Source: Kiritimatiellia bacterium (GTDB taxonomy: Bacteria; Verrucomicrobiota; Kiritimatiellia; JAQICX01). Taken from it: a stretch of 48,963 bases of DNA. This document shows, in pieces, positions 1-48,963 of this stretch (within the stretch, counting starts at the first letter, position 1; every line of letters starts with the position of its first letter). The stretch lies in NCBI GenBank assembly GCA_027858345.1, contig JAQICX010000119.1, positions 1-48,963 of the forward strand, read 5' to 3'. The notes under the pieces are model-generated. The model was given only the letters and a program-made list of their open reading frames with translations, did no database searches and was not told the origin of the DNA. The position numbers and the translations under genes are program-made.

Positions 1-138
1 TTACAGCATGAAACAATCTACATATGTGGTTAAGCATAAACATATTACATGAATGTATTTATCTGTGAAAATCCGTGTTTATCCGTGGCTAAGAGAAAAA
101 AGAACCTGCAACCGAAAAATTGAGGCTATCTAACTGTT
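1..138. repeat. Intergenic edge with repeat fragments
   Basis: This left edge has no gene. At 63-88 it carries a degenerate repeat built on the words 'aaatccgtg' and 'ttatccgtgg'. At 109-125 it carries one terminal sequence of repeat family A (caaccgaaaaattgagg). The partner end would lie to the left, outside the window. Confidence 0.6.
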
Positions 139-160
139 TTGCGAAAAAGTGATTGCATTA

Positions 161-195
161 ATCGTACGTACGTGTTAGGTTATATTGTACGTAAA
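161..195. promoter_or_regulatory. Candidate operator of the toxin-antitoxin pair
   Basis: A perfect 10-bp palindrome (cgtacgtacg, 163-172) is followed by a second half-like word (ttgtacgta, 185-193) just upstream of the antitoxin start at 211. Phd/VapB antitoxins usually bind palindromes over their own promoter, so this is a plausible autoregulatory site. A clear -35/-10 pair is not visible. Confidence 0.4.
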
Positions 196-210
196 AGAAA
201 GGTGGATGTT

Positions 211-441
211 ATGGGTATATCAGTATCGTCATTTAGAAGTAATATTTATAAAATATTAGATGAGGTTGTCAAGACAGGAAAGCCACTGGAACTAAATAGA
301 AAAGGTTCAAGTCTGGCAGTGATTTCATTGGATAAAAAGAAAAAACTTGATAATTTGGTTAAGCATAGTGTTATGGAAGGTGATCCGCAGGAACTTGTAG
401 AGTTGGATTGTACGGAAGGGTGGAGTAGTGATTTATCTTGA
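211..441 (+). CDS. Phd/YefM-family antitoxin
   Basis: A 76-residue protein expected to neutralise the PIN-domain toxin encoded next to it and to repress the pair. The N-terminus (MGISVSSFRSNIYKILDEVV) reads as the Phd/YefM DNA-binding fold, followed by the typical strand 'GKPLELNRKGSSLAVISLDK'. The acidic C-terminal tail probably wraps the toxin. A longer frame opens with TTG at 139, but ATG 211 has a good ribosome-binding site (ggtgg at 201-205) and matches the family N-terminus. It overlaps the toxin gene by 14 bp, which suggests translational coupling. The function is inferred from family and context. Confidence 0.85.
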   Translation: MGISVSSFRSNIYKILDEVVKTGKPLELNRKGSSLAVISLDKKKKLDNLVKHSVMEGDPQELVELDCTEGWSSDLS

Positions 442-802
442 TACACATGTTGTTGTTTGGTTGTATTCAGGAGATACAAAACTATTATCAGCAAAAGCAG
501 TTGAATTAATTGAAGATAATGATTTGTATATAAGTCCTGTTGTTTATTTGGAGTTAAAGTTTTTATATGAGATTTCACGTATTAAAGTATCACCAGCTGA
601 GATCTTAGAAAACTTATCTGCATCTATCGGACTATCTTTATGTGAAAAATCATTTTTTCAGATTATTAATGAAAGTATATCCTTGGACTGGACACGAGAT
701 ACATTTGACAGAATTATTGTTGCAAATGCAATGGTTAATAATGCTACATTATTAACTAAGGATTCCAGGATATTAGATAATTATTCAGAGGCTCGGTGGT
801 GA
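428..802 (+). CDS. vapC: PIN-domain toxin (VapC-like ribonuclease)
   Basis: A 124-residue PIN-domain protein, expected to be a Mg-dependent RNase and the toxin partner of the upstream Phd antitoxin. The acidic active-site residues are visible: D5 in 'IYLDTHVVVW', E42 in 'YLELKFL', and the aspartates of 'DTFDRIIVANA' and 'LLTKDSR'. The start codon is GTG at 428, inside the antitoxin gene. The last codons (EARW, stop) lie in a sequence 'aggctcggtggt' that recurs at 5333-5344 in a non-coding repeat, so the C-terminus seems to have been supplied by a dispersed repeat. Confidence 0.9.
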   Translation: MIYLDTHVVVWLYSGDTKLLSAKAVELIEDNDLYISPVVYLELKFLYEISRIKVSPAEILENLSASIGLSLCEKSFFQIINESISLDWTRDTFDRIIVANAMVNNATLLTKDSRILDNYSEARW

Positions 803-1351
803 ATGGGGGAGCTGGCGTAGCCAGCAGATTAAGATTAAGATTAAGGTTAAGGTTGAGGTTGAGTGTTGGCGGGGCCAGCGAGGAAGAATGGGGAATGACC
901 GCGCCGAGGCGACGCGGCTACAGGGGAGGACGAGGAGAACATCGAACATTCAACGTCCAATTTTGAATGAACACCCCTCCGTCTCTCCCGCCGCCACTTT
1001 GCTTTAAAAAAAGCAAAGTGGTAGCGGGATAGCCACCTTCTCCCGCAGAGCGGGACTATCCCGCAAGTCGTGGATAGCCGGGGAGGAGTTTTGGCGGACT
1101 GGGGGTGTAGGGGAGTTTGGAAGGGGGGATTCCGCTGTAGCGGAAGAGAAGAGTGGGGCGTTGGGGAGGAAGAAGGAAGGCAACAAGTTGCAGGAAGGGA
1201 AGGAAAGCAACAAGTTACTGGAGAGGAGGGGAATTAAGGGTTTTTACTGTGGGGTGGAGATATTCTGTTGCAACTATGCTGTAATATACTGTATACTCAA
1301 CTGTGATTTTGGTTATTTTTTGTGAAGAACGTTAAGAGGTAAGGTTTTATT
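803..1351. repeat. Intergenic repeat composite (hairpins, hexamer array, family I copy 1)
   Basis: No gene is apparent in these 549 bases. The region holds a hairpin (gctggcgtagccagc, 811-825) followed by a hexamer array built on ttaaga/ttaagg/ttgagg (828-863). A degenerate 'cgaacattcaacgtc' motif lies near 943. A perfect 12-bp stem (994-1005 with 1010-1021, loop aaaa) follows. Family I copy 1 spans about 969-1102. Its outer arms, containing ctcccgcagagcgggacta and tagccggggaggag, match the reverse strand at 29230-29318, but the inner hairpin differs. The 1103-1250 stretch is purine-rich and unassigned. The helicase promoter probably lies in 1255-1345. Confidence 0.7.
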
Positions 1352-4033
1352 GTGAAAGAATTGGAACTTGGATTTACTCCAAACGGCACTATTTATGCTT
1401 TAAATAAAAATAGTGATTTAAAGTGGGAGCGGAGTGTTGTCGCTGCTTTTGGTGAATGTGAAAGCTATGGAATATTGTCATTGGGAAAGGTGAAGGGGCA
1501 CCACTCTTCATCGGTTAGTTTTGTTAAAGGTATTTCTAATGAGCTTTTTCGTCTATTAAGTCATATTCCTGAGGGTATGACTTTTTCGGAGACCATGGTT
1601 GCTGTTCCTGATAGTGATTTTTTTGCTAACTTAGTGATGAATGTGCCATTGATGGTTGGAGCTGAGTATGTTTCTGTTGATGCATTGGAGAATGTCTGGG
1701 AACGCCTTGTAAAATATGTTTGCATTTTGATGAAGAAGCATGATTCAATTCAGGAGTTTCTGTCGATTTATGCTCCTACGTGGAATCGGGTTGGCAGGGT
1801 TACTTTGCATCTTGCTGAAAACAAGGATGATACTGTTTTTCCATTTGCGTTCATTGCCACTTATTCTACTGGGTTGACTAAGTCAGGCAAGGTTAAACAG
1901 GTTCCGATGGAACATGCTTTGAAAGAGTATGCCAATGCTGGTAAAACTAATCAGATGTTAAACCTGCTTTCTCCATTGCAAAAAGCATCTGAAAAGAGTG
2001 AACTCATGCGGGAATTGATTGATAGTAGTGATATCTATTACCCGTTAGCCTGGTCACCCTCTGAAACCTATCATTTTATGCAGGATATTCCTATTTATGA
2101 GGATTGCGGTCTTTTAGTCAAGCTACAGGATTGGTGGAAGAAGAAAAACAAGCCTACAGTTGGTGTTGAAATTAATACAGGAAAGAAAAGTGTTTTGGGA
2201 GCAGATTCTTTAATGTCATTTTCTGTAAATGTTTCAGTGGATGGCAATGAACTGACAGCTGAAGAGGTTGATGAAATTCTTAAAACAGGCAAGATCGGGC
2301 TTTATAGAATTAAGGGCAACTGGGTTGAGGTTGATCCTGAAAAGCTTCAAATGGCTTTGGATTATTGGAAGAATCTGGAAGAAACCAGTGAAAACAATCT
2401 GGATTTTGCAACAGCAATGAGGATGTTGTCTGGAGCACCAGTTGATAGTTTTGATGAAGATGATGAGTTTGATGATGTCAGGGAATGGACTTATACCTAT
2501 GCAGGAGATGAACTTAGTGAGATATTGGCTGTATTGAATCAAGAGAAGAAAAGTAAGTTAAAGCCTCCTAAAAGCTTAAATGCCACTCTACGTCATTATC
2601 AGGTAGATGGCGTTAACTGGTTATGGACCTGTTATCGTTTGGGATTAGGTTGTTGTTTGGCAGATGATATGGGGCTGGGGAAAACAATACAAATTTTAAC
2701 TACTTTGCTACGCTACAAAGAGAAAGTTTCAGATGGAGCAACTTCTCTGTTAGTTGTGCCTGCTTCTTTGTTAGGTAACTGGAAGGCAGAGAGCGCAAAA
2801 TTTGCTCCAGATTTGAATATTGTTGTTGCCCATTCTTCGGAGTATAAACGTAGTGAACTTGACAAGATAGGGGTTCAGTTGGAAGAAAAGTTGAATAGTG
2901 TAGATTTGATTGTTACAACTTATACTATGGCAACGAAGTTGAGTTGGGTAAATGAAATTGAGTGGAATTTCTTGATTTTGGATGAAGCACAAGCTATTAA
3001 GAATCCTAAATCAAAACAGAGCAGAGGCATAAAAAAGATAAAAGCTCGTAATAGAATTGCTTTGACAGGTACTCCTGTTGAGAATAAGCTAATTGATTTA
3101 TGGAGTTTGTTTGATTTTTTGAATCCTGGATTTCTTGGAGGAATGACTGATTTTAAGAGTTATGTCGGGAAACTGTCATCAGGTACAACAGTGAATTTTG
3201 CTCCGCTACGGAAACTGATTTCCCCGTATATTTTAAGACGTATGAAAACAGATCCTAGCGTTATACCGGATTTACCGGAAAAGACAGAAGTAAAAGCTTA
3301 TTGCGGGTTGTCAAAATCACAAGTTACTCTTTATCAGCAGAATGTTAATTTTTTGAGAGATGGATTAGAAAATACTAATATGCCACCAATGCAAAGGCGT
3401 GGATTAGTTTTAAGTTGTCTTTCTCGGTTTAAGCAGATATGTAATCATCCAGCACAATTTACAGGCAACTTAGACTATGACGAGAAGCTTAGTGCAAAAT
3501 TTATGCGGTTAAAAGAAATTTGTGGGGAAATTCATTCGCGTGGGGAAAAGGTTTTAGTTTTTTCACAGTTTAAAGAGATGACCGAACCAATATCTGAATT
3601 GTTGGAAACAGTATTTGAACGTGAAGGTTTGGTTCTACACGGGAGCATAGCAGTTAAGAAACGGCAGGAAATGGTTACTGAGTTTCAAAAAGATGATGGC
3701 CCTCCATATTTTGTAATTTCGTTAAAAGCAGGAGGTTCAGGACTGAATTTGACTGCTGCGTCTCACGTTATTCATTTTGACAGGTGGTGGAATCCAGCTG
3801 TGGAAAATCAGGCAACAGATCGAGCATTTAGAATTGGGCAGAAACGAAATGTAATCGTTCACAAATTTGTAACCCGTGGTACTATTGAGGAAAAGATAGA
3901 CAAACTTCTTGAAGAAAAAAAGCACATGGCTAATCAAATTTTAAGTGATGCCGCTGAATTTAATTTCACCGAGATGAGTAATAGTGAGATTATAGATATG
4001 GTAACTTTAAACATTCATAAAAGTGAGGTTTAA
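1352..4033 (+). CDS. SNF2-family DNA helicase/translocase
   Basis: An 893-residue SNF2/HepA-like double-stranded DNA translocase. The N-terminal 390 residues include the bacterial SNF2-associated region (DUF3670-like). The ATPase core follows: motif I 'DDMGLGKTIQ' near residue 445, motif II 'DEAQ' near 543, 'LTGTPVENK' (motif III), and a C-terminal helicase lobe ending in motif VI 'QATDRAFRIGQKR' near 820. The GTG start at 1352 has aggtaagg upstream. The gene is 2 bp from the SWIM-domain gene, a pairing common in bacteria. The exact role (repair, transcription recycling or defence) is not shown by the sequence. Confidence 0.93.
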   Translation: MKELELGFTPNGTIYALNKNSDLKWERSVVAAFGECESYGILSLGKVKGHHSSSVSFVKGISNELFRLLSHIPEGMTFSETMVAVPDSDFFANLVMNVPLMVGAEYVSVDALENVWERLVKYVCILMKKHDSIQEFLSIYAPTWNRVGRVTLHLAENKDDTVFPFAFIATYSTGLTKSGKVKQVPMEHALKEYANAGKTNQMLNLLSPLQKASEKSELMRELIDSSDIYYPLAWSPSETYHFMQDIPIYEDCGLLVKLQDWWKKKNKPTVGVEINTGKKSVLGADSLMSFSVNVSVDGNELTAEEVDEILKTGKIGLYRIKGNWVEVDPEKLQMALDYWKNLEETSENNLDFATAMRMLSGAPVDSFDEDDEFDDVREWTYTYAGDELSEILAVLNQEKKSKLKPPKSLNATLRHYQVDGVNWLWTCYRLGLGCCLADDMGLGKTIQILTTLLRYKEKVSDGATSLLVVPASLLGNWKAESAKFAPDLNIVVAHSSEYKRSELDKIGVQLEEKLNSVDLIVTTYTMATKLSWVNEIEWNFLILDEAQAIKNPKSKQSRGIKKIKARNRIALTGTPVENKLIDLWSLFDFLNPGFLGGMTDFKSYVGKLSSGTTVNFAPLRKLISPYILRRMKTDPSVIPDLPEKTEVKAYCGLSKSQVTLYQQNVNFLRDGLENTNMPPMQRRGLVLSCLSRFKQICNHPAQFTGNLDYDEKLSAKFMRLKEICGEIHSRGEKVLVFSQFKEMTEPISELLETVFEREGLVLHGSIAVKKRQEMVTEFQKDDGPPYFVISLKAGGSGLNLTAASHVIHFDRWWNPAVENQATDRAFRIGQKRNVIVHKFVTRGTIEEKIDKLLEEKKHMANQILSDAAEFNFTEMSNSEIIDMVTLNIHKSEV

Positions 4034-4035
4034 TT

Positions 4036-4752
4036 ATGGCGAGAAGACGTTATACCAGTTATTATAAGCCACAGCCAACAGCATCGGAACGTAGAGAAAA
4101 ATCACAGAAGCATCAGGAAAAGCTTCGAGAAACGGGTGAAGATATTAAGCCTGTTATTATTGAAGGTAGAAAAATTACTAATACGTTCTGGGGCGATGCG
4201 TGGTGCAGGCAGATGGAGTCATTCAGTGATTATTCTAATCGTTTACCACGCGGTCGCTCTTATGTTCGTCATGGTACAGTTTGTCATTTGGAAATATCAC
4301 CTCAGAATGTGAAAGCTCTGGTGTCGGGAAGCAAAATCTATGAAGTCAATATTAAAATTAAACCATATTCAAAGCAGAAATGGAAAACACTTAGAAATAA
4401 ATGTCAAGGGAAAATATCGTCTCTGGTTGCGCTTTTAAAAGGTGAATTGTCTGAAGAGATTATGGAGTTGGTAACAGAACCAGATAGTGGGTTATTTCCT
4501 CAAGTAAAAGAGATTGCTTATGGCTGTAGTTGTCCTGATTGGGCAAGTATGTGTAAGCATATTGCAGCTGTTCTTTATGGAATAGGAAAGCGCCTTGATG
4601 AAGAACCTGAATTACTGTTTGTTTTGCGAGGTGTGGATTATAAGGAGTTGGTTGATTCTGATATAAATGTCACAAATATCACTAAAAGTGGAAGTAGTTC
4701 CCGTCGTCGCCGCTTTACAAAGAAACAGCTTGGTGAACTTTTTGATATTTAA
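4036..4752 (+). CDS. SWIM zinc-finger protein
   Basis: A 238-residue protein with a SWIM zinc finger (C-x-C-x6-C-x-H in 'YGCSCPDWASMCKHIAAVLY') near residues 158-177. The N-terminus is basic and the C-terminal tail is rich in Ser and Arg, so nucleic-acid binding is likely. SWIM proteins of this type are regularly encoded beside SNF2 helicases and are thought to act with them. The two genes here are separated by 2 bp, and the ribosome-binding site lies in the end of the helicase gene (gtgagg). No catalytic domain is visible. Confidence 0.88.
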   Translation: MARRRYTSYYKPQPTASERREKSQKHQEKLRETGEDIKPVIIEGRKITNTFWGDAWCRQMESFSDYSNRLPRGRSYVRHGTVCHLEISPQNVKALVSGSKIYEVNIKIKPYSKQKWKTLRNKCQGKISSLVALLKGELSEEIMELVTEPDSGLFPQVKEIAYGCSCPDWASMCKHIAAVLYGIGKRLDEEPELLFVLRGVDYKELVDSDINVTNITKSGSSSRRRRFTKKQLGELFDI

Positions 4753-4795
4753 TTTAACTAATTTTTTAAAAGTATTATTCTGCTTTTTTTGTTTG

Positions 4796-4875
4796 AAACA
4801 CTGCAAGCGTGCGTTACGGGAGGGGAATGATGAATGCAGGAAAACACTGCAAGCGTGCGTTACGGGAGGAGAATG
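4796..4875 (+). repeat. Two-copy 46-bp-period direct repeat
   Basis: A unit of about 34 bp beginning aaacactgcaagcgtgcg occurs at 4796 and again at 4842. The two copies differ by one base in the 'gggaggggaatg / gggaggagaatg' segment. They lie 44 bp downstream of the SWIM gene stop, and no protein is evident. It could be a recent duplication or part of a larger repeat. Confidence 0.75.
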
Positions 4876-4965
4876 CCGGATATTGTGTGGTTAGTTTTTT
4901 TGTATTTACTTAATAAAAGAAAACATAGGCTCTTCGTAAATTATTGTGGATGACTTGTCTTTATT

Positions 4966-5165
4966 CGACCCAGCTATTAGCTTCGCTAGTAGCTGGGTCG
5001 TTGTATGGCTTGTTTATAGTACCCCGCATTGCATACGGGGCTACTAAAGTTTGACTACTTCGTAGTCTTAGAACGGCGAAGCTGTTCAATGTTAATAGCC
5101 ATGTATGAAATGCATGGTTAATTAACTATTACTAATGCAACGACTGCAACGCAGTCGAACAAAAG
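4966..5165 (+). repeat. Dispersed repeat family C, copy 1
   Basis: This copy begins with a strong hairpin (4966-5000, arms cgacccagcta and tagctgggtcg). It continues with accccgcattgcatacgggg (5021-5040), 'ttgactacttcgtagtctta', and 'catgtatgaaatgcatgg', and ends with 'cgactgcaacgcagtcgaac'. The same ordered blocks occur at 22900-23150. The leading hairpin is different there, and this copy has a short hairpin (gaacggcgaagctgttc) where copy 2 has an insert of about 80 bp. Confidence 0.85.
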
Positions 5166-5552
5166 AAAACAGATGATCCACAAAATATTACGAAGAACCG
5201 AATAAATTAAAAAAGAGCTGAAAGCCCGAGATAAGAAATTATCACAGGCTTTCAGCCCTAATATATTGCTGGCTAAAACTATAATTACTCGACTTTTGAA
5301 ATTGGCTCTTATTAACATGAAATTAATAATTAAGGCTCGGTGGTAGGTGGAGTGTCGCTCCGTTTAATAGGCTGATGTCCAGGGATTTTTCACTTTGTGA
5401 GCAGGGAATGGGCTGACGGGAGAGAGTAGAGCACGGAGACTAACGAGCTTATGGATAAGCGTTAATTATGTGTTATAAAGCATTAACGATATGCGTTTTA
5501 TGAATTAAGCGGAAGCCCTAATAAAATACTACAAATAGCTCTAGTGTTTCCT
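5166..5552. other. Gene-free stretch with repeat fragments
   Basis: No gene is supported here. The stretch holds a fragment with 'aggctttcagccctaata' (about 5250-5267), related to repeats at 23211 and 29160. A lone 'ttaaggctcggtggtaggtgg' (5331-5351) resembles the end of the toxin gene near 790. Nothing convincing as a terminator for parB is visible in 5480-5552. Confidence 0.5.
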
Positions 5553-6476
5553 CTAGATTTCGGTGTCGATATCGATGCCGAATAGCTGTAGCAGCCCTTC
5601 AAGTTCTTCGTTTGAGTAATACTCAATTTCGATGGAGCCAGGTTTTTTCTTGCCATTTGCTTTGGTTTCAACAGAATTGATTCTGACAGCAGTACCAAAG
5701 TGACCATGAAGTCTGTCAGATAGGTCATTAAGATATGTTATCGGCAAGTCTGGGTGGCTTGGACTTTTCATTTTTGGTCTGGTCAGTTGTTTCTTGATAT
5801 ACTTTTCAAGTTGACGAACCGTGAAGTTTTGTTTGATGGTTTCATATGCAAATGCAATTTGGTCTGCAACGCTTCCCACACCTGAAAGTACTTTTGCATG
5901 TCCAGTTGTCAGTTTTCCATCTTCAATAAGATCAATTATTTCTTCAGGAAGATTTAGTAGACGAAGTGTGTTAGCCACAGATGCTCTGCCTATTCCCATT
6001 TTTACAGAAATCTGCTCTTGTGTCATATTGAATTTTTCTGCAAGAATTTGATAGCCTTTAGCAACTTCGACAATGTTAAGGTCTTCTCTCTGAAGGTTTT
6101 CAATAAGGGCAAGTTCTAATGATGTGTTGTCATCAGCATCCATCAGAATTATTGGCACTTTTTTAAGTCCAGCTTTCTGTGCAGCTTTGAAACGTCTTTC
6201 ACCGGCGATAAGTTCGTATTTGTCTTTGACTTGGCGGATAAGTAGGGGTTGCAGCACTCCGTGCTCTTTAATTGAGGCTGCTAGCTCTTCAAGGGCCTGC
6301 TCGTTAAAATTGGTTCGTGGTTGCCATGAGTTTTTCTTTATTTTATACACAGGAAGAGTTGTTAAAGTGTGTTCCCTTTTGCTTTCAACCTTTGGCGAAG
6401 TTTTGACTACTTCTGTGTTTTTGATTTCATTCTGAATTAAACTTCCTAAACCTCGTCCTAAGTTTTTTTTTGTCAT
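5553..6476 (-). CDS. parB: Chromosome-partitioning protein ParB (CTPase, parS-binding)
   Basis: A 307-residue ParB/Spo0J. Order of parts: an N-terminal 'KKNLGRGLGSLI' ParA-contacting motif (residues 3-14), the ParB/Srx CTPase domain with 'GERRFKA' (92-98) and 'ENLQREDLN' (126-134), a helix-turn-helix around 150-172 (TQEQISVKMGIGRASVANT), and a C-terminal dimerisation region. It would bind parS, spread as a CTP-dependent clamp and direct chromosome segregation. It lies 25 bp downstream of two bactofilin genes on the same strand and has no adjacent parA in the window. No perfect parS site was noticed. Confidence 0.95.
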   Translation of the reverse strand: MTKKNLGRGLGSLIQNEIKNTEVVKTSPKVESKREHTLTTLPVYKIKKNSWQPRTNFNEQALEELAASIKEHGVLQPLLIRQVKDKYELIAGERRFKAAQKAGLKKVPIILMDADDNTSLELALIENLQREDLNIVEVAKGYQILAEKFNMTQEQISVKMGIGRASVANTLRLLNLPEEIIDLIEDGKLTTGHAKVLSGVGSVADQIAFAYETIKQNFTVRQLEKYIKKQLTRPKMKSPSHPDLPITYLNDLSDRLHGHFGTAVRINSVETKANGKKKPGSIEIEYYSNEELEGLLQLFGIDIDTEI

Positions 6477-6501
6477 TTTTCTATTCCTGTTTTATAAAAT
6501 A

Positions 6502-7221
6502 TTAACCAATTTCTAAATCCGCAAGAAGACCTGCTCCATCTTCAATAATTAATGTCTTTGCCTTTATTGAACCAATAAAAAAGCCGGTTGATACAATTTT
6601 CACTGTTCCAGAGGATACAATATTAGCCTTCATCTTTCCTCTTATCTCAATGTTTTTGTGCTTTAATTCTTCTTTTAAGGATAAAATACTATTTCCTTCA
6701 CCAATAATCAAGTTGTTTGTGTCAATTTTATCAATATCAAATTCTGCTCCTCCGAATATTTCGACGCTAACATTTGCAAAAGCAGTTGAATTGATAAGTT
6801 TACCTTTTAAGACAATCGTGTTAGCCTTGATTGATGAATCCTTGATTATACCAGCTGTGTTAATCTCAACGACTCCAACAGTTGCTATATCCTTGATCTT
6901 TTCGCTATTGATTATGTAATCTTTTACATCAAGAGACACCTTGCACTTCGGGCATATTATTGATGCTAATGATCCTCTTACATTGTATGTGTAGCCACAT
7001 GCATAGCACTCTATTTGGTGTAGGGTTGGTTTCGCTGTATGTGCAAAGCGAGCATCGTTTGAACTCTGTCCGACCGGTTTCACTTTTGGTGGTGCAGCGG
7101 GATGTTGTTCATTGGACACAGCACGCCCTTTGCCATCTTTTTTGCTTTTTTCTTCAGCAGATTTTTTGACGGCTTGAATCGATGTGTATGAATTAATTAC
7201 ATGTGATGATTTTGGAGGCAT
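6502..7221 (-). CDS. Bactofilin-domain protein with N-terminal zinc ribbon
   Basis: A 239-residue protein. Residues 1-65 are low-complexity, charged and proline-rich. Residues 70-95 form a zinc ribbon with Cys72, Cys75, Cys90 and Cys93 (CYAC...CPKC). From about 105 to the end are the short repeating beta-strand units of a bactofilin (for example 'GVVEINTAGIIKDSSIKANT'). Bactofilins polymerise into filaments that scaffold cell-wall enzymes or the ParABS machinery. It lies between another bactofilin gene (28 bp) and parB (25 bp), so the three probably form one operon. The zinc ribbon is an unusual addition and its ligand is unknown. Confidence 0.85.
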   Translation of the reverse strand: MPPKSSHVINSYTSIQAVKKSAEEKSKKDGKGRAVSNEQHPAAPPKVKPVGQSSNDARFAHTAKPTLHQIECYACGYTYNVRGSLASIICPKCKVSLDVKDYIINSEKIKDIATVGVVEINTAGIIKDSSIKANTIVLKGKLINSTAFANVSVEIFGGAEFDIDKIDTNNLIIGEGNSILSLKEELKHKNIEIRGKMKANIVSSGTVKIVSTGFFIGSIKAKTLIIEDGAGLLADLEIG

Positions 7222-7249
7222 CTTTTTTATTACCAGCTAAAAATATATT

Positions 7250-7699
7250 CTATTTGCGATTGAAAAATCCGTTTTTATTTCCATTATCAGGATTAGAAGA
7301 TAATGCATCTGACTCTTCATCTGACTCTTCATCGCTATTTTCAGATGATTTAGCTTGTTTTGGTGGAAGAGATGTTGTGTCTGGTGTAATTTCAGCATGA
7401 CCTGTAAATGTTACCCCATCTTCAACTGTAAGCCTTTTAGACTTGATGTCACCTGAAATCTTTGCACCTGTTTTGAATTCAATCTTATCGTTTGAGCTTA
7501 TGTTGCCAGTTACGTTGCCAAGAATTGTTGTGCTTGCTGATTCAATGTTACCTTTGATTGTTGCACCTGCACCAATTTCACTTGTTTCTTTGCATGTTAG
7601 ATCTCCTGTCAAGGAACCATTTATTTGGATGTTTCCTTTTGATGTGATAGTTCCTTCAATAGAAACATCTGTCGATATTACTGTATTTGCGTCGTTCAT
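7250..7699 (-). CDS. Bactofilin (polymer-forming cytoskeletal protein)
   Basis: A 149-residue protein of normal bactofilin length. The core is a beta-helix of repeating strands (residues 8-105, for example 'VSIEGTITSKGNIQINGSLTGDL'). The tail is acidic with a short internal duplication (DEESDEES), then basic and asparagine-rich, ending 'NGFFNRK'. It is the first gene of the probable bactofilin-bactofilin-parB operon, with ribosome-binding site agagga before the start. By analogy with Myxococcus BacNOP, it may position the ParB-bound origin; that is inference. Confidence 0.92.
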   Translation of the reverse strand: MNDANTVISTDVSIEGTITSKGNIQINGSLTGDLTCKETSEIGAGATIKGNIESASTTILGNVTGNISSNDKIEFKTGAKISGDIKSKRLTVEDGVTFTGHAEITPDTTSLPPKQAKSSENSDEESDEESDALSSNPDNGNKNGFFNRK

Positions 7700-8239
7700 T
7701 TTTTTATCCTCTTATTTTTATAATTCCAAAATCTTCTCACTCTTTTCAGATCCCGCCTTGCGGGACTAGCAAAAAGCTAGCCATCATGTTATAAATTAAT
7801 CCCGCTTCGCCCAAGGGCTATGCAGGACAGGTCGGGATACAGCGGTTGTTGCTTTATCCCCTTTTTCTTTCGGTTCATAGAACCGACTCTACAACAGCCA
7901 ACTGTATTTTAAACCATAATAATCAATATAGGCTTGTTTAAATTGCAGCCCGTTGTAGCGTCCGCTCTATGAGCGGAATTATATTTTTCATATAATTTTT
8001 GACAGTACCTTTTTAGTTCTAAGGTATATGTTCTAACTTTTCTCTGCGAGGCTAGGAAAAGCTCCACAGATATTTTTAATTCATAATTTTTAATTATGAA
8101 TTAATTATCTGTTGTTTTTTTTCAGCCTCTTAACCTCAATCTTAACCTTAACCTTAATGATGGTTCGCCAGCCTCTTAACTTTAGTGTTCAACTTCTTAT
8201 GACTTCTTACTTATCACTGCCTACTGCTGGTTTTACCAG
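7700..8239. repeat. Intergenic repeat composite between bactofilin and argC
   Basis: No gene is apparent. The region contains the double-hairpin word 'cccgccttgcgggactagc' followed by 'aaaaagctagcc' (7751-7782), a variant cccgcttcgcccaagggc, and 'tctctgcgaggctagg' (8041-8056), which recurs near 46901. A hexamer array (8127-8158, complement of ttaagg) and a degenerate 7-bp array (8193-8216, complement of aagtaag) follow. The region ends with the hairpin gctggttttaccagc (8226-8240), which touches the argC stop codon. Promoter elements for the bactofilin operon are likely within 7720-7800 but not obvious. Confidence 0.65.
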
Positions 8240-9295
8240 CTACGGTTGCATACCTGAACGATCAAGACCAGCTGTTTCTTCAAAACCAAACAAAACATTC
8301 ATGTTCTGCATTGCAGCCCCTGCTTGTCCTTTCATTAGATTGTCTATATAAGAGACAACTCTCAAAATGCCTGTTCGCTCATCAACAGATACTGTTAAGT
8401 TACAGAAGTTTGTGCAGCGAACATGATGAGAACCAATTGTTTTGTTTTTATCATAGACTCTAACAAATGGTTCATTTTTGTAGAAGTCTCTATAAAGCTC
8501 TAGAACCTTTTCTTCAGTCACTCCTGGGGCAACACGCCCATATAGAGTTGACATAATGCCACGGCATATTGGAAGCACCTGAGCTGTGAAAGTAAGTGTA
8601 ACCTCTGTATTTGCCAACAACCCAAGTTCTCTTTCAACTTCACATACATGTTGATGACCTGTAAGACGGTAGGCATTCATGTTTTCATATCTGTTTGGAT
8701 AATGGTGAAGTGGATTTGGTGTTTTTCCTGCACCTGATACTCCTGTTTTGCAGTCGCATATAATTCCCTTTAGATCAATAATGTTTGCCTTGGCAGCTGG
8801 TGCCAGTCCCAGAATACAGCTCACGGCAAAACATCCCGGATTTCCTGCTAGATTTGAACCTTGAAGTTCATCTCTATGTAGTTCCGGTAAGCCGTAAACA
8901 GATTCAGGAAGCAGGCCAGGGGAGTCATGACTTGTTTCTTTGTCAAGTCTCCTTGCGTATTCAGCATAGCTATCAACAGAATTGAATCTGAAGTCACCAC
9001 TGAAATCAATTACTTTTGCACCTTTGTCAAGTTCTGCCTGGGCTAGCTTCATGCCAACTCTGTCAGGCGTTGACATAAAGACAACATCACGAGGCTCTTG
9101 AGCTTCTGGCGTTTCGGCATCAATGATGTCCATGTTGCAGAATCCATCCAGATGTGGATGCAGAACGGCAATGTTCTCTCCAGTACTTCCCGGACTGATC
9201 AATGTCTTAACTTCAACCTCTGGATGAGATAGCAGCAGTTCCAAAATTCCAACTCCGCCATATCCACCAGCTCCAATTATTTTTGCCGTGATCAT
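8240..9295 (-). CDS. argC: N-acetyl-gamma-glutamyl-phosphate reductase
   Basis: A 351-residue ArgC, the NADPH-dependent third step of arginine synthesis in the cytoplasm. It has an N-terminal Rossmann motif 'GAGGYGGVGILEL', the catalytic cysteine at 155 in 'GNPGCFAV', the loop 'KTGVSGAGKTPN', and the catalytic-site histidine region 'GHQHVCEVE'. Its length is normal. It follows dapL by 11 bp in the same direction. The stop codon overlaps the edge of a dispersed hairpin (8226-8240), so the last residues border repeat DNA. Confidence 0.95.
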   Translation of the reverse strand: MITAKIIGAGGYGGVGILELLLSHPEVEVKTLISPGSTGENIAVLHPHLDGFCNMDIIDAETPEAQEPRDVVFMSTPDRVGMKLAQAELDKGAKVIDFSGDFRFNSVDSYAEYARRLDKETSHDSPGLLPESVYGLPELHRDELQGSNLAGNPGCFAVSCILGLAPAAKANIIDLKGIICDCKTGVSGAGKTPNPLHHYPNRYENMNAYRLTGHQHVCEVERELGLLANTEVTLTFTAQVLPICRGIMSTLYGRVAPGVTEEKVLELYRDFYKNEPFVRVYDKNKTIGSHHVRCTNFCNLTVSVDERTGILRVVSYIDNLMKGQAGAAMQNMNVLFGFEETAGLDRSGMQP

Positions 9296-9306
9296 ATTTT
9301 GTTATG

Positions 9307-10524
9307 TTATTCCTGTAACTTTTTCTTAAGTCTTTCAATTGCTTCAAGCACATTGTCTCTGTGTCCAAAAGCACTGAAACGAACAAATTCATTACCTGTT
9401 GCACCAAAACCTGCTCCAGGTGTTGATACCACGTGACAACTTTCAAGGATGTCTTCAAAAACATCCCATGAATTTTTGCCAGGGAAGTGTGCCCATATGT
9501 ATGGAGCATTATCACCACCATAAACTGTGATTCCAAGTTCTTGTAATGCTTCTCTAATTAAACGAGCATTCTCCATATAAAAGCTGATTCGTTCTTCAAC
9601 GACACTCCAACCCTCATCTTCCAGACATGCAATACCACCCTTTTGAATGATGTTTGATGCACCATTGAAAACTGTTGACATAATTCTTTTCCAATCAGTC
9701 AAAACAGATGATCCATCTTCAAACTTCAATTCTTTTGGAACAACAGTCCAGCCTAGACGTACACCTGTGAAACCAGCTGGTTTTGAGAATGAACTAACTT
9801 CCATTGCTACTTCTTTAGCACCTTCAATCTCAAAAATTGATTTTGGTGTGTTCGGGTCTTGAATAAATGTTGCATATGCTGAATCAAAGATAATAATTGA
9901 CTTGTTTTTCTTTGCAAAAGCAACAAGTTCTTCTAGTTGTTCTTTTGAAGCAGTTGCCCCCGTTGGGTTGTTTGGTGAACAAAAATATATTAAATCTGTT
10001 TTTGGTGTGTTTGCAAGGTCAGGAAAGAAATTATTTTCAGGCTTACATGGCATATATGCAATGTTTTTGAAATTTTTATTTTCTGCTGAATATTCTCCTG
10101 TAGCACCTATGATTACACTACCGTCAACGTATACCGGATAAGCTGGGTCTTGAACTGCAATTGTTGCATCAGCACCAAAAAGAACCTGCAATCTCCCACA
10201 GTCACATTTTGCACCATCTGAAACGCATACTTCATCAGCACCAATCCGACCATTGTAAAGTCTTTCTGTAATTTTTTCTCTTAGCTCTGTCATTCCAAGT
10301 CCTGAACCATAACCGCTATAACCATCTAGCGTAGCCATTCCTATTGCAGCATCAGCAATTGCTTTTGCAACAAATTCAGGAATTGGTTCGGTTGTGTCGC
10401 CGATACCCAAACTGATGATATTTGCATTTGGTTCTTTTTCTAAAAGAGCATTTTTTCTTCTGTTAATTTCAGGAAATAGGTAACCTGCTTGTAATTTTGC
10501 TATATTTTTGTTTCTTGTAGCCAT
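9307..10524 (-). CDS. dapL: LL-diaminopimelate aminotransferase
   Basis: A 405-residue PLP enzyme converting tetrahydrodipicolinate directly to LL-diaminopimelate. This is the short lysine/peptidoglycan route typical of plants, Chlamydiae and other PVC bacteria. Visible family marks are 'SLGIGDTTEPIP', 'YSGYGSGLG', 'SPNNPTGA' and the PLP lysine K248 in 'SSFSKPAGFTGVRLGW'. The product is the substrate of DapF, whose gene lies directly upstream and overlaps this one by 25 bp, a clear sign of co-translation. Close homologues are highly conserved, so the call is firm. Confidence 0.96.
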   Translation of the reverse strand: MATRNKNIAKLQAGYLFPEINRRKNALLEKEPNANIISLGIGDTTEPIPEFVAKAIADAAIGMATLDGYSGYGSGLGMTELREKITERLYNGRIGADEVCVSDGAKCDCGRLQVLFGADATIAVQDPAYPVYVDGSVIIGATGEYSAENKNFKNIAYMPCKPENNFFPDLANTPKTDLIYFCSPNNPTGATASKEQLEELVAFAKKNKSIIIFDSAYATFIQDPNTPKSIFEIEGAKEVAMEVSSFSKPAGFTGVRLGWTVVPKELKFEDGSSVLTDWKRIMSTVFNGASNIIQKGGIACLEDEGWSVVEERISFYMENARLIREALQELGITVYGGDNAPYIWAHFPGKNSWDVFEDILESCHVVSTPGAGFGATGNEFVRFSAFGHRDNVLEAIERLKKKLQE

Positions 10525-11348
10525 GATTTATTAATTTCTCCATTAAAAACGGTAGTCGCACCGCCTGTAAGTTTTATGTTATTGTTATTAATATTTATAT
10601 TTAAAATACCACCCGGCATATGTACATCAGTGTCATCGCCAGTATATTCGTTTAGTTTTGATGCATAAGCAATTGCTGATGCCCCCGATCCGCAGGATAA
10701 TGTTTCGCCTGCACCCCGTTCCCAAACTCTTGCATGCAAAGTGTATGAGTTAATTACTTTAACAAATTCAACATTTGTCTTCTCTGGGAAAAATGATGAT
10801 TTTTCCAGCTCCGGAGCATATTTATCAAAGTCATTAAAGTCTTCCACAAATACCACACAATGAGGGTTTCCAACCGACAACGATGTAATATATAGGATTT
10901 TGTCCAAAATGTTAATACCAAAGTTCTTAATTACATCATTTTTTTTGTCTGCAAAGGGTATTAGCTCTGGTAAAAGAATTACTTTTCCCATTTCAACTGA
11001 TATGCTTTGAACATTATTAGATGAATCCAGGTTGATTGTTGCTTTATTTATGTTGGCAGGTGTCTCAAAAGTTACAACATTTTGAGAAATTAGTTTTTCG
11101 TCAAAAACGTACTTTGCCAAGGCTCTCAAGCCATTTCCACATGTTTGAGCTGTTGAACCATCACTATTCCATATGCTTATCTTGAAATCGGCCTTTTCAC
11201 TTTTATCAATTGCTAAAATCTGGTCGCAACCAATACCTGTTTTACGGTTTGACAATTTTTTAAAAAAGCCATCCGTTTGATTGGTCAGATTCTGAAAAGC
11301 AAAGACTATGAAGTCATTGCCTGTGCCATGCATTTTTGTGAATTTCAT
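10500..11348 (-). CDS. dapF: Diaminopimelate epimerase
   Basis: A 282-residue DapF that converts LL- to meso-diaminopimelate for lysine and peptidoglycan. Both catalytic cysteines are present: C70 in '[12 protein letters not shown]' and C219 in '[12 protein letters not shown]'. The N-terminus '[13 protein letters not shown]' is the family signature. The start overlaps the stop of the upstream sigma54-activator gene by 4 bp, and its end overlaps dapL by 25 bp. The four genes therefore look like one transcript. Confidence 0.96.
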
Positions 11349-12910
11349 TTGAAGTCTTTTGTTCCAATTTCAAATTGAGCAATTTTATAATTTATAATTC
11401 GAGGTGTAGTTTTTAGTTCTCTTGCAGCAGCAGCAGCGTTTCCGCAATTTTCTTTGAGTACTTTTTCAATTATTTTCTTCTCATATGCAGAAACCATATC
11501 TTTAAAAGAACCATTAATAACAACATCTGTGTCTTGTTCAGTTATGCCGTCTATATCTGCCAATCCCATAGTTGCATCCTGTATGTCAGGAGGAAGATTA
11601 TAAGAGTTAATTTCACTGTCATTGCATGTCAGTACAGCTCTCTCAATGCAGTTTCCCAGCTCTCTTACGTTACCAGGCCATTCATAACTCAGAAGAATTC
11701 TTTGTGCAGAAGGTGATGTTGAAGTAACGTTTTTTCCATACTCTTTGTTATATTTGGTATAGAAGAATTCACATAATGGTATTATATCAGATACTCTATC
11801 TTTCAGAGGAGGAAGCTGAATTGAAAAGACATTAAGTCTATAGAATAAATCTTCTCTGAATTCACCTTTCTTCATTGCCTCTTCTAGATTTTTACTTGTT
11901 GCAGCGATAACACGCACATTAACCTTTATTGTTTTGTTACTGCCGACACGTTCAAAAGTTTGTTCCTGAAGGACTCTTAACAAACGTGCTTGAACTGCAA
12001 GAGAAATGTCACCAATTTCATCTAGAAAGATTGTTCCGCCATCAGCCTCCTCAAAACGCCCTTTCCGTTGTGCTGAAGCACCTGTAAAAGCACCTTTTTC
12101 ATGTCCAAACAATTCACTTTCAATGAGGTTTTCCGCAAGAGCAGAGCAGTTAACAGCAAGTAATTTTTCATTGCGTCTTTGGCTATGATTATGTATTGCC
12201 TGTGCCACCAGCTCTTTTCCTGTTCCAGATTGTCCTCGAAGCAGTGTCGTTGCCGTACTCATTGATACTTGTTGAATTTGCTTGTAGACATGCTGCATCT
12301 GTGGCGAGTTACCTATAATATTGTTTGGGCGGTGGATTTCGCCAAACTGTGCCTTTAGTTTGCGGTTTTCTTCCTCAAGCTTTGTCTGCTCGGCAATTTT
12401 GGATCTGATTACTGAAACGTGTGTTGCAATGATATTTGTGACAGTAAATAGGAACTTTTTGATGATAAGAATATCGTCTTTGCTGGCGTTTTCTGAATAA
12501 ATACTCAGTGTTCCAATTACTGTGTTATCGAAAAGTATTGGAATGCAGAAATGAGAAAATTTCTTTTTTTTGTCAAAGCCAATTTTATTATCAAATTCTT
12601 TAGAATCTCTGATATCCTTGGTGATGATTGAGTTCTTGGTTTGTGCAACTTTGCCGATTATTCCTTGTCCTGTGTAATAGATTCGTTGTGTTTGTTGTTC
12701 AGGAGGTATGCCGTAAGAGCTTGCCATCTTGTATACGTCTGTATCTGATTCCTTTAACGTAAATGCACCTCTTACAAGATTCGCTCGTTTGGAAAGTGTA
12801 ACCAATATATCGAATAACAAAGAAACAACTTGTTGTTTTTGGGTCATTATTTGTGATATATCATTGATAAGATCCATGTCTATTGACTGGTTATTTACAT
12901 TATCTGTCAT
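11345..12910 (-). CDS. Sigma54-dependent transcriptional activator (GAF-AAA+-Fis, NifA-like)
   Basis: A 521-residue enhancer-binding protein. An N-terminal GAF sensor spans about 30-170. The AAA+ core has Walker A 'GQSGTGKE' (226-233), the sigma54-contacting loop GAFTGA (273-278) and Walker B '[11 protein letters not shown]' (291-301). A Fis-type helix-turn-helix lies at the C-terminus ('[22 protein letters not shown]'-like). The order and HTH resemble NifA. It overlaps dapF by 4 bp, an unexpected partner for such a regulator. No receiver domain is present, so it is not a two-component regulator. Targets and ligand cannot be read from the sequence. Confidence 0.9.
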
Positions 12911-13100
12911 ATATATTTACCTTCTTCATTATAATTAGAAACTCTTTCAAATTACGGTCGCAAGTATAGTGATTTGTTGAAGTAATATAAAGCAAAAAGA
13001 GCAACTTTTTTGTAAAAAATGACATTTTTGTAATTTTATTGCTTTTTTAAATATTAGACATCCAATGATAAAGGAAACACCCCTCCCACCAAAAGGCATT
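12911..13100. other. Gene-free upstream region of the regulator operon
   Basis: About 190 bases upstream of the minus-strand activator, very A/T-rich (12960-13070), with no gene. It probably contains that operon's promoter. A -24/-12 sigma54 promoter pattern was not found by eye. Confidence 0.4.
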
Positions 13101-13271
13101 CCACCGAAAAATCAAACATGAATTTCAACTATTGATTTTTCAAATCCTTTTTTTTTGACGATGAGGACATCGTCGCTCCCATTTTCCAAGACCGCGGTTG
13201 TTTGTATGCCGGGAGTCCCGGTCTGCGGGATCCTCGTTGTCATAGCTATAGTCAACCAAAAAATCAAGAAC
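13101..13271 (+). repeat. Dispersed repeat family A/B (B-type), copy B1
   Basis: The right end is 'gtcaaccaaaaaatcaag' (13252-13269). The left end 'ttgatttttcaaat' is near 13132, with an extra family end 'ccaccgaaaaatcaa' at 13101. Inside, 'gacgatgagga' and 'tcgctcccatt' flank a tiny insert, and 'gggagtcccggtctgcggga' plus 'tcctcgttgtcata' (13211-13244) match copies near 25618 and 42299. It lies in the promoter region of the GH172 gene. Confidence 0.8.
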
Positions 13272-13354
13272 AAGAGTCTTGTATTGCAAAAGATGTTTGA
13301 CTTGCGTGCTTGTATTTATTAAAGTTCCGAAAATATTAATTAAGGAGTCTAGAT

Positions 13355-14506
13355 ATGTTTGATGGTTTAATGTGTAATATGAGTAATTTAGCCCGTTTGT
13401 CTAATGCCAAGAGTCGTTCGATATGCGGAGAGAATCGTAGCGGAGCAAAATCAGGTGGTGCTCGTGAGTTTCCCCCTGTAGATGAAAATGGTAATCCGAC
13501 TGGTTGTGCTAGAGACTTAGGGCAGGGTTGGAAAGTTCATCCATGTGATGATATTAAGATTGGTGAAACTTTTGTTCTGGCAGATATTGAAGGATCTGGC
13601 TGTATACAGCATATTTGGATGACCCCAACCGGTGATTACCGTACAACAATCCTTAGAATTTATTATGATGGTTCAGATATACCAGCAGTAGAGTGTCCTA
13701 TCGGCGATTTTTTTGCATCAGCTTTCACAAGTTATAGTACTTATGCAAATATCAGTTCTCAGGCTGTTTGTGTGAATCCAGGTAATGCATTTAACTGTTA
13801 TTGGCCAATGCCTTTTAAAAAGAGAATTTTAATCACACTCGAAAACGTTAGTGAACTTGAAATTAAAGGAATTTTTTATCAAATTGATTATGCTTTAAAT
13901 GATGTACCTGAAGATACTGCATATTTTCATGCACAATTTCGCAGAGTTAACCCACTCAAAAAAGGTGATGTTTATACTATTGCAGATAACATAAAAGGTA
14001 AGGGACACTACGTTGGAACTTATCTTGCCTGGCAGATTAATAATAATGGTTGGTGGGGTGAAGGTGAAATCAAGTTTTATATGGATGGCGACTGTGATCC
14101 GGCATTGAGCGATGGCAAAGAAGTTGCAGGTTCAACAGGATTCCCTACAATATGTGGAACTGGTACTGAAGACTATTTTTGTGGCTCATATAATTTTGAG
14201 AATAAGGCGACCAAAGAGTATCAGGAATATACAAATGCATATGCAGGTGTTCCTCACATTATGCGTCCAAATTCAGGGAATATGTATGATGCAAATTTGC
14301 GTTTCAGCATGTATCGCTGGCATATTACAGACCCAATTCGCTTTGAAAAAGATCTTAAGGTTACGATTCAGGCTATGGGCTGGCAACGTGGTGGCAGATA
14401 TTTGCCTTTGCAGGACGATATTGCTTCGGTTGCTTTCTGGTATCAGATTGGTCAGACTGAGCCTTTCCCTGAATTACCTTGTGCTGATGATCTGATGATC
14501 AATTAA
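13355..14506 (+). CDS. GH172 (DUF2961) glycoside hydrolase, cytoplasmic
   Basis: A 383-residue DUF2961 protein, now family GH172. Characterised members are difructose-anhydride I synthase/hydrolase and exo-alpha-D-arabinofuranosidases, so a furanoside (fructose or arabinose) is the expected substrate. The conserved core is present, including 'WWGEGEIKFYMDGD' and 'CGTGTEDYF' (268-275), where Glu272 is a candidate catalytic residue. There is no signal peptide, so it acts inside the cell. The ATG at 13355 follows 'taaggag' and matches the family N-terminus ('MFDGL...NLARLS...SRS'). It stands alone on the plus strand. Confidence 0.92.
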   Translation: MFDGLMCNMSNLARLSNAKSRSICGENRSGAKSGGAREFPPVDENGNPTGCARDLGQGWKVHPCDDIKIGETFVLADIEGSGCIQHIWMTPTGDYRTTILRIYYDGSDIPAVECPIGDFFASAFTSYSTYANISSQAVCVNPGNAFNCYWPMPFKKRILITLENVSELEIKGIFYQIDYALNDVPEDTAYFHAQFRRVNPLKKGDVYTIADNIKGKGHYVGTYLAWQINNNGWWGEGEIKFYMDGDCDPALSDGKEVAGSTGFPTICGTGTEDYFCGSYNFENKATKEYQEYTNAYAGVPHIMRPNSGNMYDANLRFSMYRWHITDPIRFEKDLKVTIQAMGWQRGGRYLPLQDDIASVAFWYQIGQTEPFPELPCADDLMIN

Positions 14507-14904
14507 GGTCAGGTGAATATTTATGAGGTCTGGTGGTGTGACCACAACACCAGTATCTGATAAAGCCCGGCATCACTGGACATAAAAGCAACTGATGTCG
14601 ACCTAATCAATCAATTTTTGCAGGCTCTGACTAGGGCGTACATGCCACACTGATTATCACGGATAATAAAATCTAGGACTCATGACTCTAGACTAAAGAA
14701 AAAATCCATTAGAGAATCGAATTCCACCTTTCTATTGTTCAACGTATGACCTGTCGCACCGTCTTGTCGAGCCGTGGTTTCGACAGCGTCCTGCATAGTT
14801 AGCAGAACGAAGAAGGAAGTTATTAGGATGTGTCAAATATAGGACAAGAATTTAATGAAACAAAATATGTTTGTAAGTCATGTGCAGATGAAAAAAGCTA
14901 AAGG
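14507..14904. other. Gene-free stretch downstream of GH172
   Basis: No gene is supported. A hairpin with arms ctggtg/caccag (14528-14551) lies 22 bp after the GH172 stop and may act as a weak terminator, though it lacks a T-run. The segment 14755-14800 has several short inverted words (tcgagccgtggtttcgaca). It could be repeat debris, and nothing marks it clearly as an RNA gene. Confidence 0.4.
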
Positions 14905-15816
14905 TTATTTTTTGTTTTCTTCTTTTCTGAATAGGCGTTTGCGGAGTAGGTGTAGTTTGACCATTTCAGGAGCAAGAAAGTCAACACTTCTGAGCTCTTT
15001 CATATTTATTTTGCAATGTCGATCCGCAAGATAGTATTGAAGTAGAATATCTCTTACCTGCTTTTTAACTACACTTGCATTCTTCTTCCCCACAAGGTTG
15101 TTGAAATTTATTATGCAGTTAAGTACTTTCTGTATGTTTCGGCAGTAGTTATCAGCCTGACTCTTGTTCATTATAGAAGTTTCGTTATCTCTTAGATAAT
15201 AGTAATAACCTTTATCGTTGTAATAAATCTTTAGCGCATAAAACATTGCTTTATAGTTAAAAAGAAGATCTTCTCCAATATAGATATCTGGAGCAAAATA
15301 TATGTGATTATTAATAATTAGTTCTGTTCTATATAGTTTGTTCCAAACAACGGCATTCTTGTTCAGGATTATGTTGCTGAAAAACAGCTCTTTTGGCTCA
15401 TCAAGCATTTTGATGTTATAATCAATTTCTATTTCTGCTTTAACCTGTTTTGTTTTGCCAATGACAATGTGTGCATCCTTTGTAACAGCGGTGTGAACTA
15501 AATTTTCAATCCAATCATTTGATATATAGTCATCACTATCAACAAAGGTTATATACTCACCAGTTACTTTTCTAAGTGCATTGTTTCTGGATATGGATAC
15601 CTGTCGGTTGCTTGTGTTATGGAAATAGAAGAATCTTTCATCTGTTTTGATAAAATCATGTATGATTTTTTCAGTATTATCAGTTGAACAATCATCAATG
15701 ATAATAACCTCAAGATTTCGGTATGATGAGTTGGCAATACTCTCCAGCGACTGCAACACAAATTCCTGTGCATTGTAAACCGGCATGATTATACTGACTT
15801 TTTTATTACTATTCAT
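14905..15816 (-). CDS. Family 2 glycosyltransferase
   Basis: A 303-residue GT-A fold glycosyltransferase, probably adding a sugar to a surface polysaccharide or lipid-linked glycan at the inner face of the membrane. The N-terminus 'VSIIMPVYNAQEFVLQSLES' and the acidic motifs 'IIIDDCSTDNT' (DD41-42) and 'FVDSDDY' (DSDD 93-96) are standard for GT2. The basic C-terminal tail (LLRKRLFRKEENKK) suggests peripheral membrane contact. It follows the O-antigen ligase/polymerase gene by 11 bp on the same strand. The donor and acceptor sugars are not known. Confidence 0.9.
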   Translation of the reverse strand: MNSNKKVSIIMPVYNAQEFVLQSLESIANSSYRNLEVIIIDDCSTDNTEKIIHDFIKTDERFFYFHNTSNRQVSISRNNALRKVTGEYITFVDSDDYISNDWIENLVHTAVTKDAHIVIGKTKQVKAEIEIDYNIKMLDEPKELFFSNIILNKNAVVWNKLYRTELIINNHIYFAPDIYIGEDLLFNYKAMFYALKIYYNDKGYYYYLRDNETSIMNKSQADNYCRNIQKVLNCIINFNNLVGKKNASVVKKQVRDILLQYYLADRHCKINMKELRSVDFLAPEMVKLHLLRKRLFRKEENKK

Positions 15817-15827
15817 ACGTTATATCT

Positions 15828-17036
15828 CTAATTTTGAATTGCAAGGTTATCTTTTTTACTTTGGGATAGGCACAAACCTATTAACAAGTATACATAAACA
15901 TATCCAACTCTTTCAAATAAATAAACTTCAAAAATGTTATGAAATTCAAATGCAATGAACAAGTATAATATGAATGCGCCAATTATACTCTTTCTGTTTT
16001 TTATTAACAACCATAATAATGAAATTTTGAATATTAGCCATGTTATTATTCCTACTATTCCGGTTTCGGCAAGCATACAAAGAAATTCATTGTGTGCGTG
16101 CCAAAATGCCCACTCATACTCTTTGTTCTTAAGATCAATATGATCTTTATTAAATCTTTTGTAGCCGACTCCATTGATGGGGTTTTCTTTAAAAACTTCA
16201 ACGGCTCTTTTCCATATGCATAATCTTCCTCTATTGCTTCCCTGTGTCTTGTCAAATATACTGGTAACACGATCTGTAGTAGTTTTCACCAAATCCTTGT
16301 TAGTAAAAAATACAATTGCAGATATCGCAACAATAGCTGCCAGTATTAACGGTAACCACTTAATTATTCGTGTTTTTAGCTCTAGAATTACTATCACTGG
16401 GGTTAATGCTGCAAATGTTAAATATGACCCTCGAACCTGTTGGATGGCAATTAGGTATAGATAAAAAACTATATTTATTGTAGAAAGAAACTGTATCAGT
16501 TTACCTTTTGATTTGAGCAGGAGTGTGAGAAAAAATACGTATCCTGAGAACGCTATAAGTGATGAATTCATAAAAAAATTGGAAAAGCAGTACTCTCTTT
16601 CCGAGTAGCCGCTAACAATCGGGAATGCATTGATTCTAATCAAACCATATATTGCTAATGCACCAAACAAAATAATAAAGTAGTTCTTTAGCTCTTTTAT
16701 GGGTTTGTATTGATACATTAAAATAGGCAATGATATTATGCGTGCTACACGTAAACAATTTTTGAAGATTCGTGTATTACCTTCGTCAACAGCGCTAATA
16801 AACAGTCCTGCCATTGCAATACAGAAAACAATCTCTAAACCACTTTTCTTATAGCCATCTTTTGTGACTTTGAGGATTGCCAATATGAGATAGAAAAAGA
16901 AAATTTCATTGATAAGCACTGGAGATATGATAAAGAATGGCAGTATCACAAAGGTAGCCCATTTGTATATTAGGTCAAAGTTTATCTTATCCAATATAGT
17001 TATAAATTTTTCTTTTATCATATTACGACAATCCAT
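15828..17036 (-). CDS. O-antigen ligase/polymerase (Wzy/WaaL-type) membrane protein
   Basis: A multi-pass inner-membrane protein of about 400 residues with the Wzy_C/O-antigen ligase pattern: many hydrophobic segments, 'QQVRGSYLTF', and the periplasmic stretch 'GSNRGRLCIWKRAVEVF' followed by 'PINGVGYKRF' and 'HAHNEFLCMLAETG'. It would ligate or polymerise lipid-linked polysaccharide. A TTG at 17069 extends the frame, but ATG 17036 or 17021 is more natural; neither has a strong ribosome-binding site. It sits upstream of a GT2 gene, so this pair is a small surface-glycan unit. Confidence 0.85.
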   Translation of the reverse strand: MDCRNMIKEKFITILDKINFDLIYKWATFVILPFFIISPVLINEIFFFYLILAILKVTKDGYKKSGLEIVFCIAMAGLFISAVDEGNTRIFKNCLRVARIISLPILMYQYKPIKELKNYFIILFGALAIYGLIRINAFPIVSGYSEREYCFSNFFMNSSLIAFSGYVFFLTLLLKSKGKLIQFLSTINIVFYLYLIAIQQVRGSYLTFAALTPVIVILELKTRIIKWLPLILAAIVAISAIVFFTNKDLVKTTTDRVTSIFDKTQGSNRGRLCIWKRAVEVFKENPINGVGYKRFNKDHIDLKNKEYEWAFWHAHNEFLCMLAETGIVGIITWLIFKISLLWLLIKNRKSIIGAFILYLFIAFEFHNIFEVYLFERVGYVYVYLLIGLCLSQSKKDNLAIQN

Positions 17037-17110
17037 TGTTATAATTTCAGCGAAGTTTAGCAAAACCAAATTACATGGTCAAGAGGCAATCAATTCTTCC
17101 AACTTAAACT

Positions 17111-17350
17111 CTTGATTTTTCGGTTGAATGCCCTTTTCGGCGGGGGCACGGACCCCGACCCTACAATTGTTGGAGCAGAAAACAACACTAACTTGTTGAT
17201 TGCAGGTGTCTTCTGTAGGGTCGAGGTCCTTGACCTCGCCTTTAAAATGTTTTTTTCAAAAGTATCACCCAAAAACGAGAAAAGCAAAAACTCATTCCCT
17301 GATTTTATTGACTTAAACGCACGTATTTATCTCCAAGCGAAAAATTAAGG
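17111..17350 (+). mobile_element. Repeat family A, copy A1 (MITE-like, 240 bp)
   Basis: The ends are inverted: cttgatttttcggttgaat (17111-17129) and 'ccaagcgaaaaattaagg' (17333-17350). Inside are 'cacggaccccgaccctaca' and, further on, 'tgtagggtcgaggtccttg', two hairpin-capable blocks facing each other, then 'agtatcaccc'. The same order occurs on the opposite strand at 37790-38026. A frame runs through it, but it is made of repeat sequence and is not called as a gene. No transposase is present. Confidence 0.85.
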
Positions 17351-17351
17351 A

Positions 17352-17558
17352 CTTAAACCCTTGATTTTTCGGTTGTATTCTTTTTTTTGTTTAAATTTTG
17401 GAAAGCCATTCTTACCAAAACAAGTCACCTGCGTGACAGCAAGAAAAAACTTCAATACCAGCACATCTTTCATCCCGCCTTGCGGGACTGATAAGTCCAG
17501 CTGCAGAATAAGGTGTACACTTGTACTATCTTACTGCTTCCCAAGCAAACTCAACAAT
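17352..17558. repeat. Partial family A end and repeat debris
   Basis: A second copy of the family A left end, with the same preceding bases (cttaaacccttgatttttcg, from 17352), directly follows copy A1. The segment 17379-17425, containing 'ttggaaagccattcttacc', matches the reverse strand near 41998-42020. A short hairpin 'cccgccttgcggg' lies at 17474-17486. No gene is present. Confidence 0.65.
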
Positions 17559-18071
17559 TTAGTCTGAGTATTTAATTTGTTTTATATTTTTTATGTATAT
17601 TCTTGGTTTGTTGTCTGTTTTACCAATTCCAACACTACCGCTTAATACGTTGATTTTATCACCTTGATTCGGCACATCTGATTCTAAAATTGATAGCTTA
17701 GGCTTAGGTGAATACGCAATCCTGATTTCATCTTTTCCATCTTTTAGAATAAATGAAAAATATTCAATATATCCATCTTTGTTTGAATCAGCAACTTTAT
17801 ATGGATTTGTTTTGATAGTTCCTTCAACACTGATTGTTGCGTAATTCATCATTTTTGTGATTGAACCTATCGGGGTGAAACGATCTTCTTGAAAAACTGC
17901 ATACATTGTTAAATATACGATTCCGAGAATTGCAGTTGCAACAGCAAGAGATAACATTAACATTCTTGCTTTGAAATTTCTAGTTTTGATTTCACAAAAG
18001 GGACACACTAACTCTGTCCCGATAAAACGATCACAGACAGGACAATTAGATGTGTCTTTTTTGCTAGTCAT
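17559..18071 (-). CDS. Membrane protein with N-terminal zinc ribbon and C-terminal OB-like domain
   Basis: A 170-residue protein. A four-cysteine zinc ribbon (CPVC...CPFC, Cys10/13/23/26) is followed by one transmembrane segment (about 37-60) and a soluble region of short beta strands ending 'PRIYIKNIKQIKYSD'. The soluble part reads like a small OB-fold, but that is inferred. ATG 18071, with ggagag upstream, is preferred over an ATG at 18089. The 5' end overlaps the upstream CBS-domain gene by 8 bp, making it the last gene of a four-gene unit. Its function is unknown. Confidence 0.75.
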   Translation of the reverse strand: MTSKKDTSNCPVCDRFIGTELVCPFCEIKTRNFKARMLMLSLAVATAILGIVYLTMYAVFQEDRFTPIGSITKMMNYATISVEGTIKTNPYKVADSNKDGYIEYFSFILKDGKDEIRIAYSPKPKLSILESDVPNQGDKINVLSGSVGIGKTDNKPRIYIKNIKQIKYSD

Positions 18072-19044
18072 CTTCAATCTCTCCAACAATTTCTTCCAGA
18101 ATGTTTTCGGTTGTTATAAGTCCTATCACCTTATCATTATCATCCTTAACCAAGCACATCGGCTGTTTATACAGTCTAAGGCGAGGGAAAATCTCATCAA
18201 CTGCCATATACTCTGGAATGTACAAAGGTCTTCGAATGAATTCTGATATAGTTTTTTCCTGCATAGGCTTTTTGTCTGCTAAAACATAAAAGACATTAAT
18301 GATTCCAATATAATCATCTGTTTTTTTGTTATATACCGGAAATCTTGTGAAACCTGACTCTTTTGCTTTTTCATAAAATTCATGAATTGATGCATCTTTG
18401 GCAATACTTACAATCTCTTCACAAGGAATCATAATATCTTTTGCCTCTTTTGATGATAGTTCAAAAACTTTATGAATCATTTCAGTTTCTTCAGATGATA
18501 AAGAACCTGTTAGCTCTCCTTCCGATGCAAGTCTTTTTAGCTCTTCTTTTGATTTGAAAAGTGCAGATGGTGCTAAGTGTTTTTCAGGACCTTTTACTAT
18601 CCAGCTCGTTAGCCATAGGATCATTTTTGAAAATGGATATATAGCTATTGCAAAAACATAAAGAGGTTTAATAAGTCTTAAACACCTCTCAGCTGGTTTT
18701 GCACTGAACCAGGCTTTTGGAGTGTATTCGCACATTATAAGAATAATAATGGTCATTAATACCGATGATATGGATTCGGATAATGCTTTGTTTTGTCCAC
18801 TAAATAACTTTAGCATTAAATTTGATGCTAAGACAGTCGCCGAGACAACAGATATATTGTTTCCAATAAGTGTTGCTCCTAAAAGTTTGTCTGTATTGCT
18901 GCGGAACATATCTAAAAGGTCTGCGTTTTTTACACCTTCATTCTTCAAATGTTTAACTCTATTGAGCGGTATTGATATTATGCCTGTCTCTATCCCTGAA
19001 AAGAAAGCTGAGGCAACCAGAAAAAGTAATATTGAAAAAATCAT
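18064..19044 (-). CDS. DUF21/CBS-domain membrane protein (CNNM/CorC family), short form
   Basis: A 326-residue relative of the CNNM/HlyC/CorC divalent-cation transporters. Residues 1-180 form the DUF21 membrane domain ('FFSGIETGIISIPLNRVKHL', 'IGNNISVVSATVLASNL'). Residues 195-320 are a CBS pair ('DIMIPCEEIVSI', 'VIGLITTENILEEIVGEIEDD'). It lacks the C-terminal CorC_HlyC domain found in its upstream neighbour, with which it overlaps by 4 bp. Known relatives export Mg or Co; the ion here is inferred. The two adjacent forms may work as a heteromer. Confidence 0.88.
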   Translation of the reverse strand: MIFSILLFLVASAFFSGIETGIISIPLNRVKHLKNEGVKNADLLDMFRSNTDKLLGATLIGNNISVVSATVLASNLMLKLFSGQNKALSESISSVLMTIIILIMCEYTPKAWFSAKPAERCLRLIKPLYVFAIAIYPFSKMILWLTSWIVKGPEKHLAPSALFKSKEELKRLASEGELTGSLSSEETEMIHKVFELSSKEAKDIMIPCEEIVSIAKDASIHEFYEKAKESGFTRFPVYNKKTDDYIGIINVFYVLADKKPMQEKTISEFIRRPLYIPEYMAVDEIFPRLRLYKQPMCLVKDDNDKVIGLITTENILEEIVGEIEDD

Positions 19045-20303
19045 CGTTTATCCTCCTCTGTTTCAGAAGCATCTTCTTCATGAGGTAACACCTCAAGTCT
19101 TAAAAGTGTTATTCTATGCTTCCGAACTCTTTGTGTTGTTACGCGGCAGCCCTGTGATTCAATAGTTTCTCCTGTTCGGGGCATATGCTTGGTTTGTGCT
19201 ATAAACCAGCCGGCAATTCTGTCTGCACCATCTGCCTCAAGCTCCAAGCTTAAATCTCGATTGATCTCTTCAAGACTCGTATCTCCAATAATCAGCCAAG
19301 TATTGTCATCAATCTGCTGCATTGGATACTGTGTATTGTTGTCGTATTCATTTTCAACATCATCAACAATTTCTTCAAGGACATCTCCTCGGGTCACTAA
19401 TCCGGCAGCACCACCATACTCATCTGTCACGTATGCGGCACGTTTTTTGTTTCTCTGAAAAGTTCTCAAAAGTGTATCAAGAGAAATAGTTTCAGGTACA
19501 TGAAAAGGGGATATCATTGCATCTTCCACTTTTAGTTCAGGAGATAAAAGATATTTAATGACATTGAGAAAACCAACTGGATTGTCAAGAGAGTCTCTAT
19601 ATACAGGCAGATATCTAAACTTAACATTTGATGCAATTTGGCTGTGTTGTTCGGGTGTGTCATCTAGGTCAATACCAATAATGTCAACACGAGGAGTCAT
19701 AATGTCAGACGCCTGCATCTCTTCCATGCTGATGATTCCGTCAACCATTTCTCTCTCTTCTTCATCAAGAACTCCATGTTCTTTAGAAGATTCAATTGCA
19801 AAAAGAAATTCGTTCTCTGTTAAACTTTCTTCATCTTCATCTGTTGGTCTGGCAAATTTACATATGTTTTCAAGGATGTATCTTATAGGAGTAAGTACTA
19901 CTAGACAAAAAGCCAGTGGCTTTGCATAAAGACACGCAAGTTTTTTGGGAATAATCATTGCAATTCTTTTTGGGGTAACTTCCCCAAAAACAACGAGAAA
20001 ACCAGTAATCACAAGAATGGTAAAAAGCGAACCTTTTTCACCTAGAAAGTACTTAAAAAGGTTATTACCAACAGCTGCGACAAGAACATTAACAATAGTA
20101 TTGCCTATTAATATAGATGACAATAACTTTGTTGGTTTGCGAAGAAGATGCTCAATTTTTAAAGCAACCCTCCTGTTTTTATGTTTTATATTCTCTATGT
20201 CTATATATGTTAATGTGAAAAAGGCTGTTTCGGCACTTGAAAAAAATGCAGATGATACAAATAGAATCAAAAGAACAGCAATCTGAACTATTGGAACAAT
20301 CAT
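19041..20303 (-). CDS. DUF21/CBS/CorC-domain membrane protein (hemolysin C/CorC family)
   Basis: A 420-residue full-length member of the CNNM/CorC family. It has a DUF21 membrane domain (1-185, with 'FFSSAETAFFTL' and 'IGNTIVNVLVAAVGNN'), a CBS pair (200-325, 'DIMTPRVDIIGID', 'EYGGAAGLVTRGDVLEEIVDD'), and a C-terminal CorC_HlyC domain (335-410). It probably moves Mg or a related divalent cation across the inner membrane. It overlaps the LolA-like gene upstream and the shorter DUF21 gene downstream by 4 bp each. Confidence 0.92.
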   Translation of the reverse strand: MIVPIVQIAVLLILFVSSAFFSSAETAFFTLTYIDIENIKHKNRRVALKIEHLLRKPTKLLSSILIGNTIVNVLVAAVGNNLFKYFLGEKGSLFTILVITGFLVVFGEVTPKRIAMIIPKKLACLYAKPLAFCLVVLTPIRYILENICKFARPTDEDEESLTENEFLFAIESSKEHGVLDEEEREMVDGIISMEEMQASDIMTPRVDIIGIDLDDTPEQHSQIASNVKFRYLPVYRDSLDNPVGFLNVIKYLLSPELKVEDAMISPFHVPETISLDTLLRTFQRNKKRAAYVTDEYGGAAGLVTRGDVLEEIVDDVENEYDNNTQYPMQQIDDNTWLIIGDTSLEEINRDLSLELEADGADRIAGWFIAQTKHMPRTGETIESQGCRVTTQRVRKHRITLLRLEVLPHEEDASETEEDKR

Positions 20304-21049
20304 TCATCAACCTCGACAATCGAATTTATCTTTATTTTTGTTCTATGAATAACAGGGAATGATTCAGCTTCAAGGTCTTTTACTGTAAAACCACCATCGA
20401 TTTTTTTGATACTCTTAATCCATATTGTTCTCTTTAGTGAATCATCTGCATCATACTCTTCAAATCGCATTAGGGCACTATTCTTTTCAGCAACCCAAAT
20501 CTTATAATGAACTGTATCGCGAAATTTTGTTGGATAAAGCTTTATAATTGAGGTTTGAAGCCCAAGAACAGTATCTGAATCAACATATACAGCATTTGTC
20601 CATTTTAGGAATTGCATGCTCAAATTTTCCCAGGTGATATCTGAGCCAAGGATAGGGGAGTCTAGCGGTGGAGGTTCAACCTCTTTTGCTGGTTGCCCTT
20701 TTCTGAAAATTGTTTTTGGGATGCCGTTAGTCTCTAAAGTTGTCTCCAAGGACATGAACGATTTTGTTTCAGGCACGAAAAATGAGTATTTTGCACTAGG
20801 TGTTGTGTCATTGATGTCAACTATTGCGTTGAAATCATACTTGTGAGAGATAAATCCCTTTTTATTTTTAATTAAAAGAGCACCGTCCATCTCCAGTGGT
20901 TTTTCAGGAAACTGTGCTAATGCATTTTGGAGTATGATGTTGGGATTGTTATTCGGCTGCGGAGGTTCATCTGAGTCAGCACTAACTAAGTCTGTGCCAA
21001 AAACAGATGCAATTGCAAATATAATTGTAGCTTTAATAAATGTTTTCAC
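20300..21049 (-). CDS. LolA-like outer-membrane lipoprotein-sorting protein
   Basis: A 249-residue exported protein. The N-terminus (MKTFIKATIIFAIASVFG...) is a signal peptide. The remainder fits the COG2834 LolA/LolB-like fold: 'ILGSDITWENLSMQFLKW', then 'YKIWVAEKNSALMRFEEYD', and 'RTIWIKSIKKIDGGFTVKDL'. Members of this group are periplasmic and may bind lipid or lipoprotein. This is not the canonical LolA. It heads the four-gene unit with the two DUF21/CBS proteins, overlapping the next gene by 4 bp, so a role in envelope homeostasis is possible. Confidence 0.8.
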   Translation of the reverse strand: MKTFIKATIIFAIASVFGTDLVSADSDEPPQPNNNPNIILQNALAQFPEKPLEMDGALLIKNKKGFISHKYDFNAIVDINDTTPSAKYSFFVPETKSFMSLETTLETNGIPKTIFRKGQPAKEVEPPPLDSPILGSDITWENLSMQFLKWTNAVYVDSDTVLGLQTSIIKLYPTKFRDTVHYKIWVAEKNSALMRFEEYDADDSLKRTIWIKSIKKIDGGFTVKDLEAESFPVIHRTKIKINSIVEVDE

Positions 21050-21110
21050 GTAATATAGAGGTTATGTCTATTTGAATGCACACAACCTAAAATCCTTTAT
21101 CTTGTTGGTT

Positions 21111-21353
21111 TTATGAGACAGAGTCAATTGCACTATCTAAAATTTTTCTTACTTCTTTAAGACCTGTGGCAGGAATAATAATTGTATCTCTTCTTCCACC
21201 TACTTCTTCAGTAATGCGTAAAAATTGCCCTCGTTCGTTTTCTTTCATCTCAAATGTAAAAAACTTACGCTCAATTTTTAATGTCTCATTAACAAGAATG
21301 TCAGACTTCTTGTTGACAGACCCTTTGTCACCCTTTAAAGGCCATTTTAACAT
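21111..21353 (-). CDS. PUR-domain (DUF3276) nucleic-acid-binding protein
   Basis: An 80-residue single PUR repeat. The segment 'ERKFFTFEMKENERGQFLRI' followed by 'TEEVGGRRDTIIIPATGL' matches the PUR-alpha-like proteins of Bacteroidetes and spirochaetes, such as Borrelia BpuR, which bind DNA and RNA. Ribosome-binding site cggag precedes ATG 21353. It is 61 bp upstream of the LolA-like gene and could be cotranscribed. Its targets are unknown. Confidence 0.88.
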   Translation of the reverse strand: MLKWPLKGDKGSVNKKSDILVNETLKIERKFFTFEMKENERGQFLRITEEVGGRRDTIIIPATGLKEVRKILDSAIDSVS

Positions 21354-21398
21354 GTCATTTTCTCCGTTCTCTTATTTCCCGTATTTCCTGGGGCATTC

Positions 21399-21600
21399 CT
21401 GTTTAATGTGAGATTACGTAAAGTCTTGGTTTAAAGCATTTTCGCCTTTAGCCCGCTAAAGGTAACATGCTGCGAAACAAGAATTAGGCCACTTCGCTAC
21501 GCTACGTTGCTTGACATTCGTCAAGCCTCAGCAAGCTGGTTCCTAATATCGCATTACAAATTCATAAATTATATATTAAAGCTCATTTGCAAGCTTTTAG
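21399..21600 (+). repeat. Dispersed repeat family D, copy D1
   Basis: The copy starts 'ctgtttaatgtgagattacg', continues 'aaagcattttcgcctttagc' and ends 'atatcgcattacaaattcat' to 'tttgcaagcttttag'. The reverse strand of 44762-44926 has the same ordered blocks. The central part differs: here it is about 90 bp with several short inverted words, whereas D2 has a short cccgctctgcggg hairpin. The rest of the gene-free stretch 21354-21801 shows nothing recognisable. Confidence 0.85.
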
Positions 21601-21801
21601 TTAAACTGTACTCAAAAGCATGCAGGTCTATTGTTTTAGCATAAAACCTTATTTAAAAATAGGTTGTGAATTGAACAGGATGCCCTACCTATGCCAAGTT
21701 TCTCCAATGTTAGCGTATATTATTATCGAATTCAACACTTATATTGAAAAAAGGGGTAAAATCATTGATTTTTTTTTCACTCTAAACGAAAATAGAGCAA
21801 T

Positions 21802-22794
21802 TCACTTGGTTTTATAAGTGTTGTTTTTGATGCTGAATGATTTTGGTTTTGTATTTGGACCAATGTTAAATTTTGTTTTTACTCTCTTGTCATAGGTGAT
21901 GTCATTATTTTCAAATACACCTTTCTGACATGAAATGAATGTGTTTGTCGGCTGTTCTTGTAGTATTCTTAGTATCCATTTTTCCGGATACAAGATAGTA
22001 TTATATTTTACGATGCAGTCTTTTGAAGTTACGTAGGCAATCGGGGCTTCGCTGCCGGTAAAATGGTTGCTGACAACAAATATATCTTTGGCTTCATAGT
22101 TGCAAAGTTTGGGTCTGAAAAATTGAAGTCCTGTTGAACCACCTAGGTTAATAGACCTTGCCCCAGCATTCTTGAATGTGTTGTATCTTATGAAAATGCT
22201 TGTTGTGCCACCTTTATTCTGAATGCCTGTGCTTTGTGAGTAGCCAGGTTTGCCTACAAATAGATTGCTTTCAATTATACCATCATGACAGCCAACCATG
22301 TCGATTGCCGAACCTCCCCAACCTGAAAACTTGCAGTTGCTGATTCTGAAATCATCAAGTCCGGAAATTTTTAGTGCGTCAAAGTTTCCTTTTGGTCCAA
22401 TGTTTTCAATGGTAATGTTTTGAAAGGTTAATCCCTTGGATGGTGAATCGTAAGAGCCTCCATCGTCAGCGTTTATCCCATTTCCAGTGCAATCTGAAAC
22501 TTTTATGTTTTTCAGTGTAACATAGTTACAGTCAACCAGGTGAATAGCCTCTTTGCCTCCTTGGAAAATTGCCGGGTCTGTTGCTGAACCACCAATTGTG
22601 ATGTTTGCATTCTTGGTGCCATTGAGATTGCGTATATAAAGTCCTTTTCCGTAGTTTGCTGGTTGAAGAACGATTGTGTCTCCAGGCTTTGCACTGGCAA
22701 TTGCATCTTGAAGCTCTTTACGAGTGCCTACTGTCTTCGCATCAGAACTGCTGATGATAAAAAATGCAACCATAATAATTTTTAACATTCTCAT
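21802..22794 (-). CDS. Secreted right-handed parallel beta-helix protein
   Basis: A 330-residue protein with a signal peptide (MRMLKIIMVAFFIISSSDA). The mature part begins 'TVGTRKELQDAIASAKPGDT', the usual entry to pectate-lyase-like beta-helices, followed by coils such as 'YVTLKNIKVSDCTGNGI', 'FRISNCKFSGWGGSAIDMVG' and 'CIVKYNTILYP'. It is probably periplasmic or extracellular and may bind or cleave a polysaccharide. I see no decisive catalytic motif, so enzyme activity is not claimed. No partner gene is adjacent. Confidence 0.85.
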   Translation of the reverse strand: MRMLKIIMVAFFIISSSDAKTVGTRKELQDAIASAKPGDTIVLQPANYGKGLYIRNLNGTKNANITIGGSATDPAIFQGGKEAIHLVDCNYVTLKNIKVSDCTGNGINADDGGSYDSPSKGLTFQNITIENIGPKGNFDALKISGLDDFRISNCKFSGWGGSAIDMVGCHDGIIESNLFVGKPGYSQSTGIQNKGGTTSIFIRYNTFKNAGARSINLGGSTGLQFFRPKLCNYEAKDIFVVSNHFTGSEAPIAYVTSKDCIVKYNTILYPEKWILRILQEQPTNTFISCQKGVFENNDITYDKRVKTKFNIGPNTKPKSFSIKNNTYKTK

Positions 22795-22861
22795 AATATT
22801 CTACTTTCACATATTTGCGTATTTATAAAGTCTTAATTGTTGGTTCTCAATTATTAATTCT

Positions 22862-23192
22862 GGCTCTGTCACGGTTTCCGTAGGTGATACTATTTTGTTC
22901 GACTCCTCCAGAGTCGTATTGTTTTATTATAACTAACCCCGCATTGCATGCGGGGCTATTAAAATTTGACTACTTCGTAGTCTTAGAACAGTGACTCGAG
23001 TTTGCGAGAGAGGCTTTAGCCACTTATAATAAACTTAATAGGCTGAAGCAATGAGCAAAGCGAATGGCCTACCTGTTCAACTTTAGTAGACATGTATGAA
23101 ATGCATGGTTAATCAATCATTATTAATTAACGACTGCAACGCAGTCGAACTTAAAGAATTTATGGTTAACCCACGGAAACCGTGACAGAGCC
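22862..23192 (+). mobile_element. Repeat family C, copy C2, with 20-bp perfect terminal inverted repeats
   Basis: The ends are ggctctgtcacggtttccgt (22862-22881) and its perfect inverse complement (23173-23192). Inside, in order, are a hairpin ttcgactcctccagagtcg, 'accccgcattgcatgcgggg' (22936-22955), 'ttgactacttcgtagtctta', an insert of about 80 bp (module E, 22991-23072), 'catgtatgaaatgcatgg', and 'cgactgcaacgcagtcgaac'. A ttaatt word lies close to both outer edges, possibly a target duplication. Size, inverted ends and lack of coding fit a MITE-like element. Confidence 0.85.
22991..23072 (-). repeat. Module E, copy 1 (nested in family C)
   Basis: This segment of about 82 bp contains 'aggctttagccacttataat' and 'aataggctgaagcaatgagc'. 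Its inverse complement matches 42181-42258, where it sits inside a family B element. It replaces the short loop hairpin (gaac...gttc) found at this position in family C copy 1. It can fold into two stem-loops. Confidence 0.8.
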
Positions 23193-23525
23193 TTAATTGA
23201 TATTCTTTTATCTCAGGCTTTCAGCCCTGTATTTTCCGTCGGTCAACGCCCGACGCTACAGGTGTTGAGCTTGCAAGCAATGTTAATATGCAGCATTAAA
23301 CTGTAGCCGAGGTCATAAGGCTTCACTCTTTGAGCTACGCCGTACATGACAGACCTCGGGCAAAAGCTCATTTCACGCCTCTGCGAGACAAAATTTAATT
23401 ATTAGTTGTCAATTATCATGGGATAATATTAAAATTTATCGATTTATGCGAGAAAAATCAATATTGATTTGCTATTATATATGGCATATGCTAAATTTAA
23501 TGCATTATTAATTTAGGAGTATTGT
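23193..23525. repeat. Gene-free stretch with a dispersed GTCGGTCA repeat
   Basis: The stretch holds 'tttcagccctgtattttccg' then 'tcggtcaacgcccgacgcta' (23219-23260), which recurs at 29168-29204 with few changes. Further on, 23302-23359 carries inverted words ccgaggtc/gacctcgg. The promoter and ribosome-binding site (aggag at 23515-23519) of the nfeD gene are at the right edge. No gene was found. Confidence 0.65.
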
Positions 23526-24941
23526 ATGAAGTACATAATATTATTTTTGATTTTTGTGTTTGTTTTAACCGGCAGTGTAACCGCAGAGACTAATAAAGTT
23601 GAACGTGGACCAGTTTGTGTCATAAAAGTTGATGGCATGATTGAACGTGGACTGTTGTATGTCATGCGTCGAGGTGTTCGTGAAGCCGAAACGGTTGGAG
23701 CATCGGCGATCATTCTTGATATGAACACTCCAGGGGGGCAACTACCAACAACTGAGAAAATCATAAGACTACTCTTGAATGTGCCACCGTCAATAAAGAC
23801 TTATACCTATGTGGATCCAGATGCTCTTTCAGCTGGAGCTTTGATTGCTATGGCAACTGATGAAATTTATATTGCACCAAGTGGTAGAATTGGTGCAAGT
23901 GCAATTATCAGCTCGTCTGGAGATATTCCTGATGGTGATATGAAGGCCAAAGTCTATTCTGCTTCAATGGCTCTTATAACTTCTACTGCTCAAACAAAAG
24001 GACATGATCCCAACCTTGTGAGAGCAATGATGGATAAGGACTTTGAGTATAAAATTGGAGATGAGGTTATTGTTGAAGCGGGAAAACTATTGACTCTTTC
24101 TGATGTGACCGCAGTGAAAGTTTATGGAACAAATACTGCTCCTTTGTTGGCAGTTGCCGTGGTTGATAGTTTGGATGAATTAGTTAAAGATATTGGACTA
24201 GCCGGATCTGAGATTGTCAATATTGAACCGACAAATATGGAGGCTGCTGCAAGGTGGATTGAGACTTTCTCAATGTTGTTTTTGATTGGTGGTGTGCTTG
24301 GCATATACCTTGAAATCAAAACTCCTGGTTTTGGATTTCCAGGGATAACAGGTATTGCTTTGCTTGCAATATTCTTTTGGGGGCATCAGGTTGCAGGGCT
24401 TTCCAGCTCGGTTGAAGTGGTGATTTTTATTATTGGTGTTATATTGGTTGGCCTTGAAATTTTTGTTATTCCAGGATTTGGGGTTACGGGCATTTCTGGA
24501 ATTGCATGTATAATACTGGCACTATTTCTGGCAATGGTTCAACATTCGCCTTGGAACCCCGTATTTGACGTACCTACTGATGACATTGTTGGGGCAATCT
24601 ACCAGTTGGTTTTATCATTCCTAATTATAATAGTTATTGCTGCTGTGCTGGCAAAGTATTTGCCGAAAACAATGTTTTTCAGTAAAATTGCTTTAATAAA
24701 CGAGTTGTCTGCAGGTGACTCAGATAAGATAAAGAGTAGTTCCGGCCTAGTACGCAAAGAATCTATTATTGGTGAAAAAGGCATTGCAAGTTCAATTTTG
24801 CGTCCTTCAGGAATAGGAAAGTTTGGGAATCAAAGTTATAATGTCATCACAAATGGTGATTTTATCGAACAAGGTAGTAAGATTGTGATTGTTGATGTAC
24901 AGAATAATAACCATATTGTAGTTGAAAGGGATGAAGCATGA
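23526..24941 (+). CDS. NfeD1-type membrane-bound ClpP-class serine protease
   Basis: A 471-residue NfeD long form. A signal peptide (1-20) is followed by a ClpP/crotonase-fold protease domain with 'LDMNTPGGQL' (65-74) and a nucleophile region 'DALSAGALIAMATDEIY' (Ser102 candidate, with Lys140 or Lys142 as possible partner). Four to five transmembrane segments span about 240-385. A C-terminal OB-fold (about 400-470) ends the protein. It overlaps the next NfeD gene by 4 bp, with floA further downstream, the usual NfeD-flotillin arrangement for membrane microdomains. The family cleaves hydrophobic membrane-protein segments. Confidence 0.92.
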   Translation: MKYIILFLIFVFVLTGSVTAETNKVERGPVCVIKVDGMIERGLLYVMRRGVREAETVGASAIILDMNTPGGQLPTTEKIIRLLLNVPPSIKTYTYVDPDALSAGALIAMATDEIYIAPSGRIGASAIISSSGDIPDGDMKAKVYSASMALITSTAQTKGHDPNLVRAMMDKDFEYKIGDEVIVEAGKLLTLSDVTAVKVYGTNTAPLLAVAVVDSLDELVKDIGLAGSEIVNIEPTNMEAAARWIETFSMLFLIGGVLGIYLEIKTPGFGFPGITGIALLAIFFWGHQVAGLSSSVEVVIFIIGVILVGLEIFVIPGFGVTGISGIACIILALFLAMVQHSPWNPVFDVPTDDIVGAIYQLVLSFLIIIVIAAVLAKYLPKTMFFSKIALINELSAGDSDKIKSSSGLVRKESIIGEKGIASSILRPSGIGKFGNQSYNVITNGDFIEQGSKIVIVDVQNNNHIVVERDEA

Positions 24942-25438
24942 CGTTAATTCAGGTTTTTTATATTTTATTAGTAACAGGGGTGTTGTTGCTCTCTTTGGAG
25001 ATTTTTGTTCCAGGAGGAATTCTTGGTACCATTGGTGGACTGATGTTGATTAGTACCATTTTTATGAGTCTTTTCATTTTTGATAAATATGGTGTGTTGA
25101 TTGCTTTTCTTATTATGGTCTTTTCTGTTGCCATGTTGGTTGCATGGATTGCCATTTTACCAAAGACACCTTTGGGAAAGCGTATCACATTGAATCATAC
25201 ATTGGTGTCGGCAAAATCAAATTCAGACCGTACTTCATTAGTCGGTAGGGAGGGGATTACGGTTTCTGAACTGCGTCCATCTGGTTTTGCAAAAATTGAT
25301 GGCAAAAAATACGATGTGCTTTCTGATGGGGGGCTTATTAGTGTTGATAAGGAGATTGTAGTAACAAATGTTTCGGGAATACGAATCATTGTTCAAGAAA
25401 AGCCGGAAGCTGGCGGAGCCAGCGGTGATAAGTACTAA
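24938..25438 (+). CDS. NfeD2-type short NfeD protein
   Basis: A 166-residue membrane protein without a protease domain. Two to three transmembrane segments (1-75) are followed by an OB-fold ('GREGITVSELRPSGFAKIDG', about 105-150). It probably assists or anchors the NfeD1/FloA assembly. The last residues, EAGGASGDKY, are encoded by a dispersed hairpin and 7-bp repeat (gctggcggagccagcggtga), so the C-terminus seems to be extended by repeat DNA. Confidence 0.88.
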   Translation: MTLIQVFYILLVTGVLLLSLEIFVPGGILGTIGGLMLISTIFMSLFIFDKYGVLIAFLIMVFSVAMLVAWIAILPKTPLGKRITLNHTLVSAKSNSDRTSLVGREGITVSELRPSGFAKIDGKKYDVLSDGGLISVDKEIVVTNVSGIRIIVQEKPEAGGASGDKY

Positions 25439-25510
25439 GTGATAAGTAGGAAGTGCGAAGAACTCGCATTGCGAGCAGTTTAAGGTGAAGATTGAGGTTA
25501 AGAGGCTGAC
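25408..25510 (+). repeat. Hairpin plus degenerate tandem-repeat composite at the nfeD2 3' end
   Basis: A hairpin gctggcggagccagc is followed by a 7-bp array (aagtgataagtaggaagtgc, 25437-25456), the hairpin 'ctcgcattgcgag', and 6-bp units ending 'agattgaggttaagaggctg' (25489-25508). The same set in the reverse direction flanks argC (8130-8240). Confidence 0.8.
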
Positions 25511-25522
25511 TTTTGTCCGTCT

Positions 25523-25677
25523 TGGGTGATAAATTAAAAAATATTTTATTATGACAATGAAGATCCCGCAGGGCGGGATCGCTCCCATTTTACAGTACAA
25601 CGGTTTTTTGCAAGTTTGGGAGTCCCGGAATGCGGGATCCTCGTTGTCATAACTACGTTCAATCGAAAAATTAAGAG
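25523..25677 (+). repeat. Repeat family A/B (B-type), copy B2
   Basis: The left part 'gggtgataaattaaaaaata' leads to 'ttattatgacaatgaagatc'. A hairpin cccgcagggcggg fills the slot before 'tcgctcccatt'. The conserved right arm 'gggagtcccggaatgcggga' plus 'tcctcgttgtcataa' (25618-25652) is followed by the end 'caatcgaaaaattaagagg'. The slot insert differs in B1 and B3. It lies between nfeD2 and floA. Confidence 0.85.
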
Positions 25678-25717
25678 GGAAGAAGTTAAAGGAAAGTTTT
25701 GCTTGATTTTTTTAAAC

Positions 25718-25745
25718 TTGCAATACTTGTGAATAATGATAGAAT
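25718..25745 (+). promoter_or_regulatory. Candidate floA promoter
   Basis: TTGCAA (25718-25723) and TAGAAT (25740-25745) are spaced by 16 bp in an A/T-rich stretch 85 bp upstream of floA. A second possible -10 (tataat, 25763-25768) lacks a clear -35. Assigned by eye only. Confidence 0.3.
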
Positions 25746-25829
25746 TATAAAAATTTTTTTAGTATAATAAACAGTTCTAAACAAAGTGTATATACTTTAA
25801 TTAGAACAAAAACGAAAGGTTAGTATAGT

Positions 25830-26897
25830 ATGAATTACATTACATTGGCGGCGGCGGCACAGAATTTGAAAGTTGGAGTTGGAATTGTATTACTTATTTT
25901 CTTAATTGTAATCATTGGTGTTGTGCTGAAGTTTGCTGGAGTCTGGGTTAGAGCCTTTATGGCTGGAGCAGGTGTTTCGTTGTTTCAATTAGTTAGAATG
26001 ACGCTGATCAGAATTCCACCATTATTAATTGTTGACGCAAGAATTAGTCTAATAAAAGCTGGTCTTAGTGTTCCTGTTAACGATATGGAATCTCATTACT
26101 TAGCTGGTGGCGATGTAACAAATGTTGCAAGAGCCTTGATTGCTGCTGATAAGGCAAACATTGAACTATCTTTTGAGAGAGCTCAGGCAATTGACCTTGC
26201 TGGTAGAGATGTTGAAGAGGCTGTTAGAACTAGTGTTCAACCAAAAGTGATTAACTGTCCAGGTGAAAACCAAAGTAATACAGGTATGCTGGATGCGGTT
26301 GCTAAGGATGGTATTAGACTTTTAGTAAAAGCTAGAGTTACTGTTAGAGCAAATCTGGAGCGTCTTGTTGGTGGTGCTGGTGAAGAAACTATCATTGCTC
26401 GTGTTGGACAAGGAATTGTTAGTGCAATCGGTTCTGCACCTTCATATAAGGATGTTTTGGAAAATCCAGATAAGATAAGTCTGAAGGTACTTAATAGTGG
26501 TTTGGATTCACAAACAGGTTTTGAAATTGTTTCAATTGATATTGCAGATATAAGTGTTGCAGGCGTATCCGCTGTTTCAAACGTTGGTGCCCAACTTGAA
26601 ACCGAACGAGCTGAAGCCGATAAGAAGATGCGTCAGGCAGAAGCTGAAGGTCGCAGAGCTATGGCTGTTGCTTTTGAACAGGAGATGCGTGCAAGAGTTC
26701 AGGAAATGCGGGCAAAGGTTCAAGAGATGCAGGCAAAGGTTACTGAAGCTAAGGCAGAAGTGCCAAAGGCAATTGCAGACGCATTCCGTAAAGGCAATTT
26801 AGGTATTATGGACTACTATAGGTTAAACAACATTGAGTCAGATACTGAAATGAGAAAATCAATTGCTGGTACGGATGACAATCAGGAAGACAACTAA
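25830..26897 (+). CDS. floA: Flotillin-like protein FloA
   Basis: A 355-residue FloA/YqfA. It has an N-terminal membrane hairpin (about 12-65), an SPFH/band 7-like domain, and a long coiled coil near 250-315 ('[20 protein letters not shown]', '[19 protein letters not shown]'). It ends with the family signature '[20 protein letters not shown]'. FloA scaffolds functional membrane microdomains and works with NfeD proteins, encoded just upstream. The family is very conserved, so the call is firm. Ribosome-binding site aaaggt lies at 25815. Confidence 0.96.
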
Positions 26898-26911
26898 CAT
26901 TATTTAAAGTT

Positions 26912-26940
26912 TTAAGTGCTGAGCTCTTTTCAGCACTTAA
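26912..26940 (+). terminator. Hairpin between floA and the next gene
   Basis: A perfect 11-bp stem (ttaagtgctga / tcagcacttaa) with a 7-base loop lies 14 bp after the floA stop. There is no T-run, so it may attenuate or stabilise the message rather than terminate it fully. Confidence 0.5.
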
Positions 26941-26971
26941 AGCTTTGTAAAATAATCAGAAAGGTTATCTT

Positions 26972-27583
26972 ATGAAGTTTTCCGGATTTTTAATTTGGGT
27001 AGTTATTCTTGTTGTCTTTTCTATAGTCAAAAATATGGCAAAGAAAACGGAGAATAACAAAACCGTCCGTGGTCAACCTGACAATCAAGGTGGCAGAGAT
27101 TCTATTCAAGATTTTTTTAATCAGCTTAATGGAGGAGCAACCACAGCTAGAAGCACTCAAAATCGAGATAGTGGTTCTAATGAAAATGCTTTATCACAAA
27201 AGGCTAAGAGCGTTGAGGATTTTTTCAAGACAACGAATACAGCTCCAAAGGAGAATATTCAGCCTAAGAGACGTGTTCGTGTGGTTCAGCCTAGTATTGT
27301 GAAAAAGGAAGAGATTGAGCAGACTTTTGTTCCACAACCAAAGGTTATCGAACCTACATCTTATGACATTGAATATAATCATGGAACAGAAGATACTGAT
27401 GACAAGTTTAACTCTGAGGTGGGTAGAGCTTATACTCTAGGCAAAGAAAATGCAATTCAAGATTTTGGTCAACAGAAATCAAGGCATATGATTGATTCTG
27501 AACTCGATGAAAAACATTTGAAGCATGCAGTCATCTGGGCTGAAATCTTAAAGAAACCACGCGCCTTGAAGCCATGGAATTAG
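26972..27583 (+). CDS. Small membrane-anchored hypothetical protein
   Basis: A 203-residue protein with one N-terminal transmembrane segment (GFLIWVVILVVFSIVKNMA, about 5-23) and a long hydrophilic tail, rich in Gln, Asn and Lys, that is probably mostly disordered. The C-terminal part reads 'HLKHAVIWAEILKKPRALKP', a short helix also seen at the end of other FloA-linked proteins in this phylum as far as I recall. Given its position 74 bp after floA, a role with the flotillin module is plausible but unproven. The stop codon is followed at once by a dispersed hairpin. Confidence 0.7.
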   Translation: MKFSGFLIWVVILVVFSIVKNMAKKTENNKTVRGQPDNQGGRDSIQDFFNQLNGGATTARSTQNRDSGSNENALSQKAKSVEDFFKTTNTAPKENIQPKRRVRVVQPSIVKKEEIEQTFVPQPKVIEPTSYDIEYNHGTEDTDDKFNSEVGRAYTLGKENAIQDFGQQKSRHMIDSELDEKHLKHAVIWAEILKKPRALKPWN

Positions 27584-27824
27584 CAGCTGGCTTCCGCCAG
27601 CAGTGATAAGTGGGAAGTAGGAAGTGCTAAGGTTCTCTTCGAGAAGTGGAATTCGCTTTCGACCTTCGCCATTCTGGAGAATATGGCGGACAGGTCGCTC
27701 ATGTTGTTTTTTAGGCGACGTAGTCGCCATATCCGTCCGATGTGTCTGATTTGTCCGATTGGACGTTGGTTATCGGCCAAATTACAATATGGTGCCACGT
27801 CACCGCTCAACTCATTTAAAAAAT
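27584..27824. repeat. Hairpin and 7-bp repeat composite
   Basis: The hairpin gctggcttccgccagc (27586-27601) directly follows the stop codon. It leads into 'agtgataagtgggaagtagg' (27600-27619), like the set at 25420. A second inverted region lies at about 27680-27780, with words gtccgat and gtccgattgg. No gene is evident. A frame opening at 27759 is likely only upstream extension of the GT9 gene. Confidence 0.6.
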
Positions 27825-28928
27825 ATGAAACAACTTTTAATAAAAGGTTTAGATTCCTTTGTTGGCGGGATTATCTGCTACATAATCGGATTATGCCTTT
27901 ATAACTCAAAACGAACACAAAACGTTCCAGAGAAACCATCGCGAATTCTAGTTATACGTCCCGGAGGAATTGGCGATATGCTTCTGCTTCTTCCTTTACT
28001 TACTGTTTTACGCAAGAAGTTTCCAAATGCAGAAATCCACATTGTATGTGAAAAACGAAACGTGCAGGCTTTGGAACTGGCTGACCTGAATATTCGACCT
28101 ATATTGTATAACTCCAATCCTTTTACTTTTCTTGCAACTATCATCCATACAAAATATGATATTGCAATTGACACAGAACAATTTCATAAATTTTCTGCAA
28201 TTTTTGCATTTCTTTCAGGAGCTCAAATTAGAGTTGGTTTCAAAATTGCACCTAAAAGAAATCCGCTTTATACTCACCTTATTAACTATGACCTTATTGG
28301 TTATGAAGCAGATGAGTTTTTTAAATTGCTATCGTGCTTAGATATCAAAAAAGATCTTTTTCCAGACATATCAAATGTCATAAAAATTGACGATGAAGAA
28401 TCAAAAAATTTAATTGCAGAACAAGGCAAAATCATTGTTATACATCCTTCTGCCAGCACCGATTATAAGCTTTGGCATAGAACTCGATTTGCCAAGTTAT
28501 TGGTTTTGATGCATGAAAAATATTCTGACCATAAAATCATGGTTGTTGGCTCTCAAGATGAACGACAGTATGCTGTCTATCTGCGAGATGATTTAGAAGC
28601 TAAAAACATTGATATAAAAGTTTTTAATGGTGAGTTTTCGCTACGTGAAACCGCTTTGCTGATTAATAGGGCAGAGCTGTTCATTGGTTCCGACTCAGGG
28701 CTCGCACATTTGGCAGTTTTGCTTAATATACCGTCTATAACTCTATTTGGTCCATCAGATGCAAAGAAGTGGGGAATACAAAGTGATCGCCATAAATGCA
28801 TCTTTTCACAGCGAACATGTGCTCCATGTTTCATCTTCGGCTATCAAAATCCATGTCAATCCAAAGCCTGCATGCAGGACATTCCCGTCGACGAAGTTTT
28901 TGACGCAGTACAAGAGTTAATTGTTTAA
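27825..28928 (+). CDS. Family 9 glycosyltransferase (heptosyltransferase-like)
   Basis: A 367-residue GT9 protein. Motifs are 'ILVIRPGGIGDMLLLLPLL' near the N-terminus, 'VIHPSASTDYKLWHRTRF' at the donor-binding start, 'ELFIGSDSGLAHLAVLLNIP' (the acceptor/donor loop with catalytic-site Asp), and 'TLFGPSDAKKWG'. Relatives transfer heptose to lipid A-core. An N-terminal hydrophobic stretch (about 10-30) may tether it to the membrane. ATG 27825 is chosen over 27759 because the extra residues come from repeat-like DNA. The C-terminus is cysteine-rich (CAPCFIFGYQNPCQSKAC). Confidence 0.88.
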   Translation: MKQLLIKGLDSFVGGIICYIIGLCLYNSKRTQNVPEKPSRILVIRPGGIGDMLLLLPLLTVLRKKFPNAEIHIVCEKRNVQALELADLNIRPILYNSNPFTFLATIIHTKYDIAIDTEQFHKFSAIFAFLSGAQIRVGFKIAPKRNPLYTHLINYDLIGYEADEFFKLLSCLDIKKDLFPDISNVIKIDDEESKNLIAEQGKIIVIHPSASTDYKLWHRTRFAKLLVLMHEKYSDHKIMVVGSQDERQYAVYLRDDLEAKNIDIKVFNGEFSLRETALLINRAELFIGSDSGLAHLAVLLNIPSITLFGPSDAKKWGIQSDRHKCIFSQRTCAPCFIFGYQNPCQSKACMQDIPVDEVFDAVQELIV

Positions 28929-29593
28929 TTCGTTAGATAGTTAGACCGTTCCATGCGTCGCTTCCCTATGCAGGACACAGTAGACAGGGTAGAACTGTGG
29001 TGTTTGTACTTTTTGTTAAAAGAACATCGAATCCACGCTTTGCGGGACTAGCAAAGCTAGCACATTCAACGTCGAATATCGAATGAAATACACTGCTCAC
29101 AGCAGGTACAAGCGTTGCTTGTTTATTAACTCCAGGGCGCTGCCCTGGGCTATGTTATTGCGGGCTGTCAGCCCTGTGCTTCCGTCGGTCAGTGCCCGAC
29201 GCTACAGGTGTTGTATTTGCAAACCGCATTAGTCCGCCAAAGCTCCTCCCCGGCTAGCTTTGCTAGTCCCGCTCTGCGGGAGGAGGTGTCCGAGGAACGA
29301 GGACGGAGGGGTTCTTCATTTAATATTGGATGTTGGACGTTCGATGTTGGACGTTCTTAATCCATTTGTCTTTTTCTTTGCGTTCTCTTGCCTGTCGCGC
29401 CGTAGTCAGCTTGCTGCGAAGGAGGATGTCTCCGTGCGATTAAACTTTTTTCGTGGTTAATCACTTCTCTCATCAAACATTAATACTTAATCATTGACCA
29501 TTATTCTCTTCCACCTTGCAATGCGTTTGATAGTGTTGTATAATTGGCAAAATTTAAGAGATGAGACAGATGATATTTTGAAGGGAATATAAT
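28929..29593. repeat. Intergenic repeat composite (families I, GTCGGTCA, short tandem arrays)
   Basis: No gene is supported. Contents: a gttagac array fragment (28929-28950), starting at the GT9 stop; words 'tgcgggactagcaaagctag' (29042-29061); the GTCGGTCA repeat (29160-29224), also at 23211; family I copy 2 on the minus strand (29230-29318), sharing arms with 969-1102; and an array of 'gatgttggacgttc' units (29328-29357). The rnhC ribosome-binding site (gaaggga) closes the stretch. Confidence 0.7.
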
Positions 29594-30598
29594 ATGGCAA
29601 AACAGAACTCTTTTACGTACAAGTTGAGCAAAGAGCAGCAACAGACGTTAATTTCAATTTTACAAGATGGCATATTCACTAAGACAGAGGTGCCATACAC
29701 AACATATTCGGCTAAGGGAAATGACTGTAGTATCAATATTTATACATCGGGCAAATGTTTGATACAGGGTAAAGGTGCAGAAGATTTTATTTTGTTTTAC
29801 CTTGAACCATTGGTTACACAGGTTGCAACACTTGGCTATGAAGATGTGATAAATCCAGAGGCAATTCAACCTCATTGCGGTATTGATGAAAGTGGTAAAG
29901 GTGATCTTTTCGGTCCATTGGTAATTTCATCGGTATATGTTGATGACTCTATTGTTCCAAAACTTCGGGAAATGGGCGTTAAAGATAGTAAGAATATTAC
30001 ATCGGATGCAAAGGCTTTGGGGATGGGTAAAGCGCTAAGAGAGATGCTTCAAGGCAAATTTTCTATTGTAAAAGTTGGACCGGAAGCATACAACAGACTT
30101 TATACGAAGATGCGTAGTGTGAATACTCTTCTTGCTTGGGGACACGCACGATCAATTGAAAACATTCTGGATTTGGTTCCAACTTGTCCCACTGCAATAT
30201 CTGACCAGTTTGGTACAAAAGAGCAGTTGGAAAAGGCTTTGATGAAAAAGGGTAATAATATTGAGTTGATACAACGTCACAAAGCTGAAGCTGATATGGC
30301 TGTTGCCGCAGCATCAATTATTGCTAGAGAACAATTTTTGTTGGCTCTGAAGGCATTTGAGAAGACCTATGACCAGGAGTTTCCTAAAGGTGCTTCGGCG
30401 AAAGTAAAAGAGCTGGCTATTAAGCTTGTCGAGAAGAATGGACCACAAGTTTTAGAAAAGACTGCAAAATGTCACTTTAAGACAACTGATCAAGTTTTGG
30501 AAGCAGCGGGATATAAGCGTTCGGATCTTGGTGAGTTTGGTCAGGCAATGTCAAAAACAATTACAAATTCCAAGTGGAAGAAAAGTAAAAAACAGTAA
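29594..30598 (+). CDS. rnhC: Ribonuclease HIII
   Basis: A 334-residue RNase HIII that cuts the RNA strand of RNA-DNA hybrids in the cytoplasm. Residues 1-90 are the TBP-like substrate-binding domain. The catalytic core begins with 'GIDESGKGDLFGPLV' (Asp98, Glu99) and continues with 'KDSKN', 'DQFGTK' and 'AEADMAVAAASIIAR', giving the DEDD set typical of RnhC. Length and motifs are normal. The C-terminus is lysine-rich. It is followed by a gttagac tandem array. Confidence 0.95.
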   Translation: MAKQNSFTYKLSKEQQQTLISILQDGIFTKTEVPYTTYSAKGNDCSINIYTSGKCLIQGKGAEDFILFYLEPLVTQVATLGYEDVINPEAIQPHCGIDESGKGDLFGPLVISSVYVDDSIVPKLREMGVKDSKNITSDAKALGMGKALREMLQGKFSIVKVGPEAYNRLYTKMRSVNTLLAWGHARSIENILDLVPTCPTAISDQFGTKEQLEKALMKKGNNIELIQRHKAEADMAVAAASIIAREQFLLALKAFEKTYDQEFPKGASAKVKELAIKLVEKNGPQVLEKTAKCHFKTTDQVLEAAGYKRSDLGEFGQAMSKTITNSKWKKSKKQ

Positions 30599-30958
30599 AT
30601 GGTTAATTGTAAATTAGTTAGACAGTTAGTCAGTTAGACAGTAAACAGGGCACTCCGTGGGGTGGATTTAATGGTTAATGTTGGAATGCCTGGAATAGTT
30701 CTAGGGGCTAAGTTGCTTCCTGCTGGAGCGTATCGGAGACAGGCTTTTGAACAGCAGTTGCGGCGGTTTGGGTCACCTCGGGGCTTGCCCCCGTGGAGCC
30801 ATGATTGGCAATGCCATAGGCAATAACGAAGAGCAGAGCTCTTAACCTACTTACGGTAGTGTGTTTTGGTACAAAACAATTTGCGTTCAAGGCTCACGCA
30901 GTGAGCAAACATAGAACATAGACCATAGAACCTAGAACGTTTTAAGAGAGAAAGATTT
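30599..30958. repeat. Intergenic short tandem arrays
   Basis: A gttagac-type array (30615-30646) starts just after the rnhC stop and runs into 'cagtaaacagggcactccgt', which recurs at 32010-32029. A GC-rich inverted word ggggcttgcccc lies at 30780-30791. A catagaa-type array (30909-30938) follows. No gene is seen. Confidence 0.65.
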
Positions 30959-31984
30959 ATGAATACAGATTTGATAATTGTTGGTGGTGGTGCGGCAGGG
31001 CTGATGGCAGCTTCTTATGCAAGTGAGATTGGTTTACGCTGTCTGCTTGTTGAAGCCAGACATTTGCCGGGGAGAAAACTACTTTTATGTGGTAACAACA
31101 AATGCAATCTAACATCAAACATACCAACTTCTGAATTTATTCGTTCATACAACAGCAGTGCTGCTGAATTTCTTGAGTTGGCTTTGAATTCTTTTGGTCC
31201 TGATGAGCTACGAAAGTGGTTCTCAAAACACGGATTGCAGACTTTTGTTGAAAAAGATGGCAGGGTTTATCCAAAGAGCCGTAACGCCGATGATGTTTTG
31301 CATGTGTTTACTGATATAATAAGAGAAAAAAGTGTTCCGGTGGTATACAACTGCAGAGTCGACTCAATGCGCAGGAAAAACAAAATGTATGAAGTTGGCA
31401 ATGAACATGTGACATTTTATGCTCCAAATGTTTTGATTGCAACTGGTGGTGTTAGCTATCCAAAAACAGGTTCTGTTGGTGACGGACAAAAAATGGTTAA
31501 ATCATTCGGGCACAAGCTTGTGCCGTATCAGCCCGGACTTGTGGGATTTGAATTTGATGGAAATGTTAAACATATTCCACTTGCAAATGTTGAGATTGTC
31601 AGTGATGGCAAGGTTGTTGGTATGACAACTGGTGATATATACCCAGAACGTTGGGGGGCTAGGGGAAAGGCTTTGACAAATGCAAGTAGTATTGTTGCTC
31701 AGCAGCAATTGAAAAATTATCATTTTAATGTGGTTCCAATCAATAGTAATATAAAGGGTTTTAAGCTGCACCCTAAAAAGACCAGACCTTTGAAAGAGGC
31801 AATGGTTACTGTTGGTGGTGTGGCTCTTCAAGATATCAACACCCAGACAATGGAATCAAAAAAATGTCCAGGCCTGTATTTTGCTGGAGAAGTGATGGAT
31901 GTTGATGGTCCAACTGGTGGATTCAATCTGACCGCAGCCTGGGCAACCGCCAGATTGGCTGTTGATTCAATTAATAATAGTTAA
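30959..31984 (+). CDS. HI0933/YhiN-family FAD-dependent oxidoreductase, compact form
   Basis: A 341-residue flavoprotein. It has an N-terminal FAD Rossmann motif 'IIVGGGAAGLMAASYASEIG', then 'GRKLLLCGNNKCNLTS', 'LIATGGVSYPKTGSVGDG', and the C-terminal family signature 'GLYFAGEVMDVDGPTGGFNL'. Usual members have about 390-420 residues. Here the inserted middle domain is shortened: the usual 'LFTHxGxSGP' block is missing near residues 220-260. The reading frame is intact and the ends are normal, so it may be functional. The substrate is unknown. The stop runs into a gttagac array. Confidence 0.88.
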   Translation: MNTDLIIVGGGAAGLMAASYASEIGLRCLLVEARHLPGRKLLLCGNNKCNLTSNIPTSEFIRSYNSSAAEFLELALNSFGPDELRKWFSKHGLQTFVEKDGRVYPKSRNADDVLHVFTDIIREKSVPVVYNCRVDSMRRKNKMYEVGNEHVTFYAPNVLIATGGVSYPKTGSVGDGQKMVKSFGHKLVPYQPGLVGFEFDGNVKHIPLANVEIVSDGKVVGMTTGDIYPERWGARGKALTNASSIVAQQQLKNYHFNVVPINSNIKGFKLHPKKTRPLKEAMVTVGGVALQDINTQTMESKKCPGLYFAGEVMDVDGPTGGFNLTAAWATARLAVDSINNS

Positions 31985-32296
31985 TTAGTTAGATTGTTAG
32001 ACCGTTAGACAGTAAACAGGGCACTCCGTGGGATGGAATGGTGAATTAGTTAGACCGTAAGACAGTTAGTCAGTAAGACAGGAAGACAGGACACTCCCGC
32101 CTTCGCAGCAAGCTGACTACTTCGGACAGACCGTGGGAGTAAGAGTTTTTGTAGGGTTAGAGCATTATAAAACCGACCTTAAGGACTTTAATGACCTTAA
32201 AGTCTTTAATGATCAGGGTGAAAGTAGAGAGTCGTGCGTCAAAACTTGGATACCGTTTCACGGTTTGTAGTATTGATTAATTTGAAAGGGAATGAA
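31985..32296. repeat. Intergenic gttagac-type array
   Basis: The array at 31987-32088 has degenerate 7-bp units (gttagac, cagttagt, taagacag) and encloses 'cagtaaacagggcactccgt' (32010-32029), shared with 30639. A region with 'aaggactttaatgaccttaa' and 'agtctttaatga' follows (32180-32211). No gene is seen. The polymerase ribosome-binding site (aaaggga) lies at 32285-32291. Confidence 0.65.
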
Positions 32297-34522
32297 ATGT
32301 TTGATGATATTGTAATAACCGGGGCTTCAAATGAGGCTAATATAATTTCTGTTGAGTATGATTTTGATACATCAAAGATTATCTTTTTTAAGCGTGGAGA
32401 AACAATTGAGGTTGTTGAAAAAGAGTTTAAACCATACATAATTTGTTGCTCCAAGTTGTTTGCTTTCTTTGATGGTGACTTTGAGGTGCGCAAGCTTGAA
32501 GGGGGGGGAGAGCTTGACTCGGTTATTTATGTTGATGATTGGAAAACTCTTGTAGAGCTAAAAAAAGAGATTTCCGATGTTGTAAAGCAGCAGTTTAACA
32601 ATAATATGTTTTTATATCATTTTGTAAATGATCCCGTACATCAATATCTGCTGTTATCCGGTAAAACCTATTTCAAAGGTATGAAGTTTTCAGATGTATA
32701 CCGAATGCAGGTTGATATTGAATGTATTACCGAAGATAAGTATGAGTTCTGTAATGCTGGCCGTGCTGGAGATGAAATTGTTGCAATTGCGGTTAGTGAT
32801 AACAGGGGATGGCGAGATGTAATTCATGGTGGAACAGAGAAAGATATTCTTTTAAAATTTATAGAGATTTTCAAAGAGAAAGACCCTGATGTTCTCGAAG
32901 GACATAATATATTTAATTTTGATTTGCCATATATTTCCAAGCGTTGTAAGAGACACAAACTGAAACTTGATATTGGTAGAAATGGTAGTGAACCGGTATT
33001 TCGTGCAAGTCAATTGAGAATGGCGGAACGCAGTATTTCCTATACGCGATGCGATATTTATGGGCGTAGCATAATTGATACAATGTTTCTTGCTCAGTAC
33101 TACGATATTAACCACAGAGTTCTGGATAGTTATGGCTTAAAGGCTGTCGCAAAGCACTTTAATATTGCTCCTAAGGATAGAACCTATATTGAAGGTGGAA
33201 ATATTACAAAGACTTTCAAGGAAAATCCAGAAGAGCTTATGAAGTATGCTATGGATGATATTATTGAAACCGAGCGTCTGGCAACACTTTTGTCACAAAG
33301 CATTTTTCATCAGGCAACTATCTTGCCATATTCATATCAGAACGTTTCCGTGAGGGGGAATGCCACAAAGATTGATTCATTGCTGATACGGGAATACCTG
33401 AGACAGGGACATGCAATTCCATTGCCAGGCGAATCAAAATCATTTGAGGGAGCCTATGCTGATATGTTTGAAGAGGGAGTATTGGAGAATGTTTATCATT
33501 GTGATGTTCGCTCGTTGTATCCATCTTTGATGCTGGTTAACAACATGAAACCTGCTGGTGATGAACTTGGTGTCTTTATTACAATGCTTGACAAACTTCG
33601 AACCTTTAGGTTTGACGCAAAGGATTCAATGAAAAAGGCAACAAATGAGGGCGATAAGAATTACTATGATGCACTGCAGTCAACTTTTAAAATTTTGATT
33701 AATTCATTCTATGGATATCTGGGCTTTAGCATGGGACACTTCTGTGACTTTGAAAAAGCAGGAGAGGTGACCTCTAGGGGACGTGAGTTGCTTAAGCAGA
33801 TGCTTGGCTGGCTTGAAGAGTCGGACTGCAAGGCAATTGAGATTGATACTGATGGTATATATTTCACGGCAGGGAAAAAGTTAAGCACCAAAGACATTGA
33901 TGGTATTAGCAAGTTTTTTGAAGAGAAGTTGCAAGAAGGTATAGAAGTTGAGTTTGATGGAGAGTATCGTGCCATGTATAGTTATAAGGTTAAAAACTAT
34001 GCTTTACTGACTTTTGATGATGAAGTTATTATTAAAGGTGGTGCATTGAAGTCGCGTGGACTGGAACGCTTCCAGCGTGAATTCCTTGTTTCAATTATTC
34101 GAAAAAAACTTGAGATGAAAGATGATGAAATTCCTGAATTAAAACAAGATTTCGAACAATGCATCAAGGATGGAAAAATGCCGATTGAGTGGCTCGCCAA
34201 AACTACGTCTCTCACATCAAATCCGGAAAAATACAGAGAAAAAGTTGAGGCAGGTGGTAGGTCTAGAAGTGCGGTTTATGAGATTGCTTTACAGTCGGAC
34301 CAAAAATATAGGTCTGGAGACCAACTGTCTTACTACATCACAGGAATAACCAAAAAAGTTAAAGCTTTTGAGGCAGCAAAAAATTTAAGCGACTGGGATC
34401 CTGAAAATCCTGATTATAACAAACCTTATTACATTGATAAACTTTATGCCCTTTATAAGAAGTTTTATGATGGTCCTGATGATCTGGACGACAGCGCTGA
34501 ACAAATGACGTTCGAATTTTGA
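32297..34522 (+). CDS. Family B DNA polymerase with 3'-5' exonuclease domain
   Basis: A polymerase of about 741 residues. Exonuclease motifs are 'MQVDIECI' (ExoI), 'GHNIFNFDLPYI' (ExoII) and 'YAMDDIIET' (ExoIII). Polymerase motifs are A 'CDVRSLYPS' (near 402), B 'KILINSFYGYLGF' (near 468) and C 'IEIDTDGIYF' (near 517). It is similar in length to bacterial Pol II (783 aa), but the motif A to B spacing is only about 65 residues. A GTG at 32234 extends the frame, but ATG 32297 has an aaaggga site and the better N-terminus. It is probably a repair or bypass polymerase. Flanking genes are unrelated. Confidence 0.92.
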   Translation: MFDDIVITGASNEANIISVEYDFDTSKIIFFKRGETIEVVEKEFKPYIICCSKLFAFFDGDFEVRKLEGGGELDSVIYVDDWKTLVELKKEISDVVKQQFNNNMFLYHFVNDPVHQYLLLSGKTYFKGMKFSDVYRMQVDIECITEDKYEFCNAGRAGDEIVAIAVSDNRGWRDVIHGGTEKDILLKFIEIFKEKDPDVLEGHNIFNFDLPYISKRCKRHKLKLDIGRNGSEPVFRASQLRMAERSISYTRCDIYGRSIIDTMFLAQYYDINHRVLDSYGLKAVAKHFNIAPKDRTYIEGGNITKTFKENPEELMKYAMDDIIETERLATLLSQSIFHQATILPYSYQNVSVRGNATKIDSLLIREYLRQGHAIPLPGESKSFEGAYADMFEEGVLENVYHCDVRSLYPSLMLVNNMKPAGDELGVFITMLDKLRTFRFDAKDSMKKATNEGDKNYYDALQSTFKILINSFYGYLGFSMGHFCDFEKAGEVTSRGRELLKQMLGWLEESDCKAIEIDTDGIYFTAGKKLSTKDIDGISKFFEEKLQEGIEVEFDGEYRAMYSYKVKNYALLTFDDEVIIKGGALKSRGLERFQREFLVSIIRKKLEMKDDEIPELKQDFEQCIKDGKMPIEWLAKTTSLTSNPEKYREKVEAGGRSRSAVYEIALQSDQKYRSGDQLSYYITGITKKVKAFEAAKNLSDWDPENPDYNKPYYIDKLYALYKKFYDGPDDLDDSAEQMTFEF

Positions 34523-34557
34523 TGCAGGTATTTAGCGCTGTTTTAGAGCTCTTAACC

Positions 34558-36387
34558 TTAGTTTTTTAGGATCCAGACAATCATTTCAGTTGCCCCCATG
34601 TTGGCAAAGAAAGCATATGGGATAAACTTTAGTTTTTGTGATCTTCTATTTTTTGTTGCCGGGGCATATAAAGAGTCCTGCTTGTCAGGAAGTCTTCTAT
34701 ATCCCATCGTATACAATACAGGAAGTGTAAATGAAGATTCTTCACATACACTGAAATCAGCATCAAGATTTATTGATACATCTCTCAAATTATCACCGTT
34801 ATCTACACCTTCAAGACAATATACAATCGGTCCGCGTTTTACAGCTACTCTTCCAGAATTCTCTTGAACTTTGGGATTTGATTCAATCAATTGCACTGGC
34901 ATATCGAGCTCTAAATGTATGGAGTCTTCAGCACAAACATGAATGTATGCGTATCCATCTTTTAAATTGTATTCTTTGTTAATAGTAAAAGATGTACACC
35001 ATGATGGAATTCTTACTGCAATAGTTTTGAAGTCGCCTTTGTATTTAATCACAATCTCACCATCAACAGGATAGTTGGTTGTTTGAGTAATTTCTGTCTT
35101 CTGAAAATGAGTGTGTGATTCCATGTACTGATTGACAAATAGTGCATCATCAGAATATGAATATAGCATGTTACCTATTGAAGCTATAAACCTGACAATA
35201 TTAGGTGGACAGCATGAACAATCAAACACCTCTTTACGCTCCATGATTGGATAACGAGCAGGTTTGATTGTGCTGGAATTTCTCTCTCGTAAAGATGGAT
35301 TAATCTCTAAAGGATTTTCATAGAAAAAGGCTTTTCCGTCCAGTGATAAGCCGGATAGGAATCCATTATAAACTGCAAGTTCTGCAATGTCTGCATACAC
35401 AGCTGATTGCTCACACAAAAGCATTTTTTGTGAAAATAGGGCAAGTCCAAGAGCTGCACATGTTTCTGCGTAGGCGGTTTGATTTGGTAGATCATAGTCA
35501 ATAGTAAAAGCTTCACCATCGGCTGTAGACCCTATACCTCCGGTAATATACATTCTCTTCTCAATGATGTTTGAGAATATTGCTTTGCATGCATCAAACA
35601 ACTCATTATCATCATAGCTTTTTGCAATGTCAACCATTGCATTATAAAGGTAGACAGCACGAACCGAATGTCCTTCAGCTGTGGTTTGCTCTCTTACTGG
35701 CAGGTGATCCTGTGCGTATTTAGCATTGCCGAAGCTGGTAAAGACATCTTTATCATTTGCACCACGCTTATCAATGAAAAATTTGCTTAACTCCAGATAT
35801 CTTTTTTCATTGGTTACCTTGTAAAGACGAATCAATGCCAGTTCCAGTTCTTCATGGCCTGGAGTTATAAAATCAGCACTGCCGTCAATACGAAATACTT
35901 TATCAATATGATCGGCATAACGACACATCATTTGGAGAAACTTATCTTTCCCTGTTGCTTCAAAATATGCCACTGCAGCTTCAATTAAATGACCTGCACA
36001 ATACAGCTCATGATCATCTCTACGCATAAATATATTTTCAGGTTCAATGACGCTGAAATAGGAGTTGAAATATCCATTAACATCCTGATTTTCCTCAATT
36101 GTGTCAATTGCCTTATCAACAATATCCATTAATTCATCGTTTTGTTCTTTTTGCAGAATATATGCTACCCCTTCAATCCACTTGGCAACATCTGAATCCC
36201 AAAAAATGTTAGGTTTGTTTTTATCTCCCTCTTTCCATGAACACTTTAGTGCATCAAATCGTCCTGTTTCCTTAAATCGTTTATACACCGAATTAACAAT
36301 AACATTTGAGTTTAACTTTTGAAGTTTATACCAAAATCCGCCATCAATATTAACGAGTTTATAGCTTAATTGTTTTGTTTTTTGCAT
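34558..36387 (-). CDS. GH127 beta-L-arabinofuranosidase-like glycosidase
   Basis: A 609-residue member of GH127 (formerly DUF1680). Family marks are 'FWDSDVAKWIEGVAYIL', 'HELYCAGHLIEAAVAYFEAT', 'GHEELELALIRLYKVT', 'PNQTAYAETCAALGLALF', and the metal-thiolate active-site block 'DCSCCPPNIVRF'. Characterised members cleave beta-L-arabinofuranosides using a cysteine nucleophile. No signal peptide is present, so it is cytoplasmic. An AraC regulator is divergent, 100 bp upstream. A decayed copy of its first codons lies at 44518-44659. Confidence 0.93.
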   Translation of the reverse strand: MQKTKQLSYKLVNIDGGFWYKLQKLNSNVIVNSVYKRFKETGRFDALKCSWKEGDKNKPNIFWDSDVAKWIEGVAYILQKEQNDELMDIVDKAIDTIEENQDVNGYFNSYFSVIEPENIFMRRDDHELYCAGHLIEAAVAYFEATGKDKFLQMMCRYADHIDKVFRIDGSADFITPGHEELELALIRLYKVTNEKRYLELSKFFIDKRGANDKDVFTSFGNAKYAQDHLPVREQTTAEGHSVRAVYLYNAMVDIAKSYDDNELFDACKAIFSNIIEKRMYITGGIGSTADGEAFTIDYDLPNQTAYAETCAALGLALFSQKMLLCEQSAVYADIAELAVYNGFLSGLSLDGKAFFYENPLEINPSLRERNSSTIKPARYPIMERKEVFDCSCCPPNIVRFIASIGNMLYSYSDDALFVNQYMESHTHFQKTEITQTTNYPVDGEIVIKYKGDFKTIAVRIPSWCTSFTINKEYNLKDGYAYIHVCAEDSIHLELDMPVQLIESNPKVQENSGRVAVKRGPIVYCLEGVDNGDNLRDVSINLDADFSVCEESSFTLPVLYTMGYRRLPDKQDSLYAPATKNRRSQKLKFIPYAFFANMGATEMIVWILKN

Positions 36388-36487
36388 TTTATTATTTCCT
36401 TTTCTTGTTTTTTATATTAGCATATTATAGTTTATTAACGAAAAACTAACAATAGAAAAAAACGTATATAAAGTGAGAAAATCGGAC
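36388..36487. promoter_or_regulatory. Divergent promoter region of GH127 and its AraC regulator
   Basis: A 100-bp A/T-rich region is shared by the divergent GH127 and AraC-type genes. The GH127 ribosome-binding site (aaaggaaa) is on the minus strand at about 36398-36405. Binding sites for the AraC protein are expected here. I do not see an obvious operator. Confidence 0.5.
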
Positions 36488-37279
36488 ATGCTGACTATTG
36501 ATTCATTAATTGAAATTGACTATATATCATCTGGGTTATTTTCTTCACAATATATTTGGAGACATCCAGCTAGAATTATTGATAGCTATGAAATTATTCT
36601 GGTGACAGCAGGCACTGTCTATTTGCAGGTAGGTGATGATAGATATCAGTTGCAGAGTGGTGACATAGTTGTTTTGAAACCAGATGTTTTACACCGTGGA
36701 TATGCTGATACAAAGGAGAAGGTCGAGTTCTACTGGCTCCACTTCAAAACTAATAATTTTTCATTACTCAGTATTTGTGACCGTTTACATTTAGAAAATT
36801 CTTATAAATGTATAAACCTGTTCAAGCAATTACTTCATACAGCAAATACACCTGGTTATAGTTCAAGAACAGCCGAACTGTACACAGCGCTAATAATTGA
36901 TGAATTAGCTTTTGCATGTAAAAACGGTGATAACTCTGGTTCCAGTTTGGCAAAACAGACGGCAGAATGGGTCAGGATTAATAGTGATAAGAATATATCT
37001 GTTCTAGAAGTTGCTAATCATTTTAAGTACAATGAAAATTATATAAGTAAATTATTCAAAAAGACATTTGAATGTGGACTGAAGTCATATATAAATGACA
37101 AGAAAATAGAGTATGCAAAGAATCTACTAACAAGTACCAATTACTCTGTAAAGCAGATTGCACATATGATGAGTTATGATGATGCAAACCTGTTCATAAA
37201 ATTTTTTAAATATCACGAACAGGTTAGTCCAACTGAGTATCGTAATACATACTGTAACACTCATATGAATAACAGGTGA
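36488..37279 (+). CDS. AraC-family transcriptional regulator
   Basis: A 263-residue regulator. The N-terminal half is a cupin-like sugar-sensing domain ('SYEIILVTAGTVYLQVGDDR', 'QLQSGDIVVLKPDVLHRGY'). The C-terminal half is the double helix-turn-helix of AraC ('ISVLEVANHFKYNENYISKL', 'SVKQIAHMMSYDDANLFIKF'). It most likely controls the divergent GH127 gene and perhaps the GH42 and beta-helix genes in response to an arabinose- or galactose-type sugar. A GTG at 36473 in the same frame is an alternative start. Confidence 0.9.
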   Translation: MLTIDSLIEIDYISSGLFSSQYIWRHPARIIDSYEIILVTAGTVYLQVGDDRYQLQSGDIVVLKPDVLHRGYADTKEKVEFYWLHFKTNNFSLLSICDRLHLENSYKCINLFKQLLHTANTPGYSSRTAELYTALIIDELAFACKNGDNSGSSLAKQTAEWVRINSDKNISVLEVANHFKYNENYISKLFKKTFECGLKSYINDKKIEYAKNLLTSTNYSVKQIAHMMSYDDANLFIKFFKYHEQVSPTEYRNTYCNTHMNNR

Positions 37280-37467
37280 ACTCAATAAAAATGAAAAAAA
37301 GCATGTCTGCCCAGAGTGCGGGACGGAGATACTTCTTCCGAAATAGCACCGTCTGATGCAGAACAACGGGAGCCTCGCAAGCTCGGCACCGTGACGCCGG
37401 ACGTTGGACAAAGAAGATGAAAAGACTGATTTCAAAAATACAGCCAGAAGAATGCAACACGTGGTAA
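37280..37467. other. Gene-free stretch before the hydrolase relic
   Basis: There is no gene. It has a more GC-rich middle with inverted words 'ggagcctcgcaagctcgg' (37369-37386). Its composition differs from the flanking genes, and it may be repeat debris joined to the relic that follows. Confidence 0.4.
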
Positions 37468-37701
37468 CTCAAAGTGGGCAATATTGCACCTCTGGCCGAA
37501 CATAATGTGCCAATATTGCATGTTTATGGAGATGCTGATGAGGTTGTTCCATGGGAGGAAAACACCGGGGTTGTTGCCGAACGATATAAAGCTTTGGGAG
37601 GAAGTGTCGAACTAATTTCAAAGCCTGGAGTAGGCCATCATCCACATGGATTAGATGCCCCCTCACCAATAGTCGATTTTATTATGCAGCATACACTTTA
37701 G
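37468..37701 (+). pseudogene. Alpha/beta-hydrolase C-terminal fragment
   Basis: About 75 residues reading 'NIAPLAEHNVPILHVYGDAD', 'EVVPWEENTGVVAERYKALG' and 'SKPGVGHHPHGLDAPSPIVD'. This is the C-terminal third of an alpha/beta-hydrolase, with the acid (Asp in GDAD) and the catalytic histidine in 'GVGHHPHG'. The nucleophile half is missing. An in-frame stop (37465-37467) lies directly upstream, so only this piece is left. Its family is often found among glycan-degrading genes in this phylum. Confidence 0.8.
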
Positions 37702-37789
37702 TGGCAAATCTAAAATGGGGCTTCCGTTCATACATCAAAAATACGTCTGAAAATTGCAAAAGCGAAAGCCGAACCGCATATTCGTAGCC

Positions 37790-38026
37790 CTTAATTTTTC
37801 GGTTGGACAAGAAAATATCTGTTTGAGCCAACAAAATCAAGGAATTAGGTGCTACTTTTTGCTTTTTCAGGTGATACTTATGAAAATTTTATTTAAAAGT
37901 CGGGGTGAAGCACCCCGACCCTACAAAATAACTGCGAATCAACCTTTTAGCTTTGATTGCAGCATCCGCAACTGTAGGGTCGGGGTCCGTGACCCGCCAA
38001 AAAGGATATTCAACCGAAAAATCTAG
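37790..38026 (-). mobile_element. Repeat family A, copy A2 (MITE-like, 237 bp)
   Basis: The ends are ccttaatttttcggttgga (37789-37807) and 'ttcaaccgaaaaatctagg' (38009-38027). Inside are 'gtcggggtgaagcaccccga' with 'ccctaca', and 'tgtagggtcggggtccgtga' with 'cccgcc'. It is the reverse-oriented relative of A1 (17111-17350), matching over most of its length. It lies between the hydrolase relic and the beta-helix gene. Confidence 0.88.
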
Positions 38027-38172
38027 GTTCGTAGCTTTGCTGGGCATTTTGTTGCTGATTAAATACTAATAATTTATTATTATATATCCTTTGCATGTAA
38101 TTCGATATATGATGTAGTCGTTGGCAAACTAATAATTTATTTTAATAATATGAATGTAAGGAACAATAATTA

Positions 38173-38298
38173 ATGAAACCTGAATATGATACCAGTAAAC
38201 CTGTCGAGAAATTTGTTGATGAAGGAGATTCTAACATCTGGATTGCTCCGCATGCACGTATGAGTGAACCTTTAGTTTATACACATTGTCATGAATAG
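38173..38298 (+). CDS. Short 41-residue open frame overlapping the beta-helix gene
   Basis: A 41-codon frame (MKPEYDTSKPVEKFVDEGDS...) with a ribosome-binding site (taagga, about 38157-38162). Its last codons overlap the start of the 1157-residue gene by 8 bp (atgaatag), as in translational coupling. It matches nothing I recognise. It may be a leader peptide, or the start of a lost gene. Its ending 'PLVYTHCHE' resembles the cupin entry of AraC-type proteins, but that is weak. Confidence 0.4.
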   Translation: MKPEYDTSKPVEKFVDEGDSNIWIAPHARMSEPLVYTHCHE

Positions 38299-41200
38299 AT
38301 TCATTAAAACTATATTGCCAGGATTTCTTTTTGTCTTAATCATCAACTGCTGTTTGGCAGATATGAATCTGATTTCCATGGACAAATGGAGTCGAATGAG
38401 AGATGCCTTGGTCAGAGATCCTTCCTGTCACCGTTTTTATTCCTTTAAGACAGATGGAGGGTCTTATCTGGATCTGACAGGTAAAGGTACAAAGAATATG
38501 TACTATGCTTCGTCGGACAAGGGCGTTTTAAAAATGGGTTCAGGTCGTATTGACGGAGTGGAATCCGTCAGTCTTGATGAAGATGTTTTGCTTGCTGATC
38601 GCTATGGTGACACGAATGGTGCATTTTCTGTTTCTGTCTGGATAAGACCGTATGGTATTGGCAGGCGTCAGGTAAATGATAACTTTTCAGGCATGATCAC
38701 CAGTAGTGGTACCGGCTATTATGATGGTTGGCGATTGGTGATTTTTGATACGGCAAGATTTATGCCGACGTTTGAAATTGGAATAGGAGAACGCTCTATC
38801 GGGCTTACATCAAAGCGTCCATTATGTCTTGGGTTCTGGAATAGTGTTGTTGCAACCTGGGATAAGCAGGAAATGCGAATATACATAAATGGGTATTTGG
38901 GAGCATCAAAAAAATTTTCAGGTCCAAGAGTTCCTGCCAAAGGTGATCTTAATGTCGGATTCAGGCATTATGGGGTCGGTTCTTTAAAAATGGATGCAGA
39001 TGAAATAGCCATATTCAACAGGGCTCTGACCTCAAAAGAAGTTGTGGAAATTAGCCTGCTTGAAAAAATTAAGATTTCAGACCAGGATTGGGAAACAGTA
39101 GAGAATATACAGTTAACTGACACGCCAGAAGCATTTGTAACCCAGCTTAAAAATATAATCAGTTCTCAGGGGAATAATCAGCAGTTTAAACTTTGGCTTG
39201 AAATTCTGTTAGTAGAAAAACAGCTGACACAGGGAGCTTTTGCAGATATTGTTGATAAAATTGCTCAGTTATATCAGAGTTCTGATGCTCCACCTAATTT
39301 GCAGGGAGAGCTCTGCGTCGATATTCTAAATTATCTTTCTTATGAAGATGTGATGCTGCCTGCCGACATTTTAAGACAGATAATCAGTTCCATAAAGCTT
39401 AGTGGTAAAGATAAACTTATATGTTATGAAGCATTGGCCCGCAGTTATGTTGCCTCCAAAAACAAAACAGGAGTTAAGGATGCTTTCGAGAAGCTTCTTC
39501 TGGAAAAAGATCTGCCTGTTTCTGAAGCAGATGTTCGCCTTAAATATGCAATGTATTTAACTCAGTCAGGCTTGATCGATTCAGCTGCAGAGCAATACGA
39601 TATTGTTGCAAGTCAGACTGAAAGTGTAAATTTAAAAGTTGTTGCAATGATTTCTAAAGCTGCAATGTTGAAAGACGGTGGAAGGTATGAAAGTGCGATT
39701 GCGACTTGTGAGACAGTCCTCGGAATCGATGGGGTGATGTTATATCATAAGATGGAGGCTGAAGAGCTTAAAGAGCAGTGCCTGAGTCTTAAAAATGGAA
39801 AGCAGATTACTGAATTTAATGCCGATCTTCCGGATCTTCCTGAAACAGAACTTACTCTGTTTCTGGCTACGGATGGCGATGATGAAAATAGCGGAACAAT
39901 TGAAAAGCCTTTTGCAACTCTTGATAAAGCCAGAGATGTGCTGAGAGAGTATCGCCGAAAATATGGTTCTCTTCCCAAAGGTGGAGTCAGGGTGTATCTG
40001 CGTGGTGGAACATATAAGATGGACTCATCTTTTGTGCTTGGCAAAGAAGATTCAGGCACAACTGATGCACCTGTTGTTTTTTCGGCGTATAAGAATGAAA
40101 CGCCTGTTTTAACAGGAGGTTTCAAAGTTAAGGATCTCAAGAAAGTTGACGATGAAATTTTGGCAAGATTGCGACCTGAAGCCCGTGGTAAAGTTTATCA
40201 GGCAGATTTAAAAGAACAGGGAATTAGAACTCTGTTTCGCCAGCAGGGGTATGGTTTCGGTATTGGAAACAGCAAAATTCTTTCTGTCTATGAAAACGGA
40301 GAATTTCTGCAGCTTGCAAGGTGGCCAAATGAAGAGTCTGTTTTTGTTGATAAAGTTTTTGATGACGACAATTGTACCTTTGGGTTTAATAATTCAAGGG
40401 TTGAAAACTGGAAAAATGCAAATGAATTGTTTGTCAACGGGTTCTGGTATCATCTGTGGGCGGAAATGGCTTTACCTGTTAAAAGTATTGATGTGGTTAA
40501 CAATTCTGTCACAGTTGAGACTTTTCCTCAATATGGCTTTAAGAGTGGACGTCCATTCTACTTTATGAATCTACTTGAGGAAATAGATCAGCCCGGGGAG
40601 TGGTATATAGATACAGAGAACGGCATTTTATACATTTGGCCTAAATATAAACCTATGACAAAAGAAATTGTGGTGACAGAACTTGATAAAGTAATTTTTG
40701 AAGCTGTTGGAGTACGCAATCTGATTGTTGAGGGGATTGATTTTAAATATACTCAGGGAGAGGCCATTCTTTGGGTTAACTGTTCAGACTCGGCAATAAT
40801 AGGCTGCTCTTTCAAAGGAATAGGTGCAACAGCCTTAAAAGTTTTAGACTGCCGAAAAGTGAAAATCTTCGGTAATAGCATGAGGGAACTGAATCATGGA
40901 GGTATGCATGTTAGCGGAGGAGACAGAAAAACACTTGAATCTTCAGACATTGTTGTTGAGAATAATGATGTGGGATATTTCGGTCTGTCAACCAAAACCT
41001 ATGTTCCCGCTGTTCTGATGGAAGGTGTCGGTATAAAAGTTTCTCACAACTATTTTCATCATGCTCCATCAAGTGCTATTCGTGTTGAGGGCAACAATCA
41101 TCTGATAGAATATAACTTTGTGGAATTTGTTGTTCAGAAGTCAGATGATCAGGGAGGTATAGATATATGGGGCGATGCATCATATCGCGGTTGCATAATG

Positions 41201-41764
41201 CGGTATAATTACTGGAAAGATATTTATGGTTCAGATATTCCGTGCGGGGTGGCTGGAATCAGACTTGATGATGCAATATCCGGAATGTTTATTTTCGGTA
41301 ATATATTTGAACGGACATCACGAGCTAATTTCGGAGGGGTACAGATTCATGGTGGACACATGAACTATGTGGAAAACAATCTCTTTGTTGACTGCCGATA
41401 TGCGGTAAGCTTTTCACCATGGGATATGAAACGCTTCAACAATTATGTGAACAATGATATTGCATACAAACTTTATAAAAACGTTGATATAGAAAAACCA
41501 CCATATAGCACAAGCTATCCTACTCTTATGTACCTAAAAGATCCTGAAAAACATAACTTTAATACTGTCTGGTGTAATATTATAAAGGGTGCAGAAAAAC
41601 CATGGAACAATGCTCCCAAAAACACTGATTTTTTGAACAATCTTGAGTATATAAAGTTTGACGTTAAGGATGCGGCCAGGAATATTGGAACATTCAGAGC
41701 CATTCCAGTTGATAAAATCGGCACATATAAGCATGATAGAAAAGCTAGAGCATTGAACAAATGA
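38291..41764 (+). CDS. Secreted LamG/right-handed beta-helix multidomain protein (GH141-like)
   Basis: An 1157-residue exported protein. A signal peptide (1-24) is followed by a LamG/concanavalin-like domain (about 90-255, 'AFSVSVWIRPYG', 'DADEIAIFNRALTSKEV'), an alpha-helical TPR-like middle (about 290-500), and a long beta-helix domain from 525 ('LFLATDGDDENSGTIEKPFA', 'GGVRVYLRGGTYKM') with right-handed coils to about 1130. The beta-helix opening and the 'RWPNEESVFVDKVF' and 'WYIDTENGILYIWP' motifs resemble GH141-type enzymes (fucosidase/xylanase). Catalytic residues are not assigned. It is likely in the periplasm or outside the cell, acting on complex glycans. Confidence 0.85.
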   Translation: MNRFIKTILPGFLFVLIINCCLADMNLISMDKWSRMRDALVRDPSCHRFYSFKTDGGSYLDLTGKGTKNMYYASSDKGVLKMGSGRIDGVESVSLDEDVLLADRYGDTNGAFSVSVWIRPYGIGRRQVNDNFSGMITSSGTGYYDGWRLVIFDTARFMPTFEIGIGERSIGLTSKRPLCLGFWNSVVATWDKQEMRIYINGYLGASKKFSGPRVPAKGDLNVGFRHYGVGSLKMDADEIAIFNRALTSKEVVEISLLEKIKISDQDWETVENIQLTDTPEAFVTQLKNIISSQGNNQQFKLWLEILLVEKQLTQGAFADIVDKIAQLYQSSDAPPNLQGELCVDILNYLSYEDVMLPADILRQIISSIKLSGKDKLICYEALARSYVASKNKTGVKDAFEKLLLEKDLPVSEADVRLKYAMYLTQSGLIDSAAEQYDIVASQTESVNLKVVAMISKAAMLKDGGRYESAIATCETVLGIDGVMLYHKMEAEELKEQCLSLKNGKQITEFNADLPDLPETELTLFLATDGDDENSGTIEKPFATLDKARDVLREYRRKYGSLPKGGVRVYLRGGTYKMDSSFVLGKEDSGTTDAPVVFSAYKNETPVLTGGFKVKDLKKVDDEILARLRPEARGKVYQADLKEQGIRTLFRQQGYGFGIGNSKILSVYENGEFLQLARWPNEESVFVDKVFDDDNCTFGFNNSRVENWKNANELFVNGFWYHLWAEMALPVKSIDVVNNSVTVETFPQYGFKSGRPFYFMNLLEEIDQPGEWYIDTENGILYIWPKYKPMTKEIVVTELDKVIFEAVGVRNLIVEGIDFKYTQGEAILWVNCSDSAIIGCSFKGIGATALKVLDCRKVKIFGNSMRELNHGGMHVSGGDRKTLESSDIVVENNDVGYFGLSTKTYVPAVLMEGVGIKVSHNYFHHAPSSAIRVEGNNHLIEYNFVEFVVQKSDDQGGIDIWGDASYRGCIMRYNYWKDIYGSDIPCGVAGIRLDDAISGMFIFGNIFERTSRANFGGVQIHGGHMNYVENNLFVDCRYAVSFSPWDMKRFNNYVNNDIAYKLYKNVDIEKPPYSTSYPTLMYLKDPEKHNFNTVWCNIIKGAEKPWNNAPKNTDFLNNLEYIKFDVKDAARNIGTFRAIPVDKIGTYKHDRKARALNK

Positions 41765-42056
41765 AACGCTGTAAAGATTTTATTCGAGGACGACGTTGGG
41801 CTTTAAAAAAAATCAAGTAATAGCAAGCCTATTGCGTATTTTTTTGAAAGATTCAACGGAAGCCGCAGGACAAAGATTTACTGCGTTTCATGAGCGAAAT
41901 TCTCTAAATAGGACTTCCTGTTTAATGCATGCTTCCTTAGGCTTCTTTCTTAATGAGAAAAATAGAAAGGAGCAACGAACAAAGTGAGTGGCAAAAATGG
42001 CTTTCCAAACTTAACTAAAAAAGATTATATAACTGTAAAATTAAGGTGTTTTAAAA
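41765..42056. other. Gene-free stretch after the beta-helix gene
   Basis: No recognisable gene is present. A 19-codon frame rich in Lys and Arg begins at the stop of the previous gene (41761) and is not called. The segment 41985-42020 (containing 'aatggctttccaaactta') is the reverse of one at 17379-17425 next to A1. Confidence 0.45.
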
Positions 42057-42360
42057 ATACCTTAGTTTTTAGGTTGGAGCAGATAACATGCGTTTGAGCT
42101 AATAGAATTAGCAGAAAATACATCTTTTTATCACCCAATGGGTGATAAGTAAAAGAAATAGTTTATTATGACAATGAGGAATAGGCCATTCACTACGTTA
42201 ATTGCTTTAGCCTATTGTTTGTTATGAGTGGCTAATGCCCCTCTCTCAAGTTCGAGTGTCGCTCCCATTCCAACAAGACAATATTAATCTGCAAGTTTGG
42301 GAGTCCCGGAATGCGGGATCCTCGTTCTCATAAAGTGTCTCAACCGAAAAATTGAGGGTG
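42057..42360 (+). mobile_element. Repeat family A/B (B-type), copy B3, with nested module E
   Basis: The left end 'ccttagtttttaggttgga' (42059-42077), followed by bases like those of A2 ('gtttgagctaatagaatta'), and the right end 'tcaaccgaaaaattgagg' (42341-42358) are inverted. Between them are 'gggtgataa', 'ttattatgacaatgagga', module E (42181-42258), 'tcgctcccatt', and the conserved arm 'gggagtcccggaatgcggga' plus 'tcctcgtt'. This copy joins the A-type left end to the B-type core, so A and B are one family with exchangeable interiors. Confidence 0.85.
42181..42258 (+). repeat. Module E, copy 2 (nested in family B)
   Basis: This segment contains 'ataggccattcactacgtta', 'attgctttagcctattgttt' and 'gttatgagtggctaatgccc'. 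It is the inverse of 22991-23072, nested there in family C. It fills the slot that holds a short hairpin in copies B1 and B2. Confidence 0.82.
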
Positions 42361-42467
42361 TTTTAAAAAGATTGAAAATTGGGTTTCTTTACAACTATTT
42401 TAATTGTACAATATAAGAAATGATTTTAGGTGCAAGATACTGTGAATATACAAAACAGGAAATTATG

Positions 42468-44510
42468 ATGAAGTATTATATAAGTTCGAAATTAAAGAAG
42501 ATGATGCACGGAGGCGATTATAATCCTGATCAATGGATTAATACTCCGGAAATCTGGGATGAAGATATGCGTCTGATGAAACTGTCAGGATGCAATGTGA
42601 TGTCGATTGGAATCTTTGCATGGGCTGCGTTGGAACCTGAAGAGGGGATATTTGAATTTGGTTGGCTTGATACGATTATGAATAAACTGGCAGATAATGG
42701 TTGTTATGCTGTGCTTGCAACTCCCAGTGGTTCAAAGCCAGCATGGTTGAGTCGTGCTTATCCAGAGGTGTGCCGGGGCGATGCCGATGGTCACAGGCAA
42801 CCACACCATGGACGTCATAATCACTGTAGGACATCTCCTGTTTACAGAGATAAGTCTCAGCTTATTAACAGAAAACTTGCTGAAAGATATAAAGATCATC
42901 CAGCTGTATTGGTATGGCATGTGTCAAATGAATACAATGGTCAGGATTGTCATTGCAAGTTGTGCTACAAGGCTTTTCAGGATTGGTTGAGAGTGCGCTA
43001 TGATAACGATATAAACAAACTAAATCATGCGTATTGGTCTGCTTTCTGGTCTCATACTTATCCTGATTGGAGCTATGTTGAACCTGTTGACCCAAGCATA
43101 CACGGACTGATGCTGGACTGGGAACGTTTTAAAACAAAGCAGACAATTGACTTTTTCAAAAATGAAATAGTACCTTTAAAAGAGTTGACCCCTGATATTC
43201 CTATTACCACAAATTTTATGACCGAATCAAAAACGCTCGATTACTGGGCTTTTGCCAAAGCTGTGGATGTTATTTCCTGGGATTCATATCCTGGATGGCA
43301 TGAAAAGGGTGATGATGTTAAAGAGGCTGCACGCATAGCTATGCATCATGATATAAATCGTTCTATGAAAAATGGTAAACCATGGATGCTTATGGAGAGT
43401 GTACCAAGTATTCCAACAAGAGGGCGTGTTAAAAAGCGTAAAGAACCTGGAATGCATCTGTTGTCAAGTCTTCAGGCTGTTGCACATGGTTCAGATACTG
43501 TCCAATATTTTCAATGGCGCAAGAGCAGAGGTGGACTGGAAAAATTTCATGGTGCTGTTGTCGATCATGTTGGTACAGAGAATACACGAGTTTTTCGTGA
43601 TGTATCTGAGGTTGGGCACAAATTGGCAATGCTTGATGATGTGGTTGGAAGCACTGTAAAAGCCGATGTTGCATTAATTCTTGATTGGGAGAACGAGTGG
43701 GCTCTAGATTTAGGTGCAAAAGTATACTTAGGAGATAATGTTAAGTACAGGGAAGAGTGTGTAAGTCATTATACACCATTTTGGGAAAATAGTGTTTCTG
43801 TTGATGTGATTGATCAGACTTGTAGTCTGGACAGTTATAAACTTGTTGTAATACCTATGTCTTATATGCTCAGACCTGGTTTTGCTGATAAAGTTGCCAG
43901 TTATGTTGAGAATGGTGGTACAGCAGTGATGACATATTGGAGCGCTGTTGTTAATGAATCTGATTTGTGCATGCTTGGAGGAATACCTGGACAAGGACTG
44001 AGAAAAGTGTTTGGAGTATGGGAGGAGGAAAGTCAAAGCTATTATAAAGATGAGACAGTTTCTTTTTCAGTGATAGCAAACAATTCGCTGGGTCTGACAG
44101 GCAGTTATAAAGCTGTTGATACCTGTTCGGTTGTTCATGCAGAGGGTGCAGAAGTCTTGGCTGTTTTTGAAGATACATATTTTGCAGGTTCTCCGGCTAT
44201 AACAGTAAATTCGTATGGCAAGGGTAAAGCTTATTATCTTGCCTGTCGAAATAAAACAGAGTTTCTAAATGATTTCTATGAAAAATTGATTGCAGATTTG
44301 TCTGTCAAAAGATGTCTTGTTGGTTTGCCGGAAGGTGTTGTTGCTCTGAATAGAACTGATGGTGAAAATAAATACACTTTCTTAATGAACTTCAATGACG
44401 ATGCCAGAACAGTCGCATTTGATGATACATATATCGATTTGTTGACAGGAAAGAGTGTTGCCGGTTCCGTAAACATGAAAAAATTTGATGTGATGGTGCT
44501 TGAATCTTAA
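42468..44510 (+). CDS. GH42 beta-galactosidase
   Basis: A protein of about 680 residues in family GH42. It opens 'YYISSKLKKMMHGGDYNPDQ', then the A-domain barrel with acid/base Glu155 in 'HVSNEYNG' and nucleophile Glu310 in 'WMLMESVPS'. A zinc cluster is visible as 'CHCKLC' plus an upstream Cys ('VCRGD'), as in several GH42 enzymes. A trimerisation domain and a small beta domain follow. There is no signal peptide, so it is cytoplasmic and probably hydrolyses beta-galactosides or alpha-arabinopyranosides. ATG 42468 has agga seven bases upstream; 42420 is an alternative. Confidence 0.93.
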   Translation: MKYYISSKLKKMMHGGDYNPDQWINTPEIWDEDMRLMKLSGCNVMSIGIFAWAALEPEEGIFEFGWLDTIMNKLADNGCYAVLATPSGSKPAWLSRAYPEVCRGDADGHRQPHHGRHNHCRTSPVYRDKSQLINRKLAERYKDHPAVLVWHVSNEYNGQDCHCKLCYKAFQDWLRVRYDNDINKLNHAYWSAFWSHTYPDWSYVEPVDPSIHGLMLDWERFKTKQTIDFFKNEIVPLKELTPDIPITTNFMTESKTLDYWAFAKAVDVISWDSYPGWHEKGDDVKEAARIAMHHDINRSMKNGKPWMLMESVPSIPTRGRVKKRKEPGMHLLSSLQAVAHGSDTVQYFQWRKSRGGLEKFHGAVVDHVGTENTRVFRDVSEVGHKLAMLDDVVGSTVKADVALILDWENEWALDLGAKVYLGDNVKYREECVSHYTPFWENSVSVDVIDQTCSLDSYKLVVIPMSYMLRPGFADKVASYVENGGTAVMTYWSAVVNESDLCMLGGIPGQGLRKVFGVWEEESQSYYKDETVSFSVIANNSLGLTGSYKAVDTCSVVHAEGAEVLAVFEDTYFAGSPAITVNSYGKGKAYYLACRNKTEFLNDFYEKLIADLSVKRCLVGLPEGVVALNRTDGENKYTFLMNFNDDARTVAFDDTYIDLLTGKSVAGSVNMKKFDVMVLES

Positions 44511-44517
44511 GCATGCA

Positions 44518-44659
44518 GAAGCTAGAGCATCAAAACGTCCTGTCTGCTTAAAACGTACACAGAATCAACGGTAACGCTGGCGTTAAGTTTTTGAAGCTTA
44601 TACCAAAATTCGCCATTAATATTGACATGCTTATAGCTTAATGGTTCTGTTTAATGCAT
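44518..44659 (-). pseudogene. Decayed copy of the GH127 5' end
   Basis: On the minus strand, the frame reads 'LSYKHVNINGEFWYKLQKLN', then 'ASVTVDSVY', and after a frameshift 'FKQTGRFDAL'. This parallels the first 46 codons of the GH127 gene at 34558-36387 ('LSYKLVNIDGGFWYKLQKLN', 'SNVIVNSVY', 'FKETGRFDAL'). A stop follows the start (atgcattaa), and the copy ends abruptly beside the GH42 stop. The similarity also extends into the upstream bases (tttattattt). Confidence 0.85.
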
Positions 44660-45085
44660 TTTATTATTTAGGGCATCCTGTTCAATTCATAACCACGGTT
44701 TTAACAAGGTGTTATGTTCTTTCAAACACAATCGAAGTGCAAGGTTTTTAGTGTCTTTTGCCTAAAAAGCTTGCAGATGAACTTTAACATAAAGTTATAT
44801 GATTTATGAATTTGTAATGCGATATCACGCAAACTCTTGCACTGCAAGTTATCCCGCAGAGCGGGACCGCGGGCTAAAGGCGAAAATGCTTTAAATCAAG
44901 ATTTCACGTAATCTCACATTAAACAGTAAGCCCTATTTACTTTTTTCACGTGCTACGTATTAAGTTTTATGTAAACTCCTGCCTTGATGGACTAGCAGAA
45001 GCTAGCTGTTTGTTTGTCTTCTGTAGCCGCATCGCCACGGCCGGAAAAAGGTTGATAGGTTTCGAAGCACCACCATGTACCGTTT
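44660..45085. repeat. Gene-free stretch containing family D copy D2
   Basis: Copy D2 (44762-44926, minus strand) contains 'ctaaaaagcttgcagatgaa', 'atgaatttgtaatgcgatat', 'cccgcagagcgggaccgcgg', 'gctaaaggcgaaaatgcttt' and 'cacgtaatctcacattaaac'. It matches D1 except for the central hairpin. A 'gactagcagaagctagc' hairpin (44990-45006) follows. The rest shows nothing recognisable. Confidence 0.8.
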
Positions 45086-46057
45086 TTATCTGTTTTTACA
45101 GCGTTTTTCAATCATGTATTTTGATAGGGTTTCAAGATCTGCACTGAATTTTCTGATACCTTCTGCAAGTTTTTCGGTTGCCATTGCATCCTCGTTATGC
45201 ATCCAACGAAATGTTTTTTCATCAAGATGAAGTTGCTTAATATCTTCTGTCGAGCAATTGTCTGCAGATAGTTTTTGAGGAAGAGGTGAATCTTCGTTTT
45301 CCAGTTCTGTGAGCAGGGTAGGGGATATCGTCAGCAGGTCGCATCCTGCAAGCTCTTTGATTTCACCAATATTTCTGAAGCTTGCTCCCATTATTTCAGT
45401 ATCGTATCCAAACTTCTTATAATAGTTGTATATTTGGGTTACTGATTTTACACCAGGGTCGTCCTGGGGGGCAATTGAGTCAACACCAGATTTTGCTTTA
45501 TACCAATCCATGATTCTTCCAACAAAAGGAGAAACCAGTTGAACTTGCGCCTCTGCACATGCAACGGCTTGGGCAAAGCTGAAAAGTAGTGTCAAATTAC
45601 AATGAATGCCTTCGATTTCAAGCTGTTCAGCAGCTTTAATGCCTTCCCAAGTTGATGCAATCTTTATGAGTATTCTGGAGCGGTCAATTCCATCTATTTC
45701 AAACATTGAGATGACTCTTCTAGCTGTCTCAATTGTCTCTTCTGTGTCAAATGATAGTGTCGCATCGACTTCCACTGAAACACGTCCGGGTACTATTTTA
45801 AGAATTTCATTTGCAAAGTTGACTGCAAGTCTTTCTAGACACGGACGCATGTTTGGTTCTGAACCGCAAATGTTCATTGCCGAACAATGTTCCAGTGCAT
45901 CATCTATCAAATGTTGGTATTCAGGTTTTTGTGCAGCAGCAAGCAGAAGTGAAGGATTTGTCGTTGCATCTCTAGGTGTGTGTTCTTTAATTGAATCAAT
46001 GTCACCAGTATCGGCAACAACAATTGTCAACTCTTTGAGCTTATCCAGTGTGTTCAT
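45086..46057 (-). CDS. tal: Transaldolase
   Basis: A 323-residue transaldolase of the TalB type, moving a dihydroxyacetone unit in the pentose phosphate pathway. The Schiff-base lysine K132 is in '[17 protein letters not shown]'. Other marks are '[14 protein letters not shown]' (30-43), '[12 protein letters not shown]' and '[12 protein letters not shown]'. Position and length match E. coli TalB. It is monocistronic here, with ribosome-binding site gaaggga before the start. Confidence 0.96.
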
Positions 46058-46142
46058 TTGATGTTTCCCTTCTTTTTATTGTTACGCAAATCGTTCGAAG
46101 ATTTCAGTCACCCAAAATCGTAAACAGCCAATGCTCCTTCCT

Positions 46143-46246
46143 AATAACTAAAAACTAAACACTGCTTTTAACCTTATACTAGTCGCGTAGCGGCTTCCAG
46201 CCTTAACCTCAACCTTAATCTTAACCTGCTGGCTCTGCCAGCCCAA
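46143..46246. repeat. Short tandem arrays and hairpin next to the YxjI-like gene
   Basis: A 7-bp array of aaaacta type (46143-46160), 6-bp units of the complement of ttaagg (46199-46226), and a hairpin gctggctctgccagc (46228-46242) fill the gap. The hairpin begins 4 bp after the stop of the YxjI-like gene. Confidence 0.75.
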
Positions 46247-46846
46247 CTACGATTCCTGTCTTCCATCTATTGCACATAGCAGCACCGATGCAGCAAGGCC
46301 TAGCCTTCTGTCGAGCGTGTTATCATTATCCATTGTGAAGTCGATATTCATTTTCAGTACAAATGGATTGAAATGCTGTTTAAAAACACATGTTTGTTTT
46401 CCGCCCATCTCAATATAATAAGTCTGAGGAATTAAGTTTGTCAGAAAACGCCGAAGTAGAGCTAGTAATGCATGGTCTTCTTTTATGAGTCCAATTTCAT
46501 GATCTTCTGTATTCATGATAATCCACTCATCTTTGAAAATTGATTTCATACCTTTTCTTTTTAGTGCTCCAACTTTTTCGTTAGTTATTAAGTCTATAAT
46601 ATCATATGCGGCTGAAAAGTCTATAACCTGTCTTGCTTGAATGAGAAGAATTTCTTTGGTCATGTTTTCTTCTGTGTAAAGGCGGATATCTTCTTTCAAT
46701 TTAAATCCCTTCATCTTGGAGTAGAAAGCTACTTGTCCAGATGGATCATATATATGAAAAGCTGCTCCGAATATTGTAAATATTTTCTTTCGTACAGTAT
46801 AACTATCGTAAGAAAACCTTTTTTCCAGTTCATTATCAGTTGTCAT
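46247..46846 (-). CDS. YxjI/LURP-one-like protein
   Basis: A 199-residue protein of the LURP-one/scramblase-like (YxjI, tubby-fold) type. The pattern 'KRFSYDSYTVRKKIFTIFGA', 'AFHIYDPSGQVAFYSKMKGF' and 'DFSAAYDIIDLITNEKVGAL' is typical of its beta-barrel strands. The C-terminal helix is hydrophobic (LGLAASVLLCAID). Its function is unknown; relatives may bind membranes. ATG 46846 with aaggaaaa is preferred to 46873. Confidence 0.8.
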   Translation of the reverse strand: MTTDNELEKRFSYDSYTVRKKIFTIFGAAFHIYDPSGQVAFYSKMKGFKLKEDIRLYTEENMTKEILLIQARQVIDFSAAYDIIDLITNEKVGALKRKGMKSIFKDEWIIMNTEDHEIGLIKEDHALLALLRRFLTNLIPQTYYIEMGGKQTCVFKQHFNPFVLKMNIDFTMDNDNTLDRRLGLAASVLLCAIDGRQES

Positions 46847-46980
46847 CTTTTTTCCTTTTGTTATTAAGTTCACAGTTCACAGTGTATAGTGTACAGTTTT
46901 TCTCTGCGAGGCTAGGTGTTGCTTCGCAACTTGTTTTATTTTAAATTATACTGCCGAAGGCATTCCTCAATTTTTAATTT
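46847..46980. repeat. Short tandem arrays between YxjI-like gene and sulfatase
   Basis: A gttcaca-type array (46869-46897), 'tctctgcgaggctagg' (46900-46915, also at 8041), and an 'aatttttaatttttaattg' run (46969-46987) that begins in the last codon of the sulfatase. No gene is present. Confidence 0.65.
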
Positions 46981-48420
46981 TTAATTGACTGCCTTGCGAA
47001 ATCTTTCGATTTCCTTGGCGTAAACTGGATCGTTAATGAAATTTTTGGTTTCCAGAGGATCTTTTTTGTAGTCAAAGAATTCTTCATCTACAACTGGCCC
47101 ATTTTTTTCACCATTCTTAAAATCTTTTTGAATCCACGCAGTATATCTATATCTGTTGTCTCTGTATGTGTAGCCCATAAGCGGTTTGCCGTCTTTATTT
47201 CTGGAAAACTGACTTACTGCATAATCTTTGACAGATGTTGCTTTTCCATCAAGTATTGGAAGTAGCGATGTTCCTTGCAGTTGTTTAGGTGTTTTTAGGT
47301 CAGTCAAATCGCATAGAGTAGGAAAAATATCCACAAATTCAGTTGGAGATGTACAGTTAATACCTCGTGCTTTGATACCAGCCCCCGCAAAGATAAGAGG
47401 GGAGCGTGTTGCTTGTTCATAGTTGGTATGTTTGCAGAACATGCCATGGTCGCCCAGATGCCAGCCGTGATCACCCCATAGCACAATTACTGTGTTATCA
47501 TATTCTCCTGAAGCTTTGAGTTCTTCTATAAGTTCGCCAACAAGTTTGTCTATATAAGTTACACATGCCATATAGCCATGAATCAACTCCTTTTGCTTTG
47601 CTTCTGGAATTGGCTTGCCTCGTTCAACATCTGTATAGCCACTCTTAAGTTCCCAGGAATCCTGAAATGCATACGCTGGACTTCCCTCAGGAAGCTTGCG
47701 ATATTCAGGCAACTTTATATCTTTTCTGTCATACATATCCCAATATTTTTTGGGAGCGCAGAATGGTAGATGTGGTTTAAGAAATCCCACTGCGAGAAAG
47801 AAGGGTTTATCCTGTTTTGAAAGAGACTTCAACTCCTTGATTGCTGTCAGCGTAATCTGTCCATCTTTGTAGGCATAGTCGTCAACATCAGCAATCTCAG
47901 TTGATGGTTTTTTCTCTGGATCTTTATTATTCAAATATATAACATTACGTCCGACCATTCTCAATGGTTCACTCCAAGAAGGTACATCCTGTGTATCCCA
48001 GCCATCGCATCCGCGACCATCAAAAATTTTGCCCATACCAATTGATGTATATCCACTATTCTTAAAGTATTGTGGTATGGTTAATATATCAGGATTTATG
48101 TCGCGCATTCTCACTTTGAAATCCCACACTTGGGTATAGTCAGGTCTCATACCTGTCAGCAGACTTACACGTGTAGGACTGCAAATGGCATATTGGCAAT
48201 GGTTGTTGGAAAATATAACTCCATTCTTTGCCAGCTTGTCAATATTGGGCGTTGTTATGTTTGTCACCCCATAGCAGCCAAGAATTGGTTTGAGATCATC
48301 AACGGCTATAAATAGTAAATTCTTTTTTTTAGCATTGGCAGCTGCGCCAAAAGATGTTTGAATGGTCAGTGCCGCCACAGTCAGTGTTATTGTTATAATT
48401 TTCTTAAAGTTATGTTTCAT
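46981..48420 (-). CDS. Secreted type I sulfatase (iduronate-2-sulfatase-like)
   Basis: A 479-residue S1-family sulfatase, probably subfamily S1_7. A signal peptide (MKHNFKKIITITLTVAALTI...) is followed by the metal-binding 'LLFIAVDDLKPILGCYG' (Asp41, Asp42), the formylglycine motif C80-S-P-T-R84 in 'YAICSPTRVSLLTG', 'GMGKIFDG', 'AVGFLKPHLPF' and 'VIVLWGDHGWHLGDHGMFCK'. The cysteine needs a formylglycine-generating enzyme encoded elsewhere. It would desulfate host or algal glycans in the periplasm. ATG 48420 has an aaggaaaa site; an upstream ATG at 48441 adds seven residues. Confidence 0.92.
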   Translation of the reverse strand: MKHNFKKIITITLTVAALTIQTSFGAAANAKKKNLLFIAVDDLKPILGCYGVTNITTPNIDKLAKNGVIFSNNHCQYAICSPTRVSLLTGMRPDYTQVWDFKVRMRDINPDILTIPQYFKNSGYTSIGMGKIFDGRGCDGWDTQDVPSWSEPLRMVGRNVIYLNNKDPEKKPSTEIADVDDYAYKDGQITLTAIKELKSLSKQDKPFFLAVGFLKPHLPFCAPKKYWDMYDRKDIKLPEYRKLPEGSPAYAFQDSWELKSGYTDVERGKPIPEAKQKELIHGYMACVTYIDKLVGELIEELKASGEYDNTVIVLWGDHGWHLGDHGMFCKHTNYEQATRSPLIFAGAGIKARGINCTSPTEFVDIFPTLCDLTDLKTPKQLQGTSLLPILDGKATSVKDYAVSQFSRNKDGKPLMGYTYRDNRYRYTAWIQKDFKNGEKNGPVVDEEFFDYKKDPLETKNFINDPVYAKEIERFRKAVN

Positions 48421-48844
48421 ATTTTTCCTTTTTTTAACCACGAATCATACGAATAAATTTTTTGCTATCCAGCGTCGTTATGCTAACTACGCAGGACGCG
48501 GGCCATGCCTCGCAAGCGGGCACGCAGGACAAGGCGAAAATGAAAATCCTTAGCCACAAAGAAGCACAAAGGGCACAAAGAAATGTGTTACAGTATTTTG
48601 CTCTGCTAGAACTTCTCTTGCCTATGACAAGAACTTCTAACAAATCAAAATTCTGCAACACGCCTGCAACCTTGCGGGATTACTTTATTCAGTGCCAATA
48701 GTATTGCAATAAATCACGAATAGTGCAAGTTTAAATTGTTTTTGACACATATGCCATTCTTTTGTTGACGAGGTAATAAGAATGCGATAAGCCAGTAACC
48801 CTAAAAGAACATTGTCAATTTTTTATTTGTTTGTCTCGAAAAAA
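48421..48844. repeat. Gene-free stretch with cacaaag-type array
   Basis: A fragment 'ttaaccacgaatcatacgaa' (48434-48453), hairpin-rich words at 48490-48530, and a degenerate cacaaag array (48553-48583). The region 48600-48650 has inverted words 'agaacttctcttg' and 'caagaacttct'. No gene is evident. Confidence 0.55.
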
Positions 48845-48963
48845 CCTTAATTTTTCGGTTGGATAGCTTTTCTGTCAGCGGGGACGCTGACCCTCCCATT
48901 GTGCAGTTTAATATTATATTGCCAGCAGGGAGAAATACCCCTCCGTTCTCGTTCCTCGAACAC
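48845..48963 (+). mobile_element. Repeat family A, copy A3, cut by the window end
   Basis: The end ccttaatttttcggttgga (48845-48863) is followed by a hairpin gtcagcggggacgctgac and a pair ccctccca / cagggag in place of the interior of A1 or A2. From 48938 it carries 'aaatacccctccgttctcgt', a family I word also at 29292-29318 and partly near 970. The other end is outside the window. Confidence 0.75.

Follow-up and report, generated by a model that had tools for sequence, protein, structure and literature searches.

The parB gene of the window (the whole stretch of 48,963 nt that was analysed; contig C64 of an assembly of 4.03 Mb in 256 contigs, 91% complete) stands directly behind two bactofilin genes, one of which carries a zinc ribbon. 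Our preferred reading, held at a probability of about 0.45, is that an ordinary ParABS system with dispersed parts has its parB co-encoded with a two-component bactofilin scaffold, on which the origin would be positioned.

Gene order and neighbourhood

The order bactofilin, zinc-ribbon bactofilin, parB, with intergenic gaps of 28 and 25 bp, had been proposed in a first-pass annotation of this DNA and is borne out by the open reading frames and by Pfam; all three genes are on the minus strand. The ordinary bactofilin gene, bac (7250..7699; 149 aa), matches PF04519 at E=2.2e-23 and 82.8 bits; its paralogous partner, the zinc-ribbon bactofilin gene znbac (6502..7221; 239 aa), matches the same model at E=5.2e-8 and 33.5 bits (gathering cut-off 27.9); parB (5553..6476; 307 aa) encodes a canonical chromosomal Spo0J/ParB (PF02195, 7e-34; PF17762, 4e-32; PF23552, 3e-6). 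The three genes probably form one transcription unit. Upstream of bac, at a distance of 540 bp, lies argC (8240..9295, minus strand), named from its semialdehyde dehydrogenase domains and from synteny. No parA was found in the neighbourhood of the window's parB, and no bactofilin in the genome beyond the window's two. A 12-bp tandem repeat within bac (window 7306-7333) encodes the acidic SDEESDEESD of the C-terminal linker.

Elsewhere in the window, a gene for an SNF2-type helicase (recognised by eye) is followed directly by a gene for a SWIM zinc-finger protein (Pfam match just under the cut-off) at 1352-4752, and a small two-gene unit at 139-802 resembles, by eye only, a Phd-type antitoxin and PIN-type toxin pair.

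ParB, ParA, and parS

ParB of the window is full-length, with ParB_N (CTPase), HTH_ParB, and the ParB_C dimer domain all above the Pfam cut-off. The motifs LGRGL (ParA contact) and GERR and ENLQR (CTPase) are present; LGRGL, GERR, and ENxxR are invariant across 20 homologues. A Soj-type ParA of 256 aa with the motif KGGVGKTT, the only one in the genome, is encoded by a stand-alone gene on another contig (G000:C178:5328-6095). Two perfect parS palindromes, TGTTCCACGTGGAACA, are located on contig C62: one inside mnmG (C62:12778-12793; L005, L006), where the protein sequence is MFHVEQ, and one directly behind the mnmG stop codon (C62:13936-13951; L005, L006; position by coordinate arithmetic on the locus). 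On the window contig, no parS was found near parB within 2 mismatches. Judged from these sequences, the system is most likely an ordinary ParABS whose three parts are dispersed: parB in the window, a stand-alone parA of the Soj type on a different contig, and parS in and beside mnmG. The earlier description of the locus as lacking ParA thus holds for the neighbourhood of parB and fails for the genome.

The comparison covered 146 genomes of one class, which was assigned to Kiritimatiellia from the ParB tree (Pontiella L164 pairs with G314 and the Kiritimatiellae MAG L199 with G074, both of this class). Close Soj-type ParA proteins are encoded in 134 of these genomes and close ParB proteins in 140; the exact parS sequence TGTTYCACGTGRAACA is present in 113/146, with the reversed control in one listed genome. 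Relatives often have two parS sites ~35-160 bp apart. Adjacency of parA and parB is rare in the class and takes the form of convergent neighbours (G047, G256).

The parA-parB operon order is usual for ParABS and is not essential to its definition. Among 60 ParB genes of other phyla (named loci), parA is directly upstream of parB in 58; among 20 loci of Verrucomicrobiota and the PVC group, some on short contigs, a parA-like frame comes within reach only in L199, where it is encoded on the other strand. Here the two genes are split, as they are throughout the phylum. Separate parA and parB genes are the norm in Verrucomicrobiota, an isolated parB is normal there, and the lack of an adjoining parA therefore does not hint at an unusual mechanism.

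The window holds the only full-length ParB of the genome. A second parB beside parA elsewhere was considered and rejected: parA stands alone, and the other ParB_N match is a short one-domain protein of 126 aa (G000:C243:293-673; L011, L224; relatives L225-L228) with the ParB CTPase fold only and no HTH domain. Its C-terminal tail, KPTFWEKVRRFFRKLFKLES, is basic and amphipathic-looking. Close relatives occur in ~17 class genomes, and those whose sequence was inspected have a similar tail; nine of the ~17 genomes belong to the 18 with the order bac-znbac-parB. From its sequence the protein looks like a membrane-bound ParB-fold protein, possibly a PadC- or Noc-like adaptor.

Conservation of the linkage

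In 29 of the 146 class genomes, from 16 GTDB families, parB stands directly behind bactofilin genes (coordinates compared by hand), so that the proposed order is kept in relatives. The full order bac-znbac-parB is found in 18 genomes of 13 families; bac-parB without znbac is found in 11 genomes of three families. Random placement would put a bactofilin gene adjacent to parB in an estimated ~0.3 genomes (assuming ~two bactofilin genes per 3 Mb and a distance of +/-2.5 kb, for the 87 genomes that have both genes), against the 29 observed; the order is not chance. The fetched linked loci are all same-strand, with gaps mostly of 10-80 bp. The usual unit reads argC - bac - (znbac) - parB - M28-family peptidase, with argC in 18 and the peptidase gene in 20 of the 27 fetched linked loci. 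ParB proteins of the nine fetched bac-parB loci (the 11 genomes without znbac) form one supported clade (100/97); those of the bac-znbac-parB loci are scattered over poorly resolved branches of the tree. Bactofilins were detected in 88 class genomes and not detected in the remaining 58; at two loci (L130, L131) argC, parB, and the M28 gene are kept together and the bactofilins are gone.

Beyond the class, a bactofilin gene lies within ~5 kb of parAB at 8 of the 60 ParB loci of other phyla, and directly after parB at four of these eight (Nitrospirae L177; Nitrospira L219; Gemmatimonas L179; unclassified bacterium L198). None of the bactofilins at these loci has a zinc ribbon. In Nitrospira (L219:4217-7296), parA-parB is followed by two ordinary bactofilin genes, a mirror arrangement of that in the window. 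Bactofilin genes are also known near parAB in Bdellovibrio bacteriovorus (the homologue bd3904; PMC10547168) and behind parAB in Myxococcus xanthus (bacM; PMC5703909). Adjacency by itself proves nothing; its recurrence in several phyla suggests a functional reason for the association.

The two bactofilins

Known bactofilins bind the membrane by an N-terminal MFSK-like peptide (PMC12448750). The window's bac has no N-terminal peptide of the MFxK type and ends in a C-terminal GFFNRK tail (window 7250-7300). An N-terminal MFSK-type start was found in 0 of 49 class bactofilins examined, some of whose start codons may be mis-set. A C-terminal aromatic residue or leucine with a basic pair is present in 25/25 parB-linked as against 12/24 unlinked class bactofilins; most bactofilins of the class end in F-x-[RK][RK]. 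In the class the membrane peptide appears to have moved to the C-terminus.

ZnBac consists of a short conserved N-terminal motif, a ribbon formed by C72, C75, C90, and C93 (C-x2-C-x14-C-x2-C), and a bactofilin domain at ~residues 100-239. Pfam zinc-ribbon models match it weakly (E>=8e-4); the four cysteines are invariant in 30/30 aligned homologues. Its AlphaFold2 model has a mean pLDDT of 84.8, with about 95 for the ribbon and about 95-98 for the right-handed beta-helix of stacked strands; in the PDB, the model comes closest to 6rib, the bactofilin filament of Thermus (probability 0.99, although with E=0.046). Of 241 genomes compared across the phylum, 68 encode proteins that match the znbac query, part of these matches being the ordinary bactofilin partner; bac-znbac pairs with the exact cysteine spacing are adjacent in ~50 genomes. 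A zinc-ribbon bactofilin subfamily is proposed, with CxxC-x14-CxxC preceding the bactofilin domain and with its gene adjoining that of an ordinary bactofilin; ZnBac fits this description. In the open literature searched for 'bactofilin' together with 'zinc ribbon', no description of such a protein was found.

Within the class, bac-znbac pairs that are unlinked to parB are often trailed on the same strand by a Mur ligase gene (14 loci, including L046, L048, L061, L065, L068, L070, and L071); the product scores 284-298 bits against TIGR01082 (cut-off 335) and is accordingly termed MurC-like rather than MurC. In another class of the phylum, the pair lies next to uvrA at nine loci. These unlinked pairs point to bac-znbac as an envelope-linked scaffold that would exist independently of parB. 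In an Akkermansia MAG (L210:5001-10874), the pair and parB are ~4 kb apart and on opposite strands. The zinc ribbon was also considered as a mark of parB linkage; this was rejected, unlinked pairs conserving the ribbon equally.

Proposed mechanism and alternative explanations

In the mechanism that we favour, Bac would polymerise without nucleotide and would lie on the inner membrane, held there by the F-x-R-K tail at its C-terminus instead of by the N-terminal MFSK peptide that is usual in bactofilins. ZnBac would co-assemble with Bac, and its zinc ribbon, exposed on the filament, would serve client proteins as a docking site. Through co-expression, the scaffold would give a positional platform both to the origin complex (clamps of ParB-CTP at parS) and to envelope enzymes, with ParA still doing the moving. 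That the bactofilin pair is a membrane scaffold is probable, and that ParB is positioned by it is plausible; the least certain step is that ParB is physically coupled to the scaffold, whether directly or via an adaptor. This reading is favoured by the linkage over 16 families with its short gaps, by the presence of ParA and parS in this genome and through most of the class, by the invariant ParB motifs, by the retention of bac-znbac across the phylum with exact cysteine spacing, by the recurrence of bactofilin genes near parB in other phyla, and by the case of M. xanthus, in which a bactofilin scaffold does position ParABS (PMC5703909).

Several of the observations that weigh against this reading are also those that favour a mere sharing of neighbourhood, in which a scaffold for the envelope or cell shape would be encoded in one operon with parB because this times expression or because the gene order was inherited, with no contact to ParB-parS. 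BacM of M. xanthus, though linked, has no effect on ParAB positioning (PMC5703909); ParB is found in 140/146 class genomes although 58/146 are without a detected bactofilin, and is retained at L130 and L131 after bactofilin loss; and the unlinked pairs beside the MurC-like ligase speak for a tie to the envelope rather than to segregation, and those beside uvrA in another class likewise favour a shared neighbourhood. The argC and M28 peptidase genes of the unit are unrelated genes without known segregation role, and a housekeeping super-operon could therefore explain the order. One inherited order does not, however, explain why the adjacency recurs across phyla in differing orders (parA-parB-bac, bac-parB). 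A shared neighbourhood alone is taken as a serious possibility, a little short of even, and coupling of ParB to the scaffold is rated slightly above it.

ZnBac might instead bind DNA or ParB through its ribbon and, as an adaptor, fasten the origin to the filament, a one-protein equivalent of PadC. The invariant and confidently modelled ribbon cysteines, together with a gene order that places znbac between scaffold and ParB, agree with such a role; yet the ribbon's equal conservation away from parB, the clade of nine fetched loci in which bac-parB linkage does without znbac, and the fact that zinc ribbons bind proteins, RNA, and DNA alike make it improbable. A wider proposal, in which zinc-ribbon bactofilins throughout the phylum co-polymerise with a bactofilin anchored to the membrane by its C-terminus, and the ribbon, in Kiritimatiellia, binds ParB, holding the origin on a membrane filament while a separate ParA moves it, is regarded as doubtful. 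The first-pass annotation had taken the missing parA as a sign of filament-anchored segregation that works without ParA. Apart from the lack of parA beside parB, the data run against this: a stand-alone Soj-type parA is present here and in 134/146 class genomes, parS was located in the genome, the ParA-contact motif of ParB is invariant, and the parA/parB split is general in the phylum, including lineages without bactofilins. ParA-free segregation is rejected as close to excluded.

Comparison with known systems

Adjacency of bactofilin genes and parB was already known from single model species, in one of which the linked bactofilin is idle in ParABS positioning. Shown here are its conservation over 16 families of one class and its recurrence in several other phyla, so that comparison can be used to test for a functional link. 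The analysis also brings out a family of zinc-ribbon bactofilins that is conserved across Verrucomicrobiota, and the phylum-wide separation of parA from parB. Neither Verrucomicrobia nor Kiritimatiellota is named in the main text of a survey of the ParB-CTPase fold. If ParB is indeed held by the scaffold, placement of the origin by a bactofilin cytoskeleton would have a second, independent example.

With Caulobacter BacA (PMC12448750), Bac shares the family of bactofilin beta-helix polymers and a peptide of hydrophobic and basic residues; in BacA this is the N-terminal membrane peptide MFSKQAKS, whereas the similar F-x-R-K of Bac is C-terminal and its role putative. The parA-parB-bd3904 neighbourhood of B. 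bacteriovorus (PMC10547168) likewise has a bactofilin homologue near parAB, but with parA in the operon, a single bactofilin, and the opposite order. In M. xanthus parAB-bacM (PMC5703909), as in the window, a bactofilin gene directly adjoins the chromosomal parB; there bacM follows an intact parAB and has a role in cell shape, whereas in the window parB comes after the bactofilin genes, parA lies elsewhere in the genome, and a zinc ribbon is present on one of the two bactofilins. The analogy with Myxococcus drawn earlier is upheld in that BacNOP with PadC position ParABS, and is weaker than had been claimed in that the BacNOP genes lie apart from parAB and their products work through PadC, the linked BacM being the one without effect (PMC5703909). 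No PadC-like gene was found in the window's bactofilin-parB operon. BacNOP-PadC (PMC5703909) nevertheless offers the model for filaments that hold ParABS, a multi-bactofilin scaffold being co-encoded with a ParB-fold protein in both cases; PadC is a ParB-like adaptor and not a parS-binding ParB, whereas the neighbour of the bactofilins in the window is a canonical ParB.

Follow-up and report, generated by a model that had tools for sequence, protein, structure and literature searches.

The window analysed in the current work, being the whole stretch of 48,963 nucleotides that ends together with contig C64 at position 48,963, contains a series of repeats bounded by the 17 bp terminal inverted repeat (TIR) CCTTAATTTTTCGGTTG, which is near-identical throughout (Table 1). 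The repeat family proposed in the original prediction is real: the six copies listed there were all recovered, with coordinates that deviate from the predicted ones by no more than a few bases, and the list is extended by further ends at 109-125, 13101-13117, 17359-17375 and 42031-42046. Both TIRs are present in three of the six copies; those predicted at 13131-13271 and 25523-25677 are devoid of a left TIR. The interior is in most cases an inverted pair of REP hairpins (a REPIN), in which one half of a hairpin, here named the “slot”, may be replaced or interrupted by other units that occur genome-wide. The three predicted slot contents were recovered as the native sequence ACATCG, the hairpin TCCCGCAGGGCGGGA (25564-25578) and a unit of ≈76 bp (42181-42256) that had been put at about 80 bp.

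Table 1 Elements of the repeat family and their parts in the window.
Feature	Position	Strand	Remarks
TIR, right end of element with CACGGATAAACACGG-type core	109..125	-	sequence CAACCGAAAAATTGAGG; left part lies before window start
TIR remnant with core-I-type tail AAAAGGCATT	13101..13117	-	fused to left-module sequence of next copy
Core II REPIN, S1 hairpin in right slot	13157..13243	+	native left REP 13157-13180; GGGAG foot 13211-13215; S1 hairpin TCCCGGTCTGCGGGA 13216-13230; outer arm 13231-13243
Right TIR of copy with core II REPIN 13157-13243	13253..13269	-	CAACCAAAAAATCAAGA
Target-site duplication ACTTAAAC, left and right copies	17102..17109, 17351..17358	.	8 bp exact
Complete MITE: left module and core I REPIN	17110..17350	-	both TIRs, exact 8-bp duplication ACTTAAAC
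Left TIR of further degenerate element (core with GGAAAGCCATTC)	17359..17375	+	abuts duplication ACTTAAAC
Core II REPIN, S1 hairpins in both slots	25553..25650	+	S1 at 25564-25578 and 25623-25637
Right TIR of copy with REPIN 25553-25650	25660..25676	-	left TIR absent, left module truncated
Target-site duplication TTCGTAGC, left and right copies	37781..37788, 38028..38035	.	8 bp exact
Complete MITE: left module and core I REPIN	37789..38027	+	both TIRs, exact 8-bp duplication TTCGTAGC
TIR remnant of preceding element	42031..42046	-	AACTGTAAAATTAAGG
Complete MITE: left module and core II REPIN	42060..42357	+	both TIRs; GTGTTTTAAAAA direct repeat near both ends
S2 unit, ≈76 bp, in slot of left REP (element 42060-42357)	42181..42256	+	
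S1 hairpin in slot of right REP (element 42060-42357)	42304..42318	+	TCCCGGAATGCGGGA
Left part of element cut by contig end	48845..48963	+	TIR 48845-48861, then GGTCAGCGTCCCCGCTGACC-type REP, then start of S3-like unit

The search for the ends across the genome and its relatives, which the original prediction had proposed, was in its favour: with up to two mismatches allowed, 478 matches to the TIR are present in the 4.03 Mb genome, versus a single match for the control sequence read backwards, and at most one match per genome (one mismatch allowed) was retrieved from 345 other genomes of the class, among which the source genome is the sole member of its family. Within a 1.64 Mb sample, non-random in that contigs with matches were favoured, 117 pairs of TIRs face each other and 5 are divergent. 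Exact target-site duplications of at least 7 bp flank 36 of the 117 facing pairs, versus 0.49 expected; their size is exactly 7 or 8 bp in 34 elements and 9-10 bp in the 2 others. A duplication was undetected in 76 of the 117 TIR pairs, and about half of all TIRs are unpaired. The elements are non-coding and mostly 125-400 bp in length, with a midpoint that is situated outside long ORFs in 116 of 117 cases. Based on the TIRs, the facing pairs and the target-site duplications, the repeats therefore form a MITE family, essentially confined to one Kiritimatiellia-like genome, in which hundreds of tiny transposon-like elements with common ends are scattered. The absence of these ends from described families, as originally stated, holds as far as could be searched. 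The same does not apply to the interiors, which are GTAG/GGAG-footed REP doublets of the REPIN/BIME kind. The exact core pattern had no match in 85k genomes, viral contigs and plasmids, and none of the window's elements matched an Rfam family at gathering threshold.

At least eight core types were found in one backbone, cores I and II, the two interior types originally distinguished, being only two of these. The backbone comprises a left module of ≈90 bp that is common to elements with different cores, in both of its variants, and no association was observed between the left-module variant and core I or II, in agreement with the predicted single family of fixed ends and swappable interiors. 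In most cores, two REP hairpins of opposite orientation, each with the diagnostic GTAG/GGAG foot, make up a REPIN/BIME unit; hairpins with such a foot number 166 versus 11 in shuffled DNA, strict inverted REP pairs 22 versus 0, and the folds agree with inverted pairing. For REP2, stem covariation amounted to 0.509 versus 0.216, and the stem is fully complementary in 39 of 42 native copies. Only one element without a REPIN core was encountered when further ones were looked for. One and the same position in the backbone is occupied by cores of different REP families.

The maintenance of REPINs is assumed to require a RAYT gene in the genome that carries them. Two RAYT ORFs, on C225 and C62, scored above the curated cut-off, each being flanked by its own REPs, which belong to families REP3 and REP7; two RAYT-linked REP families also occur inside MITEs. 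A RAYT matching REP1 or REP2 was not found in this genome, which is an incomplete draft. Copies located inside MITEs represent 99 of 161 for REP1 and REP2 together, versus 24 of 216 for the RAYT-linked REP3 and REP7.

An autonomous element bearing the MITE TIR was not found in this incomplete genome among relatives of DDE_Tnp_1, IS1595, IS256 and ISL3. The ISAs1-like DDE transposase adjoining a TIR on contig C20 was rejected as parent because its own TIR differs: the ends of the C26 copy are CACGGTTTTTTCTTTT inverted repeats, and the MITE next to the C20 copy represents a separate insertion. The IS1595 (C187 and C30) and IS256 (C225) elements were likewise discarded, their TIRs being GGGGTATGCACTTG and GAGACCGTCCCAATTTGTGTGTC, respectively, as was ISL3, with no TIR close to the match. 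ORFs located between distant TIR pairs resembled ordinary host genes.

With respect to the slots, S1 hairpins and S2 units were each recovered in combination with six or more distinct arms, so that inserts vary independently of the arms, as had been anticipated. Identical inserts are present on several arm sequences, and some are nested two or three deep. Insertions of at least 14 nt fall within core II REP hairpins in 26 of 63 cases versus ≈13 expected over the non-TIR length, an approximately twofold enrichment whose p value of 1.6e-4 assumes independent events. Like units are also encountered repeatedly at fixed points elsewhere, namely positions 40 and 79 (left module) and 135 (spacer), and many copies have identical insertion junctions. 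The original suggestion that hairpin tips are targeted agrees with the enrichment but is supported only in part, since insertions are not limited to tips. As many copies possess the same junctions, the pattern suggests few insertion events, which would have been spread by transposition of the MITEs and by recombination, rather than numerous separate insertions aimed at tips.

An explanation that places the slot diversity in the insertion process itself, namely that the tips of REP hairpins, once extruded, are the specific and repeated target of HUH/IS200-like single-strand enzymes that insert small palindromes, is considered unlikely. It is favoured by the approximately twofold excess of insertions in REP hairpins, and it can further draw on the S2 unit being inserted at nearly the same point in left and right REPs with differing junctions and on several arm alleles, on the inserts present at one point in the left REP of core I elements, and on the RAYT/IS200-type proteins encoded in the genome. 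However, insertions recur outside any REP tip, S3 is limited to one arm allele, and junctions common to many copies are more readily explained by inheritance than by repeated insertion.

Two further explanations are both highly improbable. An origin of the similar ends by convergence of several unrelated families of repeats, with neither a common backbone nor exchange, is already disfavoured; it could account for the 30 of 117 elements that miss the left module and for the cores without a REP pair, but not readily for left modules of both variants being common to different cores, nor for TIRs that are near-identical over 17 bp. False mosaics generated from collapsed repeats in a draft metagenome assembly could be suspected, given that the assembly is an incomplete draft of 256 contigs, several of which terminate within elements. 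However, a misjoin would not yield the matching duplications of at least 7 bp that flank 36 elements and differ in sequence per locus, and the copies have diverged enough to be assembled.

The elements are thus probably best explained as a lineage-specific MITE family that turned into a carrier of REPINs, with reshuffled cores and slot inserts. According to this carrier explanation, the MITEs would have been moved by a transposase since lost or missing from the assembly, and it may have been RAYT activity that brought REPINs into the MITE, with which they were subsequently disseminated. Recombination or conversion among the hundreds of copies would have reshuffled cores and slot inserts, as the observed combinations suggest, and REP hairpins, which can open as single strands or cruciforms, may take up palindromic units somewhat more often than the remainder of the element. 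A host function is unnecessary to explain the elements.

Each ingredient of this arrangement is already known. GTAG- or GGAG-footed hairpins in inverted doublets, spaced by some 20-60 nt, a multitude of families in one genome and REP-flanked RAYT genes are shared with REPIN/BIME and RAYT systems (PMC3116915, PMC3733652, PMC8266576); unlike in those systems, many REPINs are here contained in TIR-bounded elements with target duplications, and no RAYT was found in the genome for the dominant REP families. Bacterial MITEs (PMC10969869) are similarly short, non-coding, intergenic and of high copy number, with TIRs (17 bp here) and target duplications (7-8 bp here), but the present interior is exchangeable and built from another class of mobile element, and no parent was found; the terms REPIN, nested and mosaic are not used in that review. 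Pneumococcal BOX and other repeats (PMC3049150) also combine fixed end modules with variable inner ones, and small repeats are inserted into one another; BOX varies in boxB copy number, whereas in the present elements a complete REP doublet of one family stands in for that of another and further inserts reside within the hairpins. The BrickBuilt MITE of Porphyromonas gingivalis (PMC4596501; 19 copies) likewise holds another kind of repeat, which is a tandem minisatellite instead of REP doublets. IS elements such as ISPpu9 of Pseudomonas putida (PMC8450116) likewise integrate into REPs, but these are autonomous, in contrast to the non-coding units of ≈15-90 nt observed here. A published MITE with exchangeable REPIN cores was not found in the literature.

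The persistence of REP1 and REP2 mainly inside MITEs, with no RAYT detected for them, suggests another route for REP survival. A hierarchy of parasites, in which MITE-borne REPINs spread REP families devoid of a RAYT and extruded hairpins are preferred landing sites for third-level palindromes, is a tentative proposal that we hold to be rather less than even in likelihood; if true, the elements would evolve through repeated insertion into hairpins. The nested inserts constitute a natural record for asking whether hairpin DNA attracts insertions, and the family as a whole illustrates in concrete terms a way in which mosaics of the BIME, NIME and BOX types can come about.

The end sequence attributed in the original prediction to six stretches was read directly in all six, where it represents either a member of the terminal inverted repeat (TIR) pair CCTTAATTTTTCGGTTG ... 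CAACCGAAAAATTAAGG or the lone survivor of such a pair. The TIR was matched 478 times (up to two mismatches) across the draft genome (4,033,302 bases in 256 contigs, of which the window is C64; 90.6% complete; the sole member of its family among the genomes compared), against one match for the backwards-read pattern, while with one mismatch allowed 343 matches were obtained here versus 0 or 1 in each of 345 other genomes of the class. Elements were counted in a sample of 1,643,385 bases weighted towards contigs with matches, so that densities, unlike the whole-genome TIR count, are not extrapolable; this sample contained 456 TIRs (up to four mismatches); in 117 cases two of them faced each other within 700 bp, and five pairs were divergent. 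Exact flanking duplications accompanied 36 of the 117 elements (7 bp in 21, 8 bp in 13, 9 bp and 10 bp in one each) as compared to 0.49 expected by random re-pairing of flanks, and 116 of the 117 midpoints were located outside ORFs of at least 150 codons, which constitute 75% of the sample. The ends are therefore those of a MITE. The transposase moving it was not found among the DDE_Tnp_1, IS1595, IS256 and ISL3 families of this 90.6% complete genome. Separately, contig C30 (sampled stretch L151), whose G+C content appears higher by eye, carries an IS1595 element nearly identical to a copy on C187, and is possibly a contaminant or a recent transfer.

Most elements are ordered as left module, core, short tail and right TIR, and the core of this MITE backbone comes in eight or more types. 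The left module (about 90 bp, with GTTTGAGTCAATAAAAT and GGTGATAAA) occurs in two variants, with or without a TTATCACC...GGTGATAA palindrome, whose counts of 18/7 with core I and 18/11 with core II reveal no association (Fisher p = 0.57). The half-sites of the cores (from 5′ to 3′: GTAG-GGTCGGGGTCCGTGACCCCGCC, GGAG-CGACAACGTCCTCGTTGTC, GTAG-CGTCGGTCGTTGACCGACG and GTAG-AGTCCGATCTGTGATCGGA) have the same layout as known REPs, being a GTAG/GGAG foot plus hairpin (PMC3733652, PMC8266576), two of which in inverted orientation form a REPIN (PMC3116915); the cores are REP doublets. A strict search of 800 kb retrieved 166 REP-type hairpins versus 11 in shuffled DNA, and inverted pairs numbered 22 versus 0, with 12 of the 22 within TIR pairs. 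Native REP2 exhibits six stem alleles, and 39 of its 42 copies had halves complementary over their full length. Both-sided changes affected five of seven stem positions, and the covariation score was 0.509, compared with 0.216 in shuffles and no more than 0.156 in slid structures. Of four REPIN cores folded as single-stranded DNA, three were clearly better than shuffled sequence (z -4.4 to -5.9) and one gave z -2.0.

Coordinates and sequences of repeat elements, cores, slot units and other features
Feature	Position	Sequence or remark
MITE	window 17110-17350	perfect 8-bp duplications
MITE	window 37789-38027	perfect 8-bp duplications
Core I		ACCCCGACCCTACA
Core II		GACGATGAGGAC/GTCCTCGTTGTC
Core III		CGGCGGTC...
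Core IV		GTAGAGTCCGATC...
Core V		GTCATGCGTGCATGAC...
Core VII		CACGGATAAACACGG...; no REP pair recognised
Larger core type		contains GGAAAGCCATTC
GGTCAGCGTCCCCGCTGACC-type core	window 48845	
Core-less element	C84:49538-49673	136 bp
Single-hairpin elements	C31:8145-8307; C238:17715-17800	
REPIN III core holding another REPIN	C221:2601-2764	
S1 slot unit		hairpin TCCCGnnnnGCGGGA
S2 slot unit		about 75-80 nt, ends GAATGGCCTA
S3 slot unit		about 80 nt, contains GTTCTCGTTCCTCGAACACC
Acido-Lenti-1 RNA (RF01687)	window 29131-29175; L114:11588-11632; L106:6180-6224	Rfam matches
Acido-Lenti-1-related copies	window 5239; 23208	no family-level Rfam score
Minisatellite-like repeats	window 30604-30666; 31975-32098	AGTTAGACAGT; intergenic
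Flotillin-like protein	window 25830-26897	best identity 76%; nearest are Kiritimatiellia, Lentisphaerae and Verrucomicrobia metagenome-genome proteins

A core-less element on C84, with both TIRs and the left module and no REPIN, reads TTAT-AA, filled copies reading TTAT-GAC...GTC-ATAA, and may be ancestral or the product of a deletion between short repeats. Two elements in which the REPIN is reduced to one hairpin may illustrate a route by which doublets decay into single REPs. On C221, a REPIN III core was observed to hold a REPIN of the C62 RAYT (REP-associated tyrosine transposase) family; the spacer TGCAGTTTAACnGT is common to both families and may be their place of exchange.

The genome contains 11 Y1_Tnp matches. 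C225 and C62 each carry a full ORF that scores above the NCBIfam RAYT cut-off of 80 bits (115.5 and 108.6 bits, respectively) and is bordered by inverted pairs of REPs from its own family. The RAYT-linked families REP3 and REP7 are found inside MITEs too; the MITE cores are dominated by REP1 and REP2, for which no match was present among the RAYT genes found in the genome. Within TIR pairs, which represent 2% of the sample, were located 65 of 100 REP1 and 34 of 61 REP2 copies, as compared to 20 of 123 REP3 and 4 of 93 REP7 copies (Fisher p = 1.5e-25).

The REP2 slot, extending from the GGGAG foot to the outer TCCTC and natively 8 nt long, is occupied in other copies by S1, S2, S3 or further units. 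Considering that S1 occurs on arms CGTTGTC (11), CGTTCTC (9), CATTGTC (6), CATTATC (3) and more, and S2 on CGTTGTC, CGTTCTC, CATTGTC, CATTGCC and more, these two vary independently of the arms, as had been asked of the slot insert in general; S3, restricted to CATCGTC (7), does not. S2 units on C238 and C16 contain a further hairpin, the C16 copy also being preceded by another unit in a three-part nest. S5, some 35 nt long (CTTCGC-hairpin-CTACGGCGGACA) and present in 81 copies in 1.64 Mb (for example at window 17476 and in sampled stretch L150), is found at fixed points in MITEs and elsewhere, and 44 of these 81 copies, like 97 of 177 S1 copies, lie more than 350 bp from any TIR.

Hairpin tips had been suggested as the target of insertion or conversion. 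Alignment of core II elements to the native consensus placed 63 insertions of at least 14 nt, distributed over the REP hairpins (26), left module (17), spacer (15, some being slot inserts displaced by alignment) and tail (5). The two REP hairpins cover 38 of 184 non-TIR positions, which yields p = 1.6e-4 in a test assuming independent insertions; identical junctions nevertheless recur (S2 at 121 and 176; in the left module, the insert unit S4 at 40 and S5 at 79; S5 again at spacer 135), and the insertions are therefore not independent. Enrichment in the hairpins agrees with the suggestion, while the other hit regions and recurrent junctions speak against it, and a fair reading is that the preference for hairpins is moderate, with few founding events and later spread and shuffling.

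Other repeats occur alongside. Acido-Lenti-1 RNA is a dispersed repeat in this genome, given its match in the window and two within 140 kb of other stretches, and the minisatellite-like repeats of the window have no relation to the MITE.

The ingredients, namely MITEs, REPINs and modular repeats, are all known already: BOX, RUP and SPRITE repeats are inserted into one another, BOX elements combine fixed ends with variable modules (PMC3049150), and a MITE with a minisatellite inside has been described (PMC4596501). The literature searched, with most subscription journals outside its reach, contained no MITE family in which REPIN cores are exchangeable and hairpin inserts are nested.
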